From: Coptis chinensis
Taxonomy: Eukaryota > Streptophyta > Magnoliopsida > Ranunculales > Ranunculaceae
Reading direction: 5' to 3'
Assembly: GCA_015680905.1 (NCBI GenBank)
Contig: CM027377.1
Span: 36,728,501 to 36,792,500, forward strand
DNA: 64,000 nucleotides
Positions 1 through 64,000 of this stretch are shown piece after piece. The translations under genes were made by a program, and so were the position numbers. Every line of letters starts with the position of its first letter. Position 1 is the stretch's first letter. The notes under the pieces are model-generated. The model made no database searches and had not been told where the DNA came from. It saw only the letters and a program-made list of their open reading frames with translations.

Positions 1-120
1 CAAAATACCATTACATTGACTCTCAAAGAACTTACATAGTCATTGAAAGGTCAAAGAAAATCCAAATAACATTACAAGCTTAGTTGCTGACAGTACTTAT
101 ATTCGTCGCTGATGGTTGAC

Positions 121-547
121 TCAAATATTGTCTTCGTTAGTAAAACCAGCCGGAACCCCAGCTGTAAAATTAATCCAAGCACCATCATCTGTCATATTAG
201 GGCAGGTTGCTCTGCTGTGTCTAAGGGCACCACAATGGCTGCACCTTCTCCTTTGCATTGGCACACCCTCCCCTTTAGAACATTTCCTCTTCTTTTGGGG
301 ACTGCCAAACATTACCTCATAAATGGGAGGACGAACCATGATGTTGTAACTTCCCCAATGCCACTGTTCTTTGCCCTTCATCGGTGTCCAATTCCCTTGA
401 TAGGTATCCATCATCGTTCCTTTAAGTAGCACGACAGGCAGAAGTCATATACACAGAACCGACCATCGTCAATGTCCATCATTGCATGGTTGCAAGGAAT
501 ACCAACTTGTTGAAAAAAAACACATGTACAACATTTTTTTGGTAGGT
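121..547 (-). pseudogene. MULE transposase, C-terminal part
   Basis: C-terminal end of a Mutator-like transposase, read on the minus strand. It contains a SWIM-type zinc motif in the form CTCVFFQQVGIPCNHAM, then YQGNWTPM, a basic stretch, and a zinc knuckle CSHCGALRHSRATC before the stop near 121. This order (SWIM finger, proline/basic linker, CX2CX4HX4C knuckle) is usual for plant MULE transposases, which are nuclear enzymes cutting the element's ends. The frame joins directly to the part upstream of 2188 (VDL then PKKCCTC) once the solo LTR at 548-2187 and one copy of its 5-bp duplication are removed. The family assignment is firm; the gene is dead because it is split and broken elsewhere. 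About 120 bases left of it show no feature. Confidence 0.85.
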
Positions 548-2187
548 TGGCCAACCTCTTTTTGTGTGTTTAGATGGTGTATGGATGATGTAGATAGATG
601 ATGATCGTTGAACAAAAGAGAAGCGTATCAAAACCTAATTATCCCTCACTAAGTAAAGGATGAGTAGGGTATCGTTCCACTTTTAAGTGTATGTTATGTG
701 AAGAAATGAGAGGACTGAAAAGGGGTTTGAGGGATTAAAAACTAATGTTGTAGAGATTGTAGATTTTAATGCTAAACTAAGCTAAACTAACTAAACTATT
801 GAGAATTTATAAGAGAGAGAATTCAAGAGATTAGAATCCACCAATACTTTTAATCTATGACCTTCTGCTTCATGGTTGTTCTTATAAGTAGACTACAATT
901 AGGCAATCGAGCGAGTGTCGATGCCCTTTTGGATGAAACATCATTAACAATTAACTCTACTTAAGGTTGTTCTTATGTTTATGCTATTAATATCTTCTTT
1001 CCTTTTATGTAAGCTTGGGCAGCCATTCAATGTATTACCAAGAGCAACATCAAGGAGTACTTCCTAATAGGGCAGCCATTCAATGAATCACCACTTAAGG
1101 CAAACCCAAAGAATACTTCCCCTAGGCAGCCACTCCCTGAGCTACCCCTTCTAAGGCAACACAAAGAATACTTCCCTAACTCTAAAGAATTACACTACTA
1201 GAAGAAAAGTAAAGAACACTAGCATGATATTAATATTGCAAAACATAAACCCTATTCTATACTTCCATCCCCTGGTGTGGGCAATGGAACTAATAACTAC
1301 AAACATAAAGAACTAACCCGATTGAAGAACACCATGAACCGTAAGAATCATTAAACCTTAAGCAATGGCTTCATCTCCTCCCTTGAAGGAGAAGATTAGC
1401 CTTCCATATAGAAGGAAGAACACGAAGAACGAGAAGAAGAAGAGTTGAAGAACATAAGACTAGAAAGACTAATTTATTAAGACTCGACTAGTTAAAACCG
1501 ATCTTTTATTATTAATCTCTCTCGCCTCAAGTTCGAGACAAGAATATAAGTGAATTGGCCCATTACATGAGGCACTTAGGTCCTCTATTTATAGGGGGTT
1601 ACAATGAGTTCTAGAAGCATTCCAAACCGTCATTTGTTTCCTAATACAAATAGGTTTCTTTTCGTGAGTCCCACTTCGTCTTCAAACCGAGAAGGAATTG
1701 GCTCAATTAATTCGATTCATGCGTCGACGGGCGCATATCCATGCGTCCCAGGACTTAATCAATGCGTCGGGCGCTCGATCTATCGTCCCAGACGCATCAA
1801 TCGCCTCACGGGCGATCCATCCATCGTCCGTCGCGCATAAGCCGATTTTCTCTCTTACGCTCTATCCTTTTATCCTCTTTTTATGGGGCTTTGGTCCAAG
1901 CAACGAATCCTTTGGCCTTGGGCTTCCAAATAGACTTTAAAATAGGTCCAAGTCGCATATTTAATAGCTCCATTCCTTGGCCTTCTCCATGATTGTCCAC
2001 GGACCTCCCATGTGATCATTAATGCTCCGAATTGCTTCGTTTTACCCCATTTTCTCTAATATTCTACAAAACTCTCTTTTTCACCTGTAGAATCTTAAAA
2101 CACAACTTATAAACACTATTAGTCCACTAAGATGGCTAAACAAGAGGCATAATCGAGGGTTAAATAGCACTTTTTGAGCACTTATCA
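548..2187 (-). mobile_element. Solo LTR inserted in the MULE gene
   Basis: A 1640-bp LTR without internal region. On the minus strand it begins TGATAAGTGCTC and ends GGTTGGCCA, and it is flanked by the 5-bp duplication taggt (543-547 and 2188-2192). Its TGATAAG terminus is like those of the Athila-like LTRs further right, but the rest is a different subfamily. It has short direct repeats around 1020-1150 (gggcagccattcaatg twice). A solo LTR normally arises by recombination between the two LTRs of a full element. The minus orientation follows from the TGATAAG end and the TATA box. Confidence 0.85.
1586..1593 (-). promoter_or_regulatory. TATA box of the solo LTR
   Basis: The minus strand reads cccTATAAATAgagg here, a good plant TATA box about 600 bp from the TGATAAG end, as expected for the U3 promoter of a minus-oriented LTR. 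The transcription start is not determined. Confidence 0.5.
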
Positions 2188-4341
2188 TAGGTCAACTATA
2201 TCCGTGCGCTTTACGCTGGCAATCGAGTATACGTACTCACTAGCCCTTATTGTAGTGAACGACCAACTAACATAACGAGAGGAAATGATTACATCCTCAA
2301 CTAATTTCGTCAGCTTTGTCTTCAGCTTCAAAGCCATGACCCGATAGTCATAAAAGTGCCTCATAATGTTCATTCGAATACCATTTAGCAGAGATGTAAT
2401 TGGCATAGCTCGCTTAGGCATAATCATCTTATTCTAACTCTCGATATGATTTGTATAACAAATTCCATACCTTCTCATTTTAGCATAGGCAAATAAACAC
2501 TGTTCCTTCGGAATCTTTATTATTTTTGCGTAACCTTTACTATCACTACACCAAATGCGACACATGATTCTCACAAAGTCAGCTTTATCATAAGTTTCTG
2601 CTGCGGCCTTAACTCTCCCTTTGGTGTCTTCTTTGCTAACATTATTGGAGATATGTTGTGCATAAAAGCAATGGTATGCATTTGGAAGGATTTTTGGCAC
2701 TGCCTGGAGAATGCTTGTATGCCTATCTGATAATAGAATAAACTTATCTGTAGGACCAACTACAACATCTCTGAGTTTTTGAAGAAACTAATCCCAATGT
2801 TCATTATTCTCTTTTGGGACTACACCAACTGTAATTGGAAAGCAATGACTATCTCCATCAACAGAAAGAGCAGTTAGGATAACAGACTTGTATCTACCCT
2901 TCATGAAAGTTCCATCGATCATAATCAATGGACGAAGGCACCTTCTATAGGCACGAACAGTTACGCCATAGCTTAGAAACAAACGCTCAAACCTGTGCTC
3001 GCTTGTTGTTATTATATCAGTGTGGAAATTTGGATCAATTTTCTTCAGTTCTTTAAAATAAACTGGCAACATTTGGTATGATTAACTGAAGCTGCCCCTT
3101 ATCTACATCGAAACAAAATACACCAGCTCAGGTTAGATATGCCTACCAGTTACACGCCATGACAGATACAAATTAATCGAAAATATGATACATGTTCTTC
3201 ATAGCATACTATAAAGAATAATTCAGTGTACAACTAGATGTTCTTCATAGTATACCCTAAAAATAGAATTGTACTAAGACTTTACATATTGCTATTAGTT
3301 ATCCTCATAGTTGCTGATAGTTACAATAGTACTCTGACCTTTTCTAACACAATTTCTCTGGCCCTCCACACAACTTTATATGTCACATCAGTTAGTTGTG
3401 ACTATTTCACCTCCAACTAAAGGTTCTTTGCAGTCATTTTTCATTGTCCTTAAGCTTGGACATAACAATTCCTGAAACCCACTTTGCATCTGCTTGTGAA
3501 TTTTTTGAAATAGCCTTATATTGTGCACAAGTGTGTGCATCTCTAAAAGTTATAACCACCCACATATCAGACTCAGTTGCAGGTTTTGCATACAAATGAA
3601 ATGGACAGTTAGTTGCCTTACAATTGATTACCAACTTTTGGGAGGTAGTATTGCAATGACGTAAATCAAACATATGTGCAATTGCATAAGATTTCATGAC
3701 CTTCACAAGATCATCTCGAGTGGCGTAATACTGACCTACTTTAGGGGGTACAAACTTCAACCCCTCATTACAAGGATTTACAACCTCACTTTGGTTTGTA
3801 GTGGTTTTTGGACTATGAGAACCACACAAAGGATCATATCCCTGACGTAGGTTTTCAGAATTCAGATCTTTAGCACCAATAACCATAACATCAACCATTC
3901 CCTCTAATTCGAAATCAATCTCACCTTCCTTATCGCCATCATTCACAACTGTCATAGGTGTGTCCCCCCACAAATACTCTTGACTTCGATTCAGAGTCGA
4001 CCATATATCTCCATCATCACGATCGTATTCTTCAACTTGATCATCTTCATCATCTTCAACTACCACAACTTCACCCGCAGCAGCATCTTCATATTCATTT
4101 TGAAATTCAACATCCTCATTACTTTGAGAACTGCCAATTATGTTCAAGTAGTTGGTTTCTTCATCGATTCTACAAGGGAACTGCCAATCTTATGCGTGAT
4201 GACACAGCTTCAACAAGGCACATGAATCCTTCAAAAGGAGTATCCACATCAAACACTCTCAATTTCACCTCACCCCCTAGATACTTCATCACACCATGCT
4301 TACCAGATTTCATCTCGCCATCATAATAAATAAGCATATCG
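2188..4341 (-). pseudogene. MULE transposase, N-terminal and catalytic parts
   Basis: In minus-strand order: a PB1-like N-terminal segment (MLIYYDGEMKSGKHG, 4341-4175); an acidic linker; the MuDR DNA-binding domain (KFVPPKVGQYYATRDDL to HTCAQYKAI, about 3780-3500); a degraded stretch with VWRAREIVLEKV and an apparent intron (about 3330-3110); then the transposase core with PLIMIDGTFMKGRYKS (the IDGTF Asp is normally catalytic), VVPKENNEHWD, the aminopeptidase-like HCFYAQHISNNV helix and the SLLNGIRMNIMRHF region, ending VDL at the solo-LTR junction. Stops and frameshifts occur after NEK (3434), at 3105 (SFS*SYQ) and between 2788 and 2700. The split by the solo LTR means no functional enzyme is possible. 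Terminal inverted repeats were not found; the left end lies outside the window. Confidence 0.85.
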
Positions 4342-5295
4342 AATGAACCTGAAAAAATACAAAGTTATCACAATAAAAAGTAGGAGCTTTTAATAAAACG
4401 ACAGTAAAGTTCTTTCATTTATTGTTCTACATTTATGACATTGTATAACCCTTGTATAAATACCATAACTATGACAACAAAATCAACTTGGAAATGGTAA
4501 ACCACCATGGAAACCTTATAAAAAAACACTCACACTTCTACGTAAAACTACAAAGAAGCAAACCGAAACATAAACCTACATAGAAACAAACCAACACTAA
4601 AGACAACTAAACAAACATCAAAACTGACCATTATCGAGGTTTTAGTTCTTTTCATCCATCACAATCCTTAGAAAAATCGAAAAGGAGAAGACAGAGTAGA
4701 GGACCAAAAAAGAAGAACCCAGAGAAAAAAGTGTAGCTTTGGAGCTTTGTAAAAAAAAAATTGAGGTTGGCACAAAAAACGAGGTAAATATTTTCTCATC
4801 TTTGAATTACAAAAACAACGTAAAAGTTGCTGATAGTAGATCCATAAGTTGCTGGTACCTAATCCCACAATAGCTAAAGTCCATTTTCATTTTTGCTGGG
4901 TTGAAATCCAACGGTCATTAATCCTTAGTACGTATCTCTAAGAGAATCTAACGGATAATTATCACTGTTCATATCAACATCAGAAGTACAAGAGGAGCAA
5001 GAGTGTGTTACAGAGGAGAGAGAGTGTGGCAGAGGAAAGAGAGTGTTGTAAGGAAGGGCAAAAGGGTTAAAAACCCGTTGAAAAAGTCAAAATTAGAAGG
5101 CATGGCCGGTTGGAGAACAATGTGGATTTATCATGGCCGATTCAGGCAATTACCCTTTATGAAAAGATGGTCTGCAGGGAAAACATTTTTCACAATCGTG
5201 AACTGTGAACCACTACATAATGGGCCTTTAAGCTGGGCTAGGGCATTGTGCATTCATTCTTTCATTAATCATCTAATGAAGTCTTCAATATATTG
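4342..5295. other. Upstream region of the MULE gene, non-coding
   Basis: AT-rich DNA upstream of the MULE ORF, presumably its leader, promoter and right terminal region. No convincing ORF and no terminal inverted repeat could be matched, because the other end of the element is not in the window. The short ORF on the plus strand at 5003-5314 has no recognisable domain and runs into the MITE at 5304, so I do not call it a gene. Confidence 0.4.
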
Positions 5296-5303
5296 GAACT
5301 TTG

Positions 5304-5840
5304 CAATGTTCTAAAAAAACGTCATGCGGTAGTCGGGCAGTGGGAGAGTGCCTAGCCCATCTAGGCGCTAGGCGGTTTTTTTTCAAATATATCTTATAAT
5401 ATATATAGTAATACACACCTATGCTACAAGAAATGAAGAATGTTATTTTTTGGTTGACAAAAATAAAGAAAATCATTTACCATAACTAAAAAAATAAACA
5501 CAAACAAAGATACTTATTACAAAAATACGTAATAGTTTAAGAAAACCAACTTCATATAAAAACATACTCTTTCTTATATTGGCATATAATTTACATTGAA
5601 TTTTAATCTTTTAAACTCATTCAAATCTTAAGCCTACACAGGTATTTAATTTTCAACATTTAATCATTCAAACAAAAAAAAACCTTGACTGGATCGCCTA
5701 GAGGCCGCCTAGCCCGCCTAATCGGTCCGCCTAGACCTGCCTAATTAGTCCCCTGATTTTTTGAACGATTTAGGCCTAGGCGAGTCGGTTAGGCATTGCC
5801 TAACACCTAGAGACCGCCTAGACCAATTTTTAGAACACTG
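5304..5840. mobile_element. hAT-type MITE
   Basis: A 537-bp non-coding element with terminal inverted repeats CAATGTTCTAAAAA (left) and CAGTGTTCTAAAAA (right, reverse complement). It is flanked by 8-bp duplications gaactttg (5296-5303) and caactttg (5841-5848) with one mismatch. The interior just inside both ends is a GC-rich repeat of the type GCCTAGGCGG in an otherwise AT-rich core. CA-start inverted repeats plus an 8-bp duplication point to the hAT superfamily. It encodes nothing and would need a transposase in trans. Confidence 0.75.
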
Positions 5841-5848
5841 CAACTTTG

Positions 5849-6564
5849 TGCTATGAATAATGGGCTTATCATAAAAAGGCCCAATGTGATGGGAATGTCT
5901 TCCAGAAAGGATAGCCCACTGGGCCACTGGACATATTATATTGGTTCACCATGCGACTTAATTAAAAAACTTTTGGATTATGTAACCAAGAACACTGGGT
6001 CACTGCCCACTGGATGAACTCCATGAATCTATCAAATGCTATCAGCATAATTGTTTGGTGTTAGCAGTTAGCACAACATTAGCTTTTGGTGAACATTATA
6101 GCCCAACAAAGAAGATTATCAGGTGGTCCTTTAATAGCCTTTTAGTTACTCAGCAAAGAACCATTTTTGTAGTTCTTTCTCATTCTTCATCTAACTACTT
6201 TAAAGAGTTTGGTTCGATAAACAATATCATTTTCTCGTTATGCCCCTGTTCAGTTTCGATTATTACAATATTTGTTAAAAGAGAGATATGTAATAACATA
6301 TGTGACAGGAGGGTACAATTGGCATTGAATCGGTAAAATTTAGACGGCTCTATCTTGATTTAACACATTACCCCTATGTTATCGTTACAAAATTGCCATC
6401 TAACTATTTTAATTTATGAAATATCCCTTACGCTTTACCTAAATTACAGAACAATCTATATTATTTATATTAATTATTGAACAATCTCTATACTTTATGA
6501 TAAACTATATAGCAGTCCCTATCTTTTGTCTAAATTACGAATATGCCCCTATAATGTAAGTTAT
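5849..6564. other. Unassigned AT-rich intergenic DNA
   Basis: No ORF with recognisable similarity, no clear repeat structure. The ORF at 6055-6336 (plus) has no domain I recognise and looks like chance. Confidence 0.4.
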
Positions 6565-6859
6565 AAAACTATTTTTTATTTTTTTTTTAAGTGGAAAGTT
6601 TATTGATACTGATAACGAATTTTATAAATAATTAAGACAAACGTGCAAAAAGCTGCGCTGCAAATCCTTTATGAATAGCAAATCCTATCCTTCTAAAAAC
6701 AAACTCGTTAGAACCAACTGTTATAACGTTACTGTTCATAACTTTTTGAAGTCTCTTGAGAACCTCAACAGACTGTTGTTCCAAAAAACCAAAAGTGTCG
6801 AAACTAAACGGAATGAAACAATGCTGGTTAGCCCTGCAAGCTTTATCATGCTTCTCCAT
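6565..6859 (-). pseudogene. LINE 1 ORF, C-terminal end and poly(A) tail
   Basis: Minus-strand continuation of the ORF at 42229-42720. It reads EKHDKACRANQHCFIPFSFD and on to KRIGFAIHKGFAAQLFARLS, the end of a widespread plant non-LTR retrotransposon ORF. The oligo-T stretch near 6567-6588 on the plus strand is the element's A-rich tail, so the 3' end is here. Joining 42229 to 6859 restores TGKMEKHDKACRA with one copy of the tccat duplication, which proves that element A landed inside this ORF. A near-identical protein is encoded by LINE 2 (43658-43972). Confidence 0.8.
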
Positions 6860-6860
6860 T

Positions 6861-8366
6861 TGATAACCCGTAAAAAGATAGTCTTACTCACAAATAAAGC
6901 GATGAACTCTAAACGAAAGTAAAACTATAAACAGTTGCTTATACTAGATTTATCAAAGATATTTGTTTTCTACTCTCGAATCTATTGTCGTAGAGTTGGA
7001 ATAGAAGATTCGTTCCACTCCTAGTCCTTTAGCATTCAAGTTTTCTATATAATTGATGGTCTATCCAAGGTCAATGAGAGATTTACGAAGGGAATTTAAT
7101 ACTATGATGTGAATTCAAATAACAAGATACAAATAATGGAATGACAGAATGCTAAAAGTTGAATCTAGATAAAGAATTAGGGGAATTTGATTCCACCTTG
7201 AATCTAACTTAATAAACTAGCATAGATTTGTTGTAAACCAATTCTTACGTTAAGAACGTAAGAATTGGTTGTTATAATCCCTAATTATACATGGCATTTC
7301 TACCAATTCATAACTAGCATGTGAGGTCATCCACCCATTCTCATGGCGAATCAACAACCTTCTAGAGTGGAATATATTCTTACAACGATTCTATACTACA
7401 CAATCAAGTTTTCATCAAGGCTTCATCAAACCCCTCTAATGGAGGTTTAGCCTTGATTTATCAAACTATCATTTCCAATTGAATTAAAACTAGACATAAT
7501 ATAAAGATTTGAACTTTACTAATTTAACTACTCAAGAATTGAAATCCAAATTAATAACTAGGAAATGAATAACAAATAATAATTGAAAGTAGATCTAAAC
7601 AAATTTAAATGACAAAATCGAATTTAACAAGAACTACTATTTTATTTATCTAATGAATGAAGAACAATGATTCAAATAATTAATCTAAACCAAGGAATGA
7701 AACTAATTAATTATTCATTGAAATTCAAAAACTAGATCTACAAGTTATTCTAATGGCTACTTTCTATTCTAAGCTATCTAATTATCTTTTTTTTTTAAGA
7801 ACTAAGTCTTGTTTTATGTAAAGGAGGAGACCAGATCCACAATTTCGCGCATGGGCTGAGGAGCCATGTTTTGGGCCGGAAAATCGAGCCCAAAGCCCAC
7901 TTTCTTCAGTCCACAGAGCCCATTTCAGCTGGCTTTGACTTCAGCAGATTTTTTGTCTACTTTTGCTCCTCTAATTGGGTCAAGGCTTGGACCATTGGAA
8001 ATCTCTTTCCGAGCCGGTCGTTTTGACATAAGGTAGGCCCAAATCCGAGGCCTGAGTCCAAAGATATGGTCTTCGGAAGTTATGCTAACTTGTGTACTAT
8101 TTCTGCCCGTGTTGACTTTTCAGCTTTTGACCGGGCTTCATAAAGGCCTTGTCTCCTTTAATCTTGGCCTTTATCACGAAACTTCTTAGCAACCAACCCT
8201 TTGCTCCTTTATATCGCCAAAGTGGCACATTTCTGCACATAATTGAGTTCCATGCCTGAAATACGTAAAAGCACGTAATTAGCATTAACTCTTATTTATT
8301 ACTCGCATAATTGATCTAAAAGTAATATTATTAAGGGGTTAAAACTACAGTTTTGGGCTCTTATCA
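6861..8366 (-). repeat. Element A 3' LTR
   Basis: 1506 bp from tgataaccc to gggctcttatca. It matches the interrupted 5' LTR segments at 30551-30706, 31828-31972 and 41029-42223 (for example the shared stretch with aaagcgatgaactctaaacg and the block with gacataaggtaggccc). The uninterrupted copy is used here to prove the insertion points of C and of the CACTA element in the other LTR. Confidence 0.9.
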
Positions 8367-8404
8367 AACCACCCCCAAACAGCATTTTGCTTGTCCTCAA
8401 GCAA
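8367..8404 (-). other. Polypurine tract of element A
   Basis: Directly inside the 3' LTR the minus strand reads ...gaggacaagcaaaatgc, then tgtttgggggtggttt, then the LTR start TGATAAG. A G-run followed at once by the LTR is the expected plus-strand primer. The same block precedes the B 3' LTR (18504-18540). Related copies occur at internal positions (see findings). Confidence 0.7.
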
Positions 8405-10182
8405 ATATGAGAAATTAGCATAAGTGACCAAAAATGGAGTTCTAACTAATCTCGTTTCACCGAGTGCGATTGCATTGACCATATGCATAAGGCCTTAAAC
8501 CACTAGGAATTCCCTAGTGGACGAGTTATAGCCTCGTGAGAGTTTTCCAGTGAAGGTACTCACAAACTTCATCTATACTACAACAACTCAGAAATAACTA
8601 TTGTTTCCTTATCTATGTCTCAATTATTCATACATCTTACTAGCAATGAATACAGAATAATCAAGTCGAAACCTAAGCTAATATATGCATAATAATCTAT
8701 CATCTACGAATAAACATATTTACAATGAGTAATACTATGAGATGAACTAGCATGCCTGTTTCTGAAAACTCGGAATAACGTCTTTAAGTAGGTCCTCACA
8801 TAAATGTCAAGACAAAAACCACCCTGATTTATCCGCTCAAGTTTCACTACTCCAGTGTGCAGTGGGTACACTTTACCTTACAAACTCAATGACACACATG
8901 GAAGTCGGAGTCGATCAAACACATCTGCCACTTACTATCACACTAACATATTCCTAATTGAGCTAGAGGTCTTTATTAGGTGTTGCGGGGATTAGGAGAT
9001 GGTTTAAGAAGGAAGAAAATGGATATTCAAAGAGAACAAGTCTGAGATAATAGAGTCTTCATATTATGTAACTAGAGAAAACCTTATTCTTTACTTTTGC
9101 TTCTACACTTTGTTTCCATCCTTAGCCATATTTTTTTGTCTTTTTCTTTGGCTTTTGACTCCTTGATTCTATTTTTGGAGTTCTAACTCTTTATTTTCTT
9201 TTATTATTTTATTATTATTTTTTTATTTGGATGGAAACTTACTTTTCTCTTTTGAAGCGACTAACAAATTCTTGATTTCAAAGGTTATTCTCTTTTCTAT
9301 TCTTCATCTCTATTCTCAAACTTATTCAAAGAATTGGGTAGGCTGATTTTTTTATTTTGTTTTGTTTTGTCAGGGTAAAGGATTTGTGGTTTATGAAAGG
9401 CTAAAGAAAGGCTCAGAGGGGCGACTAGTGGAAAATAATTCATAGGTTTGAATTACTGGCTATATCGATCCAAATAGGGCCTAAATTCTCGCTTAGGATA
9501 TGGTATAGTAATCAAGCAAGTGGACGTGTGATTTCTCTATCCAGATTTTACTTCTCCCTTGTGTCATTTCTCAAATGTTCACTCATATAAGGCTTTAGGC
9601 TATATTCTCCACAGATTTGTAGAATAAGTACTCTAGCCTAGATTTGAAAACTTCTTGCCAACAATCATAGATACTCATGTAACATATTTATAGATAGATG
9701 CAAGAATTATTACCTACATATTAGCCTAAGTTTCTAAAAACTATTTTAATGCAAAAGCTACGTGAGACTTCTAGATTATTGAGAGCATAGAGAAAGAAAA
9801 CAATACCAATATTCCTAAGTGTATAGCATACTTTTTATTTATATACATTTTTTAAAATTTTTGAATTTTTTTAGCTAGAAAACAAGTTCATATTATACAT
9901 ATCTATATCCTAACAGATGCCTTAATTACACTTGTTTCTATGCCACCCCAAACAAGAAGCATGCTTTGTCCTCAAAGTATTTTAAATAAAGAGGGTAGGA
10001 AAATACCATTGAAACACATGAAATTCCAAAACATCTGCAAAACAAGGTTATAACATACTAATATAGAAAAGAAAACTGACACAACTCTATAAAGGTTCCA
10101 CCCATAATGGGGTTAATGAGAAATAGATTGCTTGGGACATAAGCAGACACTAACTGAAACTAACACTTACCTGCACTCCCGT
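8405..10182 (-). other. Element A 3' non-coding region
   Basis: About 1.8 kb between TP2 and the polypurine tract, without a conserved ORF but strongly conserved in sequence with B (18504-20324) and partly D (45359-46930). It holds a conserved inverted repeat ccactagg-aattc-cctagtgg at 8500-8520, T-rich tracts near 9130-9240 that differ between copies, and a second polypurine-like block at 9943-9970 (ccaccccaaac followed by gctttgtcctca). Conservation without coding capacity suggests an RNA-level or cis-acting role (inference). Confidence 0.55.
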
Positions 10183-11103
10183 TTAAACATTTTCCTCCTC
10201 ATCCTTAATGAAGAAATGAGGTTCCTTCGCATCCTGCCATGCTATGGTGATTTGCCAGGCTTCACGCCACTTATCGTCTACTATAGCTAACCTGTCAAGC
10301 GCCACTTGGTCGGATGGGGTATAAGGCGCAACTTGATGAGGTTGTATCCTCCACCCTTGCCAAGTCATTGCACGAAACGATCGTATAATACAATTGGTGG
10401 GTCTCACAATGTCGACCCCAACCCAATCCGTGAAATGGGCACAAAAAACAGGAAAGAAACATAGCATTATACGGCAAATTAAAACAGGCATAAGAAGGTA
10501 CTCATGCCTCTTGGCATGGGCTCGGGCTAAACTAGACATTAAGGTCTGGGGAATATCATAGAGTGTACGTCCCCCAGCTAAAGCAAGGAAAATATCACAA
10601 GTTTCGTCATTTATAGAAGAATAACGCTATTCCCCTCTAATGTTTAGCATAATCCAAAATATAACAGTGCCCACGTTCATAGACAGGCTACCAAGGGCGA
10701 CGTTATAATCCCCTTGGTCCTCTATCCTAAAGATTCCTGCCCTGTAATGCTCATGCAAATCATCATAGTTATACATGTACATATTATCTACCAAATAGGC
10801 CCATGAGTCTTGTATTTCGGCCAGCATAGCAAATCCAAACACAAAGGCTATCAAGAACCTGGAAATTTCCATTGGTTCATTCCCGATGGTGATAGAGAAC
10901 ACTTGTTCTCCATCTGGTCTATCAAAGAACTTACAATTATCATAAAAATAAGATGTAAGTGCGGGAGAATAAAGTTCATTAGGACTTACTAATAGTGGCT
11001 CCCATCCTGCTAGAATGATCACTTCGCGAAACCATGCACCATAGGTGTCACTTTGGAATAAGTCTTCAAAAGACTATTTTGGTATGATACGAGGGAAAGT
11101 CAT
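10183..11103 (-). pseudogene. TP2 ORF of element A, two nonsense mutations
   Basis: A 307-codon frame starting ATGACTTTCCCTCG at 11103, ending with an acidic tail (KDEEENV). Two in-frame TAG codons interrupt it: codon 10 (PK*SFEDL; CAG in the duplicate copy at 11195-11341) and within GE*RYSS near 10627, where B has TGG. The body has W-EPLL, LYSPALTSYFYDNC, QVFSITIGNEPMEISRFL, then SLSMNVGTVIFWIMLNI, LMSSLARAHAKRHEYLLMPVL and FTDWVGVD. This spacing (W, FY-x-N, iS--iA, lmsslar, llmpvLi) resembles the 'putative plant transposon protein' domain often found in the env-like position of Athila elements; that match is from memory and only moderately sure. Function unknown. TP2 of B (20325-21252) is the closest relative. 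Confidence 0.6.
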
Positions 11104-11341
11104 CCCCAATAAACTTGCTGGAATAGCTGCGAAGGATCCTGGAACAATCCTCGGAAAACTGGAAATTTTTGGTGCCCACAGGGGTTAGGGCGCAGTCACT
11201 TTGGAATAAGTCTTCAAAAGACTGTTTCGGTATGATACGAGGGAAAGTCATCCCCAATAACCTTGCTGGAATAGCTCGCGAAGGATCCCCGGAACAATCC
11301 TCGAAAACTGGAAATTTTGGTGCCCACAAGTCGGGGGCGGG
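11047..11341. repeat. 148-bp tandem duplication over the TP2 start
   Basis: The block starting gtcactttggaataagtctt at 11047 is repeated at 11195 with few differences (period 148). It duplicates the TP2 start codon and first 20 or so codons plus leader. The downstream-facing copy (sense) carries TAG where the other copy has CAG. B has a single copy, so the duplication is specific to A. Confidence 0.85.
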
Positions 11342-12172
11342 TGCGCTCAAGGTATGCACTGGATGGGCGGTTGTTAGCCCGATGAAAAACCGAATTCCAG
11401 TGTTTTGAAGCGCAGTGGCTCGAGTTTAAGGCTGGAGAGGGTGCAGGTCGCGCTCAGGGTAGAATTTCTTTGATAGGGCTTAGGGCGCAGGTGGCGCTCC
11501 ATTGGAAGCCTTAGTGCGCTTAGGGGAATCATAGATATCGCGAAGGAAAAAAATAGGTAAAGTGGGAATAAAACGTGAGAGATGAATGTGAAATGTAGTT
11601 GGGGTTGTGAGTGTAGAATGAATGCAGTTTTTATAGGATTTAAGTTGTTAAAACGAATCGGGAAGTTACCAAAACGTTTTAAGGCAATTACCGGAAACAA
11701 AAAATTTCCAAAACCGAAAACGGAAACAACCCATATTCTCTATTCCAAAACAAACCTAATATCTTTTAGGTTGAATTTAGGTTAGATAATGCCTAATTCA
11801 TCGAGATTTCATCCTATCACAATATCTATTCATATTGATGCCCATATCGGCAATATTCTCACCCTTTACTCCAACACAACTACTAAAATGGAGGATCCTA
11901 TAACAAATTATGCTAGAATAAATAATATCACCCCCAAATAATTCGGGAAGGTGGAATTAACGATAAACAATGCACACTTTGAAAAGAACCAAAGTATATT
12001 AAAATTGAAATTCAAATATAATTAACTACCGAATTTAAATTTAACTATTGAATTTAAACAACTTAATATCTGGACTAAGAAAAACAATAAAAACAACTAA
12101 ATACATCGAAACCACATATTTTTAGAAAACCTAGCCACGTGATGAAGATGGATCCTGAGATGGAGATTGGGC
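11342..12172 (-). other. Spacer between TP1 and TP2 in element A
   Basis: No conserved ORF. In sense order it has a polypurine-like tract at 11929-11940 (tatttgggggtg) soon after TP1, then AT-rich DNA, then a GC-rich leader (11341-11520) with repeated gcgc/ggtcgcgctc words just upstream of TP2. The 19-nt stretch at 11441-11459 (gtgcaggtcgcgctcaggg) recurs with one change at 30249-30267 in the gag leader. Confidence 0.5.
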
Positions 12173-13291
12173 CTAGGATGAAGAAGGACCCGAGCCATCC
12201 GTTCTTTGGCAACGACGCTCATGCCGCTCAGACTCATCTGAAATAAAACCCTCCAAGGGTGGCATGCGTTGTAGAATCTGTACTCGGAACAAGCCCTGTG
12301 CTTCCATCTCAGCCTTTATTACTGTATACTGGGCCTGGTGACGCTGGTGGATAGTCTCCATGTTACACAAGATATCTTCCTGACCCTTTTCGAGCACTTC
12401 TAAACTCGTCTGAAGGTTCGTTTGTTTATTTCGAACTATAATTTGCCTATCTCGTATATCTTCACAAATAACGTAAATGCAATGCACGCTAGTGTGCAAC
12501 AATGACATGCGTTTTGAATCAGACGTACACCTCTCCAAGGCATCTTCATCCAAACATGTAATGTCCTCCATTTCCTCATCTGAATCCACCACCCTATCCT
12601 CCAGCAACATCCAAGTCTTTTGGATACACTCCTTATAACTGATTTCATTTGCATGCAATTTCAATATCCTCCGCTCAGTTTTTGGTTTATTCCCCCAATA
12701 CAACATTATCTTCGTAATTAAAACAGGAAATGGTGTGATACTCTTCCTAACTCCTCTAATCATATTTAGCAAAAACTCGAGGATACATAATTTATACCTT
12801 TTCTCTTACAATATCCAGAGAACGTGCAGACATATGAACCCGATGTCGCTCACTTTCTCCTTCCCAATGACGTTCTTACCAATCCACTGAGCTACAGCCA
12901 GTTGGTTGGTTCGTAGAGATGACTGTCGAGCACAATGAGAAGTTGTATTATATTGACCCTCCATGAGGGTGTCGTTCATCAACGCAGGAACTCCAGTATA
13001 CTGGGATTCCTGCACGGTGGCGTCGAGGTGGCGTTCAGGCGTAATGTCTAAAATCTCAGCCAACTTCTCTCTCGATAATTCTCTCCTAGTCCCAGCCACT
13101 TTCATGAAAATTTTATGACCGTCCAACTCTCTCTTCTTATAGAATTGTTCGACCAAATTGGAGTGGTAGAAATCATCTTTCGAGTACCACAACCGATTCC
13201 AACCCCTTATAATCATCTCGTCATTGTAAAACGGCGCGAAGCGGTCAGCCGTAAATGCTTGTTCCGGCAACAACCTTTGTCTTTGAGCCAT
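12173..13291 (-). pseudogene. TP1 ORF of element A, one nonsense mutation
   Basis: A 372-codon frame beginning MAQRQRLLPEQAFTADRF at 13291 and ending DGSGPSSS. A single TAA at codon 162 (LWIL*EKRY) interrupts it; B has a glutamine codon there, so one C-to-T change explains it. The N-terminal half has W-NRLWYSKDDFYHSNLVEQFY, ELSREKLAEILDI, then IGKEKVSDIGFICLHVLWIL and MIRGVRKSITPFPVLITKIM; it resembles the plant transposon-protein domain also suspected for TP2. The C-terminal half has an acidic stretch (DSDEEMEDITCLDED), a probable coiled coil (about residues 260-340) and a basic tail RHERRCQRT that could be a nuclear signal. Function unknown. Confidence 0.6.
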
Positions 13292-14050
13292 TGATATTTT
13301 AGAACAATTTGGGGTTTAAAAGGACTGTGGGAATGGAGTTTGAGACTCCCTTACTAACAAAACAGTAGTGTTGGCGCGGGGGTGGCGCGGCAGTTCGAGT
13401 TTCTTTGAGTTTTGGGTGTTTTTCGGTGGTGGAAATTTTTGGGATTGGTGGAGGAGTGTTTTGGAGAAGATTTGAAGTTGGAATTGTATTGTGGGCGTGG
13501 GTGTATTAAGATTTATTTTTATTTTTATTTTTATTTTTGGTTAGGTTTTTGAATTTGGTAATGGCAGAATTGGAAAGAAATCGTGATTCTATTTGTTTGG
13601 AGGAAGGAGACGCACGCGCGTGCGTTGGGCCCAAGCCCAAAATGATTTTTCGATTTTTGTCGATTTTTAGCGCAATTTCAAACTAAAATTCCCGCTTTGT
13701 TACCGGTCCGATTTTTGCGAATAAGGTATGGAAATGATCAGGAGAGAATTTCCAATCTAATGATCCATAAAATGCTCTAGTTCAACCGTTGGTGATATGT
13801 AAGAAGATAGAAAATGCCTCGAAGTGCGTGCATGATGTAAGTTATACGAACGAATGAAATCTAATTTCATAGATAATGTTAATCCGGATCGGAATACGAT
13901 TAAATGGTCTAAACAACATAAATGGAAAGTTTGACCATCAATGAAAGAAACCCAAACACCCCATCCCCAAACAAATTTTAGACAACAGAGTTTAGAAAAT
14001 TTGTTTTAACAATGGGTTTTTTAAAGTCAGATTCCTAAGACTTTTAACAA
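13292..14050 (-). other. Leader between gag-pro and TP1 in element A
   Basis: Non-coding. In sense order: the motif aagtcttaggaatctgactt (14042-14020), a polypurine-like tract with tttggggatggggtgtttggg (13973-13951), AT-rich DNA, and a GC-rich box gcacgcgcgtgcgttgggccc near 13610-13630 upstream of TP1. The same order is seen in B (23211-24286). Confidence 0.5.
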
Positions 14051-16969
14051 TTAATTAGATATATTAATATATATACCATGTAGTTTTTCATATATTAACA
14101 ACCTAAAGAGTTGTGGGTCTTTCCATAAATAATTACTATGGATTGCACCCCCAAACAGAATCAAGCACCAATATTCTTTACGATGCAACTTATTGAAATG
14201 AAAGTGAAGTCTAATGGATCTAGAATGTAACCGCGCATGCACCTTCTTTCTCGCCTTTAAACGAGAGGGTTTCCAAGTGAATGATCGTGAGAAAATGGAT
14301 GTCTGTGGAAGATATGGTGGATATGGATGAATTTTAGATGTAAGAAATGGAAGAAATGAGAATGTAGGTTTGGCACAAAACTCATTCATGGTGTAGGTGG
14401 GAACTGTCTCAATTCTGAAAATAAAGGTGTCAAGTGCCTTTCCCTTGGAAATTATTTATGTATTAAGAGGATTTATAAAATCTTTAAGTACAGAAGAAAC
14501 AAAATGGTCAAGTGCAAACTCTAGGTTCCTTTGAAAGGGTGGAAGGTGGGGAATATTAGTGAGGGAAGATGAATGAGTGTCAGCTAGAGCTCTCAGGTCT
14601 AGATCATTAGAAGCCTTGAGATATGCTAGACATTCCTCAATAGGTGGGTCAAAAGAATCACTGGGATAGAGGGTGAAAAATTCATCTTCCGTCATAGCGT
14701 CAAGGGATAAAGGGATGTTGGTAGGGAGGGACTCGCGAGGTGGCAGGGAAGAGTTGCAAAAGAGTTAAAGGAAAATCTTCTTCAATTTCCTTTACATCCA
14801 AGGAGTATTTGTTGAAGTTGAAACTTTCAAGGGAAAGGAATTTGTGCCTCTGGTCATTCGGAAACGTGGTTTTGAAATAATCATGAGTTAAGCTCTCGAT
14901 CATGATAACCTCTCCATCAATATTTGTATAAGGCAACTGTTTGATCGTCTTAAAAACGTTAACCGCAACGGAAAGATGGCCAAAAGACAAGGACATCGAA
15001 CCATCGCAGCAGTTTATAAGTGCTTTGGCAGTTGCCAAGAAAGGGCGTCCTAAAATGATTGGAATAGAATCGTTAGCGACTTCTGTATCGAGGATAGAAC
15101 CTTAACCAATACATTTTCCACTACACCCTTAGGATACTTGATAGACCTATCACCTAGTTACAATGTCATTGTTATAGGTTGCATTTCATGTAGACCTATT
15201 TGTTTATATAAATAATAAGGGAGTAAGTTAACACTCGCCCCGAGGTCTAATAAGGCAATGGTCGTGTGAGTATCCCCTAAGGTGCATTGTACAGTAGGAC
15301 GACCAGGGTCCTTGTAGTTAACTATTCCATTGTGTTTTGTTAAAGTTGGAAACTGTTCCATTAAAAAGGCGTCTTTAGAAATCTTTGTCTTACGCCTAGT
15401 AGTGCACAACTCTTTAAGAAACTTAGCATGGTGAGGTAACTTTTTAATCGCTTCTAGGAAAGGTAAGTTTATCGTTAGATTTTTAAAAACTTTCCTAATT
15501 TCGTCAAAATTTGTATCCTTGTTTAACAAAGCTAATTTCTGAGGAAACGATGGTTTCTCTCTATATTTAGCGTATGAATCAATTGGATGTCTAACCTTTG
15601 CTTTATGTTTCTTAGGTTGTGGTTTAACTGGTACCTCTATAGGGGTAGGATCTCCAGTTCTTGTTTCGGTATCTAGTATAATATCTAGTGTAGAGACTAC
15701 TGGTGGGGTAACTATAGACATAGTTACTTTGTTATCCACTACTCTACCTGAACGGAGAGTGGTGATGGAATTTATCTCCCCTACGTTTGCATTTTCGTTA
15801 CTAGCATTAGCATTTACCTCAAAGGCTGTGTTTGGTGTTTTCAGATTAGGTATCGCTTGTCCTGGAAACACAACTTTGGATTGCACTTTCTCTTGAGCTA
15901 ACTGCTGTAAGGAAAGTTAGATGGCTTGTAAAATCTGTTGTTGAGATTGCATAAAGGTATCAAAACGATCCGGTTGTGGAGTAGTATTTACTACTGGTTG
16001 TGTGACAGGAACTATGCCACATTGATTATTAATGGGTGGATTTTGATAGTTATTATTTACCGGAATGATACCTTTATTAGCATTATAATAATTATTATAA
16101 TTACCCTGGCCTTGTCCTTGTCATGGTTGAGCTTGGTTGTTATAATTATAATTACCCTGACCTTGTCTTTGCCTTGGTGGACCTTGGTGGACCTTGGTTG
16201 TAATTGTTTGTTTGCCTAACATTTGGGTTAAACAACCTTGGAGGTTGTTGATTATTCCGCCAACCGAAGTTGGGGTTTTGTCGCCAAGCTGCATTAGGTT
16301 CGCTATTAATGGAACAAACGTTATCTTGTTGTGATTGTTGTTGCTCATAGGCGAAAGGACAATAGAGTCGGGATGCTCTGGACTCAAACATAAATTACAT
16401 GGATTGGAGTTGACATTCATGACGGGGATAGGCGTTTGTTGAACAGAAATAGCCTCTACCTTTTTAGTTAGAGATTCTATTAAATTTTTAAGTTCCGGAT
16501 CGGGTTTCATCTCAAACATACCGGCAGCCTTTACTGTTGTAGAAGAACTAGCGTTGCGGGAGATATCGTCACTACCCCCCCAGTTATTATTACGTTTAGT
16601 CTGATCTTCTAAAAATTTATAAGCCTCTGAGGCTCCTTTACTTAAGAAACTACCCCCATTCATTATGTCAAGGACTTCTTTATGGTGGTGTAGAAGTCCC
16701 TTGAAAAAGGCACGAACTAACGTGTCTTTCGCGAGGTTATGATGTGGACACTCTATAAGTAGATCGGTGAAACGATTCCAAGCCTCTGAGAATGATTCAT
16801 GAGGATTTTGTTGAAAGAAATGAATCTTGGAAAGCATTTCATCTGTCTTTAGTGGTGGGTAAAAATGTTCCATGAATAGTTGAACAAGTTTAGCCCACGA
16901 GTCCACAGAATTTGGTGCTTGGGCAGTTAACCAAGACGCCGCCTTATTGGCTAAAGTGAAGGGAAATAC
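14051..16969 (-). pseudogene. Element A gag-protease, downstream part
   Basis: Continues the gag frame from 29533 after removal of element B. Gag capsid-like segment: VFPFTLANKAASWL, EHFYPPLKTDEMLSKI, ESFSEAWNRFTDLL, VRAFFKGLLHHHKEVLDIMN. A CX2CX4HX4C knuckle (CNLCLSPEHPDS) is broken by a one-base frameshift near 16390. A protease segment follows (CTLGDTHTTIALLDLGASVN, about 15300-15215, DLGA being the active-site variant usual in this lineage), then GRPFLATAKALINCCDG. In place of reverse transcriptase comes a linker of about 250 residues (LPPFQRNLEFALDHFVSSVL ... NEFCAKPTF ... WCLILFGG) ending at 14051. Defects: TAA after ITMTL, a small deletion after LVKV with a frameshift, breaks at 14700 and 14456. 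Gag assembles particles and protease cuts the precursor; the linker is unknown. Confidence 0.8.
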
Positions 16970-18503
16970 TGATAAAACATAAAATTGCTTAGTTTACCTA
17001 CGAAATGAATGATGAACTCAAAACGTAAGTAAACTAAAACTATCTTAAGAGCCTATATGTTTATCAAAGATTCTACTCTCAATCCTATGAGATATAGTGG
17101 AGTAGGAAGTTCGTTCCACTCCTAGTCCTTCCGCATGTTAATGTTCTCTACGTATAAGTACTCTTAACTCTAAAGTCTAATGAGAGATTTACGAAGTGGC
17201 AATTAGACTACGATACAACTACCCACAAGATGCAACTAGTCGACTATTAGAACAACTATGGGAATGCTACGTTGATTCTATGATAAGGAGTTAGAGGGGG
17301 ATTGATTCCACCTTAACTCGACTTAATCCTACTAACAACTAATCGTCAGTAATCGAATTGAATCCCTTGAGAACAATATGGTTATTCCTAATCCCTAATT
17401 ACACATGACATTCCTACCAATTCATAACTAGCATGTGAACGATTAAACCCATTCTCATGGTGAACTAATCGCTTTTAGAGTGGAAAGGAAATTGCGACAA
17501 CTCTACGATAATCGGAATCAAGCTTTCATCAAGGCTTCTCAACCCCCTCTAATGGAGGTTTAGCCGAGAAACATTACGCAATCATTTCCGATTAAATTAA
17601 AACTAAACATAATATAAAGAATTGAAATTTACTAATCTAAATTAAACAATAATTAAAATCTAATTAATAACTAAGAATTGAATAACAAGTAATAAATGAA
17701 ATCAGATCTAACACAAATGTAAGTGACAAGAATCGAAATTAACAAACTAGATATTTTATTAATCAATCTAATTAAGAATAATGATTCTAGAGTTTAATCT
17801 AAAACAAGAATTGGATTTGAAACTAAACTTAACATAAAGAATTAAATCTAGATCTAGAAGTTATTCTAATGGCTACTTTCTATTCTAAGCTACCTTTATT
17901 TTCTAACCTAATTCTCTACCCTTATCTATCTACCATTAACCAAGAGTGAAGCTTTGGTTTTTATACATTCAGATCCAAAAATCATGCATGGGCTTGGAGC
18001 CATGTTTTGGGCCAGAGAATCAGGCCCAAAACCCAATTCTTTCAGTCCAAAAAGGCCTCTTCAGCTGCAGTTGGCTTCAACAGACTTTTCGTCCACTTCT
18101 GCTCTTCTGATTGGGTCAAGGCTTGGACCATTCGAAATCTATTTCCGAGCCGGTCGTTTTGACATAAGGTAGGCCCCATTCCGAGGTCAGAGTCCAAAGA
18201 TACGGCCTTCGGAAGTTCTCACCGACTGCGGTGATGTTTACGTCAAAATCGACTTTTTCAGCTTTTGAACGGGCTTTAGAAAGGCTGGTCTTCTTGAATC
18301 TTGGCCTTTAATCACGGAAATCCTTAGTAACCGATCTTTGCTCCTTTATCTCGCTAAAGTGGCACATTTCTGCACATAATGGACTTTGAAGCCTGAAATG
18401 CATAAAAACACGTAATCAGTGTTAACTCTTAATTATTACTCACATAATTGGTCTAATAGTATGACTATTACAGGGTTAAAACTACAGTTTTAGGCTCTTA
18501 TCA
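16970..18503 (-). repeat. Element B 3' LTR
   Basis: Begins tgataaaacataaaattg and ends ggctcttatca. Nearly identical to 27994-29527 apart from scattered changes and a few clustered patches (for example around 17310-17365, 17940 and 18220-18250). A TATA-like word (TATAAAAAC) lies on the minus strand at 17957-17965. Confidence 0.9.
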
Positions 18504-20324
18504 AACCACCCCCAAACAGCATTTTGCTTGTCCTCAAGCAAAGATGAGAAATTAGAATAAGTGACAAAAAATGGAGTTCTATCTACTCTCGTTTCGCTGA
18601 GTGAGATTGCATTGACCATATGCAACAAGGCCTTAAACCACTAGGAATTCCCTAGTGGACGAGTTATAGCCTCGTGAGAGTTTTCCAGTGAAGGTACTCA
18701 CAAACTTCATCTATACTACAACGACTAAGAAATAAAACTATTGTTTCCGTATTCATGCTCTAAATTAACTATACCTCTCACTAGAAATGCATATAGAGTA
18801 ATCAAGTCGAAACCTAAGCTAATATATACATAATAATCAATCATCTACAATAAACATATATACAATGAGTAATACTATGAAATGCCTAGCGGGTTTGTTT
18901 AAAACTTCGGGATAAGCGTCCTTAAGTAGGTTCTCACAATAATAGTCAAGATACAACACTATGAATTTTCCACTCAAGTTTCACTACTCCGATTAATGCG
19001 AAAGGCACACTTTACCTTACAATCTCAATAACAACAAGGAAGCCGGAGTCGATCAAACACATCTGCCACTTACTATCACACTAACCTATTCCTAATTAAG
19101 CTAGAGGTCTTTATTAGGTGTTGCGGGGGTTAGGAGATGGTTTAAGAAGGAAGGAAATGATATTCAAAAAGGACAAGTCTGAGATAATAGAGTCTTCAGA
19201 TTATGTAACTAGAGAAAACCTTGTTATTTACTTTTGCTTCTACACTTTGTTTCCATCCTTAGCCATATTTTTTTTTTTTTTTTTTTTTCTTTGGCTTTTG
19301 ACTCCCTTTTATTCTATTTTTGGAGTTTTTATTTTATTTCTATTTTTATTTTTCTTTTCTTTGGATGGAAACTTCTTTTCTTTATTTTTTGAAGCCATTA
19401 ACTAACTTTTGTTTACACAAGTTTTTCTCTTCTTCTTTCTTCCTCATTCTATTTTCAGACTTATCTAAATTGGGTGGGTTGAATTTTTTATTTTGTTTTG
19501 TTTTGTAACAGGGTAAAGGATTTGTGGTTTATGAAAGGCTAAAGAAAGGCTCAGAGGGGCGACTAGTGGAAAATAATTCATAGGTTTGAATTTCTGGCTA
19601 TATCGATTCAAAGAGAGCCTAAATTCTCGCTTAGGATATGGCATAGTGATCAAGCAAGTGGACGTTTGATTTCTCTATCCGGATTTTACTTCTCCCTTGT
19701 GTCATTTCTCAAATGTTTCGCTCATATAAGGCTTTAGGCTATATTCTCACAGGATTTGTAGAATAAGTACTCTAGCCTAGAGTTCAGAAACTTACTGCTA
19801 ACAATCATAGATACTCATGTAATATATTTATAGATAGATGCAAAGATTATTACCTACATATTAACCTAAGTTTCTAAAAATTATTCTAATGCAAAAGCTA
19901 CGTGAGACTTCTAGATTATTAAGAGCATAGAGAAGGAAAACAATACCACTATTCCTAAGTGTATAGCATGAACTTATTTATTTATATTTTTGAATTTTTG
20001 AAATTTTAACTTGAAAACAAATGCCTATCATACATATCTATATCCTAACAGATGCCTTAATTACACGTGTTTCTATGCCCCCCCTCCCCAAACAAGAAGC
20101 ATGCTTTGTCCTCAAAGCATATAAATAAATAGGGTAGGAAAATTACCATTGAAGCGCGTGAAATTCAGGAACATCTGCAAAACAAAGTTAGAACATACTA
20201 ATATAGGAAATAAAAACTGACTCAACTCTATAAGAGTTCTACCCATTATAGGGTTAACAAGAATGAAATTGCTTGGGACATAAGTAGACACTAAATAGAA
20301 TGAAAACTTACCTTATCTCCCGCA
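18504..20324 (-). other. Element B polypurine tract and 3' non-coding region
   Basis: The polypurine tract (minus tgtttgggggtgg) is at 18507-18519, directly beside the LTR. The rest is collinear with 8405-10182 of A: conserved inverted repeat at 18638-18658, a long T run at 19268-19288, and a second polypurine-like block at 20078-20093 followed by gctttgtcctca. No supported ORF; the T-rich ORF near 19118-19405 is low-complexity. Confidence 0.55.
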
Positions 20325-21252
20325 TTACTCATCATCTTCCTCATCCTCTTCTTCCATAAAGAAGTGAGGTTCCTTTAAAGTCTGCCATGCCATGATAATT
20401 TGTCGGGCTTCTGCCATTTATCATCTATTATTGCTAACCTATTAAGAGCCACTTGGTCCGGACGGGGTGTAGGGTGCAACCTGATGAGGTTGTATCCTCC
20501 ACCCTTGCCAAGTCATTACGGAAAGATCGAATAATACTATTGGTGGGTCGCATGCGATTAATCGATCGTAATCCAATCCGTGAAACGTGTACAAAAAGCG
20601 GGAAAGAAACATAGCATAATACGGGAAATCAGAACAGGCATAAGAAGGTACTTATGCCTCATGCTATGGGATCGAGCTAAACTAGACATCAAGGTTCGGG
20701 GAAGGTCATGACACATACGTCCCGTGGCTAAAGCAAGGAAAACGCTGCAAGTGGCATCATTCACAGAAGAAAAACGCCATTCCCCTAAAATGTTTAGCAT
20801 GATCCAAAACATAACAGTTCCTATGTTCATGGACAGGCTACCAAAGGCGACGTTATATTCCCCTTGGTCCTCGATACGGAAAATGCCCGCCCCATACGAC
20901 TCATGCAAAAACTCATAAGTGTAGACATACATATTATCTACCCAATAACACCATGGGTCTTGTATTTCAGCGGGCATAGCAAGTCCAAGAACAAATGCTA
21001 GCAAGAACCTGGTAATTTCCATTGGTTCATTATCAATGTTGATGGAGAACACTTGTTCTCCATCTGGTCTTTCAAAGAAAATGCAGTTATCGTAAAAATA
21101 AGATGCTAGTGTTGGAGAATAAAGTGCATCGTGTCTTACCATAAGCGGCTCCCAAATTAACGTATGTGATCGCCACAAAACCAAGCACCATAAGTAGTGC
21201 TTTGGAACAAATCTTCGAAAGACCGTTCCGGTATCAATGTTGGAGATGTCAT
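20325..21252 (-). pseudogene. TP2 ORF of element B
   Basis: Starts ATGACATCTCCAACATTG at 21252 (MTSPTLIPERSFEDLFQS) and ends in an acidic tail EEEDEEDDE at 20325. The longest open part is 21184-20558 (WEPLMVRHDALYSPTLASYF, FSINIDNEPMEITRFLLAFV, MLNILGEWRFSSVNDATC, SSLARSHSMRHKYLLMPVLI). Frameshifts near 21190 and after FTDWITID (20558) break it; unlike A it keeps the Trp codon in GEWRF. It appears to be of the plant transposon-protein type seen in env-like positions (moderate confidence). Paralogous in layout to TP1 and possibly derived from the same domain. Confidence 0.6.
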
Positions 21253-22035
21253 CTCAAAATTACGCTCGAATAGCTGCGAATGATCCGAAACTATCCGCAA
21301 AAACTAGAATTTTTCGGTCCACGGAAGTCGTAGCGAGTGTGCTCAAGATTTGAATTCCAGTGTTTGAGCTGGTCGCTTTCACCTTGAAAGCGAAAAGCGC
21401 CTCGACAAAAAATATGAAAAAAAATTGTAGAGCCTTGAGTGCGCTTTCGTTGCCTTGAAACTTCGGAAAATGAGACGAAAACGGGGAACCGTGGGGAGTG
21501 AAAGGTGAGTGATGGAGGTTAGGTGTAGTGTGAGTTGTGAGTGTAGAATGTATGAAGTTTATATAGGTTTTAAGTTGCTAAACCGGATCGGGAAGTTGCT
21601 AAAAGGTTTTTACGGCAGTTTTCGGAAATACCGAAATTTCCAAACCCGAAAACGGAAACAACTCACTTTCTTGATTCTAAAACAAACCTAGTATCTTTTA
21701 GGTTGAATTTATGATAGAATCTACCTATTTAATCGAGATTTCATCCTACCATGATACTTATTCATAGATATGCCTAAACGGCCATATGTTCACCTTGACT
21801 CCGCAATAAATTCTAAGACGAGGGTCATATAAAAATCATGCTGGAATAGATAAAACCACCCCCAAACAATTTGGGAAGGTGGGATCAATATTAAACAACC
21901 ATGCATAATGAAAATAACCGCGTTATATTAAAATTTTCATTCGAAGTAAATTTCACTACAAAATTCAAATTACGGAAATTAAAACTTACATTAAAATAAA
22001 TAACAATAATGAAACTACAAATAAAAATAGAAACA
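21253..22035 (-). other. Spacer between TP1 and TP2 in element B
   Basis: No conserved ORF. It contains a polypurine-like tract at 21856-21867 (minus tgtttgggggtgg) after TP1, then AT-rich DNA, then a leader (21300-21500) before TP2 that is less GC-rich than in A. Confidence 0.5.
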
Positions 22036-23210
22036 TCAATTGATACTATTCCTAACCACTCCAGTACTGGTAGCGGAGGGCACACGCTCCAGAGATGGCT
22101 CCTGAGCTCCCGATGGGCCAGCACCATTCGTCCTTCGGCGACGACGCTCATGCCTCGATGGTGTGTCCTCAGAAGGAGAATCCCCATGAGGTGGGAATCG
22201 TGCAAGCATGTCGGTCCGGAACTGGCGCTGAGCTTCTAACTCGGCCCTCATCTGTTCCCACCTCTCATTCTCTCTCTGGGTACGGATCTCAAAGTTATGA
22301 TGGATAGTTGCCTGTCGAGTCCGGAGGTCTTCGCAGATAGTGTTGAGCGAACGCATGCCACGATGAATTACGGCCATGCGTTCTGCATCTGACCAACACC
22401 TCTATAGGGCATCCGCATCAAAACAAGTCAAGTCCTCCTCATCCTCCGAGGCATTCTCATTTCCCCCATCCTCCTCGGCGTTCTCGTTTCCCCATCCTCC
22501 TCGTCCTCTACCTTATCCTCAGGCAACCTCCAAACTCGTTGGACACACTCCTTATAGATGCGAGGATTTCGGTGTAGGGTGATGTAAGACCTATCGGGCG
22601 CTTTGCTGCTCTCAACTTCAAGATGATCTTGGTTATCAACACAGGGAGAGGTGCAACAGACTTCCCTACTCCCCTAATCATGCTAAGCAAAAACTCCAAG
22701 ATATAGAACTCGTACTTCTGCTCCTGGAGTATCCATAAGATGTGGAGGCAGTTCAGGCCGATGTCGCCGACCTTCTCCTTCCCCGGGCGTTCGCTCCGAC
22801 CAATCCACCGAAATGCGGCCCGGAGTTGGTTCGAGGGATGATCGGCGAACACAATGCGATCTCGCGTTGTAGTTCCTTCGTAACTATCACGCTCATTAAT
22901 GGTTCTACCCCATTATATTGGGACTCTTGCAACATGACATCGGATGGATTCTAGGCGGAATGCCTAGAATCTCACCAACAACCCAATGAGTCACTTCCTT
23001 CCTCCTCTTCGCCACCATAACAAAATCCTAGTCCCTCCAACTCCCTCGTATTGTAGAACCGTCGGACTAAGTCTTCGTGGTAATAGGCTTCGATCGAAAA
23101 TACCACAAACTATTCCAGTCTCTCATCGATCATTTCATCACCGTAAAAGCGGTAGCGAAGTGGTCGCCAGTAAAAGCTTGCTCCGGCAAAATTCGGCGTT
23201 GTTGAGCCAT
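22036..23210 (-). pseudogene. TP1 ORF of element B, frameshifted
   Basis: Starts MAQQRRILPEQAFTGDHF at 23210 and ends VVRNSIN at 22036. Matches TP1 of A throughout: VGDIGLNCLHILWILQEQKY (with Q where A has a stop), MIRGVGKSVAPLPVLITKII, then the coiled-coil-like segment (FEIRTQRENERWEQMRAELE) and a basic tail RHERRRRRTNGAGPSG, richer in Arg than in A. Frameshifts near 23145, 22900 and 22500 disrupt it, and the Glu-rich acidic stretch around 22440-22500 is in another frame. Unknown function; a protein binding nucleic acid or Gag is conceivable from the coil plus basic tail (inference). Confidence 0.6.
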
Positions 23211-24286
23211 TGGAAGTTTGAATACGGTTTGAGGTTTGTAGAAGGTAGGGGGAAGCAATGAGGGACACCTCACTAAAAAGAACGATGGTGGTGGTGGTGT
23301 GGTAACGCGGCAGCACCGATTTTTTTTTTTTTTATTTTGATTTTCCGGTGGTTTTTGTTGATGTAAATTTGTGGAGGTTGTGGGGCGGCGCGGTTGGAGT
23401 AGATTTGGGTTGGGTCTTGGATTGTGGGCGTGGGTTAATTAGGTTTTGTTTTTAATTTACTTTTTTGGTCGGGTTTGAAGCTTTGTTAATGGCGGTTTGT
23501 GGAAAAAAACGATGAACTGATGGTGAAGGTAAGGGCGCGGGTGCGCTGTCGGTGGGCGCGGGTTGGGCCCAAGCCCAAATCGAAATTTGTGAATTTTTTG
23601 ATTTTTTCGCGAAACTTCAAATCAAAATTGCCGCTTCGTTACCGGTCCGATTTTTACGAATGAGATATGGAAATGATCAGAAGAGAATTTCAAATCCAAT
23701 GATCCATAAAACACTCTATTTCGACAGTGGATGACATGTAAGATAGTGGAAAACGCCTCGAAGTGCGTGCCTGACGTACGTTATGCGAACGACTGATCTC
23801 TAAATTCAAGATTATGTCAACCCGGATCGTAATACAATTAAACGGCCTAAGCAACTGTAATGGGACATAAACATTCTAGGACGAAAACACGAACACCCCA
23901 TCCCCAAACAAATTTTTTACAACAAAGCTTAGAAAATTTGTTTTTAGCAGTGGGTCTTTTAAAGTCAGATTCCCGAGACTTCCTAGATTACTATGTTTAT
24001 TCTTTAATATATATATATATATATATTTTAAAAGAAAAACAATAAACAAGAAACAAGAAACATAATTCACCCCATAGAGAAACATGACTAAAAAAATCCG
24101 AAAAACATGCAAGAGTGGAAAATGTGAATTATGTCAAACGTGGACTTAGGATCCAAAGATTTACAGCCACACACTCCATAGGGAGGGCCCGTTACCTTAA
24201 TGGTGCGCCACCAATATATGGAAATGAAAGGAAATGCACCAAACACAAAAGTTGAGTCGTTTATAGTCAGATACTCGAGACTTTAT
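23211..24286 (-). other. Leader between gag-pro and TP1 in element B
   Basis: Non-coding. In sense order: a first copy of the motif agtctcgagtatctgact (24282-24262), the conserved box with agtgtgtggctgtaaa and ggatcctaagtccac (24200-24140), a (TA)n run at 24007-24026, a second motif copy agtctcgggaatctgacttt (23980-23961), a polypurine-like tract (23909-23893), and a GC-rich box with gggcgcgg words (about 23530-23570) before TP1. Confidence 0.5.
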
Positions 24287-27200
24287 CTAAACATATGTAT
24301 GAACATGCAGTTTATCATATATCAACAACCAAAATAGTTGTAGATCATTCCATAAATAAATATCACAGAAAACATATCCAAACACAATCAAGCACCAAGA
24401 TTTCCTATGACGCAACCTAGTGAATTGAAAGCGAAGTCGGATAACCCTATTACGTAACCTAGCATGTACCTTCTTTTTCATTTTTGAACGAGTGGGTGTT
24501 CTAGTAAATAAGTGTGAAAAAGTGAATGGTTGTGGAGAATATGGTGGATATGGATAAGTTGTAGAAGGACAGCATGTAAACAATGAGGATGTGGTTTTAG
24601 CACAAAACTCATTCATGGTGTGTGTAGGGACTGTTTCAAGTCTGAAAATGAAGGTGTCAAACGCTTTTGTCTTCTGAAGTATTTGTTTACTAGGTGGATT
24701 TAAAAACTTATGAAGCACAGAAGAAACAAAAGGATCGAGTGCAAACTCGAGATTCCTTTGAAAGGGTGAAAGGAGGGAAGTCGAGGTGGATGTTATGGAA
24801 AGTAGTTCTTGATAGGGTGAATTATCACCTGCTCTAAGAAACTCATCGAATTGCTCATCTAGATTGGTCATATCCTCGTTACTATGATAGTCCTCTACAT
24901 CTTTGAGAAAGTCATCTATCTCATCCTCATCCGTAATATGTGTATCGACTAGTGTAGGGATGGAAATGTTGAGTCCTGAACTTCCAAATGAAAGAAATTT
25001 GGGCATATGATTATCGGGAACGCGTGTTGTTGAAATAATCTCGAAAGCAAAGCTCGATCATGCTAACCTCTCCATCCATGTATCGAATAGGGTAACTGCG
25101 GTTCTTTGTTTTAAAACATTGACTTCAACAGCAAGATGGCCAAAAGACATGGACATTGAACCATCGCGCAATTAATGAGCGCATTGGCAATTGCCGGAAA
25201 AGGACGCCCTAAGATGATCGGGACAGAGTCGCTAACGACTTCGTATCGAGGATGACAAAATCAGCCGATAGTAAAAATCCTGAACTTTTACCGAACATTT
25301 TCGACCACACCCTTAGGATACTTAATAGACCGATCGCTTAATTGCAACGCCATTTTAGTGGGTTGCATCTCGCTAGACCTATTTGTATATACAAATAAAA
25401 TGGGAGTAAGTTAACACTAGCCCCCAAGTCTAATAACGCGGTCGTCGTATAAGAATCTCCTAAGGTGCATTGTACAGTAAGACGACCATGGTCCTTGTAC
25501 TTAACAATTCCATTATGTTCAGATAGAGTTGAGAATTGTTCTGTTAAAAAGGTGTCTTTTGGTATATTGGTCTTATGCCTAGTAGTACACAATTTCTTAA
25601 GAAACTTAGCATGGTGTGGTAGCTTTTTAATAGCTTCGAGGAAGGGAAGGTTTATAGTTAGATTCTTGAAAACGTCCCTAATCTCCTCATAATTTGTATC
25701 CCTAGTTAACACAGCTAATTTTTGTGGAAACGGTGGTTTCTGTCTATATTTAGCAATAGTGTCACCTGGATGTTTAACCGTGGCTTTCAGTTTCTTAGGT
25801 TGTGTTGTAAGTGGTACCTCTACAATGGTAGGCTCTTCAGTTTCTATTTCGGTATCTAGTAAAATAGCAGGTGTAGGGGCTACTGGTGGGGTAACTATAG
25901 GCATAGTTACTTTGTTATCAACCACTCTGCGAGAGTGGTGATGGCCTTTAGCTCACCTACATTTTCATATTCATTACTAGTATTATCGGTTACCTCAAAG
26001 GCTGTATTTGTTGTTTTAGGATTAGGTATTTCGTGACTGAAACACACCTTTGGGTTGGGCTTTATCTTGAGCCAACTGTTGGGTTAAATTATTAACGGAT
26101 TGTAGAAGCCGTTGGTTAGATTGAGCCATGGTTTGGAAAAGTTTTGGCTTACTTATATGAAGGTGTCAAGACGATCCGGTTGTGTGGGTGTAGTAGTCAC
26201 GGGTGGTGTGGATTTGAACTATTTCACGTGAATTATTTATGGGTGGATTTTGATAGTTATTATTTACCTAAACGATACCTCTATTAGCATTATAATTATT
26301 ATAACTACCTTGACCTTGTGCTTGACCTTGTCGAGGTTGCACTTGGTTGTTATAATTATTAAAATTACCCCGACCGCCCTTGTCGTGGTGGAGCTTGGTT
26401 AAAACTTTGTGTTGGCCTAACATATTGATTATTATACCCCGGAGGTGTGGCGTGTTGGTTATTTCTCCAACCGGTTGGGATTTTGTCTCAAGGGGCGTTA
26501 GGTTCACTATTAATGGAACAAGCCCTGTTCATAGGCTATAGGACGCTGGGAGTCGGGATGCTCGTGGCTCCAAATGAAAACTACATGGATTTGAATTTAC
26601 ATTCATGATGGGGATAGGCTTTTGTTGAACAGAAATGGCCTCTACCTTTTTAGTGAGTGATTCGATTAGAGTTTTAAGCTCGGGATCATGTTTAATTTCA
26701 AACATACCGGCGGCCTTAACTGTATTTGATGAACTAGCGGAGCGGTGGATATCATCACAACCCCCCAGTTGTTATTTCGCTTAATTTGATCCTCTAAAAA
26801 TTTATAAGCCTCCGAGGCTCCTTTGCTTAAGAAACTACCCCCATTCATTATGTCTAGGAATTCTTTATGGTGGTGTAGAAGTCCTTTGAAAAAGGCATGA
26901 ACTAACATGTCTTTCACTAAGTTATGATGTGGATACTCTATAAGGAGATCGGTGAAACGATTCCAAGCCTCTGAAAATATTTCATGAGGATTTTGTCGAA
27001 AGAAATGAATCTTGGAAAGCATCTCATCCGTCTTTAGGGGTGGGTAAAATGTTCCATAAACAAACTAAACAAGTTTAGCCCACGAGTCCACGTAATTAGG
27101 CGCCCGGCAGCTTAACCAAGACGCCTTTATCGGGCTAAGGTGAAAGGGAATACCCTTAGTTTAATTTGTTCCCCACCAACCGTAGGATGGTGGAATGTTA

Positions 27201-27516
27201 TTAGGACATGTTCAATCCTACGCATGTGCTGATAAGGTTTTTCATGGTCTAATCCATGAAAAACGGGTAACAAATTAAAATATTTGGGGATTCGAAATCC
27301 CCCACCGGGTCCGCTAGAACGATGCAAGATTTGGGGCTATCGCTCAAGGCTTTGTAGAAGTCAGAGAGAGGAGTCTCTTCTTCGTCAGGCATTGTGTCAG
27401 GTGATGTGTGTGAAATAGTAGCTAGGGGTGTAGTGGGTGGTATACTAGATAGACTTGTTTGTTGGCGTTGTTGGGTAATTACGTTCGGTGTTTTGTTTGG
27501 CGGACCTTAATCTCAT
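24287..27516 (-). pseudogene. Element B gag-protease-linker
   Basis: Starts ATGAGATTAAGGTCC (MRLRS, the N-terminus shared by A, D and E gag) at 27516. Gag segments: FNLLPVFHGLDHEKPYQHMR (27270-27210), MLSKIHFFRQNPHEIFSEAW, AFFKGLLHHHKEFLDIMNGG. The basic Gln/Asn/Gly-rich nucleocapsid region is near 26500-26270. Protease CTLGDSYTTTALLDLGASVN is at about 25475-25415. The C-terminal linker (25006-24287) has an acidic start (DEDEIDDFLKDVEDYHSNED), then LSPFQRNLEFALDPFVSSVL and the NEFCAKTTSS and WCLIVFG blocks conserved with A. No reverse transcriptase. Several frameshifts (27480-27330, 26760, 26260, 25935, 25340) mean it is probably not functional. Conservation of the linker between A and B argues that it was once a real protein part. 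Confidence 0.8.
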
Positions 27517-27973
27517 ACAAGGCTAAAACCAAACTTAGCTAAAGACGCCAACACTCCAAACAATTCGATATACTAGTATAAACCTCTAACAGAGATCGCG
27601 AGGTGTGGAAGAAAGGAATACCTGATTGCGTCCTTGCTTCGCTTATGAATAACGTCTTGTTTACGCATGTTCAGTGTATATAACAAGTTAGAATACTGAA
27701 AAACTTGAAAAATCAAAGTTCGAGTCAAAACTGTAGAATTTCGGAAAAATTAGCAAAGCGGCACGCGCTCTCATAGAATTGGTCGCTACTTTGTGTTCCA
27801 AGCTATAGTAGCAGTGCGCCTCCTTATAGGCTTGATCGGCCAAGTGTAATTTTGTCGCGGAATTTTTCAACGATGAAACGGAAAACCACAGTATGAATCA
27901 AACAAGGGTGGGTGGGTGAAATGGAACTTTAAGAAAAGTACTTACACTATGAAAACAATGCGAATGTGAAACT
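27517..27973 (-). other. Element B 5' leader
   Basis: About 460 bp of untranslated leader between the primer site and gag. No ORF of note; the 27688-27870 frame has no recognisable domain. Confidence 0.5.
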
Positions 27974-27974
27974 A

Positions 27975-27991
27975 AGATGGCAGCGGCGCCA
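27975..27991 (-). other. Primer-binding site of element B
   Basis: The minus strand reads TGGCGCCGCTGCCATCT two bases after the LTR. It is complementary to the 3' end of plant tRNA-Asp (which ends GGCAACGGCGCCA) with one mismatch in the first 13 positions. tRNA-Asp priming is typical of Athila elements. Confidence 0.75.
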
Positions 27992-27993
27992 TT

Positions 27994-29527
27994 TGATAAA
28001 ACATAAAATTGCTTAGTTTACCTACGAAATGAATGATGAACTCAAAACGTAAGTAAACTAAAACTATCTTAAGAGCCTATATGTTTATCAAAGATTCTAC
28101 TCTCAATCCTATGAGATATAGTGGAGTAGGAAGTTCGTTCCACTCCTAGTCCTTCTGCATGTTAATGTTCTCTACGTATAAGTACTCTTAACTCTAAAGT
28201 CTAATGAGAGATTTACGAAGTGGCAACTAGACTACGATACAACTACCCACAAGATGCAACTAGTCGACTATTAGAACAACTATGGGAATGCTACGTTGAT
28301 TCTATGATAAGGAGTTAGAGGGGGATTGATTCCACCTTAACTTCGACGTAATCCTACTAACGAATTTAATCGTCAGAATCCGAATTGAACTGCTTCGCAG
28401 AACAATATGGTTATTCCTAATCCCTAATTACACATGGCATTCCTACCAATTCATAACTAGCATGTGAACGATTAAACCCATTCTCATGGTGAACTAATCA
28501 CTTCTAGAGTGGAAAGGAAATTGCGACGACTCTACGATAATCGGAATCAAGCTTTCATCAAGGCTTCTCAACCCCCTCTAATGGAGGTTTAGCCGAGAAT
28601 CATTACGCAATCATTTCCGATTAAATTAAAACTAAACATAATATAAAGAATTGAAATTTACTAATCTAAATTAAACAATAATTAAAATCTAATTAATAAC
28701 TAAGAATTGAATAACAAGTAATAAATGAAATCAGATCTAACACAAATGTAAATGACAAGAATCGAAATTAACAAACTAGCTATTTTATTAATCAATCTAA
28801 TTAAGAATAATGATTCTAGAGTTTAATTTAAAACAAGAATTAGATTTGAAACTAAACTTAACATAAAGAATTAAATATAGATCTAGAAGTTATTCTAATG
28901 GCTACTTTCTATTCTAAGCTACCTTTATTTTCTAACCTAATTCTCTACCCTTATCTATCTACCATTAAGTGAAGCTTTGGTTTTTATACATTCAGATCCA
29001 AAAATCGTGCATGGGCTTGGAGCCATATTTTGGGCCAGAGAATCAGGCCCAAAACCCAATTCTTTCAGTCCAAAAAGGCCTCTTCAGCTATAGTTGGCTT
29101 CAACAGACTTTTCGTCCACTTCTGCTCCTCTGATTGGGTCAAAGCTTGGACCATTGGAAATCTCTTTCCGAGCCGGTCGTTTTGACATAAGGTAGGCCCC
29201 ATTCCGAGGTCTGAGTCCAAAGATACGACGCCGGAAGTTCTCGCTACGACCGTGATGATTACACTGCAAGGCGTCGACTTTTTAGCTTTTGACCGGGCTT
29301 TAGAAAGGCTGGTCTTCTTGAATCTTGGCCTTTAATCACGGAACTCCTTAGTAACCGACCTTTGCTCCTTTATCTCGCTAAAGTGGCACATTTCTGCACA
29401 TAATGGACTTTGAAGCCTGAAATGCATAAAAACACGTAATCAGTGTTAACTCTTAATTATTACTCACATAATTGGTCTAATAGTATGACTGTTACAGGGT
29501 TAAAACTACAGTTTTGGGTTCTTATCA
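27994..29527 (-). repeat. Element B 5' LTR
   Basis: 1534 bp, the same length as the 3' LTR, with the same ends (tgataaaac ... gggttcttatca). TATA-like word on the minus strand near 28980-28988. Confidence 0.9.
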
Positions 29528-29532
29528 AATAC

Positions 29533-29901
29533 CCTTTGTTTAATTTGTTCAGCACCAATCGTAGGATGGTGAAATATAGTAAGGACTTGGTCAATCCTAC
29601 GCATGTGCTGATAAGGCTTTTCATAGTCTAACCCATGAAAAATGGGTAACAAATTAAATATATTCGGGGGAATTCGGAAATCCCCCACTAGGTCTGATAG
29701 AACGATGCAAGATTTAGGGCTATCGTTCAAGGCTCTGTAAAAGTCAAAGAGAGGAGACTCTCTTTCTTCAGCCATTGCTTCAGGTGGTATGTGTGGTATA
29801 TTAGTTAGAGATGTAGTGAGTGGTATACTAGAAAGACGTATTTGTTGTCGTTGTCGGTTAATTACGTTAGGCGTTTTTCTTCGGCCTGACGTTAATCTCA
29901 T
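29533..29901 (-). pseudogene. Element A gag, N-terminal part
   Basis: Starts MRLTSGRRKTPNV at 29901 and runs through SPLFDFYRALNDSPKSCIVL, FNLLPIFHGLDYEKPYQHMR and EQIKQRVF up to the insertion of element B. This is the N-terminal gag domain shared with D and E. It is cut from the rest (14051-16969) by element B; the two halves are in frame once B and one aatac copy are removed, so the gene was still open here when B arrived. Confidence 0.85.
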
Positions 29902-30530
29902 GCAAGGCTAAGACCAATCTTAATGAAACACAATAACACTCCAAACAATCCTGATATGCTAGTATGAACCTCTAACAAAAGATGCGAGGTGTTGAAGAAA
30001 AGAGTACCTGAAAGCCTCCTTGCTTCGCTTATGAATAGCGTCTTGTTTATGCGTGCTCAGTGTATATAACAAGTTAGAACACTGAAAATCTTGAAGAAAT
30101 GGAAGTTTGAATCAAACCTGTGGAAATCGGGTAGTTTCAGCAGAGGGCGCGGTCGCGCTCAGAATAGGCCTAAGCTAGGCGCAAGTCGCTACTCAGTCAA
30201 GCCGGGATTTCCAGCGGGGGCAGTCGCCTCAAGTTAGCCTTGGGGCCGGTGCAGGTCACGCTCAGGGCTTGAAGTGGAATTCTAGGCGTGGGCGGTCGTC
30301 GCTCAAGTTAGCCTTGGTAGGGGCGTCGCTTCGGGCTTGAAGTGGAATTCCGGGCATGTGGGTGCGAGTGCTCCAATTTGGCTTGCCTGTATGGTGGTCG
30401 CTCCTAGTAATTTTTCTAGGAAAATTTCAGTGCTGAAACGGACAACCACAGTGATAATCAAACAAGGGTGGGTGGGTTATGGAACTTTGAAAAACTATCA
30501 ATTCTAAAGAAAACAATGCTACAGAGTACT
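29902..30530 (-). other. Element A 5' leader with GC-rich minisatellite
   Basis: Untranslated leader. Between 30140 and 30410 it contains two to three imperfect copies of a roughly 80-bp GC-rich unit (ctcaagttagccttgg ... gggcttgaagtggaattc), unlike the AT-rich surroundings. One stretch (30249-30267) recurs at 11441-11459 upstream of TP2. Confidence 0.6.
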
Positions 30531-30548
30531 AAGATGGCAGTAACGCCA
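30531..30548 (-). other. Primer-binding site of element A, degenerate
   Basis: The minus strand reads TGGCGTTACTGCCATCTT two bases after the 5' LTR. It is a mutated form of the tRNA-Asp type site seen in B (TGGCGCCGCTGCCATCTT). Confidence 0.6.
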
Positions 30549-30706
30549 TTTGATAACTCATAAAAAGATAGTTTTACTCACAAATAAAGCGATGAACTCT
30601 AAACGAAAGTAAAACTATAAACTGTTGCTTATACTAGACTTATCAAAGATATTTGTTTTCTACTCTCGAATCTATTGACGTAGAGTTGGAATAGAAGATT
30701 CGTTCC

Positions 30707-31822
30707 TGATATACGTAAAATTGAATAATTTACCTACGAAATGAACGATGAAACTCAAAACGCAAGTGAAACTAAACTTAATTACGTGTTGCTATCAAAG
30801 ATTTCTATACTCTCAATTCTATCGAAATAGAGTGGAGTAAAAAGTTTGTTCCATTCTTAGTTTTTTAGCATTCAAGTTTCCTAGATTGACTAATCTATTC
30901 AAAGTCTAATGAAAGCAATGGTGGGAATTATACTACGATGTGAATTAAAACTAGACGTAATATAAAGATTATAACTTTATTAAATTTAACTAACAATAAT
31001 TGAATTCTAAATTAATAACTAAGAATTGAATAACAACAACTGAATTTAGATCTAACAATTTTAAATGATAAAATCGAAATAAACAAGAAATAACTATTTT
31101 ATTTATCTAATCAGTGAAGAACTATGGTTCAAAGAATTAATCTAAAACAATGTATGAAACTAATTAATTTAACTAATTCAATTCAAAAACTAGATCTACA
31201 AGCTATTTTAATGGCTACTTTTCTATCTAAGCTATCTAACTATATCTTTCTTAAGAGCTAAGTCTTGTTTTATGTAAAGGAGGAGACCAGATCCACAATT
31301 TTGTGCATGGGCTGAGGAGCCATGTTTTGGGCCGGAAAATTGAGCCCAATGCCTAATTTCTTCAGTCCACAGAGCCCGTTTCAGCTGGCTTTGACTTCAG
31401 CAGACTTTTCGTCTACTTCTGGTCCTCTGATTGGGTCAAAACTTGGACCATTGGAAAGCTCTTTCCGAGCCGGTCGTTTTGATGTAAGGTAGGCTCAAAT
31501 CCAAAGCTTGAGTTCAAAGATATGGTCTTCGGAAGTTCTTCTGACTTGTGCACTATTTCTGCCCTTGTTGACTTTTCAGCTTTTGACCGGGCTTCATAAA
31601 GGCTTTGTCTCCTTGAACCTTGGCCTTTATCATATAACTTCTTAGCAACCAACTCTTTGCTCCTTTATATTGCCAAAGTGGCACATTTCTGCACATAATT
31701 GAGTTATATGCCTAAAATATATAAAAGCACATAATTAGCATTAACTCTTATTTATTACTCGCATAATTGGTCTAAAAGTAGTATTATTAAGGAGTTAAAA
31801 CTACAGTTTTGGGCTCTTATCA
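30707..31822 (-). mobile_element. Solo LTR C inside the element A 5' LTR
   Basis: 1116 bp, tgatatacgtaaaattg to gggctcttatca, flanked by gttcc at 30702-30706 and 31823-31827. It is related to the LTRs of A and B but lacks about 400 bp in the middle (jump from ctacgatgtgaatt to aaaactagacgtaa near 30945). No internal region is present, so it is a recombined remnant that had inserted into a relative's LTR. Confidence 0.85.
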
Positions 31823-31972
31823 GTTCCACTCCTAGCTAGTCCTTTAGCATTCAAGTTTTCTATAATTGATAGTCTATCCAAGGTCAATGAGAGATTTACG
31901 AAGGGAATTTAATACTACGATGTGAATTCAAATAACAAGATACAAATAACGGAATGACAGAATACTAAGAGT

Positions 31973-32480
31973 CACTACAACAAATATGACATATGACATC
32001 ACTAATTTTAGATCACTTTTAGCGAAGTGATGTCATATGAAAACTATGACATCACTTTTCTCAGCATGTGATGTAATAATTAGAGTTAATGATTATTTAG
32101 TACCACGAACTTTTACATTTTTTTCTAAATGGTACCCAAACTTTGTTTCTCGCCTATTCATACCACGAAGTTTCAATTTATTTCAATTTAGTACATCAGT
32201 TAATTTTCGGTCCAATTTCACTAACGGTGTTAGCACTATTCACACAACACTATTTGCGTGAACAGTGTTTTTCACTATTCAAGTAAACCGTGTTTTTTCA
32301 AAAAATTCAAATTTTGAAAAAAAACAAAAAACACTATTCATGTGAATATTGTTGTCACTATTCATGTGAACATTTTTTTTTTTAAAAAAAATCTTTAATC
32401 AATCTTAAAAAGTAATTCTTTAATGAAAAATAATAAAAACACTATTTATGTGAATAGTGTTTTCACTATTCACATGAACA

Positions 32481-32513
<33 letters not shown>

Positions 32514-33340
32514 AATCTAATTTTTAAGATTGATTAAAGATTACACAAAAAAAACACACACACACTGTTTACGTGAATAGTGTTTTATTATTATTTTACA
32601 TTAAAAAATTATTTTTTAAGATTGATTAAAGATTACACAAAAAAAACACACACACACTGTTCACGTGAATAGTGTTTTATTATTATTTTTCATTAAAGAA
32701 TTAATTTTTATGATTGATTAAAAATTGTTTTAAAAAAACACTGTTCACATGAATAGTGCTGTGTGGATAGTGTTTTTTGTTTTTTTTTTTTTTCAAAATT
32801 TGAATTTTAAAAAAAACACTATTCACATAAATAGTGCTAACACCGTTAGTGAAATTGGACGGAGTTGGATAGAAAATTAATTGATGTACTAAATTGAAAC
32901 AAATTGAAACTTCATGGTACGAATAGGCGAGAAACAAAGTTCGGGTACCATTTAGAAAAAAAAACGAAAATTCGTGGTACTAAATAGTCATAAACTCTAA
33001 TAATTATCACAATCTTTTTTTAACATCACTTATTTGAAAGGCTGATGTAGTAGAGTTGTACAACATCATTTTAATAAGTGATGTCGTGATAGTGATATGG
33101 TAACACTTTTTTACGTCACTCGCCGTGTCACTTATAGAGTGATGTAATATATATGTATTCAACATCACTTTAAAGGTGTTGTCACTCACCGTGTCACTTA
33201 TAAAGTGATGTAATATCTATATATATATTCAACATCACTTTAAAAGTGACTTAGCTAAGTTTTCGAAATCTATATCCACTTTCAGAAATGTTATTATTAA
33301 CATACCTCATCTTAATTAAGTTAATTAGTTAGAAAAAAAC
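31973..33340 (+). repeat. CACTA left subterminal region (L)
   Basis: From the CACTACAACAA terminus inward, many direct and inverted copies of gtgatgt/acatcact, interrupted by the MITE at 32083-32997. Collinear, in reverse complement, with 39880-40424. Confidence 0.8.
32083..32997. mobile_element. Mutator-type MITE, copy 1
   Basis: 915-bp fold-back element. Long inverted ends (gagttaatgattatttagtaccacgaac and its complement, extending over more than 150 bp), flanked by the 9-bp duplication taataatta (32074-32082 and 32998-33006). A 9-bp duplication with long inverted ends fits the Mutator superfamily. The inverted CACTA end near 40310-40325 carries the unoccupied site once. The core has repeated gtgaatagtg/cactattcac words, T runs and a tandem segment at about 32545-32700. 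It codes for nothing. Confidence 0.8.
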
Positions 33341-33779
33341 AATGGAAAAAAATTAGGTTAAATAGAAATGAAACAGGTGTGCGGTTGGTTTGCGACACTA
33401 GCCCCCCTTAAACAAAAAATAGAAAATAAAAAACCTCTGGACTCTTTTTTTCACCAAAAATAGCCCAACCCAAAAACAAACCGAGAAAACTGGTTATGCT
33501 CTTCATCCGTCATCTGTTTCAATCCAACCTCTAACTTCAAACCGACCAATCGAGCCTTCTGTTGCAAAGCCTTCTTCCTTCAATTAAGCACAAAGATCTC
33601 ACCACCAAGGTTGTTCCAATCAAGCACTAACTCACTAAGCTCTAACCCATCTTTACCAAAACAGTAAGCAATTTGATGGAAACCATCACAAAGGTTGTTT
33701 CAAAAGCAATTCAATTCTAGTTGATAAGAATTTAATCGATGGAAGCAAAGAGAGTAAGCCTTCGTGGGAGCTACGAGAC

Positions 33780-34319
33780 ATTGGGCTGGCATGAAACCAC
33801 TTCATGAATTCGATTCAAATGCCTTGCACGATCTTTTGGATGAGATTCCTCAATGGATAAAAATTTGGATTATGATAGAGTGAGTATTGAAGTTAATGGA
33901 GATTCTTTTAATTTCTTGTTGTGCACTGACTGATATTTTGGACTTACGGTATTTTCTTTCCACACAGTGATTGATTTCCTTTTTGTGATATTTTTAGGTG
34001 GACTGGTGAATAAGTTTCTATCTAATATGTGGCCCTACCTCGATAAGGTGCTTTTAAGTTTAGATAATCAATTAATAAGTATATGCATAACTGTACCTCA
34101 TGCCTTGTACTGGAAACTGAGATAAGGATTACATCTTGTTTTGGTTGGTTATTCTTCCTCTCTTATTACTTGTTGTTCAATCTTGTTCTGTACAGGCTAT
34201 ATGTGGTATGATAAAGAGCACGGCAGAACCAATATTTGCAGATTACATTAGAAAGTACCAAATACAATATATTGAGTTTGAAAGCCTAACTCTGGGAACT
34301 CTTCCTCCGACAATCTATG
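33780..34319 (+). pseudogene. Captured synaptotagmin (SMP-domain) gene fragment
   Basis: Three exon-like pieces with intron borders kept. Exon 1 to 33879 (LHDLLDEIPQWIK, then DYDR one base out of frame, donor gtgagt); exon 2 33998-34047 (VDW, NKFLSNMWPYLDK, acceptor tttttag and donor gtgctt); exon 3 34196-34319 (AICGMIKSTAEPIFADYIRK then FESLTLGTLPPTIYG, acceptor gtacag, donor gtgagt). This is the start of the SMP lipid-transfer domain of plant synaptotagmins, proteins at ER-plasma membrane contact sites. One-base deletions in exons 1 and 2 and loss of the C2 domains make it non-functional. Genomic (not cDNA) capture is shown by the introns. Confidence 0.8.
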
Positions 34320-34584
34320 GTGAGTTTTCCTTCTTGTGGGACATATATATATTTACTAACATTGTGGGACATCTCCCTCGGGGCGGACTGGCCTTCCTCT
34401 TAGAACTCTAACAGTTGTATAGTTGCATACCAATTACTGAGGCACTGTATACCTGTTTCTCTGGGTAGTTTATTCTTCATAAACTAAATTGTTTCAAGTT
34501 GATTCTTGCCAAACAGATGAATGAACTAAATCCACTAAAAATTTCTACATCATGAAACTTTTTGTGTATAAAATAGATGTTATT

Positions 34585-34743
34585 GATTCCCCATTCTATA
34601 TTGTCCGAGAGTTGTTAGTCATGGTGTTTTATGCTTTAGGAGATGGGAAACAGCCTTTTCTGATTAGCTTGGGTGCTATCACTCTGAATGCCTTCCTGGA
34701 TTGGCTTTTTGTGTCCAGGTTCTGCCTTGGGGCACGAGGACCG
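34585..34743 (+). pseudogene. Captured MurJ/MVIN-like flippase exon
   Basis: Reads IVRELLVMVFYALGDGKQPF then ISLGAITLNAFLDWLFVSRF and CLGARGP up to a donor site ggtatga. The FYALGDG-QPF and LNA-LDW-FV patterns are those of the MurJ (MVIN) lipid II flippase family, which in plants has chloroplast-linked homologues. Only one exon-sized piece is present, so it is a gene fragment. Confidence 0.7.
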
Positions 34744-35534
34744 GTATGATACATTTTACTTGATGGGGCATTGAGAGCCTATTGTGTGAAGTTGTGTTAG
34801 TATATTTAGAGTCCTAACTAAGTCACTTTCACTGTTAAGGCACTTTCTACATCTTTGGTTACTTTTTGTCAGCCTTGGCTTTCACTCTCCTCTCAAGAAA
34901 AACTTACGGTGTATTTGATCAAAAGAGTTTCTATTGACCTATGTTATTAAAAGTAAAAATTGGTTGTAAATGGAAATGTAAAGTGAGTGCTGAACCATAT
35001 GAAATCGAATCAATCCTCCTTAGAATTGCAAGAATTTGATGATCTTCTATTTTAGCAATAATTATTCTAATTTTCTCCACAATTAGCCTTACCAGTTGGA
35101 CAGTTGTAAGCTTGTGAGACTTGAAAATGCTGCCTGCACTCCCTCTGCAGTCCACTGGTTCATATATTTTCTCTACAATTTATAATTAGTGCCAAATATA
35201 TAGTACTTGAACATAAATCTAACCTTCTATCCCTCGAATCTATCTATCTATCTATCTTATTATGTGAAATAGATAAAATATATGAAAACAAGTGGTATCT
35301 TGGTTGACATATAGCCAAGCTGGACGTGCAGGACTATTTGTCGCGACAGCACTGGTTCGCCCTCTCTTGCATCTAGTCGTCTGTTGCATCATATCAGGAT
35401 GCACTACATCTGTTATTTATAAGATGTTACGACATCCTGCCTTCCTGCAGCCTCATTTATAAGGTTCTTTCTTTTCTTTGCCAACAAACACTTTTTTTTC
35501 CATTTTAATAAACGTTTCACTCAATTGAGTATGT

Positions 35535-35665
35535 CTTTGCAGATTTAGTATCCTAGCAGAGCTCCTCTCTCTTTTTCTTGCTGGTTCATTGGGGATATGT
35601 TGCTTCTTTCTACTTGCAGTACTTTGTTTTCAAGGGTTAAAGCTCGAAGGCCTTTATGATACATT
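35535..35665 (+). pseudogene. Possible further captured membrane-protein exon
   Basis: After an acceptor-like tttgcag the frame reads ISILAELLSLFLAGSLGICC then FFLLAVLCFQGLKLEGLYDT, a hydrophobic membrane segment. It could be a C-terminal exon of the MurJ-like gene at 34585, but the match is weak and I cannot confirm it from sequence alone. Confidence 0.3.
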
Positions 35666-36016
35666 CAAATGTTGCTATATCCATATTGATTTCTCATCAA
35701 TACAAAGTACATCTTTGTCAGTCTTACAAGCTTGAATAAGTTTGCGTCGGAAGAAACCTGGATGCATCATTTCTGGGAACAAGTAAGCAGCTAATGAGAC
35801 AAAGTCTCCCGGAAAACAACGATATATTAATAAAAGTGGGGCTTATTCTAAATTTAGTAAGGGAGGTATTTCTAAATTAAGTAAATAAGGAGATCTTAAA
35901 TTGCCTACTTGATATTGGGAAGGGTATTCTGGAAGACCCGACTATCATATTGTGTAGATATGTCATAACCAAATACTGTTACTCATTAGTTCTAACTACT
36001 ACTTGATAATTTTTAG

Positions 36017-36163
36017 GAATTCATCGCAAAGGTGCTTACTCTTCCTGGAGATGGGGAGATCATGGATATGATGGAGGTTGTAGATCCCTATGCTGTTCAT
36101 GTTGTCAGCTCTTTCATCAGGAAACTTCTTGCTTCGGAAATGAAAGCTGAATTTCTTAGCACA
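36017..36163 (+). pseudogene. Captured M1 aminopeptidase exon
   Basis: An exon-sized 147-bp piece between ttttag and gtatga: [49 protein letters not shown]. This matches the C-terminal half of plant puromycin-sensitive (PepN/M1) aminopeptidases (GEGEIMD, DPDAVH, FIRKQLASELK pattern). It lacks the zinc-binding catalytic domain and is only one exon. Confidence 0.75.
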
Positions 36164-36369
36164 GTATGACATCTTCAAATAGAAATATATGTTAAATCAA
36201 AACAGTATTTTCTTTGATTGTTCTTATTCTCTATTCATTTGGTCTTCCTCGCTTCATTTAATGCATCACATGTTCTAGTTTGAAAATAATAGGAGTACTG
36301 AGCCTTACATCTTTGACCATGTTAATATCGTCTCCAATGGTTTTGTTTTTGTATATGATGGTCGGCTAT

Positions 36370-36919
36370 CCATGATATTTGTTCTTTGTATAGATGAATA
36401 TGATTTTTGCAAGATGATTTTCGTTTCATCTTTATTTTGATGATAAATGACCAGGAAAATGTATATAGTGTATTATATTTGGGATGATTTTGGCAATTTT
36501 ATTTTTAAATTATTATTTTGATATTATTTTTTTTTTATTACTTTGATAAATGGAACATCACTTTTAAAGTGATTTATAGAGTTATTTTACATCACTTTAC
36601 AAGTAATTTGGAATCGTAATGAAACGTCACTTCCGAAGTGATGTTAATCGGCCTTATTGATTTCACTTAAAAAGTGATGTTAAACGTTATAACATCACTT
36701 GTGGACATCGATTAAAAAGTGATGCAAAGTTATAACATCACTTATGGACATCAATTAAAAAGTGATGTGAAGTAACATCACTTGTGGATATCGTTATAAA
36801 AGTGATGTGGAAAACCCTGATTTTTCACGTCGCCACCATTCACATCACTCTCAAAAGTGATGTCTTATACTTTTGACATCACTTTTTAAGTGATGGGAAA
36901 TGTCATTTATGTTGTAGTG
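36370..36919 (+). repeat. CACTA right-end copy R1 (internal)
   Basis: Collinear in direct orientation with 40470-41028: gatgataaatgaccaggaaaatg, then acatcact/gtgatgt repeats, ending tatgttgtagtg at 36919. Right flank is tat, not agt, so this end is not the partner of the outer left end. Confidence 0.75.
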
Positions 36920-38760
36920 TATCAAGGTTTGGTGCTTCCTTTTTATAGAGAGTGGTGCAAGAAATTTAAATGAGTAATTAATATAATTTTCATATCTTAT
37001 AGCTATGCATAGTTGCTAATATTTTTTAGAATAATTTAATATAATGGCACCCGTTCGTAGGACACGTTCATATGATAAATCTTTTCAAGGGGAGTAGTGT
37101 ATTCTTTGAGGATATGGAAACAATCAATCTTTTCAAGAGTGACTCAATGTCTGTTGGACTAAATGAGTTGGTATTTCAGTAACAAACGAAGTAAAGAGAA
37201 AAGGATTTGGGCTCTTTACAACAATTGACCAGATGACTCAAACTAAAATATACCCCTCACACTTTTAACTGAAAGTCATAAAATTACTAACAAGATGACT
37301 CATATGAACTGTGTTCAATGGAAGTAGGCAATGTGACAGCATAGCACTGACGAACTTTAGACTAGGCGTAAAACATTAACAGATTAACTAGCTAGTTTTA
37401 TAATGAACATCATTATATGCTTGGTCTGAGTTAAATGCCATCAAGATGGCTCATGGAATTCAAATACTGCATGCAAATTACCCGAATCACAACCAAAACT
37501 AAACTCACGTACATGGTCTGATTCTAAGAATAGATAAAAATAAGAGCAAGAATAGGAGTAAAAACAATGACCCATTTATCCCTACATTAAAGTATATTAA
37601 AGACCATGTGATCTTGATCATTGTGGATGATCAAGTTTGTTTGCTGGGCACATATTATAATTTGTGAACTCAATGATAAGACATCCAAGTATAATATTTT
37701 TCATAATGGCCTCTATATTCATATACAGTCAAGAATTCATTTAAAAGTACATACAAGATATAAGATTCTATAACTTGATTATACCTTTGCAAGATTTCTC
37801 ACCTCCACCTGTTTTGGATCACTATATTAACTAGAATCACATCACATGCATGCATACTAAATTAACTTTGAACATACAAGTCTAGCTAAATATCCAAATC
37901 CTAAAGCCTAAACTATATAATTTTGGGACCCTATAATTTTAAGATATAAAGGTGGATCAGTTACTTTCCAATTAAGTACATAATCAAAATTTATCCAAAG
38001 ATATGTATAAACCAGTACCAATATTGCTTTAAGAGTACCATAAGCAGTGTTCATCAGTTCAGTAGTTATATTCATATCAAGTCATCAGAAATCTTGTGAT
38101 AGTTTTCAGCAGACTCATCAGAGACGTTGATTCTTACTCACTCATCAGACTCAATTACTATCCATCTTGTAAGGACAGCATGGATTGGGCATCAAACAAA
38201 GAACCGAAACCAATCAAATGGGTATTCTTAAGCAATGAATGCAACAAAAGATAAAAATTTTGCAGTTATAGTTACATTCAAAATATAGATATAAACAAAA
38301 TTATATATTTACTTTTATTCTATTTTCAATTAGAGAAAAGGACTGTTAATTTCAAATAAAATGAAGCAGTACCATGTAAATTCAAGCAAGTAAGCAAATA
38401 AAAAATTCACCTTTGAAGCAAGAAAAACCGAATTATACTGGTATTGACCCTAGTTTCGCAATGGATTCCCTACCAAAAATAGACAATTCGAAAGTGAGAG
38501 ATGAGTGATAGTTGAAGAACGAAAACCCTAGAAAATAAAGAGGATGGTGAATAGATACTTACTAAATTGAGCTGCAGTGAGAGAGAATCAGAGAAGATTG
38601 AACAGTGGCATCAAGAGAGGAGATTGAGTAGAGACAGACAAGAAGTGTTTTCCGGGTTAAGAAGATTGAGCATGCTACAGAAGTAAAGGAAACCCAAGTT
38701 TAGAGGAAGAGAGTGTTATGTTTTCTGGTTTGAGGAAATAATAAATGTGCGCGATTTTTT
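36920..38760. other. Unassigned interior DNA of the CACTA element
   Basis: AT-rich sequence with no ORF that I recognise. The purine-rich stretch 38560-38720 (gagagagaatcagagaagattg...) resembles a captured promoter or 5' leader of a plant gene on the minus strand, but no coding part follows that I can name. Confidence 0.3.
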
Positions 38761-38996
38761 GTTCTTTTCCCTCTCACGAAATTTCGAAGTGTTTTTGGTT
38801 TTTTAAATTTGCAACCTTTTTCACACGGTTTGGTCCAATTATAAAGTGTTTCAAAATAATTTTAGAAATCCTTTTGAATTAATGTAACACTTAGCGGCAT
38901 TCTTAATGGTTATAAAGCGTAGGCAGCTTACCAACGGCAAAAAGTGTTACAAAGCCAAAAAGGTGTGTGTTACAAATATTCTATTATGGTGTAGTG
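38761..38996. mobile_element. End of a different CACTA family
   Basis: The plus strand ends ctattatggtgtagtg at 38996, preceded by repeats of the word gtgttacaaa (38943, 38967) and taacactt (38885). On the minus strand it begins CACTACACCATAATAG. The subterminal word differs from the main element, so this is another CACTA family. Its other end was not found. It abuts the kinase fragment exactly. Confidence 0.55.
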
Positions 38997-39430
38997 GTAG
39001 CAAGTTCAAGCTCAGCATAACTAAACCACCTTGGAGGTTTCCCAAATACAGGAGCCTTGTGCTGACATATTGAATACAATGGGGGCGGTCCAGGAGGTGC
39101 GCTTCTGGATAATGACACTTATTCTCTGACATTACCACCAAACTCAACATCCTGCCTATAGTTGAGTCTTCCAAGTCCTTCACGGTCAAGTTTTGAGAAT
39201 TTCTCCACCAAAACTTTGGCTGTGGAAGAATGAATGTTCTTGAGCCTTTTCGAGCTTTCATCAGAACTTTTTAACGATGAGTGGCTTGAAGTAAGAATTT
39301 CGGCCATCCATGGTTGAAAACTTAGACCAGTTGAAGGTGGACTTAGATCTTCACTATCCGTGCTTGAGCAACTATCATCCAGATTACTGCATTCTTTTGA
39401 AGCTAATGAATCTTCTTTTTTACGTCTCTA
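38997..39430 (-). pseudogene. Captured receptor-like cytoplasmic kinase fragment
   Basis: Minus strand, after an acceptor-like aagtag: RRKKEDSLASKECSNLDDSC, STGLSFQPWMAEILTSSHSS, KVLVEKFSKLDREGLGRLNY, DVEFGGNVRE, then with a frameshift RSAPPGPPPLYSICQHKAPV and FGKPPRWFSYAELELAT. This order (juxtamembrane Ser-rich part, CSICQHKAPVFGKPPRWF, AELELAT) is that of a plant kinase group annotated as 'inactive protein kinase SELMODRAFT_444075-like'. The fragment stops just before the kinase domain, at the foreign CACTA terminus. Confidence 0.75.
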
Positions 39431-39454
39431 CTTATTTCCGGGATGAAAAATGAA

Positions 39455-39718
39455 AAAATGTCTTGTCTCCGATTTCAGAAACAAAAATCAATGTGAATGC
39501 GGCAGTGAAACCTGACTTTGCATTTGCTTCTAAGATTGTTGAAGGACTCCCTTTTGCAAAAGCAATCAGCGAAAATGCTAGAACACATCCAAGTAATACA
39601 ATAACTATGGAAACAAAATATGGAACTTGTATGAGAGGCTTCTCTAGTTTAGATATATCTTTAGCAGGAAGAGTGCCCTTCTGGTTGTCGTGACGATCAA
39701 TCTCCGATTTTAGTTCAA
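39455..39718 (-). pseudogene. Captured GDT1/UPF0016 chloroplast protein fragment
   Basis: Minus strand: PLIQVPYFVSIVIVLLGCVL, FAKGSPSTILEANAKSGFTA, AFTLIFVSEIGDKTFF. The E-x-G-D-K-T motif is the signature of the UPF0016/GDT1 cation transporter family; the upstream membrane segment and KSGFTAAF match chloroplast GDT1-like proteins (manganese/calcium transport). Only the first of the two signature repeats is present. It lies next to the kinase fragment in the same orientation, so a chimeric transcript from the inverted CACTA end is possible. Confidence 0.75.
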
Positions 39719-39879
39719 TGAAAGACTATTAGGGTTTTGGAAAATAAAATATTGAAGATCATCCCTAAAATCCCCAAAATTTAGAAGTGAGGGCGAGTTC
39801 CATTCTTAATTTTCATATGTATTAGGTCTTATAAATATATGGGCCGAACCTTGCTTATGGGGTTTAAGCCATTTGGGTA

Positions 39880-40424
39880 TTGGTCGCGGTTTTTTATTTT
39901 CTATTTTTCATTTAAGGGCGGTTAGTCTACAAACCATCACAAGACCATATTTCATTTCTATTTAACCTAATTTTTTAGATGGTCTTTTTCTAACTAATTA
40001 ACTTAATTAAGATGTATATTAATAATAAGACTTTTGGAAGTCACATTATAAGTGATTTTGAAAACTTGGCAAAGTCACTTTTAAAGTGATGTTGAATACA
40101 TAGATATTACATCACTTTATAAGAGACACGGTGAGTGACAACACCTTTAGAGAGTGATGTTGAATGCATAGATATTATATCACTTTATAAGTGACACAGC
40201 GAGTGATGTAAAAAAGTGTTACTACATCACTATCACGACATCACTAATTAAAATGATGTTGTACAACTCCACTACATCAGCTTCTAAAATAAGTGATGTT
40301 AAAAAAAATTGTGATAATTATTACATCACATGCTGAGAAAAGTGATGTCATAGTTTTCTTATGATATCACTTCATTGAGAGTGATGTAAAGTTAGGGATG
40401 TCATATGTCATAGTTGTTGTAGTG
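39880..40424 (-). repeat. Inverted copy of the CACTA left end (L')
   Basis: Reverse complement of 31973-33430 without the MITE: minus strand starts CACTACAACAACTATGAC at 40424 and runs through the same gtgatgt repeats to the ttaggttaaatagaaatgaaa block. Flank to the right is tat. Confidence 0.8.
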
Positions 40425-40439
40425 TATGTTGGCTCGTTA

Positions 40440-41028
40440 TAATTTTTTGTATATAGTGTAATATTTGTAATTGGAGATGATATTTGCGTGATGAATATGA
40501 TTTTAAGATACGTTTCATCTTTATTTGATGATAAATGACCAGGAAAATGGTATTATATTGGGATGATATTGACAATTTTATTTTTTTATTATTATTTTTA
40601 TTATTATTTTGATAAATGGGGCATCACTTTTAAAGTGATTTATAGAGTTATTTCACATCACTTTACAAGTAATTTGGAATCTGAATGAAACATCACTTCC
40701 TAAGTGATGTTAATCGGCCTTATTGATTTCACTTAAAAAGTGATGTTAAACGTTATAACATCACTTGTGGACATCGATTAAAAAGTGATGCAACGTTATA
40801 ACATCACTTGTGGACATCGATTAAAAAGTGATGCAAAGTTATAACATCACTTGTGGACATCAATTAAAAAGTGATGTGAAGTAACATCACTTGTAGACAT
40901 CGTTTAAAAAGTGATGTGGAAAACCCTGACTTTTCACGTCGCCACTAGTTACATCACTTGCAAAAGTGATGTCATATATTTTTGACATCACTTATGGAGT
41001 GATTTTAAATGTCTTTTCTGTTGTAGTG
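40440..41028 (+). repeat. CACTA right subterminal region R2
   Basis: Ends cttttctgttgtagtg and carries about a dozen acatcact/aagtgatgt words, plus one extra tandem unit (acatcacttgtggacatcga) compared with R1. Followed by agt, the partner of the outer left duplication. Confidence 0.8.
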
Positions 41029-42228
41029 AGTTGAATCTAGATAAAGAATTAGGAGAATTTGATTCCACCTTGAATCCAACTTAATAAACTAGCATAGACT
41101 TGTTGTAAACCAATTCTTATGTTCTTACGGTAAGAATTGGTCATTCTAATCCTTAATTATACATGGCATTTCTACCAATTCATAACTAGCATGTGAGGTC
41201 GTCCACCCGTTCTCATGGCGAATCAACGACCTTCTATAGTGGAATAGATTCTTACAACGATTCTATACTACACAATCAAGTTTTCATCAAACCCCTCTAA
41301 TGGAAGTTTAGCCTTGATTCATCAAACTATCATTTCCAATTGAATTAAAACTAGACATAATATAAAGATTTGAACTTTACTAATTTAACTACTCAAGAAT
41401 TGAAATCCAAATTAATAACTAGGAAATGAATAACAAACAATAATTGAAAGTAGATCTAAACAAATTTAAATGACAAAATCAAATTTAACAAGAACTACTA
41501 TTTTATTTATCTAATGAATGAAGAACAATGATTCAAATAATTAATCTAAAATGAGGAATGAAACTAATTAATTATTCATTGAAATTCAAAAACTAGATTT
41601 ACAAGCTATTCTAATGGCTACTTTCTATTCTAAGCTATCTAACTATTTTTTTTTAAGAACTAAGTCTTGTTTTATGTAAAGGAGGAGACCAGATCCACAA
41701 TTTCGTGCATGGGCTGAGGAGCCATGTTTTGGGCCGGAAAATCGAGCCCAAAGCCCACTTTCTTCAGTCCACAGAGCCTGTTTCAGCTGGCTTTAACTTC
41801 AGCAGACTTTTCGTCCACTTCTGCTCCTCTGATTGGGTCAAGGCTTGGACCATTGGAAAGCTCTTTCCAAGCCGGTCGTTTTGACGTAAGGTAGGCCAAA
41901 TCCGAGGCTTGAGTCCAAAGATATGGTCTTCGGAAGTTCTGCTGACTTGTGCATTATTTCTGCCCGTGTTGACTTTTCAGCTTTTGATCGGGCTTCATAA
42001 AGGCCTTGTCTCCTTGAATCTTGGCCTTTATCACATAACTTCTTAGCAACCAGTCCTTTGCTCCTTTATATCGCCAAAGTGGCACATTTCTGCACATAAT
42101 TGAGTTCCATGCCTGGAATACATAAAAACACGTAATTAGCATTAACTCTTATTTATTACTCGCATAATTGGTCTAAAAGTAGTATTATTAAGAGGTTAAA
42201 ACTACAGTTTTGGGCTCTTATCATCCAT

Positions 42229-42720
42229 CTTCCCTGTCGCTGCTCTCTTAGCTGCTTCTCCTACCTCAAAGTCACCATTCCACAACCCTACCAACGGAGA
42301 GACTCCAGTTACATCAACACATACATGTTTTCCCTCAGACCAACTGTAAATCAAGACATATGCAGGCCGAAGAGTCAATCTTCCCTCATTCGGATCAGTG
42401 AGAAAGTTAACAAGAGCTTCTTTATTCACTTGTACCCCAACCCTCCAAAATGCATCACATAAAATGTCTCTGACATGATCATGTCGGTATTTGAAACTTG
42501 GAAAATGCCGACAATGTGCTGCATGGTCCCCGAAAGCATCCAATCTACTCTTTTTGCAAATAGGGCATAAACCACCGTCAGAGTACAAAGGAATCATGAG
42601 ACGGTATCGGAGAATAGAACGATACTCCACCGGTGACATACACTGTCCAAGTCCCTCCATTAGAATAGCAAATAGAAAATCTTTTGTGTGTTCCGACCTT
42701 ATAGTCACCAGATCGTCGAG
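42229..42720 (-). pseudogene. LINE 1 ORF, part upstream of element A
   Basis: Minus strand: SEHTKDFLFAILMEGLGQCM, SPVEYRSILRYRLMIPLY, a zinc-finger-like CPICKKSRLDAFGDHAAHC, HDHVRDILCDAFWRVGVQV, NFLTDPNEGRLTLRPAYVLI, VCVDVTGVSPLVGLWNGDF. It is the 3' half of a non-LTR retrotransposon ORF abundant in plants, whose remaining C-terminus is at 6565-6859. 5' truncated near 42720, as is common for LINE copies. Closest relative in the window: LINE 2. Confidence 0.75.
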
Positions 42721-43619
42721 CGAGAGCGGGTACGGGTGTGGGAGCGGGAGCGTAAAAGCGCTCAACTTGAGAAGCTCCCGAATTAAAAGCGTCTGTAGAG
42801 CGCCTATGAATATAGTATTTATAATTAATATATTCAATAAATACTAAGTTAATAATTACCAAACGAAGTATGAAATGTTGTTTAAATTAATAAATTAGGT
42901 GTTTATACATTAAAAAGAAAAACATATATTTATTAATTGACAAAGTAACAAAGTTATGTTTGACACTTGGACCCCTATAGACTCAAACCAGTGTTTAGGA
43001 GTTGCATAAAGTAATGTGCCAGAGAGTATCGGAAAATATGCCCCACTTGAAGTTATTTATTTGAAATGGAAATACATGGTGCTAGTCTCCTTTAGGATAC
43101 CCATTTTTTCACTTCAGAGCGAGTTCAGAGAACAGAGAAGTCACAAATTTATGAATACATTATAGGGAAGCAAGGATGTTCACCCATGATTGGCTTAATT
43201 GGTATTTATGACATTGAAAGGAAAGTTAAGTGACAAATATAGCAGTTTCATCCGATCTCATATTATTCAGTTGGGTTTCAAAATCCTTATTCCTAAATTC
43301 TTCCTCAACTTTTGTTCATCTTCTATCTATATTTTCCTTCTTCTTAGCCAATTTATTCAATTGGGGTGTGCAAGGGGCGATACTTTCCTTCAAATAAATG
43401 GAATTGGGTTTTGATGTGTAATCTCACCTCAATGAATGATAAAATGTTGATTAATTGCTCTAACATTGTAGAGCACGGTTTCAAATTTAGGGAGCGCGAA
43501 TTTAGGGAGGTTTTGGTCTTAAACCATCGAAGCGCAGTTTTAGAGCGGGAGCGAAGGGGCAAGTGCACGGTTTGGGTGACTAAGGTTCTGACTGCAAGCA
43601 ACAATCCTTTTTCTACTTT
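42721..43619. other. Unassigned DNA between the two LINE copies
   Basis: Contains a GC-rich patch at 42715-42815 (gagcgggagcg words) and a similar one at 43465-43565 (gggagcgcgaatttaggg, agagcgggagcg). They may be the two ends of a degraded DNA transposon, but no matching inverted ends or duplication could be shown. No supported ORF. Confidence 0.35.
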
Positions 43620-45358
43620 TATTTTATTTTATTTTTTTTTTTTTTTGAGTTTAAATTTTATTGATAATGATAGCGAGTTTTACAAATGATTAGGATAGGC
43701 GTGCAACAAGTCTTTTTTTGAATGACAAATCCTATCATCTTAAATACAAACTCTTTAGAACCAACTGTTATTACGTTACTGTCCATAACTTTCTGCAACC
43801 TCTTTAGGAGCTTAACAAACTGTTGTACCAAGAAATCGAAAGTGTCGAAACTGAACGGAATGAAACAATGCTGGTTAGCCCTACAAGCATCATCATGTTT
43901 CTCAATTTTCCCTGCCGCTGCTCTATTAGTTGTTTCTCCCACCTCAAAGACTCCATTCCCAAGCCCTACCAACTACCAACGAAAAGGCTCCAATTATATA
44001 AACACACGCAAGCTTCCCTTTAGACTAACTGTATATATCCTCTGGCTTAAGCATCGATCTTCCATCATTCGGATCAGTAAGAAAATTTATAGGAGTCTCC
44101 TTCTTTACTTGTACCCGAACCCTCCAAAATGCATCACATAAAATGTCTTTGACATGATCATGTTGGTGTTTGAAACCTGAAAATTTTCTACAATGTGTTG
44201 CATGGTCCACAAAAGCATCCAATCAACTATTTTTGCAAGCAGGGCATAGACCACCGTTAGAGTACAAAACAATCATGAGACAGTACTGAGAATAGAACGA
44301 TACTGCACCAGCGACATACGCTGTCAAAGTCCCTTCATCAGAATAGCAAGTAGAAAATTATTTGCGTGTTCTAACTGCAAGTATCCCATGACTGCCTTTT
44401 GACGAGCAAATAAATCAAACTCCCTCTCAAGACCAGCAACAATTTTACCGTTGAACACTTCCGCCAAAACTTTTTGTGGGTTTGAGGGGATAGTAGCATT
44501 CACAGTCAGAGAATTGATGTCAAAATCGGGTAGATATAGGCTTAATGCCCTGTTAGCATCATAAAAAAATCTCATCCAAAAGCACTAGACCACAACTCCT
44601 AAGAATGTGGTTATGAAGTTCAGAAGTCTGAAAACGGGAGGCCACAAAAGCAAATATAGAGACATCAGTGACACAATACATACCTAACCTACCCAGACAT
44701 AATGGGAGTATCGATAAACGTCACTACAAATCACAAAAGCCAGAACCATCAGAAACCACAATACCTAGAGAACACTACGGAGATGCCAATAAAAAGTCTT
44801 AGTTGCCTCTCTGAAAAGGGATGGTGGACAAGTACGAATTGCAAAAACCAACTTAGAGAGCCAATACAAGCTCGTAAGAGCACTAACTCATACTGTGGAT
44901 CTTTCAATACAGTTAAATGGTCCATCAAAGTCATAGCCTTTCCAATACGTTTGCAAGCAAGGCCCATGACAAAAGATAAATCAGTGCTAATTGCACCTCC
45001 AAGCAATCTATGAAACAAATTTGAAGGAAAAAGACTGGGAGTAGAGCGATATGGATCTGGTGTTGGCCAAAATATATCAGTTTTAGCCACATTAAGAACT
45101 AGCCTGGAAGAAGGTCATTCTTCCTGAATCATACCCAAAGTTGTCCCCACCTATTCTAGATTCCCGATCAGAGTTTCATCATCTAGGTACCATGCCTGTA
45201 GCAATAACTGACAACTAGACTAGATTCATAGAATCAGAGAATGCAACACCAGTGTAAAGAGAAGGGGACCCAAAGGGTCGCCTTGTTGGACCCCAGTAGT
45301 AGACCATAGACATCCCCCAAGTATAGCCTCACAGGTTGACAATACAAGTACTCGACCC
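43620..45358 (-). pseudogene. LINE 2, 5'-truncated copy with RT motif
   Basis: Minus strand, starting at 45358 with reverse-transcriptase motif GVQQGDPLGPLLFTLVLHSL near 45300-45240, a disrupted WYLDD region, then KTDIFWPTPDPYRSTPSLF, LLGGAISTDLSFVMGLACKR, DPQYELVLLRACIGSL (45090-44749), EVFNGKIVAGLEREFDLFAR (44575-44324), DHATHCRKFSGFKHQHDHVK (44222-44025) and EKHDDACRANQHCFIPFSFD (43972-43658). Ends in an A-rich tail (T run 43628-43646 on the plus strand). Many stops. The left boundary at 45358 is shared with the cut end of element D. Confidence 0.75.
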
Positions 45359-47329
45359 AAGAGTGCGATTGCATTGACCATATGCAACAAGGCCTTAAAC
45401 CACTAGGAATTCCCTAGTGGATGAGCTTTAAGCCTTGTGAGAGTTTTCTATTGAAGGTACTCACAAACTTTTTCTATTTGGTACAAAGGGTCTTGTTTCC
45501 TTATTTATTCTCAGAAGTCTATACATCTCATTAGCGGGGAATAAGGTCAAGCTCCTTTGAACTTAGAATAACATATGTACAGTAATTTAATCACCTAAAG
45601 ATAAATGTGCAAAACATGATCAATAAAATGCAAAATCAAAGTCGTTTCCGAGACTTTTGGAGAGTGTCCTTAAGGTAGGTTCTCACAGGGGTGTGTTGCA
45701 ATCACAACTCTCTGATAAATTCACTCAAGGTTCGTTCTCTCAAGTGTAGTGGGCACTTATTTTCCTTACATACTTAAATCACGACCAAAAAAATAGGGTC
45801 GATTGATCCCGCTTGTCACTTACTATCACACCATCCTATTCCTAATTGAGCTAGAGGTCTTTTATTAGAAGTTACGGAGCTAAGGTGATAGTTTAGAAAG
45901 AAAAAGGAAGGGAAAAACAAAATCTGATAAGTTGAGAAATTGGGTCTTCAAGATACTTGTAACTAGAGAAGAACCTCAATTTGTTATTTGCTTCCGAATT
46001 GTGATTCATTCTTTTAGCCCTTTGGCTTTGTGGCTCCATATGATTTTGAATTTTTGGGAGTTCTAATTTTGCTTTTAATTCTTTTTGTTTTTGTTTCTGA
46101 TATCGTCTCCTTTTGATTTTGATCTTTTGGGAGATTCGATTTTTGACTCCTTTGATTTTTTTGGAGTTTTGGTTTTTGATAGGTCTTTCTTTTCTTTCCT
46201 TTATTTTCTTTTCGAAGCAACTAACTGGCCTATTTTTGCACAAGGTCTTCTCTTCTCTTTTTCTGATATCCATCCAATTCTCAACTCGTCAGCTGGGTAA
46301 GCTTTTTATTGTGTGTTGTCACGAGTCAGGAATTTATGGCGAAAAATAAAAAGGCTTTTAGAAAATGGTGAAGGCTCAAAAGGGGTAATTAGAGGAAAAA
46401 CTATATTTTTAGGATTTTAACGTTTATTTGGCTATATCGATCCAAAAAGGTCCTAAATTCTCTCTTAGGATATGACGTGGTGATCAAGCAAGTGGACGTG
46501 TGGTCTTTCTATCCGGACATCCTTTGTGTCATTACTTAATAATCATTCAGATGCGGCTTTTGGCTAGATTCTCAAAGAATATGGAACTTAATTGTTCTAA
46601 CTTTGGTCTCGAAAACTCACTGCTATATACAAACAAATGCTGATGCATGTCATTCATGAAAAGATGCAAAAACTATTGTGCGTATATTAGTATAAGTTCA
46701 AAGAACGAATCCTTACTCTATTGCTATAATGAGACTCTAAACTTTTTATTCATCAAAGAAAAAGAAAACAAGACTTTTTATTACTAAATAGAAAAATATT
46801 TTTAGTCTTTTTCGAAAAAAAAATTTAGAAAAGAAGAAATACACTATTATATCTATTATAGAAAAATGTCTAGTTTTTGTAAAATGTTATTATACCACCC
46901 CCAAATAGAAATATGTTTTGTGCTCAAAGTATGAAGAGATAAGAAAAGAGATTATCATAGAAACATGAGCAAAAACGGTGATACACCTGTATTTTGTTCT
47001 TCATAATGAAAATACGCCACCCCCAAATAAGTTTGGGGCGTGGGTTGTTCGATATAGAACGAAAAATACATGGTTTATTATACTAAGAATAATTATTCTA
47101 CTATGAAATATCTTTTTGGGTTTTTGTATGTTTGAAAACATATATGAAATACAGAAAGGAAAAATGGAAAATTTTGACATGATGTATATGTATTACCTTC
47201 TACTCATATACCAAATTCCACAAGAAAATAAATAAAACAAACATATAGTATTAAACATATAATTAAATTTATACTAAACGTCATAATAAAGAAAAATAAA
47301 ACAACAAATTAAAGATAAAACATAGATTA
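45359..47329 (-). other. Element D 3' non-coding region
   Basis: Starts gagtgcgattgcattgaccatatg, collinear with 8462 (A) and 18600 (B), and carries the same inverted repeat at 45400-45420. Polypurine-like tracts at 46895-46905 and 47016-47028 (minus tttgggggtgg). The 45893-46349 frames are low-complexity. Confidence 0.55.
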
Positions 47330-48430
47330 TAAACTATCTATACGGACACTAGGGAGATGCCTAGTTAGACTCCGTGCGTGACTTATCTCAATGTCTAGAA
47401 GATCCTTCTCCTTGATGACATTGGGTCCTAGCATGTTTATCACTACGCGGGAGCGCATCTTTAATGCTCTACAGTGTTCTAGTGATATTGTGCTGAAAAT
47501 GCCGCTACTCCTACTGGAAAGATCGATGCTCCTCTCTGAGGGTCTGCTGTTCCACCATGATGACTCCCTGAGTTTGCCTAAGCTGGTGGATGTGCTGATG
47601 CAGAATCCTCTAGCCTCCATGGAGGAAGTGAATTCTGTCCATGGGCTGAGTTAACTGTCGAGTGACATCTTCAGCGAAGTAATCCACTTTCTCAGTAGGG
47701 TGTGATTTCTCAGCGGCTCTGGCTGCAGGTGGAATTCAGAATTTCTGGATGTAGTGGGCATAGATAGGACCTGTGGTAGCGTCCTTGACCTCCACTATAG
47801 CCTCTGTGGCCTCGAGCCCCCAATGCTACATGATTCTAGTTACCAGCACTGGTAGAAGAGCTGTGGACCTCCTGGGTTTACAGAGTTGCTCCCAAACGAA
47901 GGTGATGATGTAGAAGCTATTCTTCTGCTCTTGAAGAATCCATAGAATATGGAGCATCGCCTTACCGATATCAGAAGGTTTGGCTGAACCTAGCAGGTTG
48001 TAGGTTATCTACTGAGATACTTCCAACTAATTCCTTCGTAGCGAACTTTGAAACTCACAGTAAGACTTGGGTTTTTCACCCCCTCGAGAAGCGTCTCTGC
48101 CATCATCACATCGATGGTCTTGTTGTCTGGGGACTATTCCGTCGAACATAAGCTTTCAGAGAAATCCCCAGAACCTCACTCACCACCTCCTTAGTGAGTT
48201 CAAGCGAGCAACCATCCTTGACAACTGTGATGTGGTCATCCTCCCCTCTAAGCATGTGATTATAAAACGAAAGAGTAAGAAAGGGAGAATAAGCCTCACC
48301 TTCCAACAAAACCAAAGCTTACCATCTTTTTCTTCTAACCTCAGCCTTAAGTGCACTTTAAATAGATCGGAATTAAATATGGGTTCGAAATTTTGCTCCG
48401 GTATGATTTTAAGAACTCAAGCCATTTAGA
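47330..48430 (-). pseudogene. TP1-like remnant in element D
   Basis: Minus strand: LWFLLEGEAYSPFLTLSFYN, ITVVKDGCSLELTKEVVSEV, LGISLKAY (48315-48106), matching the TP1 pattern (YSKDDFYHSNLVEQFY, RRELSREKLAEILDI). Further down, weak matches to the MIRGV and coiled-coil parts are spread over three frames. Too broken to be translated. Confidence 0.5.
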
Positions 48431-50040
48431 GTATGAATTGATAAAATAAGGTGGGTTTTTAGTTGGAATGGGGGTTGAAAATGGAGGAGGCTATAAAAAT
48501 TTGGAGTGGTGGTGTTTGGGGTGAGCGGGCAGTCACAAACTAGATGGGGGCAGCTAGGGTTTGGAAATTTGTGAGGAAGAAGATGAATGTTTGGGTGGTC
48601 GCATGGGCTAAATAGGGTTGGTGGCACGTGCCTTTTAAGTTAAAATGAAATTTTGGCCCAAGCCCAAATAAAATCAGGAAATTCCGATCTTGTCCTAAGT
48701 GTCTTGCTAACTTCAAGAGCCGATCTGTGCTTTGTTACTCATCCGATCTTATCCTGTGAGGTACCAAAACGATCATCATCAAAACTGCAACGCAACGGTA
48801 TAGGGTACACTAACATCTAACGGTGGATGAAAAATAGATTTAGGAAAAAAACGAAAGGGAACTGTAGGGAAATATGTACATACAATAGAAGGAAAACTTT
48901 TTAATTAATATTTTTTTGGGTTTTGAATAAGAACTGAAAATTTTAAAAAGGTGGGTTGTTTTAAGTCAGATTCCCAAGACTTGAAGTTTTTGAAAACTTG
49001 AGTCAATCCCAACCAGATGGCTGAATTATTCTCTTAGACTGAGCGTAATGCACTGGAGAATAACACATGTAGACTTTATAAATAGAATTATTATGAGGTT
49101 GAAGAGCAGGACAAGTTGGTGTTCGACAGTTCAAGCACCAACCTTTTCCCATAGCTGGTCTCTTACGTGCGAATGAACTCTTACCTAAACTAGGAATGAT
49201 TTTCGGTATATGTGTCCATATCTTCAGTTGCATTTATCTAGGAAGTGCTTGCACATGATCATTGAAACTTATCCATCTAGTCTTGCTAGGTGGAGGGTTT
49301 TTGTTCGTTACAGAAGATATTTTGAAACTTTTTAGAAAGAGAGAGATTGAGAAGGGGAAAAGACTTTTTAGAAGAAAGAGGAAAGATTTTTTTTAAGAAA
49401 GGAAATTTTTTGAAAATTTGTACAAGTTTGAGTCTTTTAACGTCAGATTCTCGAGACAAAATAGAGACATGGAGGCAAAAGATAGAATTAAACAGAGAAT
49501 AGTATCACTTTGGGCTACTCTATTTGGTTAATTCTCATTTGGAGACGCCTCATTTACTACGCAAGACATGAAATGTCCTGACCTGGGCGAATAGCTCTGT
49601 GATTTAGGCGATCCTTAGTAAGCAAAACTGATCTCAAACTGCCCATAGATTGCATTATTCTAAGGGTTATTAGTTTGTGTAAAATCCATTGCCCATTTTG
49701 TTTTTGAAAAATCACATAGCTATTGATGTACCGATAATCTAGCATTAACAGAACAAAGAAAACAACTGTTTTATGAAAAAGAAATGTAAAATAAAGAAAA
49801 GGAAAATTGTATACTCACTCCACAGGTTCACACTTACTCAAACGACAAGTAAAAAATGTTTTACAAAGAATATGCGAGATATACGTGGACTAAGGTTCCG
49901 GCACTTACAACCACACACTCTAAATTGAGGGTGTAGTTACCTTATTGATGTATTCCCTTAAAGCAAAAGATGGAATGGAATAGAAAAAGAATATATCATG
50001 GAAAAAAGGATTTAATCCTCGTAGATGGGATAATTAAGAA
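48431..50040 (-). other. Element D spacer between gag and TP1
   Basis: In sense order: the conserved box (49944-49885, agtgtgtggttgtaagt then ccttagtccacg), two copies of the motif with gaatctgac (49457-49435 and 48982-48961), and between them a short ORF (49233-49003) containing KGWCLNC, possibly a remnant of the WCL block of the A/B linker. The 49557-49745 ORF is not recognised. Confidence 0.45.
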
Positions 50041-51540
50041 AGAGTTTTTAGCACCATAGCTTCATTCACGTCACTTATTGCTTCAAAGGCTGTGTTTGTT
50101 GGTTTAGGGTTTGGAATAGCTTGTCGTGGGAACACAATTTTCTGGGTTCTGTCTTGGGCTAACAAGTTTAGAGATTGTTGTATGGATGCTAGGATTTAGG
50201 TTTGTTGTTGCATGACAGATATCATTATCTCGGTGGGCTTATCTGTTTGGACGCTAGTTGATGATGTATGGACGCTAGTTGATGATGTAATGGGAACTAG
50301 GTCTCTTTGGTTATTGATAGGTGGGTTTTGGTAGTTCTGGTTAAAATGGGATGGAACCAATGCTATATTGTAATTTTTATAGGTACCTTGTCCTTGTTCT
50401 TGTCTGAATGTATTTGGTGGTGTGTTGAAACATGGAGGTGGTTGGTTTTGTGGAATGTTAGTCCATGCGAAGTTTGGATGTTGTCTCCATGGTGCATTTG
50501 GTACATTGAAAGCACGCACTTCTTCTGGCTTAAGTGATGATAGGTTTGTGATCAAGGGACAGGTGGCATCTATATGATTTAAGCTTAGACAGAAATTGCA
50601 TGGTGAGGTATTTATGTTCATGACAGGATGAGGGGTTTCCTCTTTTTGTTTGGTTGTGAGGACATCTATCTTTCTTGGGAGGGTTTTGATTAAAGTTTTG
50701 ATTTTTGAATCTGATCTCACCTCGAAAATACCAGTAGCCTTGGATGTACTGGGGTGAGCTGTTCTGGAATTGTTTATGTCGCCCCAATGGGTACTCTTTT
50801 CAGCTTGGTTTTCAAGAAAGGTTAAGGCTTCGGTTGCACCTCTATCCAAAAAATTACCATTAGTCATGATGTTGAGGGTTACTTAACCCTTTGTGTTCTT
50901 GGAGAAGGCCTTTGAAGAAACATTAGACAAGAGTGGATTTTTCTAGTTTATAGTGAGGACATGAGTGGAGTAAGTCAGAGAATCTATTCCATGCTTCAGA
51001 AAATGTCTCACTTGGACTCTGTGTGAAGAACTGTATCTTACTTCTTATCTCTTCTATTTTCTTCGATGGAAAGTACTTCTTCATGAAGGAGAACACATCC
51101 TTTTTCCATGTATCAAAAGAATCAGGCTTCTGAGAAAAAAGCCAATCGTGACTCTTACCAACTAGAGTAAAAGGAAACAATTGTAGCTTAACCTGATTGT
51201 CGGTGACGCCTGGATGGTGGAAAGTATTGCATACTCTATGTATTCGGTGTAGATGCTAGTACGGTAACTCGTGTTCAAACCCGTGAAAGATGGGTAGAAG
51301 ATTGAACATGTTCGGTGGAATGCGAAAATCGCTCGTGAGTGGTGTGAGTCATATACAAGATGGAGGCCCATCTTGTAACGGTGTGTAGAAGTTGGAGAGA
51401 GGTTCTTCAGCTTGCACTACTTCATTGGCCATCTTAGTAGATGGAGGACTTGAAATAGGAGATTGTCTAGGACGACGTGCTCTCCTACGTGAGTAAGTTT
51501 TATTCTTGCAAATACCTGTAGTGCCTGATCGCAGTATCAT
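50041..51540 (-). pseudogene. Element D gag
   Basis: Starts MILRSGTTGICKNK at 51540. Segments: EEPLSNFYTPLQDGPPSCI, FNLLPIFHGFEHELPY-like part in another frame (51330-51250), MFPFTLVGKSHDWLFSQKPD (51180), EIRSKIQFFTQSPSETFSEA, then DRGATEALTFLENQAEKSTH and an intact knuckle CNFCLSLNHIDATCP (about 50600). It ends near 50041 after IVFPRQAIPNPK. Gag of this lineage forms the particle; this copy is broken by frameshifts at 51350 and 50920-50870. Confidence 0.7.
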
Positions 51541-52954
51541 GCACTTTTAGCAAGACAACAAAACTATCTTAATATACGCAAACGATGCAAAGTATACTCA
51601 AGCAATCAAAATTCATTTTTGCAAGTATGGAGTTTTGAAAACTTTGCTTGATCTATAAATTACTATGCCCTGTTCAAGGGAACAATTGGGTGCAAGACTA
51701 GGATGGCTCTACTACACCTCTCAGAAGAGTAGGCAGTCACTTCACCAAGTGGTGTGCTACCAAGAATCTCACTCATGATGAATATGGGGGAGTAGAGTGG
51801 GGAAGGCAGTTGGTCCACCGAAATCTGGTAACTGATTACTCTAAATCCCCGTGGCTATATTTTTGTCCTTTTTTGGAGGAGCGTGACTACTTTGGGATCT
51901 AGTTGATTGATTTTAATTCATTTTTTTGGTCTAGGGCTTCCAGAATCAAGCAACATCCAATTTATCTACATTGGAGAATGACTTCCCAGTGGTTGTTATG
52001 TGGCTCGGGTTCATCCTTATGCGTGAATGTAAATTGCAGTGCAAAAATTAAATTTCAAACAATTACGTAAGCATGCTTGAACACACAAGGTATCCTCTTA
52101 CATGAGGAGGTTTATAAGTTACCTCTCAAGTCGTGCTTACACGCTGCTTAAGGAGAAGGCGACGTTGGTTGGTGCGTGATCTGAGAATCAAGCCCAAGCT
52201 TTCGAGCTTTTCCCTATTTTAAGTTACAAATAAAGGTCCACTTAAAAAGCTCATAGTTTGGGTTTTAAACAACTTTGCCTTCAAGGGCCCAAAACATAAG
52301 CTAAACTAATACTAAACTAATCTAATAGATTAACTAGTTAAGATAGATTATCTAGATTAACTAGAGCTAAACTTAGTTAGAGTGTTGATTACCAAGTTGA
52401 TTAAAAGTGTGCGAGCGTATGATTCACGACTTGCCTCGCACACTTAAACTTCTTTAGACAATGAAAACTCTAATCTCTTGGTAAGTTTAGAATTTCAACC
52501 AAGTGTTCACACAAGTTCATCCACATAATCAATCAAAAACTCATATTTTTTTTTTCTTTATATCTCTATCTATTACAAAGAAGTTCCACTGATTTATACT
52601 ACTTTATTACAAAATCGGGGTCTGAAGTTCAACTACCCATCACAAAACAACTGAACTGTGAAAAAAACTAAACACTGGAATGCTGAGGTGGACTCGCAGT
52701 CTCCCGCCGGCAAGGGCGCGGTCGCGAGTCGGATTTCGTCCAAGTTGTGTCGATTTTCGATTGTAGCTTCAACTCCTCTCCAGCATGTCGATCTTGAACC
52801 TGGATTTGCAAAAAAGTAAGTCAGTAATGAAAAATAATGAAATAAATTAATGAAAATTAGAAAAATAAGAAGTAAAAAGGTAAGAGTGATGTTTCCCTCC
52901 TTAGATGCTCAACCAAGCATTCTTGCTCCTTCAATCCATGACGACGGCGCCATT
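51541..52954 (-). other. Element D 5' leader and primer-binding site
   Basis: The minus strand reads TGGCGCCGTCGTCATGG at 52952-52936, two bases from the LTR, again of tRNA-Asp type. The 1.4-kb leader has no supported ORF; a GC-rich patch lies at 52700-52735 (gccggcaagggcgcggtcgc). Confidence 0.6.
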
Positions 52955-54804
52955 TGAAGTTTTAATTGTGAAAGTATCTTCAAAGTTGATTGAAGTGAGG
53001 TTCACCATAGATTGTTTAGAGTTTGAATGGTTGGGATTTGAAGAAAGGAATGTAAGATCTTTAGTTTAGGACAAGTTTTGTTTACTAGTTTATGAAGAAC
53101 ATTGAAGGAAAGTTTAAATGGTTTTAATGATTGAAGAACATAACTTGAAAGGAATGAAAGGAAATGATTGATTGAAGAAATAACAACTAGAAAGAAGATT
53201 GATTGATTGAATAACAAAGCAAATAACAAGATTGAAATGAAGAACAATAAAGTAAAATGACTTGAAGGAAAAAAAAAAAAAAAAAAAAAAAAAAAGAAAA
53301 AGAAGTCCTACATGACACTAGATTAAGTCTAGGTGCATTCTCAGCTTTTTGGTTATGAGTCCTTGACCTTTGACTTTAACTTTTACTTTGTCAGCACTTT
53401 TTCATAACAATTTCTGGTTTTCATAATAAGCGTGATTAATGCTCCTTTAGGTGCTAAGACGCAGCTTTTATAATAAGTGGTCTGAATTTCTCTGTAGCCT
53501 GAAAAAGGCAATAAAGCTATGAGTTGTTTTTTCATTAAACGTAAGAAGGGCTGTGATAAGAAATTTTTAATAAGTGTAAAAATAGTGTTTCTACAGTACT
53601 AAATCATGTTAATCAAGTTATTATAATACTCTCTAAACATGTTGATATAGAGGACCAATCGTGTTCTCCACTCTTGCTTGTACGTACTTAAAATGAATCT
53701 AGACTAATTAAACTAATCCACTAATGAGAGAATAATTCTTAAGCTATGAAAACAGTAAATTTAATATGTTAAAATAATGATTTAAAGATGATAAAAAGAA
53801 TATAGAGAGGGGCAATCCACCACGCGATTCGATTGGCTATTAGTTAGTCACCGAATCACTTTTCTTTGATCCTTAGTAAACAACCTACATCTCTATAGTC
53901 ATTGTCTAATTAGCATGAGAGATTAGCACCCCCACAAATCTCTTTGATGGGGTTTCTAATCTCTAGCCCTTTGTTATGAGTTTTATCTCTAAAAACTCAC
54001 AACAAAGGACTTGAAACTCTATTGCAAAAACAATAAAGAACTAAGAACTAATCATTCCTCACATGGCTTCATAAACCCCCTCTAATGGAGGTTTAGCCTT
54101 GTTTCATTGGAATCATACTAAATAAATAATAAACTAATGACATAATAATAAATATAATTAAATACTAAAGCTTTATTGAATGGGATTTATTGGAGGCTAC
54201 AAACTAAAACTAATTCTAAACCTAAACTAAACTAAATTAAAGAGGGAGAGAAAGAGAGAAAAAAAACCCTAAATTACAACTAAACTAAAGATGGGAGTAA
54301 CCAAGTTTTGTTTAGCCTTAACCCTCTTTATATAGGAGAAGGTTAGGGTTACATTTTCGTACATGGGCTAAAAAGGGGGACTTTGGGCCTTTCATATGAG
54401 CCTAAAGTCCATTAGGTTAAATCTAAAGAGGCACAACTGCTACGAATTACTTTAGTGTCATTTTGACATATAGTAGGCCCAATTCCGAGGCCCGAGTCCA
54501 AAGATACTCCTATTTGAAGTTTTGTTGACTTTTATATTTTTTTTCTACCCGAATTGGCTTTGACTTTCCAGCTTTGACTGGGCTTGAAAAGACTTTTTTC
54601 TCTTGATTCTTGGGCTTTAAACATAGAACTCTTCTAGCAATCATCTTGACTCGTTTTCCATGCAAAATGGCATCTTTAAGCACATAAACAGTTTTAAGAC
54701 CTGAAATACACAAAAACACGTAAACATTACTAACTCTTATTTATTATAAACATAATTGGCCTACATAGAATACTATTAAGGGGTTTAAACTACACTTTTG
54801 GGTG
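52955..54804 (-). repeat. Element D 5' LTR
   Basis: From tgaagttttaattgtg at 52955 to cacttttgggtg at about 54804. It lacks the expected terminal cttatca; the next 57 bp (to gagctgatca at 54861) look like flanking DNA or a damaged end. It shares with the E LTR (reverse complement) the blocks catttgtttagg-like terminal 90 bp and the gacatatagtaggcccaattccg block. It contains a 26-base A run near 53272-53297. Confidence 0.7.
54327..54334 (-). promoter_or_regulatory. TATA box of the D LTR
   Basis: The minus strand reads tcctaTATAAAgagggtt. The same sequence stands at the equivalent place in the E LTR (56437-56444), so it is conserved between elements. Confidence 0.6.
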
Positions 54805-55244
54805 TGATGGCTGTAATACAATAATGTAAGGGTAATAAAATACACATTTGGGAGCTGATCACAACCCCTGATGATGACAACACTTTTATTGTTGCAGTAA
54901 AATGTCCATCAACAACTTTCTGTAAGTATCGACACACATTATGAGTGGAAATGGATTTCTGTGGTGGCTGGATTGAAGGAGGTTATATTGCAGACTCAAA
55001 GAGGCGAAACAGCCTACCAGGGTCGTTCCATATCGTCAAAGCATGGAGAATCTGTTTCTACTGAAGGTTTTTCCTATTACCAGGCTGACATTCTTGACGA
55101 TTCTATGGTTGAAAAACTTGAAAAGTGTAGCATGGAAGAAGAAGAAGACGTACCCATGACATAACTGAACTAGGATTAGCCGTAATATCCCAGAGAGCAG
55201 ATTTCAATGCACCAGAAAAAACCAAACGATAAGCATGTGGTATA
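54805..55244 (+). other. Host-like segment between the D and E LTRs
   Basis: Looks like a gene piece: a frame ELITTPDDDNTFIVAVKCPS ends at a good donor (ttctgtaagtatcg, about 54920), and an open frame at 54961-55164 reads VAGLKEVILQTQRGETAYQG, RSISSKHGESVSTEGFSYYQ, ADILDDSMVEKLEKCSMEEE, EDVPMT and stops. I do not recognise the protein. It could be an exon of the host gene into which D or E inserted, or a fragment carried by one of them. Confidence 0.4.
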
Positions 55245-55475
55245 TGATAAGCACTCAAAAGTGTAATTTAAACCCCTTAATAGTACTCTATTTAGGCCAA
55301 TTATGTTTAGAATAAATAAGAGTTAGTAATGTTTACGTGTTTTTATGCATTTCAGGACTTGAAGTTGATTAGATGACTAAAAACACCATTTTTGTATGGA
55401 AAATGAGTCAAGATGATTGCTAAGGAAGTTGTACATTTAAAGCCCAAGAATCATGGAGAAAAGCATTTTTCAAGT

Positions 55476-56122
55476 CGAGTTTATAACTATTTAATACCAC
55501 GTACTTTCATTTTTTTCCCTAAATGGTACCTGTACTTTGTTTCTCACCTATTAGTACCACAAACTCTTAATTTGGTTCAATTTAGTACCTCCGTCTATTT
55601 TCCATCCCAATCCGTCAAATTTGTCTAACGGGGGACCTCACGTGTTTAACCACGTGCCAAAATAAGGATGATACATACTATGTAGCATACAATTTTCTGG
55701 ATGATACATACTATATAGCATCCTATTGAGCCTCATTATCACTTGGTTCTCATCATTCTTATTGGAAGTTTTGGTTTGCCAAAGTAAGGATGATACATAC
55801 TATGTAGCATACCATTTTATGGATGATACATACTTTATAGCATCCTGTTGAGCCCCAGTATCACTTGGTTCTCACCATTCTTGCTGGAAGTTTTGGTCTG
55901 CCAAAGTAAGGATGATATTTAGTATGTATCATCCTTACTTTGGCACGTGGTTAAACACGTGAGGTCCCCGTTAAATAAATTTGACGGATTGGGATGGAAA
56001 ATAGATGGAGGTACTAAATTGAACCAAATTAAGAGTTCGTGGTACTAATAGGTGAGAAACAAAGTACATGTACCATTTAAGTAAAAAAATGAAAGTACGT
56101 GGTACTAAATAGTCATAAACTC
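55476..56122. mobile_element. Mutator-type MITE, copy 2
   Basis: Inverted ends gagtttataactatttaataccacgtac and complement, with duplications ttttcaagt (55467-55475) and ttttcaagc (56123-56131), one mismatch. Same family as 32083-32997. The core holds two roughly 120-bp tandem units built on ggatgatacatactatgtagcat and an inverted cacgtggttaaacacgtg segment. Non-coding. Confidence 0.8.
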
Positions 56123-56436
56123 TTTTCAAGCTCAGTCAAAGTCAATCCGGGTAGAAAAAGGACACAAAAGTTAGTAAAACTTCAACAAACCGTATCTTTG
56201 GACTCGGGCCTCAGAATTGGGCCTACTTTATGTCAAAACGACCGACTCGGAATTAGCTTTCCAATGGACCCGGCTTTGGTACAATCAGAACTATAAAATT
56301 GGACAAAAGTAGTACTGAAGTAATTTCTAGCAGCTATGGCCCTTTTAGACTTAACCTAATGGACTTTGGGCTCACTTTAGAGCCCTAAAGTCCCCCTTTT
56401 TGGCCCATGCATGAAAATATAACCCTAACCCTCTCC

Positions 56437-56444
56437 TATATAAA
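56437..56444 (+). promoter_or_regulatory. TATA box of the E LTR
   Basis: tcctaTATAAAgagggtt on the plus strand, identical to the D LTR site. Transcription of E would start shortly downstream. Confidence 0.6.
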
Positions 56445-57200
56445 GAGGGTTAATGCTAAACACTTTCTCTCCTCTTCTAGCAAACCTTTAGTTTAATTTA
56501 GGTTTATGTTTTTTTTAGTTATAATTAGGTTTAGCAATTGTAGCCTCCATTACTTCCCATCAATCAAAAGCTTTAATTTAATTTCAATTATTGTATTTTC
56601 AATTATGTCTTCTTATTATTATTTAAATAATATGATTCCAATGACACTAGGTTAAACCTCCATTAGAGGAAGTTAATGAAGCCATGTGAGAATGAGTAGC
56701 TAGTAGTTTATATTGTGTTGCATAAAAGAATGTCAAGTTCTTCATTATGAATAACTAGAGATAGAGCTCATAACGGAGAACTAGAGTATATAGCCACCAC
56801 TAAAGAGATTTGTGGTGGAGCTATACTTTCATGCTAGTGAAACCTCGATCCGAGAGGACTTAGTCTTCACTAGGGATCAATATAAGCGATTGGATACTAA
56901 CTAATAGTTAATCGAATCACGTGGTGGATTAAACCCCTTCTAATTCCTTTATTCATTCTTTAAATTTAATGTTTTATCTCCTATCTACTATTTTGACTCT
57001 TATTAGTAAAGCATAGTTGCAATCTAGATTCGTATCCAAGTAATGTACAACTAGAGTTTGGCGAACACGACTACTCCCCTTTATCTCACATGATTTAGAG
57101 AGTATTTATCTACTGTTTTTCCACCATAATTTACTGTTCACGACATCATATATCTACTATTCATCAAAATATAAAAATAAAAATAAAATTTACTTATCAA

Positions 57201-57218
57201 TGGAGCCGCTTGCCATCT
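57201..57218 (+). other. Primer-binding site of element E
   Basis: TGGAGCCGCTTGCCATCT one base after the LTR. It looks like the site of B with one substitution and one inserted base, so tRNA-Asp type, but is the most diverged of the four. Confidence 0.6.
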
Positions 57219-58085
57219 AGTTTGTTTACATTACGTGTGTTTAGATTTACAAAACACAGTTTTCACTATTCACAAATCACACACTAAAACACTATTCATA
57301 TTTTTTGCCAATTTTTCTGCTACTGTAAGAGAGCATACGACTTGCTCAGCCAACTCACTACCCTCCTGTGACCTGACCCTAAAAGAATCATGTCATTGTT
57401 TTCACTTACGAGCGCGCGCTACATTTGCCTTTACTAAGCACGACCCGCCTTCCACATATAAAGCGCGACACACGCGCCCAATAAAACTAGATTCTAAGCG
57501 CACACACAACCTAAGTTTATTACAGTTAATTAAGTTTTTAATATTATTTGCAATATCATCTCAAGAGTACATTACAATACAGTACTCGTATGCTACAAAT
57601 TACTAAATTTGGGGTTATCTAATTAAGGAACGTGCACGCATGGACAACCTCCCTCAAATTCCTAAGTGACCTAGCCGTTGGTTTGATTACAAATACAAAA
57701 AAATTAATTAATTAAATATTAATTAGAAAGCCCACTACCAAAAGCCCATTTTCACTGGCTTAACATCTAGGCCCAAACACGAAACCTATAGTAAAAAACC
57801 TTTTTTTTTCTAATTCTTAAAACTTTGAAAACTAATAAGGTTAATCTTTTTACAGGACTTCACAATCCACATCGTGTACCAGGACCAGTACTCGTATAAT
57901 TGTTCAAGTAACGTAGACGTGCTTCAAGGATGTTGAAGACGCTATTTATACGCGTATAGTAGCAAGGACGCTCCAGGTAACACCTATTTACATCCTCGAA
58001 TTACTGTCAGAGGATTCTATTTCTAGCAATAATCAGACTATTTTTGCATGCTCGTTAGGACTTACCTATTAGATTTAAAACTTGC
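57219..58085 (+). other. Element E 5' leader
   Basis: Untranslated leader of about 870 bp with a few GC-rich words (gagcgcgcgctac near 57410, gcgcgacacacgcgccc near 57465). The 57235-57606 ORF has no recognisable domain. Confidence 0.5.
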
Positions 58086-61000
58086 ATGAGATTAAGATCT
58101 GGTACGCATAAACCTACTATATTTGTTTATCGTAGACGCAGAAATAATCCCCTATCTAGAAATTCACCAATCACCACACACCAACACTACATCAATAGCA
58201 ATAGGTGAAGAAATAGCAGAAATACCTCTCTCTGATTTCTATAAAGCTTTAAACGATAGACCTGAGTCCTGTATAATTCTTACAGATACTACGGGAGATT
58301 TTAGAATCCCCCCTAATATATTTAATCTGCTACCTGTTTTCCATGGTTTAGACCATGAGAAACCTTATCAACACTTACGTAGGATACAACAAGTTCTTAC
58401 TACATTTCATCATCCTAACGTAAGACCTAAACAAATAAAGCACAGGGTGTTTCCTTTCACCCTAGCTGACAAAGCAGCTGCTTAGCTAACAACACAAAAG
58501 CCAAACTCTATCGATACATGGGAAAAACTAGTAGAATTATTTATGGAACAATTTTACCCGCCACAGAAGACTAATGAGATGCCACAAAATATTCATTTCT
58601 TTCGCCAAAAGCCTCAAGAATCCTTTTTTAAATCTTGGAATCGTTTCACTGATCTTCTAGTAGAATGTCCACATCATAATCTTGGTAAAGATACACTAGT
58701 TCGTGCCTTCTTCAAAGGCCTATCCCAACATCATAAAGAGACTTTAGATATCATGAATGGAGGATATTTCCTAGGTAAAGGAGCCATATATGCATATAAA
58801 TTTCGAGATAATCAATCAAAAAAAGTAACAACTGGGGAGGTAATGATTACTCCCACTCCATTCCTTCTTCTACAGCTAAGGCAGCCAGCATGTTTGAGAT
58901 TAAACAAGATCCTAAACTAAAAACTTTAATTGAATCCCTCACTCATAAGGTAGATGCCCTTTCTATTAATAAATAAGAAGAGAAACCAACTCCCGTCATG
59001 AATATAAACTCTCTTCGCTGTAATTTCTATTATAGTCTTGAACATTCTGATCATTATTGTCCTCTTGCTTATGAACAACCACAATCACAACCAGAAGATG
59101 TATGTGCTTTTAATTATATACCTAACACACCTTGGAGACAAAATCATAATTTTAGTTGGCGTAGTAATTAACAACAAGGAGCACCTCCATGTTTTATTAA
59201 TCAAAACATTAGGCCCACCAATAACTATAATCAATATCAACCTAGGCAAGGACAAGGGCAAGGTAATTATACTAATAATAGAAGTTTAGTCCCGATAAAT
59301 AACAACTATCAAAATCCACCCGTTAATAATCAATGTGAGATAGTTCCTGTTACTCAACCCATGACAACGCAACCTTCCCAAACTAATAGATTCGATGCAT
59401 ACATACAAGCTCAACAACTGATTTTACTAGCAATCCAACAATCCATCCAATAGTTAGCCCAAGAAAAACCACAACAAAAAGGCGTGGCTCCAGGTCAACT
59501 TGTAACTAATCCAAAATCAATAAACACAGCCTTCGAATTAAATGGTAGTTCTAATAATGAAAATATAATACAAGGAGAACTAAAGGTCGTCACAACTCTC
59601 CGTTAAGGGAAAGTGGTTGACAACAAAGTAATAATGCCTGAGGATTCCCCACAACAAGATAAAGAAAACTTACTAGATACCATAGTTGAAACTGAAGATC
59701 CTACCACAGTAGAAGTACCAGTTAAACCTCAACTTAAGGGGAAAATGACAACACTTAAAGAAAAAGTCAATACTTATATTGACCCTTATGCTAAATATAG
59801 AGAAAAACCAAGGTTTCCCCAGAGACTAACTATGTTAAAAAAAGACAATAATTTTGACGAGATTAAGGAAGTTTTTAAAAATTTAACTATAAACCTAACT
59901 TTCCTCAAAGCTATAAAACGTCTTCCAACACACGCTAAGTTTCTTAAAGATTTGTGCACCACAAAGTGGAAAACAAACATACCTAAAGAAGCCTTCTTAA
60001 CATAACAGTTTTCCTCTTTATCTGAACATAACGAAATCGTTAAGTACAAGGACTCTGGTCATCCCACTGTGCAATGCACCTTAGGCGATACTTTCACAAC
60101 AACTGCTCTTTTAGATCTAGGGGCGAGTGTTAACTTACTCTCGTTTTACCTTTATAAATAACTAGGTATACACGATCTAAAACCGACTAAAATGACTCTG
60201 TAGTTAACCGATCGTTCGATTAAGTATCCTAAGGGCGTAGTTGAAAATATTCTTGTTAAAGTACAAGACTTCTATTATCCAGCCGATTTTGTCATTCTAG
60301 ACACAGAAGTCACCCATGACTCTGTTCATATAATCTTAGGGCGTCCTTTCTTGGCAAATACCAATGCCCTAATTAATTATCGTGATGGTTTGATATCCAT
60401 TTCCTTTGGAAATCTTGCTGTTGAGGGAAATATTTTTAAAACGATGCAACAGACACCAGACATGACTATAGATGGCAAAATTAACATGATAGAGAACCTC
60501 GCTCAAGATTATTTTAATAAAACTTTTACAGATAATCAGATGCACCAATTTCTTTCCTTTGGCTGTACTGAAGATTCTTACATCCAAGAAGTACATGACC
60601 TCTTAGAAGCTACTCCTATCCATGATCTAGCTCCTGAGTTTGAAGAACTCATTCCTAAACAAATCTGCATTTTAGAGGAGAACAACCCTCCTGAATCCCT
60701 CATTCCCACTCCTCCCACCCCTGAGCTTAAACCTCTTCCCGTTGAGTTAAAATACATTCATCTTGATCCGGACGGCACTAATTCGATTATTATATCATCT
60801 CAGTTATCTGCTACTAAAGAGGCAAATTTGATTAGGGTTATTCGTGAACATCGTTCTATGATTCGTTGGTCTTTAGACGATATTAAGGGTATTGACCCTT
60901 GCGTATGCAAACATCGCATACATTTGGAGGATAATGTGAAAACCACCCGTGAGCCACAACGTCGTTTGAACCCTGCCATGAAAGAAGTAGTGAGAGCAGA

Positions 61001-63273
61001 AGTTTTGAGATTATGCAATGCTGGCATTATATACCCCATTTCAGATAGTGAATGGATGAGCCCATTTCATGTAGTCCCTAAAAAATCTGGTGTTACAGTC
61101 ATTCGTAATGCCGATGGAAAGTTAGTTTCCACCTGTATTCCTATAACGTGGCGGATTTGTATCGATGATAGGAAGCTTAATGCTATGACACATAAGAAAC
61201 ACTTTCCTTTACCCTTTGTCGACCAAATGTTTGAACGCACAGCCGGCCACATAGTTTTAGGTCATATTATTTCTAAAAATGGAATATAAGTAGATAAAGC
61301 TAAAATAGATAAATATTGTCTCTGCCTATACCACGGACTGTCCGTGACATTAGAGCCTTTCTAGGCCATGCATGTTTCTATAGATGTTTCATAAAAGATT
61401 TTTCAAAAATAGCTAAGCCTTTAACACAATTGCTTTTAAAAGATGCCATTTTTTTATTTTAATCATGACTGCAAACAGGCTTTTGAAACTTTGAAAGCCG
61501 TTTTAACCTCTGCACCTATCATAAAACCACCAGATTGGTCAAAACCTTTTGAACTTATGTGTGGTGCTAGTGATTATGATGTTGGTGTTGTGCTAGGACA
61601 GAAGTTTGATAATAAGTCTACCGTAATTTTTTATGCTAGTAATACCTTAAATGATGCTCAACGTAATTACATAACTACTGAAAAGGAATTTCTAGCCGTT
61701 GTCTATGCCTTAGATAAGTTTCGTCCCTACTTAGTTGGTTCCACGACCATCGTCTATACAGATCATGCCACGCTTAGGCACCTTCTCGTGAAGAAGGATG
61801 CTAAGCAGAGATTGATCCGTTGGATTCTTCTCCTAACTAAATTTATCTTAGAAATTAAGGATAAAAAAAGAGCTGAAAATGTAGTTGCAGATCACTTATC
61901 TAGATTAGCTAATGAGGATGACAGTGATTCCGAATCGATATCTTACTCTTTTCCGGATGAGCATCTATATGCACTTTTTTCTGCACCTTGGTATGCAGAC
62001 ATAGTAAATTTCTTAGTGTCTGAGATCATTCCTGACATATGGACCAGGAATGAACACAAACAATTTTTGGCAAAAGTTAAATTTTACTACTAGGATGAAC
62101 CCTACCTTTTTAAGTATTGTGCGGATCAGATAATACGACGTTGCATTCCCCAGTGGGAGCACAATGAAGTCTTATCCTTCTGCCATGAACAATCATGCGG
62201 GATCATTTTAGTGGAAAGAAAATTGCTGCCAAAGTTCTGCAATACAGTTTTTATTGGTTGACCCTGTTTCAAGATGCCCATGCACATTGTAAAGCGTGTA
62301 TTAGATGTCAACAACTTAGGCGTATTACTCAACGTAATATGATACCCCTAAATCCCATTCTTATAGTGGAGATATTTGATGTCTGGGGTATTGATTTTAT
62401 GGGTCCGTTTCTTGGCATTGTTTCATTTATATTCTTGTAGTTGTAGACTACGTTTCTAAATGGATTGAAGCTATGGCTTGTCATAATAATGATCATAAAA
62501 CTGTAGTATTGTTTATGAAGGAGTATATTTTCTCACGTTTTGGCGCATCTAAGGCCATCATTAGTGATGGAGGAAAACATTTATGTAATAGAGTTACTGA
62601 AACTTTAGTTAAGAAATATGGAGTTACCCATAAGGTGGAGACTTTGTATCACCCACAAACTAGTGGTCAAGTAGAGGTGTCTAATAGAGAAATTAAAAAT
62701 ATATTAGAAACGACAGTTATTCCTGATAAGAAAGACTGGCCTAGACACCTAACAGATGCTTTATGGGCATACAGAACGGCTTTTAAAACACTTATTGGTA
62801 TGTCCCCTTACCGGTTAGTTTTTGATAAACCTTGTCACTTGCCTGTTGAGTTAGAATATCGTGCCCTGTGGGCTACTAAAAGTTTAAATTTCAACATTAA
62901 TGCCACTGGTGTCAAGCGCAAATTACAATTAAATGAGCTTGAAGAAATCTGTAAAGCTTACAATTCAACATTAATGCCACTGGTGTGGGCTTACGATTTA
63001 GAAAAGGATTATAAAGCTTACATGAAACGTATTCATGATAAACATATTTTGTGTAAAGAGTTTGACCTTGGTCAAAAAGTTTTGTTATATAACTCACGTT
63101 TGCATATTTTTCCTAGTAAATTAAAAACACATTGGTCGGGACCTTTTCTGGTTACTGATGTCACTCATTAAGGAGTAATTACTTTGGTAAATCCCAAAGA
63201 TAACAATACATTTCAAGTAAATGACCAACGCTTAAAACATTTCCATGAATTACGTTCGCCTGCTGTAGAATAA
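58086..63273 (+). pseudogene. Element E gag-protease-RT-RNase H-integrase
   Basis: Starts ATGAGATTAAGATCTGG (MRLRSG) at 58086. Gag: LLPVFHGLDHEKPYQHLRRI, AFFKGLSQHHKETLDIMNGG. Protease: LLDLGASVNLL (60110-60145), then GRPFLANTNALINY. RT: N-terminal part IRWSLDDIKGIDP, SPFHVVPKKSGVTV, WRICIDDRKLNA, FPLPFVDQMFERTAGH, then an in-frame jump to IVLGHIISKNGI, so the fingers/palm segment with the YxDD site is gone. RNase [19 protein letters not shown], where the first catalytic Asp is Gly, with [12 protein letters not shown] and [11 protein letters not shown] kept. Integrase: zinc part near 62170-62310, then [31 protein letters not shown] (D, D, E present) and [20 protein letters not shown]. Ends PAVE at 63273. 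More than ten stops and several frameshifts; not functional. Confidence 0.85.
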
Positions 63274-63637
63274 ACTCTTCTACAAGACCTTGTTTATGAG
63301 GACTGGCCTCTTTTCTTGGTGTAGTTCCTATCTTAATTCTATATTTTGGGAGTACTCCATTAAGGTAACCGGACCCTTTCGGAGTGTGTGGTTGTAAGTG
63401 TCGGATCCTTAGTCCACATTCATGTAATTCACGCATTTCTTTCTTACATTTCTTCTCAATTCTTTTGAGTAGTGTTTCTATATGGAGTGATTTACATTTG
63501 TACTTGCTTTATTATTGTATTTGTAAGTGGGTTGGACCACTTAGGTCCGCCCGCATGGATCAAGGATCCATCCCCAATATAAGCTACTCCTTGGATCGTA
63601 GGATTGTAATCCTACTGGATAGAATATAATCTATCCT
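63274..63637 (+). other. Element E post-pol segment
   Basis: Non-coding. At 63360-63417 it has the box ggtaaccgg ... agtgtgtggttgtaagtg ... ggatccttagtccac, conserved in B (24200-24140) and D (49944-49885) at the same place relative to the end of the polyprotein. Confidence 0.55.
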
Positions 63638-64000
63638 CACTACAAGAATACTGAGCATTTTGCCACGGTCCTTGGCTGTGGCTAAAAACCTTTTGCCACG
63701 GTTATAAACCGTTACATGGGCCGTGGTGAATTTTTCCGCTTGCCACAGCACTAAACCGTGGCTAATGCTCACACGACCCCGTACCCCTGCATTTTGTGGA
63801 ATGGATATATAATTTAGCCACAGTTCTAGGCCGTGGCAAATGCCTTTTATTGGACTGTATCTAATATTTAGCCACAGTTTATGGCCGTGGCAAATGTATT
63901 GAATTGGATAAAAAAAATAATAATTCTGGCACCATACAATTCATACAATTTGCGTCACACCTGCAGGTCATACAAAATTCTATCATTTCAATCAAACCCA
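63638..64000 (+). mobile_element. Left end of another CACTA element
   Basis: Starts CACTACAAGAATACTGAGC and has at least eight subterminal words of the form tgccacgg/ccgtggca within 270 bp (for example 63660, 63693, 63718, 63753, 63830, 63880). CACTACAAGAA is a common plant CACTA terminus. The element runs out of the window, so its coding content and target duplication cannot be seen. Confidence 0.8.

Follow-up and report, generated by a model that had tools for sequence, protein, structure and literature searches.

Athila families without pol are known from Arabidopsis, where they make up 7 of the 11 families, five having gag and env (Marco & Marin 2008, PMC2410132); the non-autonomous families II, IIIa, IVc, Va and VI were amplified there over up to 2 million years, with their ORFs under purifying selection and with recombination among families (PMC2410132). 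In wheat, RLG_Quinta is a non-autonomous element with gag and a domain of unknown function, DUF1, without RT and integrase, whose PBS and LTR termini are common with its autonomous partner RLG_Cereba (PMC11302176). TR-GAG elements are LTR elements of non-autonomous type that carry a gag ORF, and transposition in ddm1 was shown for one of them (PMC8704663). The additional 3' ORFs of Athila (Pfam Transposase_32 and ATHILA) are sense ORFs between pol and the 3' LTR (PMC11728184).

Two pol-less elements, A and B, were analysed here in a 64,000-nucleotide stretch of Coptis chinensis DNA (the window). They are like the non-autonomous Athila families of Arabidopsis in having LTRs and gag without pol, next to an env-like ORF there, but differ in a linker after the protease, in two extra ORFs that are mutual paralogues and in a count in the thousands, the comparison being one of descriptions and not of sequences. 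With RLG_Quinta they have in common gag and a segment without known function while RT and integrase are missing; unlike them, RLG_Quinta and RLG_Cereba are centromere-specific and without 3' ORFs in the described parts (PMC11302176), and in A and B the segment likewise takes the place of RT and integrase, as in the Quinta-like replacement by gag and a DUF, linker and DUF1 being set side by side by description only. TR-GAG elements are gag only and their transposing case is a Copia element (PMC8704663). A sequence-only reading of the window had taken the retention of extra ORFs without pol as the opposite of expectation, a view which the Arabidopsis families contradict. Pol-less Athila families with gag and env are already known, and what is new here is the linker and two hairpins common to pol-bearing and pol-less elements.

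Structure of elements A and B

Both elements lie on the minus strand and follow one plan, with LTRs, a primer site, gag-protease, a linker of about 240 residues at the expected start of RT, two further ORFs and a polypurine tract, much as the sequence-only reading had proposed. It was also right on the lack of RT, RNase H and integrase, none of which was found in A or B by Pfam scans of 20 ORF pieces and by alignments to element E of the same window. With two LTRs, PBS, PPT and a target duplication (one base longer in A), and without RT, RH and IN, A and B have the features of non-autonomous LTR retrotransposons. Very probably both are copies from a single old and numerous family, non-autonomous and of the Ty3/gypsy Athila type, and represent two sublineages of it; the Athila label follows the general plan of the elements, since A and B are without RT and the RT core of E is deleted. 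The linker-proximal ORF is named ORF-u and the 3'-proximal one ORF-d (formerly TP1 and TP2).

Element B (16970-29528) is nested in the gag of A. Its 5' LTR (27994-29528) and 3' LTR (16970-18504) are 95.6% identical (K2P 0.042), and its 5-bp target duplication AATAC is exact. The primer-binding site TGGCGCCGCTGCC (27979-27991) is tRNA-Asp-like; the corresponding site is degenerate in A, in the pol-less lineage C and in the pol-bearing elements E and P7. It is followed by the gag-protease region (25058-27700, frames broken), the linker (24290-24989) replacing RT, RNase H and integrase, ORF-u (22030-23438, frames broken), ORF-d (20434-21253) and the polypurine tract (18505-18516), where about 22 nt are identical in A, C and P7. 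Homology to E ends at about 24984 of B and restarts at 24242.

The internal region of A (8369-16969 and 29529-30550) is cut by B inside gag. It comprises the leader with the N-terminal part of gag (29529-30550, matching B 27141-27740 at 83.9%), the C-terminal part of gag with protease and linker (14051-16969, the linker at about 14051-14790), ORF-u (12173-13315), ORF-d (10183-11073) and a polypurine tract (8368-8379). Next to the latter lies the 3' LTR (6861-8367), while the 5' LTR is in three minus-strand pieces: an inner one (30551-30706, 96.3% to 6856-7016), a middle one (31823-31972, 92.8% to 7012-7159) and an outer one (41029-42223, 94% to 7157-8366), with K2P of 0.04, 0.035 and 0.05 respectively against the 3' LTR. 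They are separated by a solo LTR (30707-31822, minus strand), which has its own duplication GTTCC and was consequently rejected as the 5' LTR of A, and by a CACTA-type DNA element (31973-41028, given without strand) with duplication AGT. At its outer ends A has the duplication TCCAT, with one T more on the left; a related empty site is located around 43880-43930. The earlier claim of clean duplications is thus accurate for B and nearly accurate for A. The nesting of B in A agrees with the proposed youth of B, but the LTR divergences of the two are similar, so that this measure does not clearly make B the younger one.

Gag matches Pfam Retrotrans_gag in both elements (E-values 5.8e-19 and 5.1e-07), a domain type which is not specific to Athila. 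The protease gave only a weak Pfam match, to Asp_protease_2 in A (E-value 0.032, below the cut-off), and was otherwise recognised by alignment to E.

Abundance of the family and conservation of the linker

The same structure was found in multiple copies by genome searches. A linker 24-mer (up to 3 mismatches) occurs at 4347 places in the 936-Mb genome and an RNase H 24-mer of the pol-bearing relatives at 1334, while reversed-pattern controls gave 0 for each; candidate numbers from a first look (3905-6418) were left out of the copy counts. At least 40 long linker matches, the window's own copy included, were obtained with B at 96% identity or more and with A at 94% or more, these best 40 being biased to close kin of the query, so that a pol-bearing element of the same LTR type, if rare, could escape. 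From 39 B-type matches outside the window, 20 junctions of 2.1 kb each were sampled: protease and linker are contiguous in 16, the remaining 4 being unmatched or partial, the linker is present in 18, and 0 of the 20 stretches had RNase H or integrase. The family is therefore multi-copy, as had been supposed.

A third pol-less lineage, C, has the linker and ORF-d without ORF-u. The linker is common to A, B and C, its conservation between A and B being confirmed by alignment, and past its first ~40 residues it was not found in the compared parts of E, P7 and P9; the pol-less state hence looks older than the A/B/C split. An origin of the linker as a leftover of pre-RT or post-integrase sequence was ruled out, blastn matches being confined to its first ~40 nt and tblastx giving none. 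No match was obtained in the protein database at an E-value of 0.01 or below, in a search by short exact words which distant relatives could escape and in which the integrase of E, as a control, found 7910 proteins, the listed ones including named plant proteins. Against PDB the best E-value was 0.023, taken as chance, and structure prediction gave a mean pLDDT of 32.4.

Deletion derivatives are common among plant LTR elements, and A, B and C could be dead derivatives that lost pol independently, in line with the separate RT-core deletion in E and P7. This explanation is nevertheless highly improbable, as the same linker stands after the protease in A, B, C and thousands of places.

Pol-bearing relatives and probable mobilisation in trans

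Element E (57194-63171, plus strand) has a primer site, gag, protease, RT with the core deleted, RNase H (E-value 3.9e-33) and integrase (E-value 4.3e-12). P7 has RNase H and integrase followed by ORF-u and ORF-d in the same order, from which both 3' ORFs look ancestral; it was set aside as a complete element, since it has the same RT-core deletion and RT junction as E. The RT core with the F-x-DD motif is kept in P9 and L065, with frames broken, and no gag was found in the 8.9 kb upstream of P9. No single record among those read combines gag, protease, RT core, RNase H and integrase with both ORFs.

The polypurine tract is common to A, B, C and P7, the LTR termini are nearly the same in the pol-bearing relatives, and the primer sites of pol-less and pol-bearing elements are similar, with differences in a few bases and in spacing; by means of these signals pol-bearing relatives would be able to copy and insert pol-less RNA. 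The anatomy, the abundance, the common cis signals and the signs of selection on coding parts are observed directly, and in our judgement they most probably reflect a pol-less family mobilised in trans by pol-bearing relatives, to which the element itself contributes Gag-Pro-linker and ORF product(s). Its ancestor would have had pol and both 3' ORFs, and the RT-RNase H-integrase segment would have been swapped for the linker, in frame with the protease. Copies would be transcribed from their own LTR and would make Gag-Pro-linker and the ORF product(s), the linker and the ORFs presumably acting as proteins, while RT, RNase H and integrase would come in trans from the relatives. Mosaics would arise by recombination between lineages. 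E had been named as a plausible source of enzymes, but neither E nor P7 has the RT core, and relatives of the P9 and L065 type are thus the better candidates for RT.

Alternatively, each pol-less lineage might depend on an autonomous twin that shares its LTR and escaped detection. The LTRs of A and B differ by ~30% from that of P7 where alignable, and also from that of E, which together with the small sampling leaves some room for such a twin; we nonetheless regard it as unlikely, given the lack of RNase H or integrase in the 20 sampled B-type junctions; PMC2410132 argues likewise for Athila of Arabidopsis. Two candidates for such a twin, L060 and L062, were rejected: the LTR next to pol in each has a primer site after it and is part of a nested pol-less element. 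In this small sample no pol-bearing copy with an A/B-type LTR was seen.

Signs of selection on the coding parts, and hairpins in ORF-d

ORF-u and ORF-d are common to A and B and are paralogous to each other. The sequence-only reading had pointed to a plant transposon protein family of Pfam for them, but none of their pieces matched one, Transposase_32 (PF20167) and ATHILA ORF-1 (PF03078) included, and the likeness of ORF-u to Athila 3' ORFs is faint and by eye. A genome search with PF20167 gave 150 scored matches (150 of 1080 candidates scored), none inside the window, and a profile comparison with 7 alike members was not significant. With PF03078 both the genome search and its control gave 0 matches. 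ORF-d had no match in PDB, nor in the protein database at an E-value of 0.001 or below in a search by short exact words, which distant relatives could escape; the structure prediction suggested earlier gave it a mean pLDDT of 38.3.

For A-B, A-C and B-C respectively, dN/dS is 0.49 (0.34-0.74), 0.45 and 0.61 in the linker, 0.27, 0.23 and 0.28 in ORF-d, and 0.46, 0.36 and 0.42 in gag; between such old copies these values mix past selection with neutral decay, some codon maps span frameshifts and the B protease values are unreliable. At the copy level (linker, protease and ORF-d only), amino-acid changes are rarer among variants in at least 4 B-type copies than among singletons (pooled p = 1.6e-4), also in the linker beyond nt 90 (p = 0.0075) and not significantly in the protease alone (p 0.18). 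Among variants present in 2 or 3 copies there is no clear depletion (linker S 5, N 31; ratios 1.68 linker, 0.80 protease, 0.74 ORF-d), and singletons are near neutral. Taken together, these are signs of purifying selection on gag, the linker and both ORFs. A need for both ORFs is not supported, as lineage C is without ORF-u. The family is an abundant and clear case of an enzyme-less retrotransposon in which signs of coding selection were kept after the loss and a replacement segment stands at the lost site.

On a purely parasitic reading, the proteins of the pol-less elements would be irrelevant and the ORFs would persist only through RNA packaging signals and little decay time. The broken frames of B, the near-neutral singletons and the finding that just 3 of the 29 ORF-d copies compared have neither frameshifts nor stops accord with it, as do two hairpins in ORF-d, H1 and H2, the sole Watson-Crick stems of at least 9 bp (loop 3-8) common to B and C in the internal parts read. 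It is unlikely all the same, in view of the fewer amino-acid changes among common variants and of dN/dS values of 0.23-0.61 among linker-bearing lineages. With the linker and the two hairpins singled out as specific parts, the question of parasite or contributor becomes testable.

In B, H1 (21041-21064, minus strand) has a 10-bp stem with loop AAGT and H2 (20636-20659, minus strand) a 9-bp stem with a 6-nt loop; H1 of A (10891-10914, minus strand) has one G-U wobble. No Rfam match reached gathering scores and a literature search on packaging hairpins found nothing. Within the preferred explanation of mobilisation in trans, the linker may tentatively be seen as a new trans-acting module, whereby a Gag-Pro-linker polyprotein would draw pol-bearing relatives' particles or enzymes to pol-less RNA, with the two hairpins as a common packaging signal. 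This rather doubtful extension, if true, would account for the occurrence of the linker in each of the three pol-less lineages encountered, and for the retention of ORF-d even without ORF-u. Both hairpins occur in pol-bearing as well as in pol-less elements.

A linker in the place of pol

Elements A and B, two minus-strand Athila-like LTR elements without pol, were compared with the plus-strand, pol-bearing element E and with relatives from the 935.6-Mb assembly (116 contigs; the window, plant DNA by its content, covers 36.73-36.79 Mb of contig C1). Pfam found gag in all three elements A, B and E, and E additionally gave RNase H (PF17917, 3.9e-33) and integrase (PF00665, 4.3e-12). B and E are homologous at the nucleotide level through the protease up to about 24984 in B and about 60562 in E, and again from 24242 and 63316 respectively, indicating that a linker of about 750 bp occupies the place of the RT, RNase H and integrase of E. 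Beyond its first 40 nt or so, this linker showed no nucleotide similarity to the compared pre-RT or post-integrase sequence; it had no homologue in a large protein database (the control with the integrase of E gave 7910) and no significant PDB match. Structure predictions of the linker and of ORF-d, the 3'-proximal ORF, were of low confidence. No description of the linker was found in the literature searched, with searches that could not be specific to it. Linker and protease can form one open frame among the sampled copies (394 codons in record L056). The most novel points of the analysis, the linker that the elements share in place of pol and the hairpins in ORF-d, do not figure in the interpretation of the sequence-only reading.

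That the elements form a multi-copy family was borne out, and widened, by genome searches with ORF-d and the linker. Counting the window, ORF-d of B had at least 40 scored matches at 95% or more, and among the matches listed all but one span the whole 813-nt query; at least 40 long matches, window included, were also obtained with the linker of B (at 96% or more) and of A (at 94% or more). For 20 of the 39 listed ORF-d copies outside the window, 2.1 kb covering the protease/linker position were fetched. Protease and linker were contiguous in 16 of the 20, with the downstream spacer also in view in 15 of them (L052 ends inside the linker), while 2/20 had the linker with other DNA upstream and 2/20 gave no match. 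RNase H or integrase was matched in 0/20 of these stretches, and the RT query from E matched them only at its protease/pre-RT end. With up to 3 mismatches, a linker 24-mer was found at 4347 genome places and a 24-mer from the RNase H of pol-bearing relatives at 1334 (reversed controls, 0 for both). The resulting ratio of about 3 is rough, since the probes are unequally conserved (the linker probe has 3 mismatches even to A and to C, a third pol-less lineage) and RT-deleted copies such as E and its relative P7 are included for RNase H, so that 1334 is not the number of autonomous elements.

The plan of A and B had been regarded as unprecedented, which proved wrong. Pol is present in 4/11 Arabidopsis Athila families, and those without it have spread over as much as 2 million years while purifying selection acted on their ORFs, presumably with mobilisation in trans (PMC2410132); wheat RLG_Quinta has gag and a DUF but neither RT nor integrase, and RLG_Cereba is considered to mobilise it, on the basis of common PBS and LTR termini (PMC11302176); a gag-only element transposed in Arabidopsis ddm1 (PMC8704663), and additional ORFs are common (PMC11728184, PMC7264820, PMC11963269). 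Pol-less Athila and RLG_Quinta likewise retain coding parts without RT/integrase and, together with the gag-only element, place the A/B-type family in an already known kind.

Constraint on the retained parts

The suggestion that the retained parts matter for the elements agrees with dN/dS values below 1 in linker, ORF-d, gag and ORF-u (the linker-proximal ORF), and with fewer nonsynonymous changes among common variants. For A-B, A-C and B-C respectively, dN/dS was 0.49 (0.34-0.74), 0.45 (0.31-0.64) and 0.61 (0.41-0.87) in the linker, 0.27, 0.23 and 0.28 in ORF-d, and 0.46, 0.36 and 0.42 in gag; ORF-u gave 0.20-0.28 for A-B with dS near saturation, and values for the B protease are unreliable owing to frameshifts. 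As A, B and C have the linker in common and it was not detected in the compared parts of E, P7 and a further relative, P9, the divergence of the three lineages (linker dS 0.6-0.7) probably built up without pol. A substitution rate of 1.3e-8 per site per year would put this, as an order of magnitude, at 25 million years.

Among B-type copies (16 for the linker, 15 for the protease, 30 for ORF-d), singleton variants were near neutral, with N/S relative to expectation of 1.16, 0.73 and 0.87 respectively, and variants in at least 4 copies gave 0.46, 0.45 and 0.45 (Fisher p 0.018, 0.18 and 0.010; pooled 1.6e-4). Variants in 2-3 copies gave 1.68, 0.80 and 0.74, so that the trend of depletion with frequency is uneven. 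Restricted to the linker after nt 90, a part with an unambiguous frame, the test gave p = 0.0075, and 2-3-copy variants were again not depleted. Copies free of frameshifts and stops amounted to 7/17 for this part of the linker and 3/29 for ORF-d.

Pol-bearing relatives, mosaicism and hairpins

Downstream of each of 6 among the 39 other long integrase matches listed, 6.5 kb were read. ORF-u-like sequence followed in the same orientation in L060 and L063, weakly and 6.2 kb away in L064, and after a nested element (L069) in L062; the ORFs had the opposite orientation in L059, and none was found in the 6.5 kb of L061. In P7 (contig C7) the order is LTR, gag, protease, RT start, RNase H, integrase, ORF-u, ORF-d (broken up by a piece of LTR), 3' stretch, polypurine tract and LTR. 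The occurrence of both ORFs in pol-bearing relatives makes them look ancestral, pre-dating the loss of pol. ORF-u and ORF-d are paralogous (BLASTP E 3e-07, single comparison) and matched neither Pfam Transposase_32 nor ATHILA; Transposase_32 had at least 150 scored matches elsewhere in the genome.

P7 was ruled out as a complete element: like E, and at the identical junction, it lacks the RT core and keeps RNase H and integrase (E 61224-61289; L067 6525-6860). With this common junction, E and P7 apparently form a second, RT-defective non-autonomous type that also multiplied. RT-core sequence with the RT motif F-x-DD was found in broken frames in P9 (L068) and L065; the 8.9 kb read upstream in P9 gave no match to gag, and no single record among those read holds every part. 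Lineage C (contig C9; LTRs K2P 0.071) has linker and ORF-d without ORF-u and is nested in P9 between integrase and ORF-u (L062 515 to L069 5821).

Identity between A and B is uneven: 80-84% in gag-protease, 70% in the ORF-d region, 67% in the linker and 63% in ORF-u. Exchange between lineages by recombination, known from Arabidopsis Athila, would fit this pattern. The stretch from ORF-d to the LTR (8369-10150 against 18505-20430), 89% identical, exceeds every coding part, which either a patch of recombination or sequence constraint could explain.

Two inverted repeats are among the most conserved 24-mers of ORF-d; in B they lie on the minus strand at 21041-21064 (H1, 10 bp, loop AAGT) and 20636-20659 (H2, 9 bp, 6-nt loop). 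Their positions agree across A, B, C and P7, and both are missing from the distant P8; the stem changes between lineages are of three kinds, each from a Watson-Crick to a G-U pair. Two stems of at least 9 bp were observed in B and two in C, against means of 0 (B), 0.017 (A) and 0.017 (C) when each sequence was dinucleotide-shuffled 60 times; no stem of A reaches this length without wobble pairs. Across A, one B-type copy, C and P7, synonymous divergence was lowest at H2 among 249 windows (0, compared with 0.49 overall), and windows over H1 ranked 7, 8, 11 and 12. All pairs are kept in 28/30 and 25/30 B-type copies. Because the sites were picked for being conserved, hairpins shared by pol-bearing and pol-less lineages are a lead and no proof.

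Anatomy of A and B and neighbouring insertions

Element B (16970-29528, minus strand; duplication AATAC; LTRs 4.1% apart, K2P 0.042) lies inside the gag of A. The plan observed earlier for both elements held, and A proved bigger than had been thought, its 5' LTR being split into three pieces (30551-30706, 31823-31972 and 41029-42223; K2P 0.035-0.05 to its 3' LTR) by a solo LTR (30707-31822, 1116 bp, duplication GTTCC, about 18-19% different from the A LTRs) and a CACTA-type element (31973-41028, ends CACTACAACAA / TTGTTGTAGTG, duplication AGT). Within the latter, 40490-41028 is an 81% copy of 36393-36919. The outer duplication of A is TCCAT, with one extra T on the left side, and a related empty site was found near 43.9 kb. 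Across 42224-42693, 43632-44371 and 6574-6861, the flanks of A match at 80% a second nearby copy serving as this empty site; the target of A was therefore one member of a duplicated pair. The polypurine tract is identical in A and B, and the primer sites, degenerate in A, are tRNA-Asp-like.

A fragment at 45361-46677, 66-76% related to 3' noncoding sequence of A and B, is apparently a remnant of another element, and the LTR region of E (53600-57200) holds several inverted and direct copies of LTR pieces.
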